Positions 1-39,125 of a DNA stretch of 39,125 nt are shown here, in pieces. Below the pieces are notes generated by a model. That model was not told where the DNA came from, made no database searches, and saw only the letters and a list, made by a program, of their open reading frames with translations. How positions within the stretch are numbered: the first letter of the stretch is position 1; every line of letters begins with the position of its first letter. The translations under genes were made by a program, and so were the position numbers. The DNA is taken from IMG/VR virus record IMGVR_UViG_3300031565_000139, positions 1 through 39,125 of that record; one strand, given 5' to 3'. This DNA is from a virus.

Positions 1-127
1 TCCCCGATTGTTTTTAATTCTTTTTCTTGTTCTGCATTCATTTCTTCATTTTTTATTTCTGTTTGATTAATAAAATTCATTGCTATACATTCATCTACAT
101 ACATAAAACGTTCTTCTTTCATTATTG
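1..127. repeat. Terminal direct repeat (contig-end overlap), left copy
   Basis: Positions 1-127 are identical to 38999-39125 over all 127 bases. The coding frame of the protease runs through the repeat without interruption when the ends are joined. The simplest reading is a circular assembly whose ends overlap by one assembly word, giving a unique length of 38,998 bp. A physical terminal repeat is possible, but an in-gene position and an odd length of 127 favour an assembly overlap. Confidence 0.95.
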
Positions 128-686
128 CTAAAATATCATCAATTGATTTTCCAGATATTTCAGAATAAAAACTTGCAAGCCTATTCTTTTCAGTTCTTAA
201 TTCGTTTGCTGTTTTTTGAAATTGTTCATCATCGCCCATTTCTTCAGTCCAGGGATTATGAATCAAAAGCCTACTTTGGCCTGTCATTTCCCTGTTTGGA
301 GTTGATAATAAAATTTGAACACATGAACTAGCACACGTTCCAAGTACTGTGATTTTAGGCTGCTTACCAGAAAGTTTTATTGCATCGTGAATTTTCCAAC
401 CCTCGAATAAATCACCTCCAAAAGAATCAATGACAATCTCTTTACCCATGTCGACATAAGGCAATAAACTGTCCATTGTTATATCAAAACCAACCTCGCC
501 TTTAAAGTGCATACCATTTTCACCAAATGGAGTAGGCTCTACCGGCTCAAAGAAAAATAAAAAGTTCTTAATGCCTTTTTTATTTAAAATTTCTTCGGCC
601 TGTTCTTTGTTATATCGTGATTTATCGAATAATAAAGACCGTTGCAGTCCTTTATCATCTAAGTATCGTGCTATGAATTTATTCAT
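1..686 (-). CDS. Prohead protease-scaffold fusion, N-terminal part (ClpP/S14-like protease)
   Basis: The gene starts at 686 and runs off the left edge. Joined through the repeat to 38998-38488 it encodes 398 residues in one frame. The first 200 or so residues form a ClpP-like serine protease that matures the capsid. Seen: DSFGGDLFEG near residue 87 (the ClpP SPGG region), GTCASS near 116 with Ser120 as the likely nucleophile, and SRLLIHNPW with His143. The third catalytic residue seems to be Glu instead of Asp in KEERF near 190. The residues after about 205 are scaffold (see the right-end entry). The gene directly precedes the major capsid gene, as prohead proteases usually do. A strong promoter lies immediately upstream. 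The shorter ORF starting at 39120 is only the C-terminal half. Confidence 0.88.
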   Translation of the reverse strand, partial: MNKFIARYLDDKGLQRSLLFDKSRYNKEQAEEILNKKGIKNFLFFFEPVEPTPFGENGMHFKGEVGFDITMDSLLPYVDMGKEIVIDSFGGDLFEGWKIHDAIKLSGKQPKITVLGTCASSCVQILLSTPNREMTGQSRLLIHNPWTEEMGDDEQFQKTANELRTEKNRLASFYSEISGKSIDDILAIMKEERFMYVDECIAMNFINQTEIKNEEMNAEQEKELKTIG

Positions 687-687
687 A

Positions 688-746
688 TTTACAAAGTTAT
701 AATTAAAATCTATATATTCAAAATATCTTATAAATAAAATCTATAT
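688..746 (-). promoter_or_regulatory. Late promoter of the head operon
   Basis: On the minus strand, TAACTTTG (complement of 692-699) and TTTG (719-722) are separated by 19 bp, matching the Bacteroidota promoter TTTG-N19-TAnnTTTG. The -7 box ends 5 bp before the ATG of the protease gene, so the mRNA is nearly leaderless. An ATCTATAT box lies between the two promoter boxes (from 708) and another upstream (739-746), overlapping the tape-measure stop codon. The same layout occurs at 7762-7816. Confidence 0.75.
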
Positions 747-2981
747 TACAGATGTAGTATTATTTGCTGACTCACTATTTTGCGCATTTGTAACATCATC
801 AATCACCAATGTTGGTTGAACTGTTATGTTATTATCGTTATTATTATTTATTGAATCCCTACTTATTATACCTTGGTTTACAGTTGGTGCAATTGCACCC
901 GGTCGTTGAGGTGCAGCGGCTGTACTGCTTGAAATTGAACCTCCGCCACCAGAAGAATCACCAGGCAATCCACTATCAACCGATAATATATTCTTTACAT
1001 TTGCTAAACCAGCAGCAACAGCAGCGCCAGCAGCGGCAATACCTAATGCGGGGCCAACTATTGGGATAGGAGCTAGTGAAGCATAAGCACCAGTAGCCGC
1101 CTGATATGTGCTAATTGTAGTCGAAGCAATAGCAGCGGCCTTACCTACTGCTGTTCCTTCACCTGCTATTTGTGCAAGGTTACTTGCGAAATCGGCACCC
1201 AATGAAAGCTTTGCGTCTACTTTTGCTTTCTCTAAAGCAAGATCGGCCTTATCGAACTTCTTTTTTATATTCGTTGTATCAGCTCCAATGCTTTTAGCAA
1301 AAGCAATCTCTTGTGCTCTTTGAGCTTCTAACCGGATTCTTTCTTGTTCTAATAAATAAAAAGCATTATCTTGATTAGCTGCAAATTCTGCCTCTTTCTC
1401 TATCATTCGAGCTTGTCTGGATTGTTCCCTTAACTCAGCTAAACCTTCTTGATGTGACTTTTCAGCTGATAATTCAGCTTTTAATAATCGTTCCGTAATG
1501 GCCAACTCTTCAAGTGCTTGCGCTTCAAGTTCTGCATTTTCGGCATCTGCTATTTTTTGTTCTTCAGCCCTAATAGTTTTTAATAAAGTAGCTCTTTCGG
1601 TCTCAAGTTTTCTTGTCTTTTCAAAGTTAGATTTACGCACATTGTATATATCTGCCAGTGCATTTGCTTCTTTATCAAGGTCTTCTTTTGTACTTCCAGC
1701 TAATGCATTTTGTGCTTTTTGAATTGAGTATTTTTGTTGAGCGATACTTAAGTTTCTTGCTAATACTTTTTCTTCAAGTATTAAAGCTTGATTTAATTTA
1801 TCAAGTCGTTCCTGACTGGTGAAATTTTCTTTTTGCGCTACATCATTTCTAAGCTTTGCTATTTTTTCTAAGTCCCTAGCATTTGCAACTATTGAGCTTC
1901 TTATTTGTCTATCTAAATTACCTTGTCTTTTTGCAAGTTGTTTACCTATTTCAATTTCTCTTTTTTGCTCTTCTATAAATTCACTTACTGCTTCCTTAGC
2001 ATCTCCATAAGCTTCACCTAAATTTTTAACACCCTCTGCTGTTCTTTTTGCAGCCTCCAACATCGCTTTTTCGTTTGCCTCAATATCTTTTTGAGCTTCA
2101 TCTATTGCCGCCTGATTATCGGTAAATATATTTTTAAACTCCTGCCAGTTTTTATTCATTCCATTGAAAAACTTTTTTATATTTTCAGAAGCAAATTTGA
2201 ACGTTCCTACTAAAATATTACCGAATGTATTTTCAAAGAAATCAGATATTTCTTGTAACGTTTCTTTTGGTTCTAATAATGCTTTGCCCAATGCAGCTAA
2301 AGCGGCAATTATATTATTAAATACAACCTCAACAACCGACCATAATTCGTTAAATGTGTCTTGTCCTTCCTCTGTACTATTGAAAAATGCCTTTAAAGAG
2401 CCTACTACTAAAGCGATTGCCGCAACTATTAACCCAATCGGTCCGAGTGCGACACTAAAAGCCCTACCCATTGCAGTAGCACCAGCACTTGCACGACCAA
2501 CAGCGGGCACAAATTGGCCTAATACCCCAACTGATTGACCCATGCTTTGGTTATAATTACCTACATTTCGCCTAGTATCACCAGTTGCTTTTTCTTCCTT
2601 CTTTAAAGCTGCTGTTAATTGGGCTTTTTGTGCTGTTAATTTCTTGCCTTCTACTGTGTTTGTTCGTTCTTCTTTGCTTAATTTAGACCATTGCACACTT
2701 ACGACGGCTAATTGTTTACGCATTTGGTCTATGCTGCCAGTATTTGCATCATTTGCAGCTATTACATTTTGTGTTAGTTTTTGATTAGTACGTAATTCAG
2801 TAGCAACCACCTTCAAAGATGCCTGACTTTCAATATATTCATCGGATAATTCACCTTGTGTTTCCTTAAGTTTCTTTGATTCTTCCTTAAGTTGCTGCAT
2901 AGTTATTTGAAGTGCCCGTGTATCACTTGTGGCTTTCTCAACATTAATCGTCAAATCTACTATTTCTACTTTTTCAGCCAT
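741..2981 (-). CDS. Tail tape measure protein
   Basis: This 746-residue protein has the usual tape-measure build. Long charged coiled-coil stretches (about residues 1-130 and 270-590) are interrupted by hydrophobic segments, one rich in Ala, Ile and Val near 170-200 and a Gly/Ala-rich one near 610-690. Its C-terminus is Asn/Ser-rich. It would set tail length and be ejected at infection; the length suggests a siphovirus tail of roughly 100 nm by the usual residue-to-length rule. The stop codon is at 741 and the start is separated from the upstream baseplate-like gene by 2 bp. Head genes follow directly downstream, which is unusual. Confidence 0.85.
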   Translation of the reverse strand: MAEKVEIVDLTINVEKATSDTRALQITMQQLKEESKKLKETQGELSDEYIESQASLKVVATELRTNQKLTQNVIAANDANTGSIDQMRKQLAVVSVQWSKLSKEERTNTVEGKKLTAQKAQLTAALKKEEKATGDTRRNVGNYNQSMGQSVGVLGQFVPAVGRASAGATAMGRAFSVALGPIGLIVAAIALVVGSLKAFFNSTEEGQDTFNELWSVVEVVFNNIIAALAALGKALLEPKETLQEISDFFENTFGNILVGTFKFASENIKKFFNGMNKNWQEFKNIFTDNQAAIDEAQKDIEANEKAMLEAAKRTAEGVKNLGEAYGDAKEAVSEFIEEQKREIEIGKQLAKRQGNLDRQIRSSIVANARDLEKIAKLRNDVAQKENFTSQERLDKLNQALILEEKVLARNLSIAQQKYSIQKAQNALAGSTKEDLDKEANALADIYNVRKSNFEKTRKLETERATLLKTIRAEEQKIADAENAELEAQALEELAITERLLKAELSAEKSHQEGLAELREQSRQARMIEKEAEFAANQDNAFYLLEQERIRLEAQRAQEIAFAKSIGADTTNIKKKFDKADLALEKAKVDAKLSLGADFASNLAQIAGEGTAVGKAAAIASTTISTYQAATGAYASLAPIPIVGPALGIAAAGAAVAAGLANVKNILSVDSGLPGDSSGGGGSISSSTAAAPQRPGAIAPTVNQGIISRDSINNNNDNNITVQPTLVIDDVTNAQNSESANNTTSVI

Positions 2982-2983
2982 AA

Positions 2984-4999
2984 CTAATAATAATAATCAA
3001 ATTCACCATCGACAAAAGCATCTTCTACACCATCAGCCCAATAATTTAAATCGGGTGGAGTTACAGGTGTTCTATTTCCAATTTTTAATAATTCTACCTT
3101 TGTAGGGTTCTTACTTTTTTCAGGATTAAACCCACTAATCTTGTTTATAAAAAAAGCACCGTTTAATTCTTTAATCCAATATTGTTTAAAAAATTCAAAG
3201 TTTCGAATGTCTTCCATTGTTAACCACATCTCAACATCATACATTTTTGGATAATCAATTATTTCATCAAGAAAATTATACTCATCAGCGAGATTATAAA
3301 TTTCAGCAATTTGCATTACTCTTTGTTCTACGAAAAAATATAAAGTATCTGAATATTCATAATACCAAGTAACTATCTCCCTACTTGTATATGTATCGCT
3401 AATGTAAAATGTGAATGTATTAAATGATTCCTTATCTCCTAAGTATGAATAGGATTCGCTATTTGAATTAATAATAGAAGGTACATAAGCGTCTATCTCT
3501 ATTAAATCAGCATTTATATCTAAGTTTACATTTAAACATGTTAGCAGTTTGCTATTTGCTAAATCACTTCCTTCCGGATAAACTTCTTTAAACTTAATAT
3601 AATTATTTTGTGCGTATCCATCTATTCGAGGTTTAAAATTTGGAGTCCCAGTTATCTTGCCGCTAAAATCAACAACCTCCGCAATGTCTTCTATGTCATC
3701 AAATCTTGCAAATCTTATTATATTATCAGAACCAACTTTAAATTCATCTTTAATAATATTTAGATGATTCATAAATGAAACGACAAAGTCATATACTAAT
3801 TTATCAGCCTTATCTTTTTGCTCAGTTAGTGGTAAAAAAGAATCCGTTCTATTAATTCTAAAAAATGAATTGCCATCTCTCATATACACGTCTAGTTCTC
3901 TAATAGGTATGTATAATTTTTGCGCAATAACATCATCCCAGATATTAGCTGGAAGAACTCCTCCCGATGTAAGTAAGTTTACATTATACTTGTATTCAAT
4001 AAATTCAAATAATGTTCTAACATAGACACAAAAATGCCCACCTATCCCTGATTCATCATTTGTCTCTCTTCTTAAATAAATCGCCCCTCCGATATTACCA
4101 TAATCATAGGTAGTTTCTAAAAATTCAGTCCCTGTAGGAATGCCAGGATAAAGTATTGTGCTTGTTGGATTACTATTTACAAACGAGGAAAAGGAAACTA
4201 TTGCCATATTAGTTGAACTATCTAATGCAGTTGCAACATTCCTAGTTAGTATTATTGAATCACCATCAGATGAAGCAATAAAGTATTGAGAAACAACTGT
4301 ATTTGAATTTAAAAGAATTGCCGCTGCCGCTGCTAATGTTGCTAATGTTGTAAATCCTGATATAGCAACATATATTGTTTCACTCCCTAATAAAGGATGA
4401 GATACAACAACATTCATGCTAGGATTAAATGGCGTTCCGGTTCCGGTTAATTTTGTTTGAATTGCCTGTCTCTGCCCTACTGAAACATAATCGCCAAAGT
4501 TCCCAATAAAGTAAGGAAGAAACACCCCACTTGTGGAACTGTAATATGAATCTAAAAATGCAGAACCTAAACCAGTAAAAGGATCGGATTGAATTGGTAA
4601 TCCCTTTTCAGAATTTAACCACACTAATAATTCATCTACAAAATCAGGCCATAAGTCCCGCTTAATATCTTCCCAGAAATCTTGCTTTTCAAATATAAAT
4701 AAATTGATTCTATCGTTTATATTTTCAACCCTTATCTTTGCGTTGTTAATTATCTTGTCATTATTTAGCCAATAATTACAAATTGCAGTTTCATAAACTT
4801 TAGTTGATTTGCTTTGAGGGTCGTTCGCTAATCCAAAGATTGAAAGGTTGTTTGAAGTAAGCGGGACATTAAAAGTATTACTGACAGTTACAAAAGCCTT
4901 CCCTACATCTTTGACATCATAACTTTGCAAGTCTAACCCAATCGATGTCTTTTCGTCAATATTTACTTCTATATCATTTATCCTTAATAACCTGCTCAT
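2984..4999 (-). CDS. Large tail/baseplate-like structural protein
   Basis: This 671-residue protein is not matched to a named family with certainty. It lies between small tail genes and the tape measure gene and overlaps the gene upstream by 4 bp (ATGA). The N-terminal 120 residues look like a compact beta-rich domain. Residues about 183-275 form a Ser/Thr/Ala-rich stretch of the kind often inserted in phage structural proteins, similar in pattern to the insert in the major capsid protein. The remainder has many aromatic and acidic residues, as in tail-tip or baseplate hub proteins. A structural role is likely from context; the exact role is inference. Confidence 0.6.
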   Translation of the reverse strand: MSRLLRINDIEVNIDEKTSIGLDLQSYDVKDVGKAFVTVSNTFNVPLTSNNLSIFGLANDPQSKSTKVYETAICNYWLNNDKIINNAKIRVENINDRINLFIFEKQDFWEDIKRDLWPDFVDELLVWLNSEKGLPIQSDPFTGLGSAFLDSYYSSTSGVFLPYFIGNFGDYVSVGQRQAIQTKLTGTGTPFNPSMNVVVSHPLLGSETIYVAISGFTTLATLAAAAAILLNSNTVVSQYFIASSDGDSIILTRNVATALDSSTNMAIVSFSSFVNSNPTSTILYPGIPTGTEFLETTYDYGNIGGAIYLRRETNDESGIGGHFCVYVRTLFEFIEYKYNVNLLTSGGVLPANIWDDVIAQKLYIPIRELDVYMRDGNSFFRINRTDSFLPLTEQKDKADKLVYDFVVSFMNHLNIIKDEFKVGSDNIIRFARFDDIEDIAEVVDFSGKITGTPNFKPRIDGYAQNNYIKFKEVYPEGSDLANSKLLTCLNVNLDINADLIEIDAYVPSIINSNSESYSYLGDKESFNTFTFYISDTYTSREIVTWYYEYSDTLYFFVEQRVMQIAEIYNLADEYNFLDEIIDYPKMYDVEMWLTMEDIRNFEFFKQYWIKELNGAFFINKISGFNPEKSKNPTKVELLKIGNRTPVTPPDLNYWADGVEDAFVDGEFDYYY

Positions 5000-5523
5000 A
5001 TCATCGTTATACTGTAATGCGTTGGAAGTGTGATGGTTATATCAATCCTTCCTGTATTCCCTCTTGACCTTTTCACTATTGAGTTTTGTACTTGAATTTC
5101 AACTGCCAACCAGTCACTTACTATGTCTGTTGTGCCATCCCCGATATATAAATAAACTCTAGGGCTTGTATAAATATCGGTGAGCTTTTCTAGTTCTTCA
5201 TTTGTTACATCTGCATTAGCAAATATTTGTCTCTCATTATTGTAACCAATTGAGTTTTCACCTGACTGGTCAGTTTTTATATTGGTGATAAATTTATTAA
5301 CCTTACCAATCAATTTAGGATTGTCTCTTTTTTCGTAATAACTATTAAAAGGATAAAACCTATATTGGCCATTCCTATCAAGATACTTTAATATCAACCC
5401 ACCATCGCAATAATCAATAGGCTTAACGGTTTTGCTTGCTACATTAATGTAGTTCACCGTCCAGTTAATTACCTTCTCGGTGTCTGCTATTGTTTTGTAT
5501 CTGTAATATCCTATTGAACTCAT
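4996..5523 (-). CDS. Putative tail protein, 175 aa
   Basis: Unrecognised. The predicted fold is beta-rich, with no signal peptide or membrane segment. It overlaps the genes on both sides by 4 bp, so it is translated as part of the tail operon. Its position just upstream of the large baseplate-like gene suggests a small tail or distal-tail component. Confidence 0.55.
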   Translation of the reverse strand: MSSIGYYRYKTIADTEKVINWTVNYINVASKTVKPIDYCDGGLILKYLDRNGQYRFYPFNSYYEKRDNPKLIGKVNKFITNIKTDQSGENSIGYNNERQIFANADVTNEELEKLTDIYTSPRVYLYIGDGTTDIVSDWLAVEIQVQNSIVKRSRGNTGRIDITITLPTHYSITMI

Positions 5524-5969
5524 ACGTGCTGTATAACAATATAACCTCTATTAAACGATGGATTATTAAATAATGAACTATCAAACCATGCAAGGCCAAC
5601 CCTTGATAATGATACACTAGTAATATTTATTTGGTTAATAGAACCTACTACAACTCCATTTCTTGAAACTAAATCGTAAAATGCGTTTGTACCATCTTCT
5701 ATAATTACTACATTGATACTTCTTATATCTGCCAATATTAATCCATGTGCGATACTTACACTTGCAGTTGTATCCATATCCCAATTACCAATGTTTACTA
5801 CTGTGGTATTTAGTGTTGGAGTTGTGAAAGTTAGATTCGCTTGCATATAAGCAACTAACTCCGCTATTGTCATGTTCTCAGTAATAACACCAGCCCCACC
5901 AAATGCAATATTTTTAGTATTCGTAGGTGTCGGGTTATTAGGTTGTTCAAATATTCTTTCTAATGCCAT
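5520..5969 (-). CDS. Putative tail protein, 149 aa
   Basis: Unrecognised beta-rich protein. After a Pro/Asn-rich N-terminus (residues 8-18) it has a helix near 35-47 and then regular strands. The C-terminal half reads like a small jelly-roll or fibre-type domain that could sit on the tail surface. It overlaps its neighbours by 1 bp and 4 bp, inside the tail operon. Confidence 0.5.
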   Translation of the reverse strand: MALERIFEQPNNPTPTNTKNIAFGGAGVITENMTIAELVAYMQANLTFTTPTLNTTVVNIGNWDMDTTASVSIAHGLILADIRSINVVIIEDGTNAFYDLVSRNGVVVGSINQINITSVSLSRVGLAWFDSSLFNNPSFNRGYIVIQHV

Positions 5970-6589
5970 TATACTGCTGTTAAGATTGTAAAAATATCAT
6001 CGTTGTAATCTGTAAATTCATCATCGTTATAATCTGCTGCTGTTGCTTCTGTTAATACGGGGCCATCTATTGCAACCAGATTGCTTTCATCATCATTGTA
6101 AAAGTAAACATAAACGAAGCTATCTTGTGGAGCAAAAAATGTATCACTATCATTATTAAATTGGTCTTCCAAATTAGGATATTCACCAAATTGTCTAAAT
6201 GCCTGCGCTGCATCAATCAACACCTCATCATTGGTAGTTGATAAATCAGGGTCGATAAACTTAATTTTGAATTGAGTAGTAATATTATCTACAAATTCTA
6301 ACGTATCATTTAATTGAGCGAAGTCTTCAAAGTCATCAATCAATGCTTTTAATGCACCTTCGGCTTTAAATACAAATTGTCTGGATGTAGTTGATAAATC
6401 TTTATAAGGAATCGCTGCGTATGTTTCTAAAACTACATCGCTTGTATCTAATATTTCCACATCAACAGCATCAGGAGTTAAGCCAGTATAAACCACATCC
6501 GCAATAAAAGTTAAAGGGCTTTGTATCGGCATAAGATTAGAACCGTTTACAATGTTGTCTTGAGATATAGTTATACTAGTTATTGCCAT
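5969..6589 (-). CDS. Putative tail protein, 206 aa
   Basis: Unrecognised acidic protein. The N-terminal 90 residues look like an Ig-like beta domain (alternating hydrophobic strands, no Cys). The C-terminus carries an imperfect tandem acidic repeat, DYNDDEFT then DYNDDIFT, in the last 20 residues. Start and stop codons share a base with the genes on either side, so it is cotranslated with the tail genes. Confidence 0.5.
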   Translation of the reverse strand: MAITSITISQDNIVNGSNLMPIQSPLTFIADVVYTGLTPDAVDVEILDTSDVVLETYAAIPYKDLSTTSRQFVFKAEGALKALIDDFEDFAQLNDTLEFVDNITTQFKIKFIDPDLSTTNDEVLIDAAQAFRQFGEYPNLEDQFNNDSDTFFAPQDSFVYVYFYNDDESNLVAIDGPVLTEATAADYNDDEFTDYNDDIFTILTAV

Positions 6590-6849
6590 TATAAGTTACA
6601 ATTACAGTTATCAATTGGTCTTAAGTAATAAGCAAAGTTGTGTTTCTCATACTTCACATAATTTCCTTTATTGTCCATGGTCAAAATAAAATCAGCTTCA
6701 ATTTTCATTATTACCACCGTATCAATAATATCATAATCGAATGATTCAGGTGGTGAAAAAATATAACATTCACCTTCAATCATTTCTGGTTGATAATAGA
6801 TAGGTTCACATGAAAAAAAGAATAATACTAAAATAATTAAATATCTCAT
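6589..6849 (-). CDS. Small lipoprotein encoded inside the tail operon
   Basis: This 86-residue protein begins with a lipoprotein signal: a hydrophobic run (residues 3-13) ending in LFFFSC, with Cys14 as the likely lipidated residue. The mature part is about 70 residues, acidic and aromatic, and ends in a Cys-rich NCNCNL tail. It overlaps its neighbours by 1 and 4 bp. Phage lipoproteins of this size often act in superinfection exclusion or as spanin subunits. Its place among virion genes makes receptor masking a reasonable idea, but nothing in the sequence proves it. Confidence 0.6.
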   Translation of the reverse strand: MRYLIILVLFFFSCEPIYYQPEMIEGECYIFSPPESFDYDIIDTVVIMKIEADFILTMDNKGNYVKYEKHNFAYYLRPIDNCNCNL

Positions 6850-7319
6850 CTTACTATTTTTATAACATCACTTTTAATTTGGTCAACCTTAAACAATAAT
6901 AATTGACTGGTCAACTCTTTTATCTTATCATTGGTAATTACATCAGAGACTAAACCTCCTTTATTATATCTGTTTGGAACTTTCCATCCTTCCCTTGCAA
7001 TCTTCCAGGCGACAGCATAAGGATTAACATTTATTCCTTTATCCTTTACCCACTTATCTAAGAATGTAGAACCTGCCCAGCCTACCCACGCTTTTAATGC
7101 TTCAGGTGATTGATTTTTATTTGGCTGCCTTCCATTCTCTAATTGCTCGGTATAATCGTTTGCTAATATCTTTGCATTAATAGTAGTGCTTGTTACTTCA
7201 CTTTTACTTTCCAGCGAGTTACCCCAATCACCTGAAGCTTTCAACCCTAATTTAATGTAATTATTAAACAGGTCTTTCTTTGTATCTATTAACCACTTAT
7301 TTACAATGTCTTCTATCAT
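6846..7319 (-). CDS. HK97 gp10-like head-tail/tail connector
   Basis: The 157 residues resemble the HK97 gp10 family of minor tail or head-tail joining proteins: a helical N-terminus, a short beta region with NGRQPNK near residue 62, and a helical C-terminus with many Lys. It overlaps the upstream gene by 4 bp. In related phages this gene sits next to the tail-completion gene, as here. The family call is from pattern and context only. Confidence 0.5.
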   Translation of the reverse strand: MIEDIVNKWLIDTKKDLFNNYIKLGLKASGDWGNSLESKSEVTSTTINAKILANDYTEQLENGRQPNKNQSPEALKAWVGWAGSTFLDKWVKDKGINVNPYAVAWKIAREGWKVPNRYNKGGLVSDVITNDKIKELTSQLLLFKVDQIKSDVIKIVR

Positions 7320-7756
7320 TGTACAAATATTGCATTAACTGAACTGGCAAAATCTAAATTGGTATCGTAAACATTCCACTCAACAATCATTGGAAAACTT
7401 GTAATTTCCAATTCATTATTACAAGCGAACTCATTCATCCCATTGGCTAATAATTGAGCTAAAGCTTTTAACCTTCTATCATACTTTTGCTTTGGTGTCT
7501 CATCCATGCTGGAAACAGTGCCAGCTAATTCAAACTTTCTACCTAACATTAATAAACAATTGTATGTTATTGCAGGTATTGAACCATTTTGTAAAGTTGG
7601 TTCTGCTTGAAAGTCAGCAATCAATATTAAATCATCAGCTTCAAATTCTTGATTAACTCCTATGTTTGTATAGAATTGGTCAAACGTATAATAGAACTTC
7701 CAGCCCTTGCCAGTTGCATAAGTTTCTAAAGCTCCAATAATGTCAAATTGTTCCAT
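7316..7756 (-). CDS. Putative tail terminator/completion protein
   Basis: This 146-residue protein is the first gene after a strong late promoter and lies directly before the gp10-like gene. An alpha/beta layout with a basic helix near 88-100 and a terminal strand fits the tail-terminator fold, but sequence similarity alone is not enough to be sure. The ATG is 5 bp after the promoter -7 box, so its mRNA is nearly leaderless. Confidence 0.45.
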   Translation of the reverse strand: MEQFDIIGALETYATGKGWKFYYTFDQFYTNIGVNQEFEADDLILIADFQAEPTLQNGSIPAITYNCLLMLGRKFELAGTVSSMDETPKQKYDRRLKALAQLLANGMNEFACNNELEITSFPMIVEWNVYDTNLDFASSVNAIFVQ

Positions 7757-7761
7757 GTTTA

Positions 7762-7816
7762 CAAAGTTATAACTTTAATCTATATATTTCAAACATTATA
7801 TAGATTTTATCTATAT
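7762..7816 (-). promoter_or_regulatory. Late promoter of the tail operon with a perfect dyad operator
   Basis: TAACTTTG (complement of 7762-7769) and TTTG (7790-7793) are 20 bp apart. Upstream of them, 7798-7816 is a perfect inverted repeat, ATATAGAT-TTT-ATCTATAT, and another half-site starts at 7778 between the promoter boxes. Box positions agree with the promoter at 688-746 to within 1 bp, so both are probably controlled by one late regulator. Confidence 0.78.
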
Positions 7817-7832
7817 TAGTAGATAAATTTTT

Positions 7833-8117
7833 TTAGTTTAGTTCTGTTTTATTAATATGCTTTTCAAGGTATCTCTTTGCGCTTCTGCCAAACCAACACT
7901 CTTGATGCCACCAATCGTAAATAATCCAATCGGTATAGAGTCGTGTCTTTTCATCATGGCTTAATCTCTTAATCCTTCTTAGATGAATACGATACATTAC
8001 TGATTCAATTACCCACTTGTAAGGCAACCAGTTCTTCAATAGCCTATGAAAAACTAAAAGGTACACGGCTGCATAAATTGAACCGAGTACCCAGAGTGTT
8101 ATTTTAAATAGTTCCAT
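7833..8117 (-). CDS. Small membrane-anchored protein, 94 aa
   Basis: Unrecognised. One hydrophobic segment spans about residues 5-24, followed by a strongly basic, Trp-rich region (HLRRIKRL, WWHQECWFGRS) that would face the cytoplasm or membrane surface. Its stop codon is followed directly by the late tail promoter, so it ends the terminase operon. It shares a base with the gene upstream. Confidence 0.5.
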   Translation of the reverse strand: MELFKITLWVLGSIYAAVYLLVFHRLLKNWLPYKWVIESVMYRIHLRRIKRLSHDEKTRLYTDWIIYDWWHQECWFGRSAKRYLEKHINKTELN

Positions 8118-8326
8118 TATTCTATTATATTACTATTCATATCCCAATCACCAAATACTACTTCACCTTTCTTTAAATCCTTATCGTAATAATTAATAAT
8201 CCTTCTATAAACATCTTTATTAAAAAGATTATCATCTCCGCCAAAAATCTCAGTACATGGCAATTTTACTACACCTTTTTTTAAATCAGTTGCATTAGGC
8301 TCTAAATACTTTCTCTTGTCTTCCAT
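8117..8326 (-). CDS. Hypothetical protein, 69 aa
   Basis: Unrecognised small soluble protein, rich in Lys, Asp and Asn, with no evident motif. It is placed 2 bp after the 183-aa gene and overlaps the next gene by one base, so it is part of the terminase-led operon. Confidence 0.5.
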   Translation of the reverse strand: MEDKRKYLEPNATDLKKGVVKLPCTEIFGGDDNLFNKDVYRRIINYYDKDLKKGEVVFGDWDMNSNIIE

Positions 8327-8328
8327 AG

Positions 8329-8880
8329 TTATTTTTTTCTAATGTTAATTAATCTCTTTTCAAATTCAGTTCTTTCTGCTTCCAGTAATAACTTAGTGAA
8401 GCAAATCGAATAAGGTAGTTTTCTTACTTCATCAATCTTTAAGATGTCACCGCCGGCCAATTTATCAAACTGTAAGAATGCTTTATACTTTCCAAATTCG
8501 TCAAGCCCTGCAATTGTTTCTTCTGCACTTGCTTTGTGTGATAGGTTTGCCGATTCTCTCTTATTGACCTCTTCTATTTCTTCGTAAAGATACAATCTAA
8601 AAGCGTGTAAATCAAATAATGGTAGTTGTGACAACTTGTCTTTATTCTTCCCAGTAAGCTTTTCAATCTCATTAAACAAATCATTCCACATAATAAAACC
8701 GCTGGAGTTATAAAGCTCTTGTAAGTCCTTTACAAATCCAAATGACAATTCAATAAACTTACCCAGGTTAAAGATGTCTTTTGGTTTAATATCTGCATAC
8801 TTAAGATAGTAGTTATAATTATCTCTATCAGTTAGATTGTAGTATTGCAGAAATGATATGTTAGGGACTTTAATTATCAT
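8329..8880 (-). CDS. Hypothetical protein, 183 aa
   Basis: Unrecognised, mostly helical soluble protein. It overlaps the upstream 72-aa gene by 11 bp. Size, helical content and place near tail genes resemble tail assembly chaperones, but it is far from the tape measure gene, so that idea is weak. Confidence 0.5.
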   Translation of the reverse strand: MIIKVPNISFLQYYNLTDRDNYNYYLKYADIKPKDIFNLGKFIELSFGFVKDLQELYNSSGFIMWNDLFNEIEKLTGKNKDKLSQLPLFDLHAFRLYLYEEIEEVNKRESANLSHKASAEETIAGLDEFGKYKAFLQFDKLAGGDILKIDEVRKLPYSICFTKLLLEAERTEFEKRLINIRKK

Positions 8881-9088
8881 TCTCTAGTTTTAAAAACTCC
8901 TTTAAAGTTTCATCGTAATTGGTTTCAAAAATATAATCACCAATATGATATTTTGCTGTATCAATATCGCTAACAGCACAACCAAGTTGAATGCAAATAA
9001 CCTTCTTTGCAAACTTCCTTTGTATCCTTTTCTTTTTGCTTTTTGGCTTTCTTATTATGCCTTTAGTTGAATAGTATATTCTTTTCAT
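8870..9088 (-). CDS. Small basic protein, 72 aa
   Basis: Unrecognised. The N-terminal half is highly basic (IRKPKSKKKRIQRKF near residues 12-26), suggesting nucleic-acid contact; the rest is acidic. It lies 29 bp after the terminase stop codon. A TAnnTTTG-like box (TATATTTG) occurs in that gap, but no clear -33 partner is seen. Confidence 0.5.
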   Translation of the reverse strand: MKRIYYSTKGIIRKPKSKKKRIQRKFAKKVICIQLGCAVSDIDTAKYHIGDYIFETNYDETLKEFLKLENDN

Positions 9089-9117
9089 AGTTAAAGTTTT
9101 TACAAATATACAAAAAA

Positions 9118-10338
9118 TTATAATGCTTTTTGGCCTTTTCTTTCATTTGATTTAATTACCATTTGAATGTAATACCTTGCTGCATCTATCCTGTGATTAT
9201 AAGCATCTACTGGAATGCTTTTCTTTTTATCAGACCAAACATAATTATTTAGCTCCGTGCCTATCTTTGTGCTTTCAGTACTTACTATTATCTCATAATC
9301 TTGCATTATCTTAATCCCTCTTAAAACTGAACCGGCACCCTTTTTAACCGGATGAATAGTATTAACACCTCTCTTTTTTACATCTGCTATTAATCGAGGT
9401 TCTGCGCTATCGGCAAATATTGTTTTGTTTTTTGCTTCAGTTGCTTTAATCTCATTTGCCAATAAATCAACACCTGCATTATTAAGTTCAAATTCTTCTT
9501 TTAAATATATCTTTTTTCTTCTATTGTCTATTGCAACTCTAATTAAAACGTCAGGGTCTGGAAAGAAACCAAAGTCTAAACCATAACCGAAAGGTAAACT
9601 ATTATCGAACTCTCCATACTTCCAGTTATCAAATACAACACCCTCAGCTGCATCTAACCAACCACCTAACATTCTATGATTGTATTTTTCTGGATTAGTA
9701 AGTCTTAACTTCTCAGCTTTATCTAAAAACTTTTTCGATAAATTCTCTTTGTTATCTAAATAAGTAGCATGAATATATGATACATTACCTTTTGTTAAAT
9801 TACTACCAGGTTCAACCCCCTCGTCTTCAAAGAATCTTTTATAAATGAAATGCTCTTTAGTACATGGGTTTAATAATATTATTACTCGGTTTTGTATTCC
9901 TTTTTTTCTTACTGATTCATCTATCTTGTCAAATGTTTCTTCATCTGTTAGCTCTTCTGCTTCGTCTAGCACCCATGTTGTTAAATCCTGTATTGATTTT
10001 AAGTTTGCTGTCTGGTTTCCTGAGCTTGTTTTAATCCCTCTAAACAAAATAGATGAACCGGATTGAGTATTTAGTATATCGGTCTTGTTTATTTTAAATG
10101 CGCTTTGGTGATTTTCTAATTCTATCTTTTGTTCTATCTCTGGTATAATGGATATACCTGCTGATGTTAAAGTGTATCTTGAATAAAGTATATTGTGCCC
10201 TGATTCAAAAGATAAGTTTTCAATAAAATCTGATACTGTGAATGACTTTGCAGAGCCCCTACCACCTGTAATAATAAAGTAGTTCGATTTGCTTTGCCAT
10301 AATGGTTTGAATATTTTTTTAATCTTTAATCTATCCAT
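9118..10338 (-). CDS. terL: Terminase large subunit
   Basis: ATP-driven DNA packaging motor with a headful or cos nuclease, 406 residues. Seen: Walker A GGRGSAKS (25-32), Walker B TWVLDE (D125, E126), then the C-terminal RNase H-like nuclease with acidic residues in YGLDFG (near 255), FADSAEP (near 310) and DAYNHRIDAARYY (near 385). The length and motif spacing fit the PBSX/SPP1-type terminase family. It overlaps the small subunit gene by 13 bp, as terminase pairs often do. Confidence 0.95.
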   Translation of the reverse strand: MDRLKIKKIFKPLWQSKSNYFIITGGRGSAKSFTVSDFIENLSFESGHNILYSRYTLTSAGISIIPEIEQKIELENHQSAFKINKTDILNTQSGSSILFRGIKTSSGNQTANLKSIQDLTTWVLDEAEELTDEETFDKIDESVRKKGIQNRVIILLNPCTKEHFIYKRFFEDEGVEPGSNLTKGNVSYIHATYLDNKENLSKKFLDKAEKLRLTNPEKYNHRMLGGWLDAAEGVVFDNWKYGEFDNSLPFGYGLDFGFFPDPDVLIRVAIDNRRKKIYLKEEFELNNAGVDLLANEIKATEAKNKTIFADSAEPRLIADVKKRGVNTIHPVKKGAGSVLRGIKIMQDYEIIVSTESTKIGTELNNYVWSDKKKSIPVDAYNHRIDAARYYIQMVIKSNERKGQKAL

Positions 10339-10679
10339 TCTTTTGGATTAATACTCACAGTTCCTTTATGATTGTTTTCATTCCAGTTTGTAGATAATGA
10401 TTTTCTTTCATCGTCGTTTCCAATTAACTTATACAAGGCTATTAATTCAGAACCACTTCCCTTGCTTAAACGCTTTCTAAGCAATATTTTTTCTTTTATT
10501 CTATTCTGGTATAGATTCGCTTTTATAGTATCCGATTCATTCGATTTGTCAGGGAAGAATAAATAATAAGTAGAAGGTGCTATACACAAAGAATCAATTA
10601 TATCTTGAGCAAAAAAGTAGCCATCTGTTTTAGATAACTCTATTGCTTGTTTATATATTTCTTCCTTATCGTATGCCAT
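10326..10679 (-). CDS. terS: Terminase small subunit
   Basis: This 117-residue protein directly precedes and overlaps terL. The N-terminal half is a probable helix-turn-helix (about residues 20-45, FAQDIIDSLCIAPSTYYLFF) that would bind the packaging site. The basic/helical centre near residues 60-88 (RKRLSKGSGSELIALYKLIG) resembles the oligomerisation region of small terminases from Bacteroidota phages. The ATG comes 1 bp after the stop codon of the 54-aa gene upstream. Confidence 0.8.
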   Translation of the reverse strand: MAYDKEEIYKQAIELSKTDGYFFAQDIIDSLCIAPSTYYLFFPDKSNESDTIKANLYQNRIKEKILLRKRLSKGSGSELIALYKLIGNDDERKSLSTNWNENNHKGTVSINPKEWID

Positions 10680-10680
10680 T

Positions 10681-10845
10681 CTATTTACTTTTAATTAAAT
10701 CATTTTCTTTTAAAGAAAAGAAGTTCTGCAAGTCTGCATTAGTTGGTTTATAATAAGCTTCCAGTTCTTCGAATAAAGCTTTGTAATCATCTTTCATATA
10801 CAAGCATCCGTGCTTTGCTAATATTTTTTCTGCTTCTTTGTCCAT
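10681..10845 (-). CDS. Hypothetical protein, 54 aa, upstream of terS
   Basis: Found by direct reading: ATG at 10845, TAG at 10681. The protein starts MDKEAEKILAKHGCLYM and ends DLIKSK; it is helical and acidic with no known motif. It is the first gene after the promoter at 10899 and ends one base before the terS ATG. Tight spacing and a good A-rich leader (AAAATAAAACACAATG) support it. Confidence 0.65.
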   Translation of the reverse strand: MDKEAEKILAKHGCLYMKDDYKALFEELEAYYKPTNADLQNFFSLKENDLIKSK

Positions 10846-10898
10846 TGTGTTTTATTTTAGTGTTTCAAATCCGTTAAAAATAAGTTAAATTATTTATA

Positions 10899-10930
10899 CA
10901 AAGATACTAAATTTAATTGTTATAATCAAT
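10899..10930 (-). promoter_or_regulatory. Promoter of the terminase operon
   Basis: TATCTTTG (complement of 10899-10906) matches TAnnTTTG exactly. An ATTG about 20 bp upstream is a partial -33 box. The transcript would have a leader of about 50 nt containing ACGGATTTGAAACAC, which also occurs before the gene starting at 26464. Confidence 0.5.
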
Positions 10931-10944
10931 TGTATGTAATTATT

Positions 10945-11169
10945 CTATCGTTCATAATCAATGATAATTACACTTGCAGGTAAATGATACCATAATATAG
11001 CATCTACTAATTTAAATTGTAAATTAAACTCTTTGGCGTTCCTTTTGGCTATTTTTTTTCGCGTCTTTAAGGTTGGCTTACCTACTTTTATTTTTTCCCA
11101 CTCTAATGCAATTTGATAAATGCAGTTAGATACATTCTGAGTGTGTTGTTCAAGATTTATAATACTCAT
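10945..11169 (-). CDS. Hypothetical protein, 74 aa
   Basis: Unrecognised. The centre is basic (LKTRKKIAKRNAKEF, near 34-48). It stands alone between the 0.85-kb non-coding region and the terminase promoter. A role linked to that region, such as binding it, would be attractive but is guesswork. Confidence 0.5.
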   Translation of the reverse strand: MSIINLEQHTQNVSNCIYQIALEWEKIKVGKPTLKTRKKIAKRNAKEFNLQFKLVDAILWYHLPASVIIIDYER

Positions 11170-11379
11170 TATTTTTTTTAATTATTTAATATAGTTGTGG
11201 ATATTTGGCATTTATGTTAATATTCCTAAAAATTCATTTAATAAATCTATCCGCAAATTTTACCATAAATATATTTTTCCCCCCCTCTTTACTTTTTTAA
11301 AAAGCATTTAAAAAGTTTCGTGCGTTTTTTATCATTTTTCGCTGTCATTTTATTTTTTTTGAAAACTAGAAAATGAACA

Positions 11380-11405
11380 CCCTATAAATAGGGGCTTACA
11401 GAGGG
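11380..11405. repeat. Flanking direct repeat with hairpin, copy 1
   Basis: ATAGGGGCTTACAGAGGG at 11388-11405 is identical to 11894-11911, 506 bp away. It overlaps a perfect 14-bp palindrome, CCCTATAAATAGGG (11380-11393). These are among the few G-rich stretches in the area. Confidence 0.85.
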
Positions 11406-11884
11406 GGCTAAATCAAAAATGTTCAGACTTTTTTGTCAAAGTTTAGGTTTTCAGAAATCGAAAATTTTTAAAAACTTTTTTTTCGTTTTCAAGGTTTCTA
11501 ACTTTTCGAAAAAAGGTTTATACTTTTTCCTCGGTAAAAAGGTTTTGCGTTTTTGAAAATTTGCTTTATACTTTTTTGTCAAGAAAAAACTTTCCAACTT
11601 TTGAAAAAATACTTTTAACCTTGCGAGCAAAAATTTACTTTCTAAATTTTAAAAATTAGGTTTCAACTTTTTGGTTAAAATCTCAAAACCTTTTTCTTAA
11701 AAAAATACTTTAAACTTTTTAGGCTAAAACTCAAAACCTAAATTTCGAAAAAAAGGTTTGTAATTTTTGTTCAACTTTCAGAAACCTAACTTTCGAAAAA
11801 AAACTTTCACACTTTTTACTTCCAGATAAAAACCTTTTTGAAAGAAAAAAAGTTTTGCATTTTTTGAAAAGTTAAAATCTCAAA

Positions 11885-11911
11885 CCCTTATTTATAGGGG
11901 CTTACAGAGGG
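11885..11911. repeat. Flanking direct repeat with hairpin, copy 2
   Basis: Second copy of the 18-bp repeat (11894-11911). The overlapping dyad is CCCTTATTTATAGGG (11885-11899), differing in its centre from copy 1 but keeping the CCCT/AGGG arms. Both copies have the same orientation. Confidence 0.85.
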
Positions 11912-12120
11912 TCACTTTTTAACTTTTTGCAAGTTTGTGCGATTTTTGCCGAAAAATCCTGAAACTTTTTATTTTTTTGAAAAAACTCAAAGAACGTTTT
12001 AATAATATATTTTTCGCTTAAAAAAGCTCAACCAATTCTTTCTTTCATCACAAATATACGAAATAAAATCTAACGCTTTCTTATTGTGTGATGCTAATAG
12101 TGGTTTAATGTATACCATAA

Positions 12121-12543
12121 TTATTTATTTGAATCAATTTCATTTAAAAAAGTTTGCCAATTAGGAAAATCAACATACATGCCACGCTTCCCAAAATTCA
12201 TTGAAAATACATCTATCATTTCATTTATCATTTTAGTTGTTAATTGCTTGGTTGATTTAATATTAAACAATTCTTTTTGTGTTGGTTTCCAAATTGATTC
12301 TTTTATTAGTTCCATTGTAAATGGAATTTCAAAGCCTAATGAATTTGTAAATGTATATCCTGCATTGTTTAGGGAGTTTGCCCATTTTGTCATATATAAA
12401 TGCAATGCTCTATTTTGTGAAGATGTTCTGGTTGTTGGTGTTAGTTTTTCTTTAAACCAATTAAATACTAGCACCTTATCAATTAATCCAGTATTACAAT
12501 TGAAATATTCAAAAAATTCTCTTCTTATTTTATCCCAATTCAT
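12121..12543 (-). CDS. NinB-like recombination protein
   Basis: This 140-residue protein has the RTSSQNRALHLYM signature near residues 39-51, then an IWKPTQKEL segment, a Thr-rich helix and a C-terminal FPNW. This pattern occurs in many phage proteins assigned to the lambda NinB (Orf) type, which modulates recombination with single-strand-binding protein. It lies in the same operon as a NinG homologue, which supports the call. The similarity to NinB is distant. Confidence 0.5.
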   Translation of the reverse strand: MNWDKIRREFFEYFNCNTGLIDKVLVFNWFKEKLTPTTRTSSQNRALHLYMTKWANSLNNAGYTFTNSLGFEIPFTMELIKESIWKPTQKELFNIKSTKQLTTKMINEMIDVFSMNFGKRGMYVDFPNWQTFLNEIDSNK

Positions 12544-12632
12544 TATTTTTAAGTTAATTTTAAATCTTTAAATAATTTGATGATTACTTACTTATATATA
12601 GTATTTTATATATGTTTATTTATATATAAATG

Positions 12633-12833
12633 TTATAGGGCATTTAAAGCCATTCTAACATCTTCCCAATATTTATGAGTTGATTTATTTTGGTCAATAA
12701 ACCAAGTTGGGTTTGAGTTCAATATTTCTTCTACTGCTATCAATGCGCACGTTTTTGCTGTTTTGCTATCAACATTACCATGTGTGTAGTACATTTTATT
12801 TGCTAATTCTACTGCTTTATCCTGTGGTGTCAT
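12633..12833 (-). CDS. Hypothetical protein, 66 aa (cassette gene)
   Basis: Unrecognised, mostly helical small protein beginning MTPQDKAVELANKMYY. The gene is enclosed by inverted repeats: GTTATAGGGC at 12632-12641 and GCCCTATAAC at 12844-12853. An attC-like hairpin lies on its 5' side. It appears to be one of five single-gene cassettes in the early region. Confidence 0.6.
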   Translation of the reverse strand: MTPQDKAVELANKMYYTHGNVDSKTAKTCALIAVEEILNSNPTWFIDQNKSTHKYWEDVRMALNAL

Positions 12834-12842
12834 AATTTAAAA

Positions 12843-12977
12843 CGCCCTATAACAATGTATATTATTCAGTGGCGTTATAGTGCTTAGTTTTAACCACTGT
12901 GCAGTCTTGCTAGTTTGTCGGTATGCGAAAAGTCCTGCAATCAATCGCCACCGAAATCATATACTAAACGGTAGGCA
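12843..12977 (-). repeat. attC-like imperfect hairpin, site 1
   Basis: Arms 12853-12874 and 12946-12967 pair as GTATATnATT..GTGGCG with a loop of about 71 nt. Outside the stem, 3-5 unpaired bases separate it from GCCTACC on one side and GTTATAG on the other. This is the R-spacer-L layout of integron attC sites, in the gene direction. It lies between the stop of the 61-aa gene and the start of the 66-aa gene. Confidence 0.65.
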
Positions 12978-12986
12978 CAATAAAAA

Positions 12987-13172
12987 TTACTGCTTTCGTG
13001 CCATCATTCGGACGCATTCTTCTTTCATCATTTTTAGCCCACTTGCTTTCGTAACATCAGCAGAATAATCTTCACCAGACTTGTATTTTCGGATTATCTC
13101 TTTTTCAAGTTCTTTCAGTTCTTTATCGTACTCTAAAAACTGTTCGTGTATCATTTTAATTAATTCGCTCAT
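12987..13172 (-). CDS. Hypothetical protein, 61 aa
   Basis: Unrecognised charged helical protein (MSELIKMIHEQFLEY..., ending CVRMMARKQ). The DNA at its two ends is mirror-like: upstream TAGGCACTTTTAAAATTAC and downstream GTAATTTTTATTGTGCCTA. This suggests it too has been mobilised as a unit. Its downstream 25 bp recur after the 135-aa gene at 22.75 kb. Confidence 0.55.
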   Translation of the reverse strand: MSELIKMIHEQFLEYDKELKELEKEIIRKYKSGEDYSADVTKASGLKMMKEECVRMMARKQ

Positions 13173-13204
13173 TTTATACCGTAATTTTAAAAGTGCCTAA
13201 ATTA

Positions 13205-13420
13205 TTATGTCAATGATTTCCAATGGGTTGGCAATCTAAAATCTACCGTTCCACTAGCATTTTGTTTAATGCTAAAACTTCCATTTTCTCGCATTCTTCC
13301 AATACTTACCCATCCTTCACGTTCTGGAGCACCAACACCAGTTATTAAGTGCTGTAATTCTACCAACTCGTTTATAGGTGGTTTACTTTTTTCTAAACTT
13401 CTAAATCCGTTATATGCCAT
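13205..13420 (-). CDS. Hypothetical protein, 71 aa
   Basis: Unrecognised. Begins MAYNGFRSLEKSKPP; the centre GVGAPEREGWVSIGRM and C-terminal FRLPTHWKSLT suggest a small beta domain. Followed after the stop by TTTAGGCAC, part of the mirrored sequence flanking the next gene. Confidence 0.5.
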   Translation of the reverse strand: MAYNGFRSLEKSKPPINELVELQHLITGVGAPEREGWVSIGRMRENGSFSIKQNASGTVDFRLPTHWKSLT

Positions 13421-13440
13421 AATTTTTACTAATCATATAT

Positions 13441-13821
13441 TTATAGGGAATTTAAAAAACGCTGCGGAATAATCCAGTATCCATTTAATGAAGTGCCATA
13501 TAATTTTCTGCAATCATTAATCAACGTTCTATCAAATTTACCTTTAACAACCCTGCCATTTGGTAGTTTATATTTCTTTTTCGTCTGTACGATAATTGAT
13601 AAATCATTTCCTAATGCATCAACTATAAATGGAGTTCCATAATCAATTAACGTATCTAAAGTTATTTTTGATTTATCCATTTTAAAAAACTCAATATCAT
13701 CAATAGAATGCCCTTCTTTCATTGGCGCATTTGGGTTTTTATTCCAGTTCCTTTGAAAATCTTCATCTTTTAAAGTTTTCAAAAAATCTATTAATTCTTT
13801 GTATTTTATTTCGTATTTCAT
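13441..13821 (-). CDS. Hypothetical protein, 126 aa
   Basis: Unrecognised soluble alpha/beta protein. The C-terminal half is basic (KKKYKLPNGRVVKGKFDRT) and could bind nucleic acid. It lies 5 bp after the NinG-like gene, so the two are probably cotranslated; a recombination-related role is possible but unproven. Confidence 0.5.
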   Translation of the reverse strand: MKYEIKYKELIDFLKTLKDEDFQRNWNKNPNAPMKEGHSIDDIEFFKMDKSKITLDTLIDYGTPFIVDALGNDLSIIVQTKKKYKLPNGRVVKGKFDRTLINDCRKLYGTSLNGYWIIPQRFLNSL

Positions 13822-13826
13822 AATTA

Positions 13827-14291
13827 TTATTTTACTTCAAACATTTTTCCTTTTGCCAATTCTTTTACTTTTCCCTTGTAAATTTCTATTATTTCAATCA
13901 TTAAAAATCTATCCTCTGGGAATTTTTCACGTTTTGAAATTAAGGCCAATTGATTTAATTTATCAAATCGCTCATCTCCTATTTTATTTCTTAAATTAAT
14001 AGCATAAGATGCAAAATCGTGTCCATAACAATTATCTTGCAATGATTGCAAATGAACATTATCTTCGTTAAATTCTAATGCTTTATACTTACCAGCTGCA
14101 AAAAAATGACCTGCCTGAGCTTCTTTAGTTCCATATCTCAAAGGTTTCCCAGTCGCAATGCAATTCCCATGACCGTTATCATCTGTATCTCTTAATCGGA
14201 TAAACTTATGAAACCATTTTTTTGCTGTTCGATGCAAAGATGAATAACTTTTATTTTTATATTTATTTATTTGGTTTGTATTTAAATTCAT
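13827..14291 (-). CDS. ninG: NinG/Rap-like recombination nuclease
   Basis: 154 residues matching the lambda NinG (Rap) family, structure-specific endonucleases acting on recombination intermediates. Seen: a basic N-terminal helix with HKFIRLRD (near 28-35), then GNCIATGKPLRYG, EAQAGHFFAAGKY (near 58-70) and DNVHLQSLQDNCYGHDFASY, containing the conserved Cys/His/Asn residues of the family. The first zinc-binding Cys cluster of longer NinG proteins is reduced. Neighbours are a NinB-like gene and small genes, like the nin region of lambdoid phages. Confidence 0.85.
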   Translation of the reverse strand: MNLNTNQINKYKNKSYSSLHRTAKKWFHKFIRLRDTDDNGHGNCIATGKPLRYGTKEAQAGHFFAAGKYKALEFNEDNVHLQSLQDNCYGHDFASYAINLRNKIGDERFDKLNQLALISKREKFPEDRFLMIEIIEIYKGKVKELAKGKMFEVK

Positions 14292-14297
14292 AATTTT

Positions 14298-14507
14298 TTA
14301 TTTAAACATTTCTAATATGTCATTATAACTCTGTTCAGATAGGGTATAATCAGTTCCATTTAACTTGTCTTCCAACCATTTAATATTAGGATGGTCTTTA
14401 TTTTTACGAAAAATAACCCTAGCATTAACCCATCTTTCCCAGCATGCTAATTGTCTTATTGATACAGGGTCTTTGTAAATGTCAATTACTATTTGCCGTT
14501 TTGCCAT
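14298..14507 (-). CDS. Hypothetical protein, 69 aa
   Basis: Unrecognised small protein (MAKRQIVIDIYKDPV..., with ACWERWVNARVIFRK). It overlaps the upstream gene by 26 bp and ends 6 bp before the NinG-like start. Confidence 0.5.
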   Translation of the reverse strand: MAKRQIVIDIYKDPVSIRQLACWERWVNARVIFRKNKDHPNIKWLEDKLNGTDYTLSEQSYNDILEMFK

Positions 14508-14793
14508 TAATAATATGATTTATTTTATCAAGTTCTTTTTTTATAATATTGGCATATCCTTCCATCTGCCACGGTTCAATTAAACTTATATCTAATTGCC
14601 TAATTGATTTGCAAATGTAAATTAATCTATCTGATTGATTCATTTGTTCATCTGCCATGATTAACAGTTCTATAAATGTCTTACCGTCTATTTCTGATTT
14701 TAGCGAATGCCTTGTCATCAATTTAAATAACAAAAATAAACATAAAGTAAGTAAACAAACAATAGTAATTAATAATAGTTGTTGTAGTTCCAT
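14482..14793 (-). CDS. Membrane-anchored protein, 103 aa
   Basis: One N-terminal transmembrane helix (about residues 5-24, ending LFLLFKL) followed by a helical cytoplasmic tail. Not a recognised family. The start is preceded by the 21-bp element at 14811-14831 and the leader ATTAAATATTAAAAAATG. Confidence 0.55.
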   Translation of the reverse strand: MELQQLLLITIVCLLTLCLFLLFKLMTRHSLKSEIDGKTFIELLIMADEQMNQSDRLIYICKSIRQLDISLIEPWQMEGYANIIKKELDKINHIINGKTANSN

Positions 14794-14810
14794 TTTTTAA
14801 TATTTAATGA

Positions 14811-14831
14811 GTTGGGTATATACATGTGTTA
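14811..14831 (-). repeat. 21-bp intergenic element, copy 1
   Basis: One of six same-length copies of plus-strand GTTGkG..ATATACAGATGTTA. On the minus strand it reads TAAC-ACAT-GTATATAC-CCAAC, starting inside the terminal repeat of the 85-aa cassette and ending 17 bp before the ATG at 14793. GTATATAC is self-complementary. Confidence 0.7.
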
Positions 14832-15086
14832 TAAAGAATTGATGTTATCAATATATTCGTCAATTACCTTTATAACGTTTCCAAGTGCTTGAAATTTGCC
14901 AAATTCAAACATCTGCATAACTCTAATTTTAGGGTTGTCTTTTTCTTTTTCATACTTTTTATATTTTTCAGAATGTTCTTTCTTTTTTTGACATACATCA
15001 TTTCTTAATCTCAATAGATATATTACACTATCTGGCGGCTCATGGTTTAATTCTAAAACTTCTGCCATTGCTAAATTACCATCCAT
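14829..15086 (-). CDS. Hypothetical protein, 85 aa (cassette gene)
   Basis: Unrecognised charged helical protein with a Lys/Glu-rich centre (KKKEHSEKYKKYEKEKDN). Flanked by inverted repeats GTTATAAAGA (14828-14837) and TCTTTATAAC (15096-15105). An attC-like hairpin lies on its 5' side and the 21-bp element on its 3' side. Confidence 0.6.
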   Translation of the reverse strand: MDGNLAMAEVLELNHEPPDSVIYLLRLRNDVCQKKKEHSEKYKKYEKEKDNPKIRVMQMFEFGKFQALGNVIKVIDEYIDNINSL

Positions 15087-15097
15087 AATATAAACTC

Positions 15098-15184
15098 TTT
15101 ATAACACGGTGTAAAATGACCATGCTGTTAACAGCCGTTTTAATTTGAATCATTTTCGCTTGCACGGCATTTACACAAGCGTTA
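15098..15184 (-). repeat. attC-like imperfect hairpin, site 2
   Basis: Arms GTGTAAAATGACCATGC (15109-15125) and GCACGGCATTTACAC (15162-15176) pair with one bulged base, then 3-4 unpaired bases lead to GTTA/TAAC ends. The stop codon of the 92-aa gene is part of the TAAC box. The loop holds a perfect palindrome, GCTGTTAACAGC. Confidence 0.7.
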
Positions 15185-15460
15185 AATAATCTTACTCATC
15201 TGGCCATCATCTACAAATATTCTGATAGGTGAAACATAAACATTTAATCCAATAATTGCATCATCATTATTAAATGCTATATTAGTTGTAACTTGTTCAG
15301 GATTTTTGTTTTCTTGAACTATTCCTATCCATTTATGATTTCCAGAATCAAAGCTACCATTATCCATTACAAAACCTGCTTTCCTAAATGCTTTATCCAT
15401 TAAATCATATAGAGTTGTTTCCTGTAACTTCCCATCTATATCTTTTATATATATTTCCAT
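15182..15460 (-). CDS. Hypothetical protein, 92 aa
   Basis: Unrecognised, probably a small alpha/beta protein (MEIYIKDIDGKLQETTL...). No membrane segment. It starts 9 bp after the 71-aa gene, so the pair is likely cotranslated. Confidence 0.5.
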   Translation of the reverse strand: MEIYIKDIDGKLQETTLYDLMDKAFRKAGFVMDNGSFDSGNHKWIGIVQENKNPEQVTTNIAFNNDDAIIGLNVYVSPIRIFVDDGQMSKII

Positions 15461-15469
15461 AATATAAAT

Positions 15470-15685
15470 TTAATCATTTAAATTTAAGGAACCAATAAAA
15501 TTATTATCTCTATCAGATTCATCTTTTATTTTACAGATTTCGGCAAGTTCCTTTTCGCCTTCATCTACTAAATTCTTTAATAACTTTATTTTAGCTACTC
15601 TTCCATCATTTATTACCTGGAACTTGTATTGATGCCTTAATTCAGATAATGCTTTTAATTTTTGAATTATTATGTTATTTTCCAT
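15470..15685 (-). CDS. Hypothetical protein, 71 aa
   Basis: Unrecognised helical protein with alternating Lys and Glu, perhaps a coiled coil. Preceded by a copy of the 21-bp element and the leader ATTAAAATATTAAAAAATG, almost the same leader as the genes at 14793 and 26733. Confidence 0.5.
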   Translation of the reverse strand: MENNIIIQKLKALSELRHQYKFQVINDGRVAKIKLLKNLVDEGEKELAEICKIKDESDRDNNFIGSLNLND

Positions 15686-15707
15686 TTTTTAATATTTTAA
15701 TGTTAGG

Positions 15708-15728
15708 GTTGTGGACATATAGATGTTA
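15708..15728 (-). repeat. 21-bp intergenic element, copy 2
   Basis: A diverged copy (GTTGTGGACATATAGATGTTA). The last three bases overlap the stop codon of the 68-aa gene; the 71-aa gene starts 22 bp beyond the other end. Confidence 0.6.
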
Positions 15729-15932
15729 ACGGTTATTTAAGATAGGTATTGCGCCAAATATAGCAGAAGCAGTTCCAATCAACATTACCCACCAACATTT
15801 CATAAATACTTGCATTTGTGTTAATTCTGGATTCATTGTCCAATATACAAACGGTGTTAATATACATACTACAAAAACAACCGTTAACAAAATGTATAGC
15901 GCATTGCGCAAGCCTTTTAATAATTTTTTCAT
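15726..15932 (-). CDS. Small membrane protein, 68 aa
   Basis: Two predicted transmembrane segments (about residues 11-31 and 45-63) after a basic N-terminus MKKLLKGLR. Unrecognised; a holin-like or membrane-modifying role cannot be excluded, but it lies in the early region. An 88-codon ORF in another frame over the same DNA is rejected. Confidence 0.6.
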   Translation of the reverse strand: MKKLLKGLRNALYILLTVVFVVCILTPFVYWTMNPELTQMQVFMKCWWVMLIGTASAIFGAIPILNNR

Positions 15933-15969
15933 AATATTTAAAGTTTTTAATTATTAATAAAATTTCTAC

Positions 15970-16008
15970 GTATTCGATGGCGCAACGAACGCCATACATA
16001 AATCGTTA
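15970..16008 (-). repeat. Short attC-like hairpin
   Basis: ATGGCG (15977-15982) and CGCCAT (15990-15995) form a stem with a 7-base loop; GTTA (16005-16008) contains the stop codon of the 86-aa gene, with five bases between them. It resembles the left half of the longer sites with the variable loop lost. Confidence 0.45.
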
Positions 16009-16266
16009 ATCATTTATATATAAATTAATAATATCATTTTCATTAAAAAATATAGACCATATCATTAATGCCATGCTTAATTTAACCAATAAACTAAATG
16101 CATAACTAAATGACAAGTCAGAACAATTACCAATTACTTTAATTATTGATTGTTCTGGTTGCTCAGTTTTTAAGGATAAAAATTTTACATTTATTTTATT
16201 TTCATTCATGGCAATTTTAACCTTCAATGCAAGGTATTTAATTATTGTTATTTGTTTTCCTGTCAT
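16006..16266 (-). CDS. Hypothetical protein, 86 aa
   Basis: Unrecognised. Hydrophobic stretch near residues 55-74 (AFSLLVKLSMALMIWSIFF) may be a membrane helix. Its ATG overlaps the stop of the 59-aa gene (ATGA). Confidence 0.5.
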   Translation of the reverse strand: MTGKQITIIKYLALKVKIAMNENKINVKFLSLKTEQPEQSIIKVIGNCSDLSFSYAFSLLVKLSMALMIWSIFFNENDIINLYIND

Positions 16267-16442
16267 ATCCCTATGTTTTTAACATTTATTATTTCATAAT
16301 TTATCATCTTTGGGTGTTTGACTCTTAGATGAGTTGTAAGAACTTTTTTCGCATGCGTTAAGTCTATCACTTTATCAATGTTAATTGATTTGTCTATGCG
16401 CTTGTTTTTGTACTTTAAACGGTAATTAATTGATAGTTTCAT
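16263..16442 (-). CDS. Small basic protein, 59 aa
   Basis: Found by direct reading: ATG at 16442, TGA at 16263, 59 residues, MKLSINYRLKYKNKRIDK...NVKNIGI. Highly basic N-terminal half; no family recognised. The 4-bp ATGA overlap with the next gene and the leader AATTATAGATATG support it. Confidence 0.65.
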   Translation of the reverse strand: MKLSINYRLKYKNKRIDKSINIDKVIDLTHAKKVLTTHLRVKHPKMINYEIINVKNIGI

Positions 16443-16454
16443 ATCTATAATTTA

Positions 16455-16649
16455 TTAATCAATAAATTTTGTACTCTTTACCTGAATTACTATTTCATCC
16501 CTTACATTGTCTATTACATCTAACTGTATAGACTCTTGCTCTTCTATTGGAAGTTCTTTAAACTCTTTATATGTCATTCCAAAACAGTCTTCAATGTCAA
16601 TTACATCTACCGTTAATTGTTCCCAGCTTATTATAAATTTTGTCTTCAT
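16455..16649 (-). CDS. Hypothetical protein, 64 aa
   Basis: Small acidic protein. I prefer the ATG at 16649 (MKTKFIISWEQL) over the one at 16673, since AAAGGAAATGAA precedes it. It is the first gene after the promoter at 16689. The leader is nearly the same as that of the gene at 17418. Confidence 0.55.
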   Translation of the reverse strand: MKTKFIISWEQLTVDVIDIEDCFGMTYKEFKELPIEEQESIQLDVIDNVRDEIVIQVKSTKFID

Positions 16650-16686
16650 TTCATTTCCTTTTAAATTAAACATTAATTGTTTGTGA

Positions 16687-16766
16687 TGTAAAGATACAGC
16701 CTTTCGGAACTGGAAACTATGATATTTATCATGTTTTTGAATTGTTTGTGTTAATAAGTGTTAAAA
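16687..16766 (-). promoter_or_regulatory. Early promoter with dyad operator (copy A)
   Basis: -7 box TATCTTTA (complement of 16689-16696) and a perfect dyad ATGATATTTATCAT (16719-16732) centred 33 bp upstream of it. Further up lies TTTTAACACTTATTAACAC (16748-16766). The whole 80 bp recurs at 25505-25584 with only seven differences, and two of these change the dyad symmetrically. Confidence 0.7.
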
Positions 16767-16775
16767 TTATTTTAA

Positions 16776-16796
16776 GTTGGGGATATACAGATGTTA
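16776..16796 (-). repeat. 21-bp intergenic element, copy 3
   Basis: GTTGGGGATATACAGATGTTA, directly joined to the terminal repeat of the 91-aa cassette (GTTAGCGGTTA from 16793). Confidence 0.7.
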
Positions 16797-16800
16797 GCGG

Positions 16801-17076
16801 TTATTGGTGAGATATTAAACCACCTGCGTTATTTGGGTCTAAATACAAGCGTTCACCTTTTTTAAAATCTGAGGTGTTAACATCCGTAATAACATGCTCA
16901 ATTTGTGGTTTCATTCTTAATAACCTCCTAATCCATCCACATTTTAATTTGCATCTACCTACCTGTAGTACGAAGTCATTTTCATCTTTTATATAGCAAA
17001 GTTCGCCCTCTTTAAATGCTATTCCTGTATTGTTTTTAACCTTAATTAACTTTTCCATATCTATAAGTAATAACAA
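16801..17076 (-). CDS. Hypothetical protein, 91 aa (cassette gene)
   Basis: Small beta-rich protein: FKEGELCYIKDENDFVLQVGRCKLKCGW suggests an SH3-like barrel, then a basic helix and GERLYLDPNNAGGL near the end. Start could be residue 7 (MEKLIKVKNN). Flanked by AACCGCTAAC (17075-17084) and GTTAGCGGTT (16793-16802), with an attC-like hairpin on the 5' side and the 21-bp element on the 3' side. Confidence 0.6.
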   Translation of the reverse strand: MLLLIDMEKLIKVKNNTGIAFKEGELCYIKDENDFVLQVGRCKLKCGWIRRLLRMKPQIEHVITDVNTSDFKKGERLYLDPNNAGGLISHQ

Positions 17077-17177
17077 CCGCTAACAAGCGGTCATAGTTAA
17101 TAAAGCCAATTAAGTTTTGTTCGTTGTAGGTTGCAGTGTGGGTGGCTTTACTAACCATACCGCCAGCCGTTAGCGGT
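17075..17177 (-). repeat. attC-like imperfect hairpin, site 3
   Basis: The clearest site. The arms ACCGCTAAC-AA-GCGGTCATAG..TAAAGCCA (17076-17108) and TGGCTTTACTAACCATACCGC-CAGCC-GTTAGCGGT (17143-17177) pair over about 30 bp. The two sides differ in the length of the spacer between outer and inner stems, as in attC folding with an unpaired central spacer. It follows the stop of the 78-aa gene. Confidence 0.75.
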
Positions 17178-17181
17178 AATG

Positions 17182-17418
17182 CTAATCAGCCTTAAATGAG
17201 TTTAATATTTCAATTATCTGTAATCGCTTCTTAAACATCTCACCACTATTAATATTTGGTGTTACTGGGCAAAAATAGCTAATCAATAGCGGTATAAATT
17301 CATTTAGCAAAGCACTATCGTTCAAATTAAATAAACCCAATAACTCACCTGCTACGGCTTCATTATTGTATCCATATTTTTTACCGTCTTTTAGTATTTT
17401 AATGATTTGTTCTTTCAT
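17182..17418 (-). CDS. Hypothetical protein, 78 aa
   Basis: Unrecognised helical protein (MKEQIIKILKDGKKYGYN...), with a winged-helix-like start. It follows dnaB after 46 bp; the leader matches that of the gene at 16649 over about 30 bp with one mismatch. Confidence 0.55.
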   Translation of the reverse strand: MKEQIIKILKDGKKYGYNNEAVAGELLGLFNLNDSALLNEFIPLLISYFCPVTPNINSGEMFKKRLQIIEILNSFKAD

Positions 17419-17464
17419 TTCCTTTTAATTTAAACATTAATTGTTTGTGTTGTTTTATTACTTG

Positions 17465-18829
17465 CTAAAAATTCGGCTCAATACCTTCTGTATAATCAAA
17501 GGGCATGGAACTACTTAAACTATTTAATTCTTCAAATGGAAGCTCTCCTATATATGACCATTCAGTATTTTTGTAAAAAGATGTTGAACCCAAAGCACCA
17601 TTCCTATTTTTTGCTATTATCACATCAATTAAATTAATAACGCTTTGACCTTCATAATCTTCGTGTATCCCATAATACTCAGGCCTATGAAGAAACATAA
17701 CTACGTCCGCATCTTGTTCGATATTCCCAGAATCCCTTAAATCTGACAGTATTGGTCTTTTGTCTCCACTTCTTTGCTCAACAGCTCTACTCAATTGCGC
17801 CAACGCTATAACTGGACAATCACATTTTTTTGCCAATCCTTTTAAGTTTTTAGAAATATGACCTACTTTGTCATTCGTTGAATTGCCACCACCTGAGTGA
17901 TTAATCAATTGTAAATAATCAACAATAATTAAACCGATTTTACCTTTCGACAATTCTTTTAAACTTGATGCTCTAATTTGCTCAACCGTTAAACCTGAAT
18001 CATCATTAATAATAATTGGTATTTTTGCAAAGTTACCAGATTTATTTAACAATGAATCCCATTGATACGATTCTAAATTACCAGCCTGTAAATTATTACT
18101 ATTAATATTCGTTTCTAAAGATATAGCTCTATCGACTAACCTTTCTTTTTGCATTTCAAGACTAAAATACAACACTTTCTCACCTTCTAAAGCGGCATTT
18201 TTCGCAAACAATAAACTTATAGCAGTCTTACCCATTGACGGCCTAGCAGCTAATATAATCAAGTCCCCAGATTGCCAGCCATTAGTAATTTTATTTAGTT
18301 TTGAATGGCCTGTGTTCTTCCCTAATAATTTGCCTGGTTCAACAGACTCATAAGTTTCTAGTCGTTTTTTTACTACTTCATAAATGTGTGTAGTATCACC
18401 ACTTGCAATATTAAATAAATCTTCAAGTGTGGTTGTAACTTTAATGTTTGTTTCTTGAATGTCGTTTGACCGGTCAGATAGTTTTACAATCTCTTCATTA
18501 AATAAAGTGATTAAATGTGTCCGGATGTAATTCTCTTTTAAAATTCTGATATGCTCATCATAATTATAACCGCTTGCAACTTCACTTGTTAAGCTTGCGA
18601 TATAATAAGCTCCGCCAATTTCTTCTAATTCTGTTTTACTAAAAGCGTTTACAACAGTTAATAAATCTATCTTGTGCCCTTTGGTGTATAAGTTTTTAAT
18701 ACAATTGTAAACTAGCTTGTTAACATGTGTAGTAAACAAATTACTATCCATTTCAGATATAACTTGTTCCTGATATTCTGGAATAGCTAAAATAGTTCCT
18801 AGTAATATTTTTTCGGTTTTATCTATCAT
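17465..18829 (-). CDS. dnaB: Replicative DNA helicase (DnaB-like)
   Basis: 454 residues, close to full-length bacterial DnaB. An N-terminal helical domain (1-110) that binds primase or loader is followed by the RecA-like motor. Seen: ARPSMGKTA (Walker A, near 197-205), YFSLEM (near 225), IGLIIVDYLQL (Walker B, near 300), and SDLRDSGNIEQDADVVMFLHR with the arginine-finger region near 370-390. It unwinds phage DNA at the fork. It overlaps the initiator/loader gene by 4 bp (ATGA), so the two are cotranslated. Confidence 0.95.
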   Translation of the reverse strand: MIDKTEKILLGTILAIPEYQEQVISEMDSNLFTTHVNKLVYNCIKNLYTKGHKIDLLTVVNAFSKTELEEIGGAYYIASLTSEVASGYNYDEHIRILKENYIRTHLITLFNEEIVKLSDRSNDIQETNIKVTTTLEDLFNIASGDTTHIYEVVKKRLETYESVEPGKLLGKNTGHSKLNKITNGWQSGDLIILAARPSMGKTAISLLFAKNAALEGEKVLYFSLEMQKERLVDRAISLETNINSNNLQAGNLESYQWDSLLNKSGNFAKIPIIINDDSGLTVEQIRASSLKELSKGKIGLIIVDYLQLINHSGGGNSTNDKVGHISKNLKGLAKKCDCPVIALAQLSRAVEQRSGDKRPILSDLRDSGNIEQDADVVMFLHRPEYYGIHEDYEGQSVINLIDVIIAKNRNGALGSTSFYKNTEWSYIGELPFEELNSLSSSMPFDYTEGIEPNF

Positions 18830-19488
18830 AATATTTGTCCAGGTGGCGGTGTATAAACTAACTTTTCTTCATGATTGCCATTTGTTTTTGCAATCCAATC
18901 ATTTTTAAATCCACTCCAGTTATTCTCAGTGGCTTTTTTTATACATTCATTGGCCGTTAATTTTGAAAGTTCTATTTGTTTTTTTATTTGATTGTATGCT
19001 GTTTCTGTATTAGTTGCTTTTTTTGTTTTTCTGACTTTTAACCAATCTTCAATAATTTGTTTTTCTACTCCTAGATTTAAAAATTCTTTCCTGAAATTAA
19101 AAACAATATTTTTATTATCTTCTTTTTCTTTTTCATTATCCTTTACATTATCATTATCATTATCATTATCGGCTTTTTTGGGTTTGCTTGGGTTTTTTGG
19201 GTTACCAGATAACCCAGTGGGTTTTTTTGTTTCATCTGGGTTTTTAGGTCTACCACCCTTAGCTCCATTGAGTTTATTACGTTCGACTATCTTTTCGTAT
19301 TTTACATTATCAAGTCTAAATTGGTTCTTGAAAAACATAAAAGGCATGTAAATACGGCTTGTATTTGTTGGTTCAATACCTTCTATTTGGTACATGAAAA
19401 TAGCATCAAATAATAATCCTTTATCTTCAACAGACAATTCCTTAATAGGATCATAAAATGACTTGTAAAGTAAAAATGATTCTTTCAT
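18826..19488 (-). CDS. Replication initiator/helicase loader-like protein
   Basis: 220 residues. The N-terminus (KESFLLYKSFYDPIKELSVEDKGLLFDAIFMYQ) resembles the DUF6291-type domain common upstream of helicase genes in Bacteroidota phages. A low-complexity linker follows (Lys/Pro/Asn/Asp-rich, near 78-125, including a DNDNDNDN run). A C-terminal helical domain ends in NWSGFKNDW, as in DnaD/replisome-organiser proteins. Probably recognises the origin and delivers DnaB. Confidence 0.7.
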   Translation of the reverse strand: MKESFLLYKSFYDPIKELSVEDKGLLFDAIFMYQIEGIEPTNTSRIYMPFMFFKNQFRLDNVKYEKIVERNKLNGAKGGRPKNPDETKKPTGLSGNPKNPSKPKKADNDNDNDNVKDNEKEKEDNKNIVFNFRKEFLNLGVEKQIIEDWLKVRKTKKATNTETAYNQIKKQIELSKLTANECIKKATENNWSGFKNDWIAKTNGNHEEKLVYTPPPGQIL

Positions 19489-19490
19489 AT

Positions 19491-19611
19491 GACTATTTTT
19501 GTTTAATGACTATTTTAATAGAAGTAGTGGTGCAGGATAGTCTAACCTTTTGCATCGACACCGCTAAGTGTGAACACCACAACAAAGATAGTGAATTTAT
19601 ATCAATTCAAT
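19491..19611 (-). promoter_or_regulatory. Promoter and structured leader of the replication operon
   Basis: TATCTTTG (complement of 19583-19590) is an exact -7 box just after the stop of the 184-aa gene; ATTG about 17 bp upstream is a partial -33 box. The leader of about 90 nt can fold: GTGGTG (near 19577) pairs with CACCAC (near 19530). Start of transcription and fold are inferred. Confidence 0.5.
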
Positions 19612-20151
19612 GAATTTATTTTTAGAAATAATATAAAAAAGTTTACTATTATGTGGTAGGTACTCATCTATTGAATGATCTAAAGCTTCGTTAATTTTTC
19701 TTAAAAACACTTTATCCCTGCCATTTAGTTGGTTCTCGATTAAATTGTAATTTATTCTTAATACTTGAAATTTATCATTATTGTATGAGCTAACTATTTC
19801 AGCATCTATTTTAATAAATTCAGTATATCTTGTATTAACATGTGTTACCTCCCCGTCATTGCATTTATTTCTAAATTTACATGAATCACAAGGGGCTTCC
19901 TCGTGGTATTCGTTCATTAAACATTCATGTTTATATTCTTGAGAATATCTACCAACACCAATAGTAACTTTAACATTATCAAACTCCTTAAACTTAGACG
20001 TTTTAAAAGGGCATTTTAAGGAAAATTGCTTCAAGTCATCAGTATAACTAATGCCTTTGTGATTTTCCTTAACAAAATTTATAAAAGTTTTTCTGATTTG
20101 ACAACCTTTCCTGTTGCCGCAATTACCGCAATTTATTGAAATCTTTGCCAT
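19597..20151 (-). CDS. Cys-rich protein, 184 aa
   Basis: Unrecognised. Two Cys clusters: CGNCGNRKGC near residues 8-17 and CDSCKFRNKC near 98-107, plus single Cys near 48 and 87. This suggests two zinc or iron-sulphur sites. It lies between a helix-turn-helix gene and the replication operon; a nucleic-acid-binding or regulatory role is possible. No known family fits well. Confidence 0.55.
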   Translation of the reverse strand: MAKISINCGNCGNRKGCQIRKTFINFVKENHKGISYTDDLKQFSLKCPFKTSKFKEFDNVKVTIGVGRYSQEYKHECLMNEYHEEAPCDSCKFRNKCNDGEVTHVNTRYTEFIKIDAEIVSSYNNDKFQVLRINYNLIENQLNGRDKVFLRKINEALDHSIDEYLPHNSKLFYIISKNKFIELI

Positions 20152-20178
20152 AGTTTTATTTATTAATGTTTTTCATTT

Positions 20179-20367
20179 TCAATTAAGCTCATCAACCTCA
20201 AAGCAATAACAGAATAAATCTTCCAATGCTTCTTTTATTTTGGCTAACTCTTCATCTGTAAAACATGGTTTAACATGATTTCGTAATCTGTTGTTAAACA
20301 TATCTGTAGACATTCCGATTGACCTAGCTAATTCACTTTTATTTATTAATTTGTGATTAAATTTCAT
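20179..20367 (-). CDS. Small helix-turn-helix protein, 62 aa
   Basis: Residues 10-35 (KSELARSIGMSTDMFNNRLRN) fit a helix-turn-helix of the Cro/C1 or AlpA type. A likely early transcription regulator, though it may also be an antirepressor. TAAATTTG, a -7-like box, lies about 12 bp before the ATG. Confidence 0.6.
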   Translation of the reverse strand: MKFNHKLINKSELARSIGMSTDMFNNRLRNHVKPCFTDEELAKIKEALEDLFCYCFEVDELN

Positions 20368-20396
20368 ACTTTTTCAAATTTACAATGTTATTTAAT

Positions 20397-21047
20397 TTAA
20401 AATAATCTTAATTGTCTTTTATGTAAATCAAAGGCGTTTAATCCATTATTAAAGTATTCCGTGTCGATTTCTATTATATCAAGTTCAAAGTCTTCTAAAT
20501 CGGCTGCAATAGCGTGTGTATGGCTTCCTCCGTGGGTGTCTAATATCTTAAATCCTTCCTTTGCAAACTCTTTTAATATCCATCGATAAAGTATTATTGG
20601 TTTTTCTGTCGGGTGTGTTCTTTTCTTCCCTTTAAGTCCAATAAATCCGCAATATGGTATTTTAACCTTTTTAGCGGCAATATTAAAAGAAGTCCAAGCA
20701 AGCTCAAAATCGCTAAATGATACACCTTCAGGCACGTCTTTATCCCAACATATCCAGCACATGCTTGGAGGCAAATGCTCTGTCATGTAATTACCACCAA
20801 AAACTATCTGGTTTTTAGAAACCCTAAACAATTCTGCATAATATTCTGGAGGCGGTATCTTTTTATCCCAATCTTTCTTCTCATACCTTGCTTTTTCTCC
20901 TTTCTTTTTGCCCATGTTCATATTTACGCTTATCCCATAAGGTGGATCAACTATTGACAAATCGTAGTAATTATCAGGCTTAGTTTTCATAAACTTATTA
21001 CAATCTCCATGCACGAAATTTATTTTGTCTCTATTTATTATTTCCAT
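20397..21047 (-). CDS. Beta-class DNA methyltransferase
   Basis: 216 residues. Catalytic motif IV DPPYG (34-38) precedes the AdoMet-binding motif, here ILDTHGGSHTHAIAA near 165-180, the order of beta-class N6-adenine or N4-cytosine methyltransferases. HPTEKP (near 140) is the conserved loop of the family. It may mark phage DNA against host restriction. The motif I Gly-rich loop reads THGGSH instead of the usual FxGSG. No restriction enzyme gene is nearby. Confidence 0.85.
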   Translation of the reverse strand: MEIINRDKINFVHGDCNKFMKTKPDNYYDLSIVDPPYGISVNMNMGKKKGEKARYEKKDWDKKIPPPEYYAELFRVSKNQIVFGGNYMTEHLPPSMCWICWDKDVPEGVSFSDFELAWTSFNIAAKKVKIPYCGFIGLKGKKRTHPTEKPIILYRWILKEFAKEGFKILDTHGGSHTHAIAADLEDFELDIIEIDTEYFNNGLNAFDLHKRQLRLF

Positions 21048-21080
21048 TGTATTTCTAAATTAAATTCATATCCTTAGTTA

Positions 21081-21356
21081 TCACTTGCATCTTTCTTCTT
21101 GAATTTTAATATTTTTAATTAACTCTTTTTCAATATCTACATTATTATGAATCAATAAATTCATAGTTACGCATATCAGATCAATTGCCTCTTGTTTATA
21201 ATTATTCTGTTTACCTTTAATTAATTTAAGTAGCTCAGTCGAAAGTTCCCCTTTTTCTTCATTAATCTTATTTGAGAACTCATAAAGTTCTGTGTTAGGT
21301 GTTATCAAGCCACGTTTAACTATGGCCTGATAATGTTGTTTGAATAGTTTTTTCAT
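21081..21356 (-). CDS. MazG-like nucleotide pyrophosphohydrolase
   Basis: 91 residues, all-helical. EEKGEL near residue 34 and QEAIDLI near 56 fit the EExxE...ExxD metal-binding pattern of MazG-type NTP pyrophosphohydrolases. Phage versions adjust nucleotide or (p)ppGpp pools. It overlaps the DnaA-like gene by 4 bp (ATGA). Confidence 0.65.
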   Translation of the reverse strand: MKKLFKQHYQAIVKRGLITPNTELYEFSNKINEEKGELSTELLKLIKGKQNNYKQEAIDLICVTMNLLIHNNVDIEKELIKNIKIQEERCK

Positions 21357-21814
21357 ATAGGATAATGTATTTGTTCGTAATTGTAAACTTTGTCAGATAA
21401 GGCCTTTATTTCATCTCCATAATCATTCCCATAATTTATCTCCATATCACAGAGATAGGCTAATCTTTTTAAGGACTTTTTGTACTCAACAAATTTTAAA
21501 ATATTTATAAAAATTGATTCTACCTGAAATCTTGTTTGTTTGTCATTATCAATTAATTCTTTTATTCGTCTCCATCCGTAATAAACTGTTGAACGGTCAT
21601 ACTTTCTATCTCCTTTGCTAATAAATTCACCGATTTTTTTCTGGCTTAATTTGGTTAATTCGAGACAAAAATAAGATATGTACTTTCGAGCTAAAACAAT
21701 TTCTTTCCTTCTTGACATTGATTTTAGCAAATCGATATGTATGTTTAATGCTGCCAGGACAAAATTTTCAATTTCATCATATTTTAAAATTGGGATATAT
21801 CTATCTAAATTCAT
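21353..21814 (-). CDS. DnaA domain IV-like DNA-binding protein
   Basis: I prefer the ATG at 21814 (MNLDRYIPIL) over 21880: it follows an A-rich leader and avoids overlap with the upstream element. The product is 153 residues. Residues about 30-90 (SRRKEIVLARKYISYF, LSQKKIGEFI, DRSTVYYGWRRIKEL) follow the DnaA C-terminal domain IV: basic-loop helix, IG helix, and the DHSTV-type signature with His replaced. No ATPase domain is present. It could bind an origin or act as a DnaA decoy or regulator. Confidence 0.65.
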   Translation of the reverse strand: MNLDRYIPILKYDEIENFVLAALNIHIDLLKSMSRRKEIVLARKYISYFCLELTKLSQKKIGEFISKGDRKYDRSTVYYGWRRIKELIDNDKQTRFQVESIFINILKFVEYKKSLKRLAYLCDMEINYGNDYGDEIKALSDKVYNYEQIHYPI

Positions 21815-21880
21815 AGTTTTTTTTATTTTAAAAAATATACGTTGATATGGTGTTGTGTGTATATAAGTGTTGTAGTGCAT

Positions 21881-22180
21881 TTAGAATCCAATCATCGTTG
21901 AATCTACTGGTGGGTAGTACCACATCCATTTAGTTTCGTTCTCTGGCTCGTCATAGTCAACTAAGGTGTCAGTGTGGAAACGCCACTGCATACTTTCAAA
22001 GCAAAAATAAGCCACCCCTTGCACGTTATTTTCGTCAATTATGCAAACATCTTCACTAAATGTAATATCGTCTTTACTTTGTTTAGGCTTATTTTTTTCG
22101 GGGTCAAATAAACGCACTACAACATTATGTAAAGTGCATGGCTGTTCGGTTTTTGAATTTTTTGTACTCATATCAATCAT
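21881..22180 (-). CDS. Hypothetical protein, 99 aa
   Basis: Unrecognised beta-rich protein; start may be the Met at residue 4 (MSTKNSKTEQPCT). Trp-rich C-terminus (ETKWMWYYPPVDST). No membrane segment. Lies between the repressor cassette and the DnaA-like gene. Confidence 0.55.
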   Translation of the reverse strand: MIDMSTKNSKTEQPCTLHNVVVRLFDPEKNKPKQSKDDITFSEDVCIIDENNVQGVAYFCFESMQWRFHTDTLVDYDEPENETKWMWYYPPVDSTMIGF

Positions 22181-22213
22181 TATTTAAGTTTTAAAACTAT
22201 GTAGCTTTTATTA

Positions 22214-22253
22214 GGCAGCCACGACACCATACATTTAACGTTAGCCGTAATTA
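22214..22253 (-). repeat. Half attC-like site after the repressor gene
   Basis: Minus strand: GGCTAAC, five bases, then ATGTATGGTGTCGTGGCTGCC, like the left arm of the complete sites but without a clear right arm. The terminal repeat 22240-22253 matches the other end of the repressor cassette. Confidence 0.5.
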
Positions 22254-22538
22254 AAAGAAACATTCCACCAATGAATCAACGGCAGGTTTTAATACTTTAA
22301 AATATTCAGCTTTTTCGGGTCTTATATCGCCTTCTTCAATTCCATACCAAAACAATATTGGCAAAGGTATTTCTAAGTAATTTGCAATTTTTTGTAATAC
22401 TTCGGTGCTTGGTTGTTTTTGGTCATTCTCAATTTGGCTCAAATAGGTTTGAGTAATGCCAATATTTTGAGCAAATAATTCTTGAATTTGTCGAGCTTTA
22501 TTTACTCTAAGTCTTTTAATTGATTGTCCTAATTTCAT
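22251..22538 (-). CDS. Xre-family transcriptional repressor (cassette gene)
   Basis: 95 residues with a clear HTH_3 domain near residues 5-60: SIKRLRVNKARQIQELFAQ, then ITQTYLSQIENDQKQPS and LEIPLPILFW, the usual Xre core. It would bind operator DNA as a dimer; with no integrase present it need not be a lysogeny repressor. It has its own strong promoter. The gene and promoter together are bounded by GTTAGCCGTAATTA (22240-22253) and TAACTACGGCTAAC (22609-22622). Confidence 0.8.
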   Translation of the reverse strand: MKLGQSIKRLRVNKARQIQELFAQNIGITQTYLSQIENDQKQPSTEVLQKIANYLEIPLPILFWYGIEEGDIRPEKAEYFKVLKPAVDSLVECFF

Positions 22539-22561
22539 ATAATTATCGTTTTAAATTTAAC

Positions 22562-22592
22562 CAAAGGTAATATATATTTCTAATAATACAAA
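22562..22592 (-). promoter_or_regulatory. Promoter of the Xre repressor gene
   Basis: TTTG (complement of 22589-22592), 19 bp, then TACCTTTG (22562-22569): an exact match to the Bacteroidota consensus. It lies inside the cassette boundaries, so the gene would stay expressed after transfer. Confidence 0.75.
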
Positions 22593-22613
22593 TTTAATTG
22601 ATAGATATTAACT

Positions 22614-22745
22614 ACGGCTAACAATGTATAAAAATAATAGCCGTTTCGGTGGTAATTTTAAAGTATCGTGCAACGTTGTAAAGTCCAGTAGGTTGATAGT
22701 TTTTCGCTCGCAATCGGCTACTATTCTTATACCAACGGTAGGCAC
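22614..22745 (-). repeat. attC-like imperfect hairpin, site 4
   Basis: Arms 22626-22643 and 22715-22732 pair as TATAArAATArTAGCCG, with a loop of about 70 nt. Outer boxes are GCCTACC and GTTAGCC, separated from the stem by 3-5 bases. The left 25 bp (to 22759) are identical to the same position at site 1. Confidence 0.7.
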
Positions 22746-22772
22746 AATAAAAATTACTTGCCTTTCAGTATC

Positions 22773-23180
22773 TCATTTTGCTCTACCACATTCCAAAATA
22801 GAAGTCATCAAATCAAACTTCCATGTACTTTTCATGAAATGATTAATATTATCATACTTTTTATGAACTCTTTTCATATTATCAACACCTGTCCGTTTTA
22901 CCATATAATAATATTCTGCACTTTTTAAATAAACAGGTTCTAATTTATCTAAAATTTTAAAAAGTATTTCCTTGTACTCATTGTCGATAATATACCCATT
23001 TTCATTGCATCTAATGAATATTTTTGTTATCTCGTATAAATTGCCTTGCTGCACGTCTCTAAATTCGTCAGTGGTCATGTAATTGCGCTTTATCTTATCA
23101 CAAAAATTTGCTTTATGGTCAAATTGTTCATGTTGCTCTGTTTCTCTTTTATCGAGAAAAAATTTATTTGATGCTCCCAT
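22773..23180 (-). CDS. Hypothetical protein, 135 aa
   Basis: Unrecognised helical protein, many Lys, Tyr and Glu. It starts 2 bp after the Rad52-like gene, so it may assist recombination or single-strand DNA handling. Start could also be Met35 (MTTDEFRD). Confidence 0.5.
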   Translation of the reverse strand: MGASNKFFLDKRETEQHEQFDHKANFCDKIKRNYMTTDEFRDVQQGNLYEITKIFIRCNENGYIIDNEYKEILFKILDKLEPVYLKSAEYYYMVKRTGVDNMKRVHKKYDNINHFMKSTWKFDLMTSILECGRAK

Positions 23181-23182
23181 AG

Positions 23183-23680
23183 TTATTTTTTTGCGTATGT
23201 GAATACTCTATCTCTCGTTTTTAAATTTATAATAGCTAATCCAGTTATTATTCCTTTTTCAACCTTTATTGCTTCTACTTCAAATTTGTCAAAAGTCGAA
23301 TATTTATCACCTCGTTTTTCAATCTTCATCTTATCTTTATTGATGTAGATAAATGGAGCTGTATAAAGTTCCCGACCTATCCCCCAATTAAAACAAGCAC
23401 GTTTAAACGAATCGCTTGCGAGTCCTTTTGCCTTTTCTGTGAAGCTTTCAGCTCCAGTATCTTCTTTTTGTACCCATTCCTTTTTTTCAGTACAGTAAAT
23501 CGAAACTATACAATTTGCATTGTCTTTTAAATGATGTCTTTGCCAGTGCATATTGCCTACTGTTTCATCAAGTATGTTCATATCACATCTTGCATTCTTA
23601 TAAAGCAAAAATGATGCACCTTTTTCGGTTATAGATGCAACTCTTATTTCAATTTCATCTGGTTTTAAATCTCTAAACAT
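23183..23680 (-). CDS. Rad52/22-like single-strand annealing protein
   Basis: 165 residues of the phage Rad52/Rad22 annealing family, which pairs complementary single strands in recombination and replication. Seen: RVASITEKGASFLLYKNARCDMNIL start region, MHWQRHH near 43-49, and the hallmark AKGLASDSFKRACFNWGIGR (near 88-107) followed by ELYTAPFIYI. Likely works with the NinB- and NinG-like proteins. Second gene after promoter 23886. Confidence 0.8.
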   Translation of the reverse strand: MFRDLKPDEIEIRVASITEKGASFLLYKNARCDMNILDETVGNMHWQRHHLKDNANCIVSIYCTEKKEWVQKEDTGAESFTEKAKGLASDSFKRACFNWGIGRELYTAPFIYINKDKMKIEKRGDKYSTFDKFEVEAIKVEKGIITGLAIINLKTRDRVFTYAKK

Positions 23681-23690
23681 AGTTGTATTT

Positions 23691-23867
23691 TTATTGGTTA
23701 TTTATTTCATCTATTAAGAGGGCTAATTGCTCTCTAATGTCTTGTAATTTTATTCCCGGTTCACCTGATAATTTAAATAATTCAGCTAATAAGTCGGTAA
23801 CTATATCAGCATTACCGTTCAAACATATATATTTTATTTCAATTCTTAATTCTTCCAGTAACTTCAT
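23691..23867 (-). CDS. Hypothetical protein, 58 aa
   Basis: Found by direct reading: ATG at 23867, TAA at 23691. Acidic helical protein, MKLLEELRIEIKYICLNG...LLIDEINNQ. It lies between the promoter at 23886 and the Rad52-like gene, 10 bp upstream of the latter. Confidence 0.65.
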   Translation of the reverse strand: MKLLEELRIEIKYICLNGNADIVTDLLAELFKLSGEPGIKLQDIREQLALLIDEINNQ

Positions 23868-23885
23868 AATATCGCTTTTGTCTTA

Positions 23886-23930
23886 CAAATATAACTATTA
23901 ATAAATTGAATAAACATGATAAAAGTCATG
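23886..23930 (-). promoter_or_regulatory. Early promoter with dyad operator (recombination operon)
   Basis: -7 box TATATTTG (complement of 23886-23893) and dyad CATGA-N6-TCATG (23915-23930), centred 33 bp from the -7 box: the same spacing as the promoters at 16689 and 25506, although the surrounding sequence differs. Confidence 0.7.
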
Positions 23931-23954
23931 GTTATAATAATATTTCTGCAAATG

Positions 23955-24206
23955 TTATTTAGCTAATTCTTTTGCTTTATCGTATACTAGCCATGTTCTT
24001 GTTCTTACTGTGTATATAAACTCTTCATGTTCATTTTCTGAATACATGTATGCTGCAGCATCGAATAATCCTTGTTCTACAACACATACTAAGTTCTCTT
24101 TAAATCTTTCATCTGTAATTACTGCGCCATCATTAATTAATGCTTGTACTTTACCAAGGTTTGGCAAAATTTCACCTTTACTATTTTTATTAATATAAAG
24201 TCCCAT
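23955..24206 (-). CDS. Hypothetical protein, 83 aa
   Basis: Unrecognised soluble protein (MGLYINKNSKGEILPNLGKVQALINDG...). The leader has AACTAAATAAATTACAATTATG. A hairpin-bearing spacer lies upstream. Confidence 0.5.
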   Translation of the reverse strand: MGLYINKNSKGEILPNLGKVQALINDGAVITDERFKENLVCVVEQGLFDAAAYMYSENEHEEFIYTVRTRTWLVYDKAKELAK

Positions 24207-24239
24207 AATTGTAATTTATTTAGTTAATTTTTAATTATA

Positions 24240-24345
24240 TTGCATTATACAAAGCGGCTGCATGGCACAATTTCAAAGCCCGATTGTTTTTTACTGGAAA
24301 CGATATAAACCGTTTTGTTTCTTATGCCGCTTTGGGTTTTTAAAT
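24240..24345 (-). repeat. Hairpin-bearing spacer, attC-like but atypical
   Basis: CAAAGCGGC (24251-24259) pairs with GCCGCTTTG (24326-24334), and an inner AAACG...CGTTT pair lies in the loop. The outer GTTA/TAAC boxes of the other sites are not clear here. Confidence 0.45.
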
Positions 24346-24498
24346 CTCAATCCTTTTGCCATTAACCATAAGCTTATTGTCAATTATGGTTAACTTAGCA
24401 TTGAATTTTAATAATAGGTCTTTAAGTTCAATTTCAAAACTTAATAAATCCATCCTTTTTGCTATCATTCTGCTCTTTTGTACTTGTTTTCTTGTCAT
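24340..24498 (-). CDS. Hypothetical protein, 52 aa
   Basis: Found by direct reading: ATG at 24498, TAA at 24340, starting MTRKQVQKSRMIAKRMD, basic then acidic, likely helical. It is preceded by GGGAGGAGCACAATG, a rare strong Shine-Dalgarno in this genome. It overlaps the ORF at 24434-24589 in another frame. Confidence 0.5.
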   Translation of the reverse strand: MTRKQVQKSRMIAKRMDLLSFEIELKDLLLKFNAKLTIIDNKLMVNGKRIEI

Positions 24499-24589
24499 TG
24501 TGCTCCTCCCTTTGAATTTGTTTTTTTACTCTGCGTTTATTCCTTTTAGATAAATTAAAGGAACTTAAAATAATTTCAAATCTTGACAT
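24434..24589 (-). CDS. Hypothetical protein, 51 aa (overlapping ORF)
   Basis: ATG at 24589, TGA at 24434, starting MSRFEIILSSFNLSKRNKR, strongly basic then Lys/Asp-rich. The 65-bp overlap with the next gene in another frame means one of the two may be untranslated; the Shine-Dalgarno of the next gene lies within it, so translational coupling is possible. Confidence 0.4.
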   Translation of the reverse strand: MSRFEIILSSFNLSKRNKRRVKKQIQREEHNDKKTSTKEQNDSKKDGFIKF

Positions 24590-24715
24590 CCTATTTAATT
24601 TAAGTTAAAAAAATAGTAACTATTAAAAAAAATATACCTGATATAATGCTTAATAATAATAAAAATTCTAATATTGATTTTAGTGCTTTCATAATTATAA
24701 TTTATTTAGTTATTT

Positions 24716-24817
24716 TTTATTTTGTTTCGAAACTTTTTTGTTTAGTGCTTTTGCCTGTTCATCAATTAGCTTAGTTTCTTTTGCTAATTGCTGTAAGTTT
24801 TTTAGTAGATTTTTCAT
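24716..24817 (-). CDS. Small coiled-coil peptide, about 33 aa
   Basis: Starts at 24817 with a 4-bp ATGA overlap with the 65-aa gene. MKNLLKNLQQLAKETKLID reads as an amphipathic helix. Very short, supported mainly by the tight overlap; the exact end is less certain. Confidence 0.45.
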
Positions 24818-25011
24818 AATTTTTTGTTTTTAGTTTCATAACTGAAGCCCATCGGCTGATAAACCTCGGCAAACTTTGTTACTGCAGTTGAAAAATTAGC
24901 CCAGGCACTTATCACTTTTGGGCTTAGTTCTTTAAGTTCTTTATTTGTGGTACTTACATTGGCTTTAATTGCTGCCATTTCTGAATGATTCATTAATTTT
25001 GGTGTTTTCAT
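24814..25011 (-). CDS. Hypothetical protein, 65 aa
   Basis: Unrecognised helical protein (MKTPKLMNHSEMAAIKANVS...). It lies 11 bp after the 152-aa gene in the same operon. Confidence 0.5.
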   Translation of the reverse strand: MKTPKLMNHSEMAAIKANVSTTNKELKELSPKVISAWANFSTAVTKFAEVYQPMGFSYETKNKKL

Positions 25012-25022
25012 AGTTGTAAATT

Positions 25023-25481
25023 TTAATGATTGATACTATTTTTTTCAATGAATGATTTTAAAATACTGATTCTTAATTTTAAACCATTTAATTCTTCATT
25101 CATATCTTTAAATGATTTTACAGTTTCAGAATATGGAAACTGCCCTTTAAAGTCCCCGATCTCGTAATTACTTTTAACTACTCTATATAGGTCGAAAGGT
25201 ATCATTATGGACTTGCCATTTATGAAATTATAAAAGTCCACGGAAATTATAGTTATTCTCTTTTTATGAGAATTTGAAAATGTTACATTTTTTATAAATC
25301 GGTATTTTATGTCAATCCCGAATAAATGCTCATATAATTTTGCATTTTTTATAACAAGCCGTTTTAACTTGGTTTTTGTGACAATATTAAAATTTTGGAA
25401 GGATTGGTTTATGCTACCTTTCAAACTAGCTTTTAAAAAATATTTGTCTATAAACTTATTTGTTAATTTTAAAGTATCCAT
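25023..25481 (-). CDS. Hypothetical protein, 152 aa
   Basis: I place the start at 25481 (MDTLKLTNKFID); the longer frame to 25550 would run through the promoter and operator. Unrecognised, basic, beta-rich centre (IKYRFIKNVTFSNSHKKRITIISVDF split by turns) and a helical C-terminus. First gene after promoter copy B. Confidence 0.55.
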   Translation of the reverse strand: MDTLKLTNKFIDKYFLKASLKGSINQSFQNFNIVTKTKLKRLVIKNAKLYEHLFGIDIKYRFIKNVTFSNSHKKRITIISVDFYNFINGKSIMIPFDLYRVVKSNYEIGDFKGQFPYSETVKSFKDMNEELNGLKLRISILKSFIEKNSINH

Positions 25482-25504
25482 AGCTTTTTTATTTATTAAT
25501 GTAC

Positions 25505-25584
25505 TGTAAAGATACAGCCTTTCGGAACTGGAAACTATGACATATGTCATGTTTTTGAATTATTATTGTTAATAAGTGTTAAAA
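25505..25584 (-). promoter_or_regulatory. Early promoter with dyad operator (copy B)
   Basis: Near-duplicate of 16687-16766, 73 of 80 bases equal. -7 box TATCTTTA (complement of 25506-25513), dyad ATGACATATGTCAT (25537-25550). Relative to copy A, paired changes at mirrored positions keep the dyad perfect. Confidence 0.7.
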
Positions 25585-25630
25585 GTTTTGCTTTTCAAAT
25601 GGCCAATATTCTTACAATATCCATTGTGCT

Positions 25631-25828
25631 TCATTTGCCAGCACTATTTAGTGTTTCTTCAAGCAATTCGTTATATAGGATGTTGCATTTATTCCTCTGT
25701 TCTTGCCAATCATTAAATAAATTCATAAGGTCGTAATTTTCAGTTTGTAAAATCATACCCATCAACTTGACTTCTAATTCATTTAGTTTTGATACTTGTG
25801 ATTTGTGTTGTTCTTCTAATTTTGTCAT
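25631..25828 (-). CDS. Hypothetical protein, 65 aa
   Basis: Unrecognised; charged helical, probably a coiled coil (MTKLEEQHKSQVSKLNELEVKL). Preceded by the 21-bp element, copy 4. Confidence 0.5.
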   Translation of the reverse strand: MTKLEEQHKSQVSKLNELEVKLMGMILQTENYDLMNLFNDWQEQRNKCNILYNELLEETLNSAGK

Positions 25829-25843
25829 AATATTTAATTATTA

Positions 25844-25864
25844 GTTTGGTATATACAGATGTTA
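25844..25864 (-). repeat. 21-bp intergenic element, copy 4
   Basis: GTTTGGTATATACAGATGTTA; the GTTA end continues as GTTAGCGTTA, next to the stop of the 109-aa gene. Confidence 0.7.
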
Positions 25865-25873
25865 GCGTTAATG

Positions 25874-26203
25874 CTAAGTACGCTCTATTGGTCGCCATTC
25901 TACAATATGCGAAATAATACTATCATCTTTTTCGGCAAAATCACAGAATTTACTTCCGTCAATTATACCTTCATAAGTTCTAGCTATATAAATATTTCCA
26001 AATTTATTTTTTGCTAAAACAAAATCACTTCTTTTCCCATCCCATTCGCCAGTTTCATAAGCCAATGGGCTTTCATCTTCTGTTTTTATCCATTCATTTG
26101 CAAAATTGAATCCTTCCCTAAAATGTGATACATAATCCCCAGAGAAATAATAATCATCATCTCTTTGATATACTTCTTTTTCTGCTTCTTTTACTGTTTT
26201 CAT
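25874..26203 (-). CDS. DUF551-like protein, 109 aa
   Basis: Residues 35-105 (WIKTEDESPLAYETGEWDGKRSDFVL... ISHIVEWRPIE) fit the small DUF551 type found in many phages: W-x-x-x-x-E-x-P at the start and a terminal HWxP-like motif, here VEWRP. Function of the family is unknown. It lies 12 bp after the 82-aa gene. Confidence 0.6.
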   Translation of the reverse strand: MKTVKEAEKEVYQRDDDYYFSGDYVSHFREGFNFANEWIKTEDESPLAYETGEWDGKRSDFVLAKNKFGNIYIARTYEGIIDGSKFCDFAEKDDSIISHIVEWRPIERT

Positions 26204-26215
26204 TTTTTTTAATTA

Positions 26216-26464
26216 TTAGTTGGGTCGTTCTTTACTATTTTCATCCGCAAAATCCTCCATCATTGCAAGTAGCGTATCAATTTTATTTAAGTCTGGCTCT
26301 TCCTTTTCAATCTCTTCTTTTGCGTTTAAATACAACATGTGCATATAACTTTTATGTCCTTTGAAGCCAAATACAGTACTTATCGTATGTTGCATTTCAA
26401 AAGCTGCCACGCTAATAGTAAAAAACTTACGTAGTGCATCAATTTTATTAAGTATATTATTCAT
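26216..26464 (-). CDS. Hypothetical protein, 82 aa
   Basis: Unrecognised helical, acidic protein. Its leader shares ACGGATTTGAAACAC with the terminase operon leader. Its last codons (DRPN-like end, CCCAACTAATAATTAAAA) run into the leader of the next gene. Confidence 0.5.
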   Translation of the reverse strand: MNNILNKIDALRKFFTISVAAFEMQHTISTVFGFKGHKSYMHMLYLNAKEEIEKEEPDLNKIDTLLAMMEDFADENSKERPN

Positions 26465-26523
26465 AGTATTTAAGTTTTGTGTTTCAAATCCGTAAAATTA
26501 CATGCCATACCAAAACAGTTATA

Positions 26524-26733
26524 TTAAATTGTGAAATCCTTAATAATTATTTCAATATTTAATGCTTTTGCAACTTTTTCTACACTCTCAATTGATGCAG
26601 TACCTTTAAACACATTGTTAATTGTGCTTAATGATAGGCCTGCAACTTCTGCAAGTTCATATTTCTTTATCCACATGTCAGATATTTCTATTTGATGGTT
26701 AATTGCTTTTAATAAATGTTCTTTTGTTTTCAT
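26524..26733 (-). CDS. Helix-turn-helix regulator, 69 aa
   Basis: Xre/HTH_3-type: KYELAEVAGLSLSTINNVFKG (near 24-44) is a clear helix-turn-helix and VEKVAKALNIEIIIKDF completes the domain. Small size suggests a Cro-like protein. It follows the 21-bp element, copy 5. Confidence 0.7.
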   Translation of the reverse strand: MKTKEHLLKAINHQIEISDMWIKKYELAEVAGLSLSTINNVFKGTASIESVEKVAKALNIEIIIKDFTI

Positions 26734-26746
26734 TTTTTAATTGTTA

Positions 26747-26767
26747 GTTGTGTATATACAGATGTTA
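26747..26767 (-). repeat. 21-bp intergenic element, copy 5
   Basis: GTTGTGTATATACAGATGTTA, continuing as GTTATGCGC, the terminal repeat of the 108-aa cassette. Confidence 0.7.
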
Positions 26768-26774
26768 TGCGCAA

Positions 26775-27101
26775 TTAGAGCCACTTACTAGCAACGCCAA
26801 TTATTCGAAACGTAAATTTAAGTATTTGTATAAATTCATTAATGTTAGTTATTTCATTCATATTTTCATAAATAGCATTAGCCATAATTACCTCTTTCTC
26901 CGTTTCAAAAGCTAGGTTACTAATCATTTCAATAGTTGAATGATAATATTTAATCTCTCCTTTATCCCATTTTATTGATATATGAGGGTAATCATTTTTA
27001 AACGTGTCTGCAAAATGGCTTCTTACCATCATTCTCTCATTAAGGTTAAGACCTTTTTCTTCTAATAAATTCCATGCTTTGTCGTGAGTTTCTTGGTTCA
27101 T
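26775..27101 (-). CDS. Hypothetical protein, 108 aa (cassette gene)
   Basis: I place the start at 27101 (MNQETHDKAWNLLEEKG), after CTTAAAATT; the ATG at 27128 lies in the cassette terminal repeat. Unrecognised helical protein. Terminal repeats GTTATGCGC (26764-26772) and GCGCATAAC (27118-27126) enclose it; an attC-like hairpin is upstream and a 21-bp element downstream. Confidence 0.6.
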   Translation of the reverse strand: MNQETHDKAWNLLEEKGLNLNERMMVRSHFADTFKNDYPHISIKWDKGEIKYYHSTIEMISNLAFETEKEVIMANAIYENMNEITNINEFIQILKFTFRIIGVASKWL

Positions 27102-27117
27102 AATTTTAAGAATAAAA

Positions 27118-27250
27118 GCGCATAACAACAGCTATAAATAATAGCGGTTTTAGTGCCATACGCAAGGTTTGTAATATTAATTTAATTCATCTCGTTTTGA
27201 TAATTTGTGCTATTTATCCGCTACTATTCATAGCCAAACGTTATACATAA
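27118..27250 (-). repeat. attC-like imperfect hairpin, site 5
   Basis: GCTATAAATAATAGCGG (27131-27147) pairs with CCGCTACTATTCATAGC (27218-27234), 15 of 17 positions, loop of 70 nt. Four to five unpaired bases on each side lead to GTTATGCG and TATAAC boxes. Confidence 0.75.
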
Positions 27251-27276
27251 TCGTAATTTTTTTTAGTTCTTTAATA

Positions 27277-27477
27277 TTATACTGAATAATAATCATCTGA
27301 TTTTAAAAATTGTTTCCAATCATTCTCAGTGTTCATTTCTTCGCTATCAAATTCCTCTTTGCTCATTTCGATAGTTCTATATTTTGCAAATACTTTACCA
27401 TTAAAATATTTTCTGATAGTAAAAGTTCTCTTACTTTGATTAGCTGCTACTTTGATTATTTCATTTAAAGTTCTCAT
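27277..27477 (-). CDS. Hypothetical protein, 66 aa
   Basis: Unrecognised small protein; basic N-terminal half, acidic C-terminus (EEFDSEEMNTENDWKQFL). Lies upstream of hairpin site 5. Confidence 0.55.
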   Translation of the reverse strand: MRTLNEIIKVAANQSKRTFTIRKYFNGKVFAKYRTIEMSKEEFDSEEMNTENDWKQFLKSDDYYSV

Positions 27478-27496
27478 AATTTCTAAGTTTTAAATT

Positions 27497-27658
27497 TTAA
27501 ATTAAATTACCGATACACCAAATAATAACTGCTAAACTAATTATTATTACATCAGTAGTTAGCATTACTCTTGTAACGTTCCGTTTAAAACACAATCTAA
27601 TTAGGCTTATTATTCCTAAAATGTAAATTGTCCATATTATTAATTCAATTATTCCCAT
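27497..27658 (-). CDS. Small membrane protein, 53 aa
   Basis: Found by direct reading: ATG at 27658, TAA at 27497. Two hydrophobic segments (IIELIIWTIYILGIISLI and VIIISLAVIIWCIGN) joined by a basic turn CFKRNVTR. Overlaps the 44-aa gene by 14 bp. A hairpin-like inner-membrane protein of unknown role. Confidence 0.6.
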   Translation of the reverse strand: MGIIELIIWTIYILGIISLIRLCFKRNVTRVMLTTDVIIISLAVIIWCIGNLI

Positions 27659-27779
27659 GGCTATATTTATCTCTATTTTTATTTATATTTTTAATTTGAA
27701 TATCAGCATCTTTTATTAATTCAGTAGTTTTTTCTTGAGCTAATTCAAGTTTTTTAATTATTATTTCTAAGTGTCTCAT
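27645..27779 (-). CDS. Small coiled-coil protein, 44 aa
   Basis: Found by direct reading: ATG at 27779, TGA at 27645. MRHLEIIIKKLELAQEKTTE followed by a Lys/Asn-rich tail; one amphipathic helix. First gene after the promoter at 27808. Confidence 0.55.
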   Translation of the reverse strand: MRHLEIIIKKLELAQEKTTELIKDADIQIKNINKNRDKYSHGNN

Positions 27780-27807
27780 TCGTATCTTTTGATTGTTAAT
27801 TATAGTG

Positions 27808-27876
27808 TAAATATATACATTATTTCTAACGTTTAAGTCATTATGGCTAGTTGTATTGTGTTAATAAGTGTTAAAA
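27808..27876 (-). promoter_or_regulatory. Early promoter with TTAACACTTATTAACA element
   Basis: -7 box TATATTTA (complement of 27808-27815). TTTTAACACTTATTAACAC lies at 27858-27876, as upstream of promoters A and B but about 10 bp, one helical turn, closer. No CATGA dyad is seen here. Confidence 0.5.
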
Positions 27877-27885
27877 GGTTAGGGG

Positions 27886-27906
27886 GTTGGGTATATACAG
27901 ATGTTA
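27886..27906 (-). repeat. 21-bp intergenic element, copy 6
   Basis: GTTGGGTATATACAGATGTTA; the GTTA end contains the stop codon of the 80-aa gene. Confidence 0.7.
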
Positions 27907-28146
27907 CGCACAAGCTTTCTTGAAGCATTGTAGCCATAAATTACACCACATTATTTGTATGTCAATACTTATGTGGTAATCGCTATGTCCAGTATTTTTA
28001 AATACTCTTAACATTATCCCAAAATCATCCCACTCCCAAATTATGCAAGGTTTACAAAGCCAGTGCATAACACGCAATATAAAATATTTTTGACGTGGTG
28101 GTTTTTTGAATAATCTACTATTTTTATACTTTTCTGCTAAATTCAT
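27904..28146 (-). CDS. Hypothetical protein, 80 aa
   Basis: Unrecognised. Basic N-terminus, many Trp and Cys (MHWLCKPCIIWEWDDFG, IMWCNLWLQCFKKACA). A CxxC near 31-34 could bind metal. Leader contains the A-rich spacing usual here. Confidence 0.5.
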   Translation of the reverse strand: MNLAEKYKNSRLFKKPPRQKYFILRVMHWLCKPCIIWEWDDFGIMLRVFKNTGHSDYHISIDIQIMWCNLWLQCFKKACA

Positions 28147-28188
28147 AAGTTATACATTTTAATTAAAAACATTTCATATTGCCATTCG

Positions 28189-28404
28189 TTATGCCTTATT
28201 TGCCAATCCACGCCTATGAAAATCATCCTGTATCAAAAATTCAGTTGTCAATATATCTCCATTGCTTATTTGTATCTGAAATTTATTACAGTATTTTAAT
28301 CTAATTAACTGTATTATTTTACCGCCCTTTCTTCCAAATCTATCAGTCCATTGGGGTACTATTTCACCTAATCTAAATCCGTAAAGCTTCTTTGTCCGTG
28401 TCAT
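28189..28404 (-). CDS. Hypothetical protein, 71 aa
   Basis: Unrecognised small basic beta-rich protein (MTRTKKLYGFRLGEIVPQW..., KGGKIIQLIRLKYCNKFQI), SH3-like in pattern. First gene of the early region, directly after promoter C. Confidence 0.55.
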   Translation of the reverse strand: MTRTKKLYGFRLGEIVPQWTDRFGRKGGKIIQLIRLKYCNKFQIQISNGDILTTEFLIQDDFHRRGLANKA

Positions 28405-28433
28405 TATTCAAGTTTTATACCATTATTGTACTG

Positions 28434-28574
28434 TAAAGATATACATTATTTATTAACTCTTTCGCATATAGAATGAATTATTTTATATGATATTTATCAT
28501 GTTTAGAATTAAATATAATGGGTAATTGTATTATTAATTTAATTGGTTGGATTGTAGACATGATGTTTGTCATG
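28434..28574 (-). promoter_or_regulatory. Tandem early promoters with two dyads
   Basis: Two -7-like boxes: TATCTTTA (complement of 28434-28441, as TATATCTTTAC) and TATATTTA (28510-28517). Two dyads: ATGATATTTATCAT (28487-28500) and CATGATGTTTGTCATG (28559-28574). Each lies 53-56 bp upstream of a box, about two turns further than at the other early promoters. No genes lie in 28405-28681 apart from these signals and the terminator. Confidence 0.6.
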
Positions 28575-28591
28575 TTTTTGATTAATAATAT

Positions 28592-28620
28592 AAAAAAAAC
28601 CTGTACTATGAATACAGGCT
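28592..28620 (-). terminator. Rho-independent terminator of the late operon
   Basis: On the minus strand: CCTGTA-TTCATAG-TACAGG followed by eight T. It ends the structural/lysis transcription unit and insulates it from the early promoters. A second GC-rich hairpin (GCGGG at 28630-28634 with CCCGC at 28643-28647) lies just before it. Confidence 0.9.
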
Positions 28621-28681
28621 TGTTATAAAGCGGGAAACCACCCCCGCCAAAATCAACTATGAAAACTATGAAAAATTTAAT

Positions 28682-29173
28682 CTAAAATATCATTCTTATT
28701 ATGCTTTTTATGTCTACGATGTTAGATAATGTTCCTAAACCTAACAATATTAAACCAACCATCCATTTATATTTTTTTACTACCCGGATAAAGTCGGTAT
28801 CTTCCTCTAACTTAGTTACTCGCCCATTTGTTTTTGTTACCTGAATTAATACTGATTCAAGTTTAGCAACAATTACTTCAAAGCCGCTATTCATTTGCAC
28901 AATTACGCTGTCTAATCGCTGGTTAAATGAGTCATGTTCTAGTTCATCTCGTGTCTTTTCTTCCATAATAATTAATTGACTTTTCAATGATAATAATTCA
29001 TTTATCAAAGAATTTATTTTTTTTATAATTATTTCTCTTTTTCTTCGTAAAAATGCCCTGTAAAAATACTCAAAAAAACTTAATCCTAAAAATATTCCTG
29101 CTAATATTTCGATTTTGAAAATCCATAAATACTTCCCAATAAAACTGCTATAATAAAAGACATCTGGAACCAT
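28682..29173 (-). CDS. Holin-like protein (XhlA-type coiled coil with membrane anchor)
   Basis: 163 residues. N-terminal transmembrane segment (about 15-38), a long coiled coil (45-130, with QVTKTNGRVTKLEED) and a C-terminal transmembrane helix (KWMVGLILLGLGTLSNIV). The coiled coil plus terminal anchor recalls XhlA/haemolysin-type holins. It is the last gene before the terminator, a normal site for lysis genes. The 73-bp overlap with the preceding gene leaves the start uncertain. Confidence 0.55.
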   Translation of the reverse strand: MVPDVFYYSSFIGKYLWIFKIEILAGIFLGLSFFEYFYRAFLRRKREIIIKKINSLINELLSLKSQLIIMEEKTRDELEHDSFNQRLDSVIVQMNSGFEVIVAKLESVLIQVTKTNGRVTKLEEDTDFIRVVKKYKWMVGLILLGLGTLSNIVDIKSIIRMIF

Positions 29174-29493
29174 GCGCTACCACTAATAAATAAAACACTG
29201 TTATTAATTTTTGCCATGTAGCAGATATTCTCATAAACCTCAATTAAATTCCAAATAATCAAACCAAATAATATCAACCTCGATGCAATTTTTTCTTTTT
29301 TTGTTAAAATGAATATAAATAAAGATGTTATTAATGTTGATGCACCTATCGCATTTGTTAAATATCCAACAGGTGCATTAAAGTTGACAACCTCATTAAA
29401 TGGAACCTCAGCAAATAACATTAAAAAATATTCGCAAAAAACTGTAGTCGAAAATAATGTTAAAGCTATCCAATTAATTCTTAGATAATTCAT
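29101..29493 (-). CDS. Integral membrane protein, 130 aa
   Basis: Four predicted transmembrane helices (about 8-27, 45-65, 70-90, 103-122). Unrecognised; size and place among virion and lysis genes suggest a holin or antiholin. It overlaps the 64-aa gene by 20 bp. Confidence 0.55.
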   Translation of the reverse strand: MNYLRINWIALTLFSTTVFCEYFLMLFAEVPFNEVVNFNAPVGYLTNAIGASTLITSLFIFILTKKEKIASRLILFGLIIWNLIEVYENICYMAKINNSVLFISGSAWFQMSFIIAVLLGSIYGFSKSKY

Positions 29494-29668
29494 TTTTTAA
29501 TTCTTTTATCTCATTCTCAAGAATTGCAATTTGTTTAATTAAATAAGTTACTATCTTATTATCTCGAATTTCCTTGCTTTCATTAATATCAAATGTTTCA
29601 CTTAATTCTAATGTTAGCTCTGTTGTTATTTTGGCCACGTTTGGTGGCAATTGCTCTACTCTTGGCAT
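29474..29668 (-). CDS. Coiled-coil protein, 64 aa
   Basis: C-terminal half is a heptad-rich helix (AILENEIKELKNELSKN). This size and shape recalls the trimerising C-terminal peptides or intramolecular-chaperone-like tails of phage fibres, but the family is not recognised. Confidence 0.5.
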   Translation of the reverse strand: MPRVEQLPPNVAKITTELTLELSETFDINESKEIRDNKIVTYLIKQIAILENEIKELKNELSKN

Positions 29669-29721
29669 AATTCTATTTATTAATGATGTTAGTGTGTAAT
29701 TTGTTACCTATTGTAATTTAA

Positions 29722-30078
29722 TTATTTTTTTACTATTAAAGGTAGTTCATCTATATTAATATACTTATTTTTTTTCTTTGGCTTCCAAATTGCACGAATA
29801 ATAATATTAGTTGCTATTCCAGACAAAGCAGTAAAAGCAAAATCTGAATAAGAAAAGTATCCAGTATTAAAAGTATCATAAAACTCCTTGCTTGCAGCTC
29901 CTGTAATTGCTATTAGTGAGGGTGCAATTGGGTTCATCTCTTTGTATGAATATTGGCCAATCGTATACATCCCACTTGAAAGAACTATACCAGCTCCAAC
30001 ATGATAGTATTTATCTTGCTTTATTTGAGCGTTTAAAGTAAAAGAAAATAGAAATAATATAGTTATTAGTTTTTTCAT
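29722..30078 (-). CDS. YfiM/DUF2279-like exported protein
   Basis: I place the start at 30078 (MKKLITILFLFSF), just after the stop of the LRR gene. A signal peptide ends near LNAQ. DKYYHVGAGIVLSSG and the later KEFYDTF / YSYSDF-like segment with two hydrophobic helices resemble the YfiM (DUF2279) family of small envelope proteins, frequent near phage lysis genes. Probably acts in the envelope during lysis; this is inference. Confidence 0.6.
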   Translation of the reverse strand: MKKLITILFLFSFTLNAQIKQDKYYHVGAGIVLSSGMYTIGQYSYKEMNPIAPSLIAITGAASKEFYDTFNTGYFSYSDFAFTALSGIATNIIIRAIWKPKKKNKYINIDELPLIVKK

Positions 30079-30080
30079 AA

Positions 30081-31325
30081 TTATGTTATTGTCCAACCAT
30101 TTGTAATTAGGTTATTATAAGCCGTGTCACTGGCACTTGTCCTTGCGGTGTTTCCTGTTATTATTTCTAAAGTTCCATTTATCCAACCTGTCCCGTCTAA
30201 ATTTATAAGTTGATTATCGTGTTCAGTTGCAGAAAGAGAATTGTTTTTAAAATCAATTTCAGCAGGTGTAGATGTTGCGTAAACTGATAAATCTATATTA
30301 GGTAAAGCGCATCCATCCATGTCAAAATTATTTAAACTTCCATTCCCCACAGATGCAAGTGTTATCCCTGTCATTAATGAATTAAACCTCCAAATAACAT
30401 TTGTGCCTGTAGGTACATTTGAAGCATTTACTGTGCCTGTGATATTACAGCTATATGCGTAAAATGTTGAAGTCAAGGTGTTACCTGAGCTTGCAAAGGT
30501 TATTCCTGTTAATAAAGAGTTAGAATGAGAATCGAATACTACACCAATAGGCACGTTAGATAAATTTAAAATTCCTGTTAAATTACAGCTATAAACTTTA
30601 AAATCACTTACTAATGAGTTCCCTGAGCTTGCAAAGGTTATTCCTGTTAATAAAGTGTTAGAATACACTTGGAACAATCCTCCTATCGGTACATTTGATA
30701 AATCTAAAACACCAGTTAAATTATTAGTATATAACCTAAATGCAGTAACTTTTACATTTCCTGAGCTTGCAAATGTAAGAGTTGTTAATGAAGAATTAGA
30801 CCTAATTTCTACGCTTCCTCCTATTGGTACATTTGATAGATTTAATGATGTAATTGCCGTAAATCTTATAATTAAATTATTTACTATACCATTACCAGAA
30901 GTTGCAAATATAATTTCTGTTAGCCCTGCGTTTGAATATGGTCTAAATATTCCACTAATAGGGGCTAATGACATATCTAAAACTCCTATATATAAATTGG
31001 TATTTATGTTAAATTCAGTTAATAATCCTGTTTTTAGTCCTGATATAAACGTAATCCTTGAATTATCAGCTACAAATTTAGTAATACCTAGTAAATCCCC
31101 TGTAATCTCAGCAATATAAGTTCCTGCTAAAGTGTAAGTATGCGTTAACTCAATACCACTTACAAAATTTTCTGTAGCACTTCCATCCTTCCAATCAATT
31201 GTAAGTGTACCACTGGCAAAAGTTAAGTTAATGCCAGCAGTAAACCCAGCAGTTGGCGTCATTGTGATTTTAATAGCATCTGCTGATACTTTTTGAGATA
31301 ATAAACCAATAGGATAAGTAATCAT
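30081..31325 (-). CDS. Leucine-rich-repeat virion protein, probable receptor-binding protein
   Basis: 414 residues. The N-terminus (to about 100) resembles a PKD/BspA-type beta domain (TIDWKDGSATENF, HTYTLAGTY). Then come about five double repeats of 46 residues, each two 23-residue leucine-rich units such as LSNVPIGG and LTGITFASSGN. The last 60 residues are different. LRR_5/BspA-type repeats are common in surface-binding proteins of Bacteroidota. It follows the fibre genes, so host recognition is likely. Confidence 0.65.
   Translation of the reverse strand: MITYPIGLLSQKVSADAIKITMTPTAGFTAGINLTFASGTLTIDWKDGSATENFVSGIELTHTYTLAGTYIAEITGDLLGITKFVADNSRITFISGLKTGLLTEFNINTNLYIGVLDMSLAPISGIFRPYSNAGLTEIIFATSGNGIVNNLIIRFTAITSLNLSNVPIGGSVEIRSNSSLTTLTFASSGNVKVTAFRLYTNNLTGVLDLSNVPIGGLFQVYSNTLLTGITFASSGNSLVSDFKVYSCNLTGILNLSNVPIGVVFDSHSNSLLTGITFASSGNTLTSTFYAYSCNITGTVNASNVPTGTNVIWRFNSLMTGITLASVGNGSLNNFDMDGCALPNIDLSVYATSTPAEIDFKNNSLSATEHDNQLINLDGTGWINGTLEIITGNTARTSASDTAYNNLITNGWTIT
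30346..30905 (-). repeat. 138-bp tandem coding repeats in the LRR gene
   Basis: The string CCTGAGCTTGCAAA recurs in phase near 30484, 30622 and 30760 (exactly 138 bp apart), with diverged units at 30346 and 30895. The units at 30484 and 30622 share a 30-bp block unchanged, which suggests recent duplication or exchange. Confidence 0.8.
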
Positions 31326-31328
31326 AAT

Positions 31329-31871
31329 TTAAAATATTACCTGTGTCCATCCACTTGATACTTCTGCCTGAAATTGCGCAATAGTATCTATATCTACATT
31401 CCTATCTACAACAGTAGGTGTAGCCCCACCAAATGAAGAAAAAATGATTAGCATTTCAGAACCTTTTAAATATTTAGAAACTGAGTTGCCTATTGGATTT
31501 GATAAGAAATAAATTTCATCATTCGTATCTTTTTTCCATACTTCTGCTGAAACATCAAACCAGTTTTTGAAAGCTTTTACTTCCACTGATGCAGTTTCAT
31601 CTAAAGTAGTTCTATTTGGCAAACCATCAGGCAGCAAATCGCCTAATATAGCAACATCCGCTTTAATAGCTAACAAATATTCTTCCACTTCACCACCAGC
31701 AGTTAATATCTGGTTGATTTGTCCTAATGTCAACAATAAATCGCCTTCTACAATAGTATTGCCATTGCTTGCTGTTCTGGTTAAATCCGAACGCCCGACT
31801 AATAAATCATAATAAAATGATTCTAATGTTCCGCCTGTTTGGATAGAAGTTGTTGGTACTGTAAATTTCAT
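31329..31871 (-). CDS. Putative fibre-associated structural protein, 180 aa
   Basis: Unrecognised. Beta-rich N-terminus, a helix near 58-75 (LTLGQINQILTAGG) and a C-terminal globular part. Lies between the large fibre gene and the LRR gene, 3 bp from the latter. A fibre accessory or adaptor is likely from context. Confidence 0.5.
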   Translation of the reverse strand: MKFTVPTTSIQTGGTLESFYYDLLVGRSDLTRTASNGNTIVEGDLLLTLGQINQILTAGGEVEEYLLAIKADVAILGDLLPDGLPNRTTLDETASVEVKAFKNWFDVSAEVWKKDTNDEIYFLSNPIGNSVSKYLKGSEMLIIFSSFGGATPTVVDRNVDIDTIAQFQAEVSSGWTQVIF

Positions 31872-31882
31872 GTTTTTTATTT

Positions 31883-34072
31883 TTAAGGTGCTATTGTGTT
31901 AATTGTATAATGTACATCAGAGTTGGCATTTACAAATACTGTTATTGTGTTGTATGCTGTATTAGTATTATCTAGTGCAGGTGAATTATCATAGGCATCG
32001 CCAAAAGTTGCACCTATTGTTATAGTCGGTGGAGTTGCAGTGTTAATGTATAAATCTATTACATAAGTTCCTGGCAATAAATTTGATAATCCTATTGTAG
32101 TATCAGCAGTAACAGCCATGTACTGATTATTCCCGTTATTACCATCAAATGTAGTTGATGCTGCAAATGTTTGTATATGGTATCCACCGTGAGCCTGCCC
32201 ATTAACTACTAAGTTTCCCGTTAATGTTAATAAGGTTTTTGTTATTGTATTTGCTAAATCTAATTCTATTTGCTCATTACCGGCAGGCAGTAAAATAGCC
32301 TTTAGTAAATTTGATGTAACAGCTAACTTGTCAGTTAAATACGAATTGGTTGTATCGGTTGCTGATATTCTTACCTTATCATCTAATCCACCGCCACCAG
32401 AAGCACCACCACCACCAGTTCCACCTATTAATCTTGTTCTATTATCAAGTGTGCTTATTTCTGTCCATGTAGCACCACCCCCACCAGTTCGAGCAACTAC
32501 AATTGTATATAATTTAAATAATACACCTTCGGTAATTATGTCATTTGGTGCAACATCATAATTAGATGCATCTGTTAATGCTTCGGCTGCAGAAGAATAA
32601 TAACCTAATGGTCTAGTAACTATAAGCTTATCACTTGAAGCTAAAGCCCCACCGGACCCGCTGTTTTGCATTCCATAAACAGGAAGCCTATAATAAGCAC
32701 CATTAACCGCTAAAGAGACTCCTAAAGCGGTTTGTATAATACTAGCTAAATCTGTAACAGTTTCATAAGTTGCTGTGTTTGTTGTATCGTTATAAATCGA
32801 ATATTTAGTACCATCCTGTAAATCAAATGAACTCTTATGTGCTTGCATGGCAATACCCGCTGTTGTGGCTATTGTTATGCTTGGTGTTGAATTTACTACC
32901 ACTGTGGCATCTATACCACTTGTATAAGTTGTGCCAAGCTTATCTCTTGAGATATCAGCCATCCAGCGATTAAACCCGTCATCCACTCCATTATCAGGTG
33001 CATCATTGTATCTTCTCCATTTGTATACACCCTCTGTTAATGTTCTGGTTACATTAAATAAAGATGCTTTCCCTATTGGCGCTAACTCATCAGAAGTAGC
33101 AAGGGTTGAAACCTTTAATTCTGGGGTTGTTCCGTTTAACCAAACATAAATATAATTCTCAAACAAAGTGGAAGCATCAACACCCGCAACTAAAGCAGCA
33201 AAAGCGCCATTATTTGGCCCTCCTCCGGATGTTGTGTTAAGTAAGTACCTTGTTCCATCTAAAATAAAAGCTAAATCCTTTAATGGGGCGTTTTGATTAG
33301 TGACTTCTATGTAAACAGTTCCACCTGATTCGTAAAATTCTACTGCTGGTGTCTCAACTACAACACCATTTAAAGTTCCTTCAATGTTTACAGTTGTATC
33401 TGAGCCGCTAAATGCTAAAGTGTCAACACCTATTACTCCCAAAGTAGCATGTGAAATCAAACAAACCCCAATTCTAACCGGATAATTTGGTGCTTTTGGT
33501 CTAACATTTGTCCACCCTCCTAAAACTAAAGGATTTCCATAAACGATATCGCCAGGTGTTAAGGCGATTGTGTTTAAATTTCGTACAGCTCCATATCTTA
33601 CAGCGTATCCAGGGTTTCCGTTTATAGTTTCGATGGTCATTAACCCAAAACCTCTAATAGAACTATCTATATTTGAGCTATCTAATAATTCAACCTGAAG
33701 ACTTGCACCAACAGCCCCAGTGACCGAAACAGCGACACCATCTAATAATGTTGCTCCTGTATCATTGACTAATCGTGCTCTTAGTTCTTCGCCTAATTGT
33801 AATGAAATACCTTCAATGTCATTATAAGCTGACCATGTATTTTCTGTTGAATCATAAAATAATCTAGCTATCTTATAACTTGGTGGTGTTGCTTGCGGTG
33901 TGAAATCAAGCCAGTCAAATACACTTGCAATTGCTTGTACTAATGTTTTGAAATATGACCATAACATATTTTTACCACCAGATACTGAAGGTTGCCCAAA
34001 TGCAATTCTATCATTATCATCCGGTAGGGTTGGTGTTGTTATTAGCGTCTGATTAAATAATTCTTTTGGCAT
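31883..34072 (-). CDS. Tail fibre/baseplate upper protein, 729 aa
   Basis: N-terminal virion-attachment part (MPKELFNQTLITTPTLPDDN...), then beta-rich repeats with many Thr, Gly and Asn, a glycine hinge near residues 553-567, and a compact C-terminal beta domain (residues 600-729). This is the usual build of trimeric fibre or receptor-binding proteins. No enzymatic motif was recognised, so depolymerase activity is not claimed. The start overlaps the stop of the adaptor gene by one base. Confidence 0.65.
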   Translation of the reverse strand: MPKELFNQTLITTPTLPDDNDRIAFGQPSVSGGKNMLWSYFKTLVQAIASVFDWLDFTPQATPPSYKIARLFYDSTENTWSAYNDIEGISLQLGEELRARLVNDTGATLLDGVAVSVTGAVGASLQVELLDSSNIDSSIRGFGLMTIETINGNPGYAVRYGAVRNLNTIALTPGDIVYGNPLVLGGWTNVRPKAPNYPVRIGVCLISHATLGVIGVDTLAFSGSDTTVNIEGTLNGVVVETPAVEFYESGGTVYIEVTNQNAPLKDLAFILDGTRYLLNTTSGGGPNNGAFAALVAGVDASTLFENYIYVWLNGTTPELKVSTLATSDELAPIGKASLFNVTRTLTEGVYKWRRYNDAPDNGVDDGFNRWMADISRDKLGTTYTSGIDATVVVNSTPSITIATTAGIAMQAHKSSFDLQDGTKYSIYNDTTNTATYETVTDLASIIQTALGVSLAVNGAYYRLPVYGMQNSGSGGALASSDKLIVTRPLGYYSSAAEALTDASNYDVAPNDIITEGVLFKLYTIVVARTGGGGATWTEISTLDNRTRLIGGTGGGGASGGGGLDDKVRISATDTTNSYLTDKLAVTSNLLKAILLPAGNEQIELDLANTITKTLLTLTGNLVVNGQAHGGYHIQTFAASTTFDGNNGNNQYMAVTADTTIGLSNLLPGTYVIDLYINTATPPTITIGATFGDAYDNSPALDNTNTAYNTITVFVNANSDVHYTINTIAP

Positions 34073-34617
34073 TATAGGACTGTTTTACGTACGGTTATTA
34101 ATCTTGGTGTGTAAGGTCGTTTAGTTCTTGAACATTCCCACAAAGGGTATAAAGTATCGTTTTCGTTCAAATATTCTTTCATTATCTGGAAATCACTTAA
34201 GGCAATTTCTTGATACCTTTTTTTATAGTTGTTTAATTCTCCTTGTGATAGTTCTACACTTTCGGGTCTGGATTTTTTTACCATACCCGTATAAGAATCT
34301 TGTATTTTTGATTCAAGCATATATTCAGCATAAACCATATTGGCTAATTGAAATCTAATACCTTGAAATTCTACTGTATCATTGTTACAGTTTTCAAAAA
34401 TAGTCCCATCCAAAAGTAAAACATTTAATGCTGTCAATGGATTAGTTTGTAAATCATAAAGTAAAGCATTACCTAGTAATTTTCTAAGCTCTAAATTTTC
34501 AACTTCACTTTCTATTTGTGTAAAGTTAGTAGTTCCGCTAATCTCTTTAGTGGATAGCGCCCAATTTTGCGAAATCGGTTTAATTAAGTTCTGTTGTGCC
34601 AGTGTTAGTAATGCCAT
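34072..34617 (-). CDS. Head-tail adaptor-like protein, 181 aa
   Basis: Mostly helical, with LTLAQQNLIKPISQNWALS at the start and MVYAEYMLESKIQDSYTGMVKKS in the centre. Size, helical pattern and place right after the portal suit a connector or adaptor. It overlaps the portal gene by 38 bp. Family not confirmed. Confidence 0.5.
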   Translation of the reverse strand: MALLTLAQQNLIKPISQNWALSTKEISGTTNFTQIESEVENLELRKLLGNALLYDLQTNPLTALNVLLLDGTIFENCNNDTVEFQGIRFQLANMVYAEYMLESKIQDSYTGMVKKSRPESVELSQGELNNYKKRYQEIALSDFQIMKEYLNENDTLYPLWECSRTKRPYTPRLITVRKTVL

Positions 34618-36016
34618 CGTCTTCTATTATTGGTACATTTATCATTGATTCTGCTTTTACTTTATCAATTCCGTATATTTCTGTAATTATATTAATTGCA
34701 TTTTCAGCTGGGATTATGCCTTTTGCAACTTTCTCCGCTGATTCAAACAATTTTGTAACACCACCAACCGAACCCTTAAGGGTTGCTTGCGATTCTAGTC
34801 GTTTTATTTCTGCTAAATCAATATTTTCATCATCTTGTTGTCCTAAACTTAATGGTTTAATATTCCAATTTTTATTGTTCTTAAGTATGTCATTATCAAA
34901 GTGTTGAAATACTTCTTTTATCCCTTCAGAAATTACCATTCTATCATCCTCTGTTATGACATTATAGAAGTTATTCGCTTCTCTTACTGCTTCACCTGAT
35001 GTATTCCCTAAACTTGATTGTTCGTAGTCTATTAAAATGGCTGGAAGTGCTTTTGCTGCCTTTCTAATGTTATTAGAAACTGACTTTTCAATATTTTCAA
35101 ATAGTTTGTCTTCAATATCTGATTCTAATTGGTCAACTTTAAAGCCTGTACTTTCTGATAATTCGCCTTCTAAATTCAAATCATCTTCCATTATTAACAT
35201 ATTATCACCATCAGGCCCTAATGTGCTTTTTATTGTAGATACAAGTTCTTTCTTTTCGTCATCATTTCCCCCTGGTTGAATTCTTATGATTGTCTTTTTA
35301 AAGAATCCATTCCTTAATTGTCTATTCTTATAAAGCGCAATTTCTCCTTCAGTATCACAATCAAGATAAACCTCATCATAATTTGACAAAGGATAAAAAA
35401 ATTCAGTATCTAAGAAATCAAAAAATATTTGCCCTTTATAATTGTCTATTCCATCAACTCTATTGATTTGCTCTATAAATGCATTTTCATCACGGTTAAA
35501 CACATTGTAAGAAATAATTTTATTTTTATCATACTTTCCTGATTCTTTATCTTTTTCCCAATTTGTATAAAATAAAACTTTAGCACTGTATCCTGTGTCA
35601 TCTGGAATAGCAAAGCGCATATTCTTAAATGATTTAACATGCGTGCTTACTATATCCCTGTTCAAATTATAATTACAATGTATGTAGTAGCCTGAATTTC
35701 TTGAAACGCTCAAACAAACCTCTCTCAAAATTCGCTTCATTGTAATTTGTTTCCCACGGGAATCACGCCCTACAATAATATTATTTATTGCTTCATTTTC
35801 AAAACCTTGTCCAGATAAAAAACGAGCATAAATATTTGCAGTATTTTTGGCAGTGGAAGACTTGTTTATCAATCGCTCCATCACTTGAGGGTAATCGTTA
35901 TTTTGGCCAAAAATCATCAACCCATTAACACCATCATTTATGCGTTTAATGGTTTTGTCTGGTCTAATAACTGCCCTCTTATCTATCTCCTTGGAAACAA
36001 GTCTTTGCCCTGCCAT
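34580..36016 (-). CDS. Portal protein
   Basis: 478 residues. MIFGQNNDYPQVMERLINKSSTA near residue 35 and FLSGQGFENEAIN near 66 follow the N-terminal pattern of Bacteroidota siphophage portals; later come a stem-like helix region (310-360) and an acidic C-terminal tail. The protein forms the dodecameric DNA channel where terminase and connectors bind. It lies after the capsid genes instead of before them. Confidence 0.75.
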   Translation of the reverse strand: MAGQRLVSKEIDKRAVIRPDKTIKRINDGVNGLMIFGQNNDYPQVMERLINKSSTAKNTANIYARFLSGQGFENEAINNIIVGRDSRGKQITMKRILREVCLSVSRNSGYYIHCNYNLNRDIVSTHVKSFKNMRFAIPDDTGYSAKVLFYTNWEKDKESGKYDKNKIISYNVFNRDENAFIEQINRVDGIDNYKGQIFFDFLDTEFFYPLSNYDEVYLDCDTEGEIALYKNRQLRNGFFKKTIIRIQPGGNDDEKKELVSTIKSTLGPDGDNMLIMEDDLNLEGELSESTGFKVDQLESDIEDKLFENIEKSVSNNIRKAAKALPAILIDYEQSSLGNTSGEAVREANNFYNVITEDDRMVISEGIKEVFQHFDNDILKNNKNWNIKPLSLGQQDDENIDLAEIKRLESQATLKGSVGGVTKLFESAEKVAKGIIPAENAINIITEIYGIDKVKAESMINVPIIEDDGITNTGTTELN

Positions 36017-36513
36017 TAGTTGTATTTTTTATTTTTGTTTTGTTTGTGCGTATTTCTTTGAACTTTCTTAACCTTATTTACTTCTTTTACTTCTTTTATT
36101 TCTTTTATTTCATCAACTTTTTTAACTTCTATTACTTTCGCGTTATATCCTTCCGGAAGTGTGATAAAATGCTTTTCATTTAAAGCTCCAATTTTTAATA
36201 ACTGAATTGCCTTTTCGTCAGTTAAATACTCACTTGCAATGTGTTCGCACAATGGGATTAACTTCCCATCCTTCATGACAGTAGGTATATACATACGTCC
36301 TTTAAAACTTGGTACACAAGTTCTTGACTCTATTTTTTTTAATAAATCTGCTTTCATCTTAATTTTTTTATGGTAATCTCGCATACACTTTGTACAAGTA
36401 TTTGGTTGCCCACCGTTTAAAAAGTATTTTGAATAAGTTTTTAAAAGCGCTATGGTATATTCACCACTCTTTAAAATGGTGTCTATATCCATAGCTGCTA
36501 ATTTATCTATCAT
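36016..36513 (-). CDS. Hypothetical virion-module protein with CxxC, 165 aa
   Basis: Cys residues in NTCTKCMRD (near 38-46) and two more near 66 and 89 could form a zinc site. The C-terminus is low-complexity, alternating Lys, Glu and Val (VDEIKEIKEVKEVNKV), then Asn/Lys-rich. Shares one base with genes on both sides. Function not recognised. Confidence 0.5.
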   Translation of the reverse strand: MIDKLAAMDIDTILKSGEYTIALLKTYSKYFLNGGQPNTCTKCMRDYHKKIKMKADLLKKIESRTCVPSFKGRMYIPTVMKDGKLIPLCEHIASEYLTDEKAIQLLKIGALNEKHFITLPEGYNAKVIEVKKVDEIKEIKEVKEVNKVKKVQRNTHKQNKNKKYN

Positions 36514-37085
36514 TACGCTGGTGGCGTTTCTAATCCAACTAATAAAGCTAAAGTAGTCGCATAATCAGTGCTTAGTAATGTGTAATTACTATACTGCTCC
36601 GCTTGTCCATCTAAAGAAGTTACTTCTACATTCCTAGCTCCATTAATGTCATTTGCTCGCATAGAATCCGATGTTGGATACATTCCATTTTTTACACCAA
36701 AAACTCTAAAAACACCATCACCATCAACTGTCTTATCTTTACTCTCAACAATTACAACAATATCCTCTAAACTATCTACATTCTCAACATTTTCAGCTTT
36801 AAATTCAAAGCCTTGAAAGTTAAAGTAATGTGTGAATTTATCAGGCCTATCGTCTGCAACTACTCTATCAAACCCAGAGTTAAGCAACTTTTTAACACCC
36901 GTTAAAGTGTATAATTGCTTGGTTGCCGTTACAGCTATATTTGTAATCTTTGAGAGATTAGTCACATCATAGGTAAATGTTAATTCAGTCCTGTTACCTA
37001 TCCACGCTTTAATCTCATTACCTCCTATTCCTGAGGTGCTACAATCGGAGATAATGTCTCCCGCTATTCCTTTTACACAAGTCAT
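36513..37085 (-). CDS. Putative major tail (tube) protein, 190 aa
   Basis: MTCVKGIAGDIISDCSTSGIGG at the start and a beta-rich body with HYFNFQGFEF near residues 87-96 are typical of a protein group found next to capsid genes in Bacteroidota phages. Beta content, size and the closing Ala/Leu-rich segment fit a tail tube subunit. The assignment is from general features and not secure. Confidence 0.5.
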   Translation of the reverse strand: MTCVKGIAGDIISDCSTSGIGGNEIKAWIGNRTELTFTYDVTNLSKITNIAVTATKQLYTLTGVKKLLNSGFDRVVADDRPDKFTHYFNFQGFEFKAENVENVDSLEDIVVIVESKDKTVDGDGVFRVFGVKNGMYPTSDSMRANDINGARNVEVTSLDGQAEQYSNYTLLSTDYATTLALLVGLETPPA

Positions 37086-37095
37086 ATCTATTATT

Positions 37096-38481
37096 TTAGT
37101 AAGCTACAACAATCATATATTCTTCTAATTCTTTAGAATCCAAAGTAAAACCGTATGCAGTTTTATTTTGTCGCTCATCCTGATTGTACCATTGCTCTAA
37201 TTCGTTGAAATCATTTTCGTTCAATGTTCCTAAAGGTATATTCTCAGGCACAGTGAAAACAATTCTGTGAGGTAAATAATAAGAAATACCTGCTGAGTTA
37301 TTTTCAAAGTCTTCCCTTGAAGATAAATCCCAGATAGTCTCCATGTTTACAACATCGTAACCAGACCATTTAACTGACTGCAAGCCATCTTGAACAATAT
37401 TAATATCGTATACAATGCCTTTGCTTTCTAAATATTCTACGTAATTATCGTACATCTCACGAGATACTAATAATTGAGCGTTTGGATTAGAGCGCAATCT
37501 ACTATCAGAAGCATTTTTAATACTTTTAAAATATGCTACTGCTGCACCGTCTGCTAATGCTAATTGAGCTGATTTACTAGTAAATACTGAGTTTTCAGTA
37601 ATAGCAATACGCTCGATAGTTGTAGCTGTAACAGCGTCAAATATTTGCTCCCAAAGACCATCAAAATAATCATAAAACTTCACATCTGCTGCACTTGCTA
37701 AACCTGGTACATCAACACCACCGATTGTTGTAACCGCTGGAGCTTCAACAATTAATGTAGTTGCGCCTGCACCTGCTACAGTTATCAATGCTGCTGCTGC
37801 TGGAGTTGCTGCGATAAGTGCCGCTAAGTCAGTTATCGTTTTTGCACCTGCTGTCAATTCAACATCGATAGCCGTTCCTGTAACTGTTATAGCTGCTGCA
37901 CCTGCTGCAACGTCTGAAATCTCAAAAGTAATACCATTACCTGCTGCACCTGTTGCAACTGCATTAACAATTAATAATGGGTTATCAACACATGTTACAG
38001 ATGCGTTTGTTTCGCTTGCAACTGCTACACTAGTGTTACCAAACCAAGCAGCCCTCCAGATAGTTTGTACCATTGTTTCTTCCAAAAGAATAGCATAAAA
38101 TATTTCAAGGTCAGTTCCTGTAATATCATACAGGTCTCTATACTTTTGAATTTTGCCGAAATACGCTTTAAACAATCCGTCTAATTCAGCAGCACAAACA
38201 ATCAAAGTATCTTCGATACCTACTGGATTCCAATACTTCTCTGTTAATGTGCTCTCTGGGCTTGAAGTTTGTCGTGTACAAGCTGCTGCTTTTTTTAATC
38301 CTGTTTTACTAAACTGCGAAGCAAAAACAATCTGCGATTGCATCTTAATTCCCGTTTGAAAACTACCATGAATTTGCTTAAATTCTGGACGTTCAAAAAC
38401 TCTTTCTATAATGAAGTCCTTAATTTCCTGAACTTCAATAGGCTCTAAAGTTAAGCCGCTTAAATCTACTCCTGTTGCCAT
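37096..38481 (-). CDS. Major capsid protein
   Basis: 461 residues, directly after the protease-scaffold gene. Residues 20-165 contain an N-arm and a conserved helical part; residues 280-461 carry the A-domain-like segment with NPNAQLLVSREMYDNYVEYL and YYLPHRIVFTVPENIPLGT. Residues about 165-255 are a strikingly Ala/Thr/Val-rich insert (GAAAITVTGTAIDVELTAGA) that looks like a surface domain. The HK97 fold is likely from position and size. Confidence 0.8.
   Translation of the reverse strand: MATGVDLSGLTLEPIEVQEIKDFIIERVFERPEFKQIHGSFQTGIKMQSQIVFASQFSKTGLKKAAACTRQTSSPESTLTEKYWNPVGIEDTLIVCAAELDGLFKAYFGKIQKYRDLYDITGTDLEIFYAILLEETMVQTIWRAAWFGNTSVAVASETNASVTCVDNPLLIVNAVATGAAGNGITFEISDVAAGAAAITVTGTAIDVELTAGAKTITDLAALIAATPAAAALITVAGAGATTLIVEAPAVTTIGGVDVPGLASAADVKFYDYFDGLWEQIFDAVTATTIERIAITENSVFTSKSAQLALADGAAVAYFKSIKNASDSRLRSNPNAQLLVSREMYDNYVEYLESKGIVYDINIVQDGLQSVKWSGYDVVNMETIWDLSSREDFENNSAGISYYLPHRIVFTVPENIPLGTLNENDFNELEQWYNQDERQNKTAYGFTLDSKELEEYMIVVAY
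37716..37990 (-). other. Inserted Ala/Thr-rich domain inside the major capsid protein
   Basis: Encodes about residues 165-255. The DNA is locally richer in G and C (many GCT/GCA codons) than the surrounding gene. The pattern ITVTGTAIDVELTAG followed by an Ala-rich helix and a strand recurs loosely in the 671-aa tail protein (residues 183-275). This is a domain often inserted in phage virion proteins. Confidence 0.6.
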
Positions 38482-38487
38482 TTTATA

Positions 38488-39125
38488 TTATTTTTTTTTA
38501 TAAGTAAAACTCTTTTTGCCAGTATTTTTTTCTTCCGGCACTTTTATTTCTTCTTTCTCATTCGAGAATCTATTCTTAAATTCATTGAACTTTGTTTCAA
38601 TGTCCTTAATATTAGATTCAAGTGTATTGCTATTTGCTTTTAAATCATTGTACTCTTTTTCTTTAGTACTATATGAATTTTGCAATTGCTCATTCTCTTG
38701 CTTTAACTGTTCTACTTCCTGCTTAAGGGCTTCTACTTCGTCATTCCCTTCTGCTTCGGCTTCTTTAATTTCCATCAAAGTACCTGCTTCAAAAACATAA
38801 ATAACACCATCAGGCATTACATGCTCTTTATTTGCTGGTTCACCGTTTACAGTAGCTGTGTTACCTACGGCTATTTGCTCAACAGTTTCTATCTCATCTC
38901 CAAAATCTAATCCATCTCCATTAACATCTTGAACTACGAGGTTCTTAACGGACTTTATGAAAAGATTTTTTACAACGGCCAAAGTATCATTTACTTTATC
39001 CCCGATTGTTTTTAATTCTTTTTCTTGTTCTGCATTCATTTCTTCATTTTTTATTTCTGTTTGATTAATAAAATTCATTGCTATACATTCATCTACATAC
39101 ATAAAACGTTCTTCTTTCATTATTG
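38488..39125 (-). CDS. Prohead protease-scaffold fusion, C-terminal part
   Basis: Continuation of the gene at 1-686, joined through the 127-bp repeat. The ORF beginning at 39120 is internal: the frame is open to the edge and continues to the ATG at 686. Residues after about 205 form the scaffold: NAEQEKELKTIGDKV, a short beta part, then a long coiled coil with EALKQEVEQLKQENEQLQNS (near 318-337) and a basic tail ending SFTYKKK. The scaffold shapes the prohead and is then cut out. It is 6 bp upstream of the capsid gene. Confidence 0.88.
   Translation of the reverse strand, partial: IMKEERFMYVDECIAMNFINQTEIKNEEMNAEQEKELKTIGDKVNDTLAVVKNLFIKSVKNLVVQDVNGDGLDFGDEIETVEQIAVGNTATVNGEPANKEHVMPDGVIYVFEAGTLMEIKEAEAEGNDEVEALKQEVEQLKQENEQLQNSYSTKEKEYNDLKANSNTLESNIKDIETKFNEFKNRFSNEKEEIKVPEEKNTGKKSFTYKKK
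38999..39125. repeat. Terminal direct repeat (contig-end overlap), right copy
   Basis: Identical to 1-127. See the left copy. Confidence 0.95.

Follow-up and report, generated by a model that had tools for sequence, protein, structure and literature searches.

A transferable, gene-free repeat cassette with a boxA-like signal at one end in Bacteroidota phages

Positions 11244-12033 of the 39,125-nucleotide phage record IMGVR_UViG_3300031565_000139 (the whole of which we refer to as the window) are occupied by a non-coding block of DNA, and comparison with related phages establishes well that this block is transferable. The order and distances of its parts (ends, spacing, period) are conserved in the sequences compared. 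We read the block as a cassette of Bacteroidota phages with a boxA/nut-like leader, from which transcription of the minus strand would yield a long untranslated RNA, an interpretation to which, taken as a whole, we give about an even chance. A gene-free repeat cassette traded among Bacteroidota phages is absent from both the annotation and the RNA libraries that we searched, and the boxA, being of the host-rRNA type, offers a concrete and cheap test by which long RNA genes could be told from selfish DNA.

The stretch 11170-12120 contains no gene of at least 60 amino acids, and the open frames that occur lack gene character; a coding reading was considered in all frames and ruled out since none holds a gene-like open frame, in agreement with the first-pass annotation, according to which no gene fits here. 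That annotation also correctly placed the region near the terminase operon, the block lying upstream of the terS-like and terL genes (TerL, 9118-10338, Pfam Terminase_3) with one 74-aa ORF in between. The two identical 18-bp sequences that it had reported, ATAGGGGCTTACAGAGGG, are exact copies at 11388-11405 and 11894-11911, 506 bp apart, each overlapping or following a CCCT...AGGG dyad as had been described, and no further copy with up to three mismatches was found in the whole window (none expected). The 488 bp between them (11406-11893) have a period of 48 bp and comprise about ten degenerate units, with an autocorrelation at lag 48 of 0.545 (z 9.4 relative to dinucleotide shuffles) that persists at lags 96 (z 7.8) and 144 (z 5.8); no comparable periodicity is seen in flanking stretches of equal length. 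Each unit is made up of two 24-bp A-run/T-run halves, giving a strong 24-bp alternation, and the "about 18 units of 20-25 bp" counted initially are thus half-units. The strong intrinsic curvature that had been predicted from these runs was not recovered in calculations with the wedge parameters of Bolshoy et al., in which dinucleotide shuffles of the array score higher than the array itself (z of -0.9, -2.4 and -1.8 for 31, 63 and 126 bp), and a curved DNA site was therefore rejected. Cumulative GC skew, suggested as a check for an origin, runs monotonically from one end of the window to the other, reflecting the minus-strand position of the genes, and is uninformative in this respect. The earlier observation was largely real and in part misread; the actual unit, 11244-12033, is larger than the array.

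The limits of this unit are set by a sister contig, IMGVR_UViG_3300031539_005574 (L017), that derives from the same sample and is 97-98% identical to the window over approximately 1.2 kb around the site. Identity amounts to 97.8% at 12034-12543 and 96.9% at 10883-11204, window positions 11205-11243 (39 bp) are matched exactly, and 11244-12033 are absent. In their place L017 has 93 bp that complete an intact minus-strand ORF of 69 aa. Of this ORF the window still has the opening 28 codons (12034-12118, minus strand), cut off by the insertion, as well as the last codons and stop (11212-11243, minus strand), and because both ends of the broken ORF are kept the state in the window is the derived one. 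The insertion replaced the 93 bp that are now missing rather than simply splitting the ORF, and no direct repeat indicative of a target duplication was found at the block edges, where the longest shared word is 6 bp. A second difference between the sisters occurs at 11204/11205, where the window lacks, with clean edges, 353 bp that in L017 contain a 94-aa ORF. Below position 10883 the terminase and portal genes of the sister contig (1322-7256) are different and unrelated, forming a sharp mosaic joint, so that L017 is to be regarded as a mosaic relative and not as the same phage.

Scanning for a degenerate form of the core motif revealed a counterpart of the block in a 30.4 kb record, IMGVR_UViG_3300005613_000289 (L130), with 81% identity to window positions 11235-12027 over 795 bp. 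Neither blastn nor tblastx over 14 kb of L130 detected any other similarity between the two phages. The edges of the homology (12027 and approximately 11235) fall within about 10 bp of those defined by the sister contig (12033 and 11244), and the L130 array is shorter by exactly one 48-bp unit; a 12-bp repeat inside the block, AATATATTTTTC, is largely kept. More distant members, L040, L164, L119 (identical to L111) and L151, have cores, ends and a period of 47-48 bp in common and lie in other gene contexts. L040 (about 0.5 kb, period 47) has two cores in direct orientation; in L164 the boxA-side core is inverted and the period is 48; L119 has inverted ends and a period of 47; and L151 comprises one end, beside the same gene as the L164 element. 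Core orientation thus varies among members. The repeats are therefore conserved in relatives, the opposite of the outcome that had been named at the outset as speaking against the region.

The surroundings of these elements, for which genes were named by inspection of the proteins, differ from phage to phage. The L130 element adjoins and follows terL, that of L040 precedes a tape-measure-like gene, that of L119 a lysin-like gene, and that of L164 is found between a head gene and genes for secreted proteins, beside a homologue of window gene 34072-34617. The head genes of the L164 phage are related to those of the window by tblastx and its element occupies a different gap. Every record searched has a single copy per phage record. 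The elements of the window, L130, L040 and L164 point in the direction of the neighbouring genes; the L119 element, which has no exact boxA, appears to point against its genes. Inverted-repeat ends are strong in L119 (score of 118 vs 24 for shuffles) and weak in the window (54) and in L040 (47), for which shuffles give 24-27.

Several further matches were recorded in the course of these searches. In L164 (approximately 740-1440 as stored) an inverted copy of the opposite end seems to have taken the place of the core domain on the boxA side, which gives the element inverted ends; L151, adjacent to the same gene, is oriented normally. An intergenic region of L121 (6728-6774) has a single core hairpin, AAACCCTTACTGACAGGGGCTTACAGAGG, with no array, 83% like part of the block (E 2.8e-8). 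The sequence TTATTATATAGGGGTTTCAGAGGCACATGG, which is near the core motif and likewise has no array, is common to a group of related contigs comprising L132, L133, L134, L137, L138, L139, L143, L144, L145, L148, L149, L154, L156-L159 and L163. Comparison by blastn with phage and plasmid records gave no match or matches at chance level, two additional scans with end motifs returned the known members and no new ones, and the same array was not found near the genes of TerL relatives. Two exact 17-mer matches in bacterial genomes (a cyanobacterium and a Binatia MAG) were taken as chance, and the same holds for most of the 104 matches to the 15-mer core, which lie in open frames (reading EGLTEA).

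If the minus strand, which carries both the boxA and the phage genes, is taken as the sense of the block, the block begins with GCTTTTTTAAGCG followed by CGTTCTTTGA. The former is an edge hairpin (12015-12027) that marks the outer limit of the L130 homology in the alignment, the latter a boxA-like signal (11987-11996). Behind it come a two-part hairpin (AAGUUU/AAACUU and GAUUUUU/AAAAAUC, 11931-11967), the boxA-side core hairpin with one 18-bp repeat (11882-11911), the array of about ten degenerate units (11406-11881), the second core hairpin with the other 18-bp repeat (11380-11405) and a tail domain (11244-11379) with similarity to L164 and to the left ends of the L040 and L119 elements, all on the minus strand.

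The boxA-like word is found at the same end of five elements (window, L130, L040, L151 and L164) that had been chosen by their core motif alone. Its distance to the first core is 87 bp in the window and in L130 and 86 bp in L040 and L151; in L164 it is 165 bp. The window has a single copy of the 9-mer GTTCTTTGA. Among Bacteroidota rRNA operons taken from plasmid records it is present in five of eight leaders (Prevotella, Segatella, Hymenobacter, Persicobacter and Aureibacter), some 120-220 nt upstream of 16S. The Flammeovirga leader reads GTTCTTTTGA, and those examined from Flavobacterium and Chryseobacterium did not yield an exact match. On the basis of these matches CGTTCTTTGA is by sequence a boxA of the Bacteroidota rRNA-leader type. 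The hairpin behind it is kept in L151, in L130, where a single U-A pair has become U-G, and in L164, where it lies at the far end and has an A-U to U-A double change; in L040 the outer stem is retained and the inner stem is different. The core hairpin likewise shows a double change, being GAAAC/GUUUC in L130 and GUAAC/GUUAC in L164. These are few events in hand-aligned hairpins and we consider them no more than supportive. No conserved promoter was found ahead of the boxA.

Identity between the window and L130 is 93% in the boxA-side domain and 85% in both the array and the other end. Substitutions in the array are distributed unevenly, affecting 7% of the positions in A or T runs of at least four and 21% of those elsewhere (Fisher p 3e-5), a contrast that persists when the comparison is restricted to A/T positions (13 of 189 in runs vs 30 of 135). 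Corresponding units of the two arrays are 85% alike, compared with about 55% for units at lag 48 within one array, indicating that the array predates the split between window and L130 and that each unit keeps its identity; judged from these alignments it is not a fast-turning minisatellite. Each strand of the block folds better than 20 of 20 shuffles, with z scores of -2.0 and -2.8. Shared-fold z scores for the whole block are 2.7, 1.9, -0.2 and 0.6, depending on strand and direction, and covariation is weak, with one to three double changes and mostly broken pairs. The initial suggestion that the units might be transcribed as a long structured RNA gains support from one end of the block, with its boxA-like signal and conserved hairpin, and finds no backing from covariation in the fold of the array. 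An Rfam search at a lax threshold gave no plausible match, the best being a eukaryotic snoRNA far below the cut-off. There is a substantial chance that the block, a repeat-bearing transferable non-coding element, constitutes a new RNA family. More tentatively, at somewhat less than even confidence, the family might be one of horizontally exchanged phage ncRNA genes in Bacteroidota, in which a nut-like leader with an rRNA boxA would drive an RNA of 47-48-nt repeat modules acting as scaffold, sponge or antitermination device.

The following scheme would account for the arrangement. The cassette, which runs from edge hairpin through boxA-like signal, hairpin, core hairpin, 48-bp array and second core hairpin to the tail, landed in a small ORF of the window phage, and RNA polymerase reading through the surrounding minus-strand genes would most likely transcribe it. 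The boxA and the hairpin behind it may then load the NusB-S10 antitermination complex of the host, in the manner of rRNA leaders, and polymerase could continue through some 0.7 kb of untranslated RNA with no termination by Rho; antitermination of this kind is proposed to be the reason why a long untranslated array would not be cut short by Rho. To our knowledge boxA-based antitermination outside rRNA has been little studied in Bacteroidota. That the elements of the window, L130, L040 and L164 are oriented along their genes fits this scheme; the seemingly opposite orientation in L119 leaves some plausibility to a free-standing gene or to a selfish element.

Parts of this arrangement have parallels in known systems. 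The boxA word of Bacteroidota rRNA leaders equals the CGTTCTTTGA of the block. In the nut sites of phage lambda a boxB hairpin is close to boxA, as the hairpin is in the block. In contrast to these systems, the block is not next to rRNA, an array of 48-nt units accompanies its hairpin, and no N-like protein was identified. CRISPR arrays share with the block a long untranslated repeat array behind a boxA, and their protection by boxA complexes is described in PMC12691694, with reference to Stringer et al. 2020. The block as a CRISPR array was itself rejected: there are no identical repeats with unique spacers and the units diverge throughout. GOLLD and ROOL RNAs are similarly phage-borne, non-coding and about 600-800 nt in length, and have elaborate folds backed by covariation, their function being unknown (PMC12286853); the body of the block is in contrast a repeat array, its fold is without such backing and it has no Rfam match.

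The closest described counterpart in kind is the Porphyromonas gingivalis element BrickBuilt, in which a MITE surrounds a minisatellite of 23-nt units (PMC4596501). BrickBuilt too is a non-coding element of a Bacteroidota species with a plan of leader, tandem array and tail, whole-unit gain and loss and weak inverted ends, and transcripts are reported from some copies. Its units are 23 nt long and near-identical, in contrast to the degenerate 48-nt units of the block; it is present in 19 copies in one chromosome, always intergenic, as opposed to single phage copies and, in the window, a position inside an ORF; and its IS5-type terminal repeats, GAGACCTTTGCA, are absent from the block, in which the best match to such ends has 3-4 mismatches in 12. 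The portions of the BrickBuilt account considered here report no boxA, of which the block has one (PMC4596501).

BrickBuilt thus provides a Bacteroidota precedent for the main rival explanation, that the block is a MITE-like non-autonomous element with a trapped minisatellite, moved in trans, whose boxA and hairpins are ends or hitch-hiking signals and which makes no useful RNA. Presence in the window and absence in the sister contig, different sites in different phages, and inverted-repeat ends, strong in L119 and weak in the window and L040, are all as such an element would have them. The edges with no target duplication and no BrickBuilt-type ends, the single copy per record, the replacement of 93 bp rather than a simple split and the inconstant orientation of the cores speak against it, and we regard this explanation as rather unlikely, if still to be taken seriously. 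A cis-acting DNA module exchanged between phages, whether an origin, a partition-like site or a protein-bound array of A/T runs, would explain why the runs are conserved above the rest, the regular 48-bp spacing and the gain or loss of units, features typical of clusters of binding sites. Such a module gives no part to a boxA at fixed distance, it is not essential at a place where the sister stretch lacks it, predicted curvature is ordinary and GC skew uninformative; we think it improbable. That the block is a decaying minisatellite or dead gene with no function would fit units that are only about 55% alike and the lack of a gene-like open frame, and was already disfavoured; the conservation of ends, spacing, period and A/T runs across diverged members makes it very improbable. 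A packaging site (pac/cos), as had been considered, is the least credible, and another fixed site of this phage is likewise unsupported, for in spite of the position upstream of the terS-like gene in the window and adjoining terL in L130, the L040, L119 and L164 elements are far from terminase genes, so that position is not conserved, and the sister, 97-98% identical around the site, is without the block and has its own terminase genes nearby.

With regard to the phage as a whole, positions 1-127 and 38999-39125 of the window are identical (127 bp), and these identical ends make it probable that the phage genome, of about 39.0 kb, is complete and maps as a circle. The relatives of its TerL are from Nonlabens, Riemerella and Flavobacterium phages, which together with the boxA word points to a host in the Bacteroidota. 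A 175-aa protein encoded at 21353-21880 has a DnaA C-terminal helix-turn-helix domain (Pfam), unusual outside DnaA, and is a candidate DNA-binding partner for an origin. Finally, a 138-bp tandem repeat in about two copies (30484-30773) lies inside a 414-aa gene (30081-31325) in the tail/fibre region.

Follow-up and report, generated by a model that had tools for sequence, protein, structure and literature searches.

Integron-type gene cassettes with reversed genes in a phage early region, and a short tyrosine recombinase beside similar arrays in other viruses

The window, meaning the whole stretch of 39,125 nucleotides of IMG/VR virus record IMGVR_UViG_3300031565_000139 that was analysed, contains eight cassettes, each running from G/TT (the slash marks the breakpoint) to the terminal G of its own attC (Table 1). 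They lie in a phage early region that reads from the minus strand. A sequence-only reading had described five genes, each enclosed in its own inverted repeat; all five pairs lie where it placed them, and the repeats differ between cassettes and match within each, as it had said, but its count was incomplete, the cassettes at 15726, 21870 and 27904 having been missed. The gene at 26775 has the 108 codons given there when read from ATG, though 117 if TTG is allowed. The expectation that the 5' end of a cassette matches the outer box of its own attC is borne out: the 5' box is complementary to R'' over 9-10 nt in seven of the eight, and with one mismatch in cassette 8. All eight ORFs run antiparallel to their attC, where the usual integron state is parallel, and of the attC core only GTTA or GTTG is kept, without GTTRRRY. 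No integrase gene is recognisable in the window. The tandem pair, the reversal of the ORFs and a repeated attI-like left flank are features beyond those listed in the earlier reading.

Table 1. Cassettes and attI-like sites of the window (R2 matches with filters off, 12000-28500; IR, inverted repeat; positions in nucleotides)
Feature	Extent	Strand (cassettes: attC polarity)	IR pair	ORF (minus strand)	attC (plus strand)	Model match	Remarks
Cassette 1	12633-12970	+	12632 and 12853	12633-12833, 66 aa	about 12844-12970, ends G/GT	R2 12846-12977, E=0.0012	starts TTATAGGGC, ends AAACG; second copy in L126
Cassette 2	14829-15181	+	14828 and 15105	14829-15086, 85 aa	about 15096-15181	R2 15098-15188, E=0.0019	IR and finder
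Cassette 3	15726-16005	+	15725 and 15888	15726-15932 (68 aa) or 15733-15999 (88 aa), either start within attC	about 15879-16005	R2 15881-16012, E=1.9e-4	newly listed; IR and finder
Cassette 4	16794-17169	+	16793 and 17084	16801-17058 (ATG) or 16801-17076 (TTG)	about 17075-17169	R1 E=7.7e-6; R2 E=4.4e-6	IR and finder; fold z -4.73
Cassette 5	21870-22240	+	21869 and 22123	21881-22180, 99 aa, start within attC	about 22114-22240	R2 22116-22247, E=0.0017	newly listed; first of tandem pair; IR and finder
Cassette 6	22241-22737	+	22240 and 22622	22251-22538, Xre/HTH_3 gene	about 22613-22737, ends G/GT	R2 22615-22744, E=8.9e-6	directly behind cassette 5; IR and finder
Cassette 7	26765-27240	+	26764 and 27126	26775-27128 (TTG start allowed)	about 27118-27240	R2 27119-27247, E=1.1e-7	IR and finder
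Cassette 8	27904-28188	+	GTTACGCAC and GTGCATAAC, one mismatch	27904-28146, 80 aa, start within attC	about 28063-28188	R2 28064-28195, E=1.5e-7	newly listed; located only by covariance model, then sequence read
attI-like left flank	14809-14828	+					near GTTGGGTATATACAGATG/TTA
Further attI-like flank copies	end at 12632, 15725, 16793, 26764, 27903; 21869						21869 less alike
attI-like site without recognisable attC behind	25842-25861	+				none at E<1 nearby (R2)	empty site or decayed cassette

The left flank resembles TATATATAATAG/TT, which precedes the first cassettes beside phage integrases; in related phages the attI stands beside an integrase gene with an attached array, while the window has attI-like sites and no integrase. 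In an attI profile these sites rank from 2nd to 147th of 78,220 positions, with scores not above the shuffle maxima. A 15-base attI-like pattern was also tried on the viral contigs and set aside: at least 118 stretches matched, mostly by chance as estimated, and among the matches listed only contig L016 was relevant, which shares 4,032 bases with the window without a difference.

A cassette finder that asked for paired arms, an inverted repeat of at least 9 and either GTT or GGT at the end reported seven cassettes on the plus strand of the window; its single call on the minus strand shadows the tandem pair. Run on 300 dinucleotide shuffles, the finder called nothing in 260, one cassette in 35 and two in 5. 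With C required before the final G, as found in all seven of the real finder cassettes, 298 shuffles gave none and two gave one. Perfect 9-nt inverted repeats with GTT, spaced 120-500 nt, numbered nine where 2.46 were expected; two of these are not cassettes. R2, a covariance model built from other phages and not from the window, matched every one of the eight attCs at E<=0.002, all on the plus strand, with the next best at E=1.5 (filters off), so that the proposed attC-model check turned out positive throughout; under default filters it recovered none of them. With default filters R1 found one attC well and one in part, and with filters off it missed all but a short partial match, probably because that model bars long loops. 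R2 also gave 13 matches on canonical-IntI arrays (best 5e-4), and therefore cannot separate the two classes; the covariation in alignment A2 is not taken as proof, since A2 was picked by arm score and the covariation is partly by construction. The claim of attC-like hairpins stands for the arms, whose complementarity exceeds that of shuffled spacers in 7/7 cases (cassettes 1-7; per 1000 shuffles, 0 to 17 did as well), but total folding energy on the minus strand stands out in only two of eight (z -3.31 and -4.73; the remaining six from -1.30 to +0.25), in part the outcome that the sequence-only reading had named as refuting.

Cassette 1 recurs in viral contig L126 at 97.6% identity, with both flanks unrelated and breaks at G/TT, and it is the hairpin, rather than the second inverted repeat, that closes the mobile unit; for cassettes 2-8 no second occurrence was found in this analysis. 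Relatives of its 66-aa protein number one in the viral contigs and three records in the phage collection, with none in the genome collection. The L126 methyltransferase has no plasmid relative at E<=1e-5, and searches via DnaB, methyltransferase, terminase or gene 23183 found no empty-site relative of the window. Among 119 full-length cassette pairs of at least 80% identity (near-copies of loci included), both flanks were unrelated in 15, one was in 8 and both were kept in 96; the 15 represent eight locus pairs, about five separate cases, and the swapped cassettes have no flanking homology.

Four isolates of Polaribacter phage Freya, which carry a related system, differ in the same way. Freya_1, 2, 6 and 10 have 0, 842, 2216 and 4942 nt, respectively, between the attI G/ and /TTGTAAAC; the genome minus the array is 43,978 in all four, the flanks are near-identical, and the length differences are due to this stretch only. 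The finder places one cassette each in Freya_2, 6 and 10, and the entire Freya_10 array gives two model matches below E=0.05. Taken alone, the difference between Freya_1 and Freya_2 could also be slippage, because both borders share TTGTAAACAA. Of the checks that the sequence-only reading had proposed, a comparison of boundaries shows cassette 1 in unrelated surroundings in L126, with breaks at G/TT, and exact gain or loss among the Freya isolates; with the model matches at all eight sites, this confirms that the eight units are integron-type gene cassettes, as had been suggested.

The same reversed-ORF layout adjoins a tyrosine recombinase of about 265 aa in IMG/VR phages. For these loci, and for the control, chromosomal and Freya ones, the finder demanded C before the final G, an arm of at least 11 and either an inverted repeat of at least 9 or an arm of at least 14, demands that the model searches did not make. 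Cassettes lie upstream of the recombinase in 57 of 60 distinct viral loci with at least 400 bp upstream, and in 38 of the 60 the first of them lies no more than 160 bp from the matched recombinase start. Over 71 distinct viral loci, 222 cassettes are on the array strand and 3 on the other; the ORFs of the 222 are reversed in 196, parallel in 1, ambiguous in 16 and absent in 9. Model matches in 33 such loci are all on the array strand (141/141); in the tandem array of L129 the finder took only the other-strand reading, and the model locates three attCs there on the strand expected. Among 91 control loci gathered by other phage genes, one of which (L299) is the window phage itself away from its cassette region, there were three finder matches; one of them, in L304, has a reversed ORF and may be genuine. 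In 35 of these loci there were no model matches. In bacterial chromosomes the cassette ORFs mostly run with the attC, and in 8 of 20 loci the array begins within 160 bp of the short integrase, on its other side.

The phage recombinases lack some 47 residues present in integron integrases, a stretch that is presumably where IntI carries I2: the spacing between two conserved motifs is 53-56 residues in 62 phage enzymes, 54-67 in 35 short chromosomal ones and 101 in 23 canonical IntI. The best-scoring model for the short enzyme is XerA (188.5 bits, cut-off 220), with the integron-integrase model at 153.5 (cut-off 265). Next to such arrays the enzyme is no canonical IntI; this and the reduced GTTA or GTTG core fit the earlier guess of a Bacteroidota variant.

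Cassette proteins were scanned in a set of 63 (the 50 longest of 136 viral ones, 5 from L126, 2 from L129 and 6 from the window), in which 22 Pfam families were matched, methyltransferases being best represented (4 N6_N4, 2 D12, 2 C5). Of the 112 PADLOC families matched, the first 25 listed comprised methyltransferase models and one mads_2 model. The methyltransferases possibly serve as protection against restriction.

Integrons share with this system the cassette unit, the R''/R' box rule, the attC hairpin, the G/TT breakpoint, an attI next to the integrase gene (here in related phages) and tandem arrays; they differ in the I2 insertion, in the RRRY part of the core and in the direction of the ORFs. 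XerA, XerC and XerD are alike in size and fold and are the closest sequence models, but Xer enzymes act at dif sites, whereas the short phage enzyme adjoins cassette arrays. In spirochaete-type reverse integrons the integrase is a full IntI. They are similar in having an unusual order of integrase and array; there, going by the available part of PMC9668308, it is the intI gene that is reversed, and here the cassette ORFs. The phage CALINs of Qi et al. 2023 (PMC9892861), including that of Polaribacter phage P12002L, are likewise attCs in an integrase-less phage; the available part of that account has no ORF reversal rule, repeated attI-like flanks or short integrase, and calls the attC directions in P12002L divergent. 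The four model matches in P12002L are all on the plus strand, beside methyltransferase and Mom-like genes on the minus. Searches of the open PMC subset (without preprints) turned up no description of an I2-less phage integron.

Very probably, the window units are docked at several attI-like sites and belong as cassettes to an integron-like system that is adapted to phages and lacks I2. The attC hairpin would be cut at G/TT and joined to an attI-like G/TT; the breakpoints are read from the sequence, and the strand and the enzyme, putatively the short Xer/IntI-like protein of about 265 aa, are presumed. An attI of this kind would directly precede a phage gene, which in integrase-bearing phages is that of the integrase, so that a cassette would enter upstream of that gene and, its ORF being reversed relative to the attC, would have the same reading direction as the gene behind the attI. 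Each arriving cassette would join the operon, its orientation being observed and its co-transcription presumed. As the window phage has no recognisable integrase, the enzyme would have to come from the host, a co-infecting phage or a missing part of the genome.

That absence also suits a reading in which these are ordinary cassettes moved in trans by a canonical, I2-bearing host IntI, with the phage a passive CALIN carrier, for which the available part of Qi et al. 2023 (PMC9892861) offers a precedent, reporting also that IntI1 recombined five of six attCs from virulent phages, including one of two from P12002L. Among 296 genomes sampled from the phylum (Bacteroidota), 84 have a canonical IntI scoring over the cut-off, and R2 matches canonical arrays too. 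Against this, a canonical IntI query reached at most 31% identity in 80 viral loci, its target being the same short-type gene (these loci had been picked through the short enzyme and sample only phages that have it); ORFs in canonical loci are parallel in 15 cases and reversed in 5, as against the 1 and 196 of the phages; and R1 with default filters gave one marginal match in 20 canonical loci compared with 21 in 20 short-integrase loci. A canonical host enzyme seems a possible but less likely mover of these cassettes.

It is rather improbable that the short recombinase is no more than a prophage integrase and that the arrays, accumulating in a hypervariable region, vary by homologous recombination or another enzyme. 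The XerA score, with both models below their cut-offs, would suit this, as would the reading of the integrase by the authors of the Freya isolates as a sign of possible temperate life (PMC8776804, available part), but the arrays start close to the integrase in most viral loci (and on its other side in some chromosomal ones), the Freya variation is confined between two G/TT points, and cassettes are swapped without flanking homology. Hardly credible is a reading without integron mechanics, in which the repeats would be terminal inverted repeats like those of transposons, or hairpins like those of terminators: each unit does have an inverted repeat and a hairpin, and most hairpins are not unusually stable, but the repeats are specific to each unit, the tandem units have common borders and the mobile unit stops at its hairpin. 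The second occurrence in L126 refutes it for cassette 1, and TIR transposons, terminators and MITEs were rejected for the window units.

Beyond the docked, phage-adapted cassettes of the window, we incline to the broader view that a large, mainly phage-borne integron lineage works without I2, its Xer-like recombinase capturing and releasing attC cassettes in Bacteroidota phages, with a related type in chromosomes and the genes inverted to join the phage operon. The I2 helix has been described as a requirement for capturing cassettes and as the step by which integron integrases arose (PMC7790495, available part). Arrays that change at G/TT beside an I2-less enzyme make the need for I2 directly testable in isolated phages, and array content explains exactly the genome-length differences of four isolates of one phage species. 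If the view is right, the lineage would either solve hairpin recombination without I2 or be a holdover from before I2 was acquired, and phages would own a gene-swapping platform with methyltransferases among its cargo; given the reversed cassettes and the I2-less recombinase in other viruses, phages seem to operate a variant of their own of the machinery that spreads antibiotic resistance genes.

The window carries integron-type cassettes of defined borders and polarity in a phage genome: 6 of 10 large - strand proteins scanned have phage-family matches, including a terminase, portal, tape-measure protein, DnaB-like helicase and methyltransferase, and no tyrosine recombinase is recognisable in the 39,125 bases of this IMG/VR virus record. 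On the + strand each cassette runs from a start at the breakpoint G|TT through an opposite-strand ORF, R'' (the complement of the cassette's start) and a hairpin to a final G. Seven pass a strict finder, a search for inverted repeats with paired arms; cassettes 5 and 6 are a tandem pair with a common border, and the ORF starts within the attC in three of the eight (3, 5 and 8). Only cassettes 1 and 6 end G|GT, the remaining six ending G|TT, and GGTAGGCACAATAAAAATTACT directly follows the same two (12970-12994 and 22737-22761).

Integron-type cassettes of the window
Cassette	Position	Strand	Basis
1	12633-12970	+	
2	14829-15181	+	
3	15726-16005	+	
4	16794-17169	+	
5	21870-22240	+	
6	22241-22737	+	
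7	26765-27240	+	
8	27904-28188	+	covariance model; inverted repeat with one mismatch

On the window the strict finder gave seven units on the + strand and one on the -, the latter a shadow of the tandem pair; in 300 shuffles it gave none in 260, one in 35 and two in 5, and with a C required ahead of the last G none in 298 and one in 2. The hairpin arms were better than those of shuffles in 7/7 cassettes; total folding energy helps little as support, its z falling below -3 in just two of the eight hairpins. R2, an attC covariance model trained on 141 attCs from 33 phage loci with the window and L126 sequences excluded, gave eight matches at E<=0.002 over 12000-28500 with filters off, all on the + strand and all at cassettes (next E=1.5); with default filters it recovered none of these eight attCs. 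Up to E=1, the 94 kb of five related phages contained no match. Thirteen were found in five canonical-IntI loci, the best at 5e-4, so R2 recognises attC broadly.

A 97.6% identical copy of cassette 1, running from TTATAGGGC to AAACG, lies in L126, a viral contig from a different sample, with unrelated sequence beyond both ends. These break points show that the unit extends to the end of the hairpin instead of stopping at the second inverted repeat, and the polarity is therefore fixed, with the attC on the + strand and the ORF antisense. L126 has six consecutive units of this type, one with a methyltransferase. Its relative (82% identity) turned up on L129, a contig that belongs to an Aequorivita MAG and carries phage-type replication genes; there it is part of an array that lies upstream of the gene for a 265-aa tyrosine recombinase. 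R2 detects three attCs on L129, on the strand that reversed ORFs would require, while the finder by itself picked the opposite-strand reading.

The L129 enzyme scores 188.5 bits with the XerA model and 153.5 with the integron-integrase model, both below cut-off, and aligns with IntI4 (2a3v) in two pieces, 37 of its residues lying opposite 85 of IntI4. Two conserved motifs are separated by 53-56 residues in phage enzymes (n=62), 54-67 in short chromosomal ones (n=35) and 101 in canonical IntI (n=23); the stretch absent from the short enzyme is presumably the I2 region. The predicted structure of the L129 enzyme (pLDDT 91.3) matches XerA and IntI4, with TM 0.73-0.78 for IntI4.

Eighty viral loci were chosen by integrase similarity only, 71 of them distinct across the 400 bp ahead of the gene. 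Sixty distinct loci extend 400 bp or more upstream of the integrase; in 57 of them a cassette lies in that upstream stretch, and in 38 the first is within 160 bp of the matched integrase start. In the distinct loci 222 cassettes are on the array strand and 3 on the opposite one; 196 of the 222 have a reversed ORF, 1 a parallel one and 16 an ambiguous one, and 9 have none. The start codon falls within the attC in 67 of 188 reversed ORFs. Phage-family matches were found for 16/20 large proteins near the integrase, including DNA polymerase, helicases, head morphogenesis proteins and ribonucleotide reductase. As a control, 91 loci collected via other window-phage genes gave 3 finder matches, and 35 of them gave no model matches. 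One control locus, L304, whose terminase is related to that of the window phage at 56% identity, has a candidate cassette at 7408-8543 with a reversed 338-aa ORF; this finder match looks like a real reversed cassette.

In 296 sampled genomes of the Aequorivita phylum, a short-enzyme match at E<=1e-40 is present in 87 and a canonical IntI above cut-off in 84. At 8 of 20 high-scoring chromosomal short-enzyme loci, two of whose contigs stop within 250 bp of the gene, the array begins 51-136 bp past the gene's 3' end and is parallel to it. This arrangement, 3' of the integrase and parallel (L178-L197), is the opposite of the phage layout. At chromosomal short-enzyme loci 26 cassettes have a parallel ORF, 2 a reversed one, 1 an ambiguous one and 1 none; at canonical IntI loci 15 ORFs are parallel and 5 reversed. 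Since the ORFs at short-enzyme loci of chromosomes are mostly parallel, reversal is in these samples a trait of phages, not of the short enzyme.

A repeated left flank similar to GTTGGGTATATACAGATG|TTA precedes seven of the eight window cassettes, cassette 6 instead following cassette 5. An extra copy of this attI-like flank at 25842-25861, with no recognisable attC behind it, is either an unoccupied site or one whose cassette has decayed. Of these eight flanks, seven are within 3 mismatches of TATATACAGATGTTA, the one ending at 21869 being less alike; the whole window has 13 such matches versus 4.1 expected. Polaribacter phage P12002L (L128) is a second integrase-less phage with more than one attI-like site, an identical 50-base left flank standing at the cassette starts before 29237 and 37263. 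On contig L119, from a relative, at about 4680 (- strand) behind dnaB, ACG|TTATGTAGTAATGCTAA follows unrelated sequence where the window has the cassette 4 end CG|TTAGCGGTAATGCTAA; the contig stops too early beyond this point for any cassette to show. Three copies of GTTAATAAGTGTTAAAA occur in the window early region, two shortly ahead of attI-like sites. An 80-base repeat (16687-16766 and 25505-25584, 92.5% identity, GATACAGCCTTTCGGAACTGGAAACTATGA...) is possibly a promoter region. The stretch 11200-12000 has almost no ORF, is rich in TTTTT/AAAAA motifs and contains two copies of TATAGGGGCTTACAGAGGG, at about 11390 and 11895.

Short-enzyme relatives at E<=1e-20 were found in 34 phage records, mostly Polaribacter phages Freya, Leef and Danklef and Cellulophaga phage Ingeline, at 36-41% identity; below E=0.05, Leef has four model matches and Ingeline none. 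Freya isolates differ at G|TT. In the four of ten isolates covered by the both-end array comparison (Freya_1, 2, 6 and 10, isolated on the same host strain), the distance between attI ...TTATAGGGGTG| and |TTGTAAACAATA is 0, 842, 2216 and 4942 nt respectively, and the genome minus array is 43,978 in all alike. The Freya_2 array is the exact final 842 nt of that of Freya_10, there preceded by ...ATACG|. Because TTGTAAACAA is common to both borders, the difference between Freya_1 and Freya_2 could also be slippage; for Freya_6 and Freya_10 versus Freya_1, and Freya_2 versus Freya_10, only a few bases around G|TT are common. Few attCs are recognised in these arrays: the finder gives one cassette each in Freya_2, 6 and 10, its ORF reversed, and the few model matches are all on the expected strand. 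The paper on these isolates gives genomes of 44.0-48.9 kb, and its main text lacks the words integron and cassette (PMC8776804).

IntI1 could also act on phage cassettes; it recombined 5/6 phage attCs, and CALINs (attC arrays without an integrase) are already known in phages (PMC9892861). The sequences themselves show the units with their borders and polarity, the linkage to the short enzyme and the isolate differences at G|TT; the short enzyme is the putative catalyst of cassette recombination, and the hairpin strand the putative recombining strand. For the I2-less enzyme, ORF reversal and repeated attI-like docking sites, no report was found in the searches of open PMC papers. Since one tested feature of a strict integron failed, the system is classed as a variant working like an integron, in which cassette genes would be read together with the operon and the window phage would borrow its enzyme from elsewhere.
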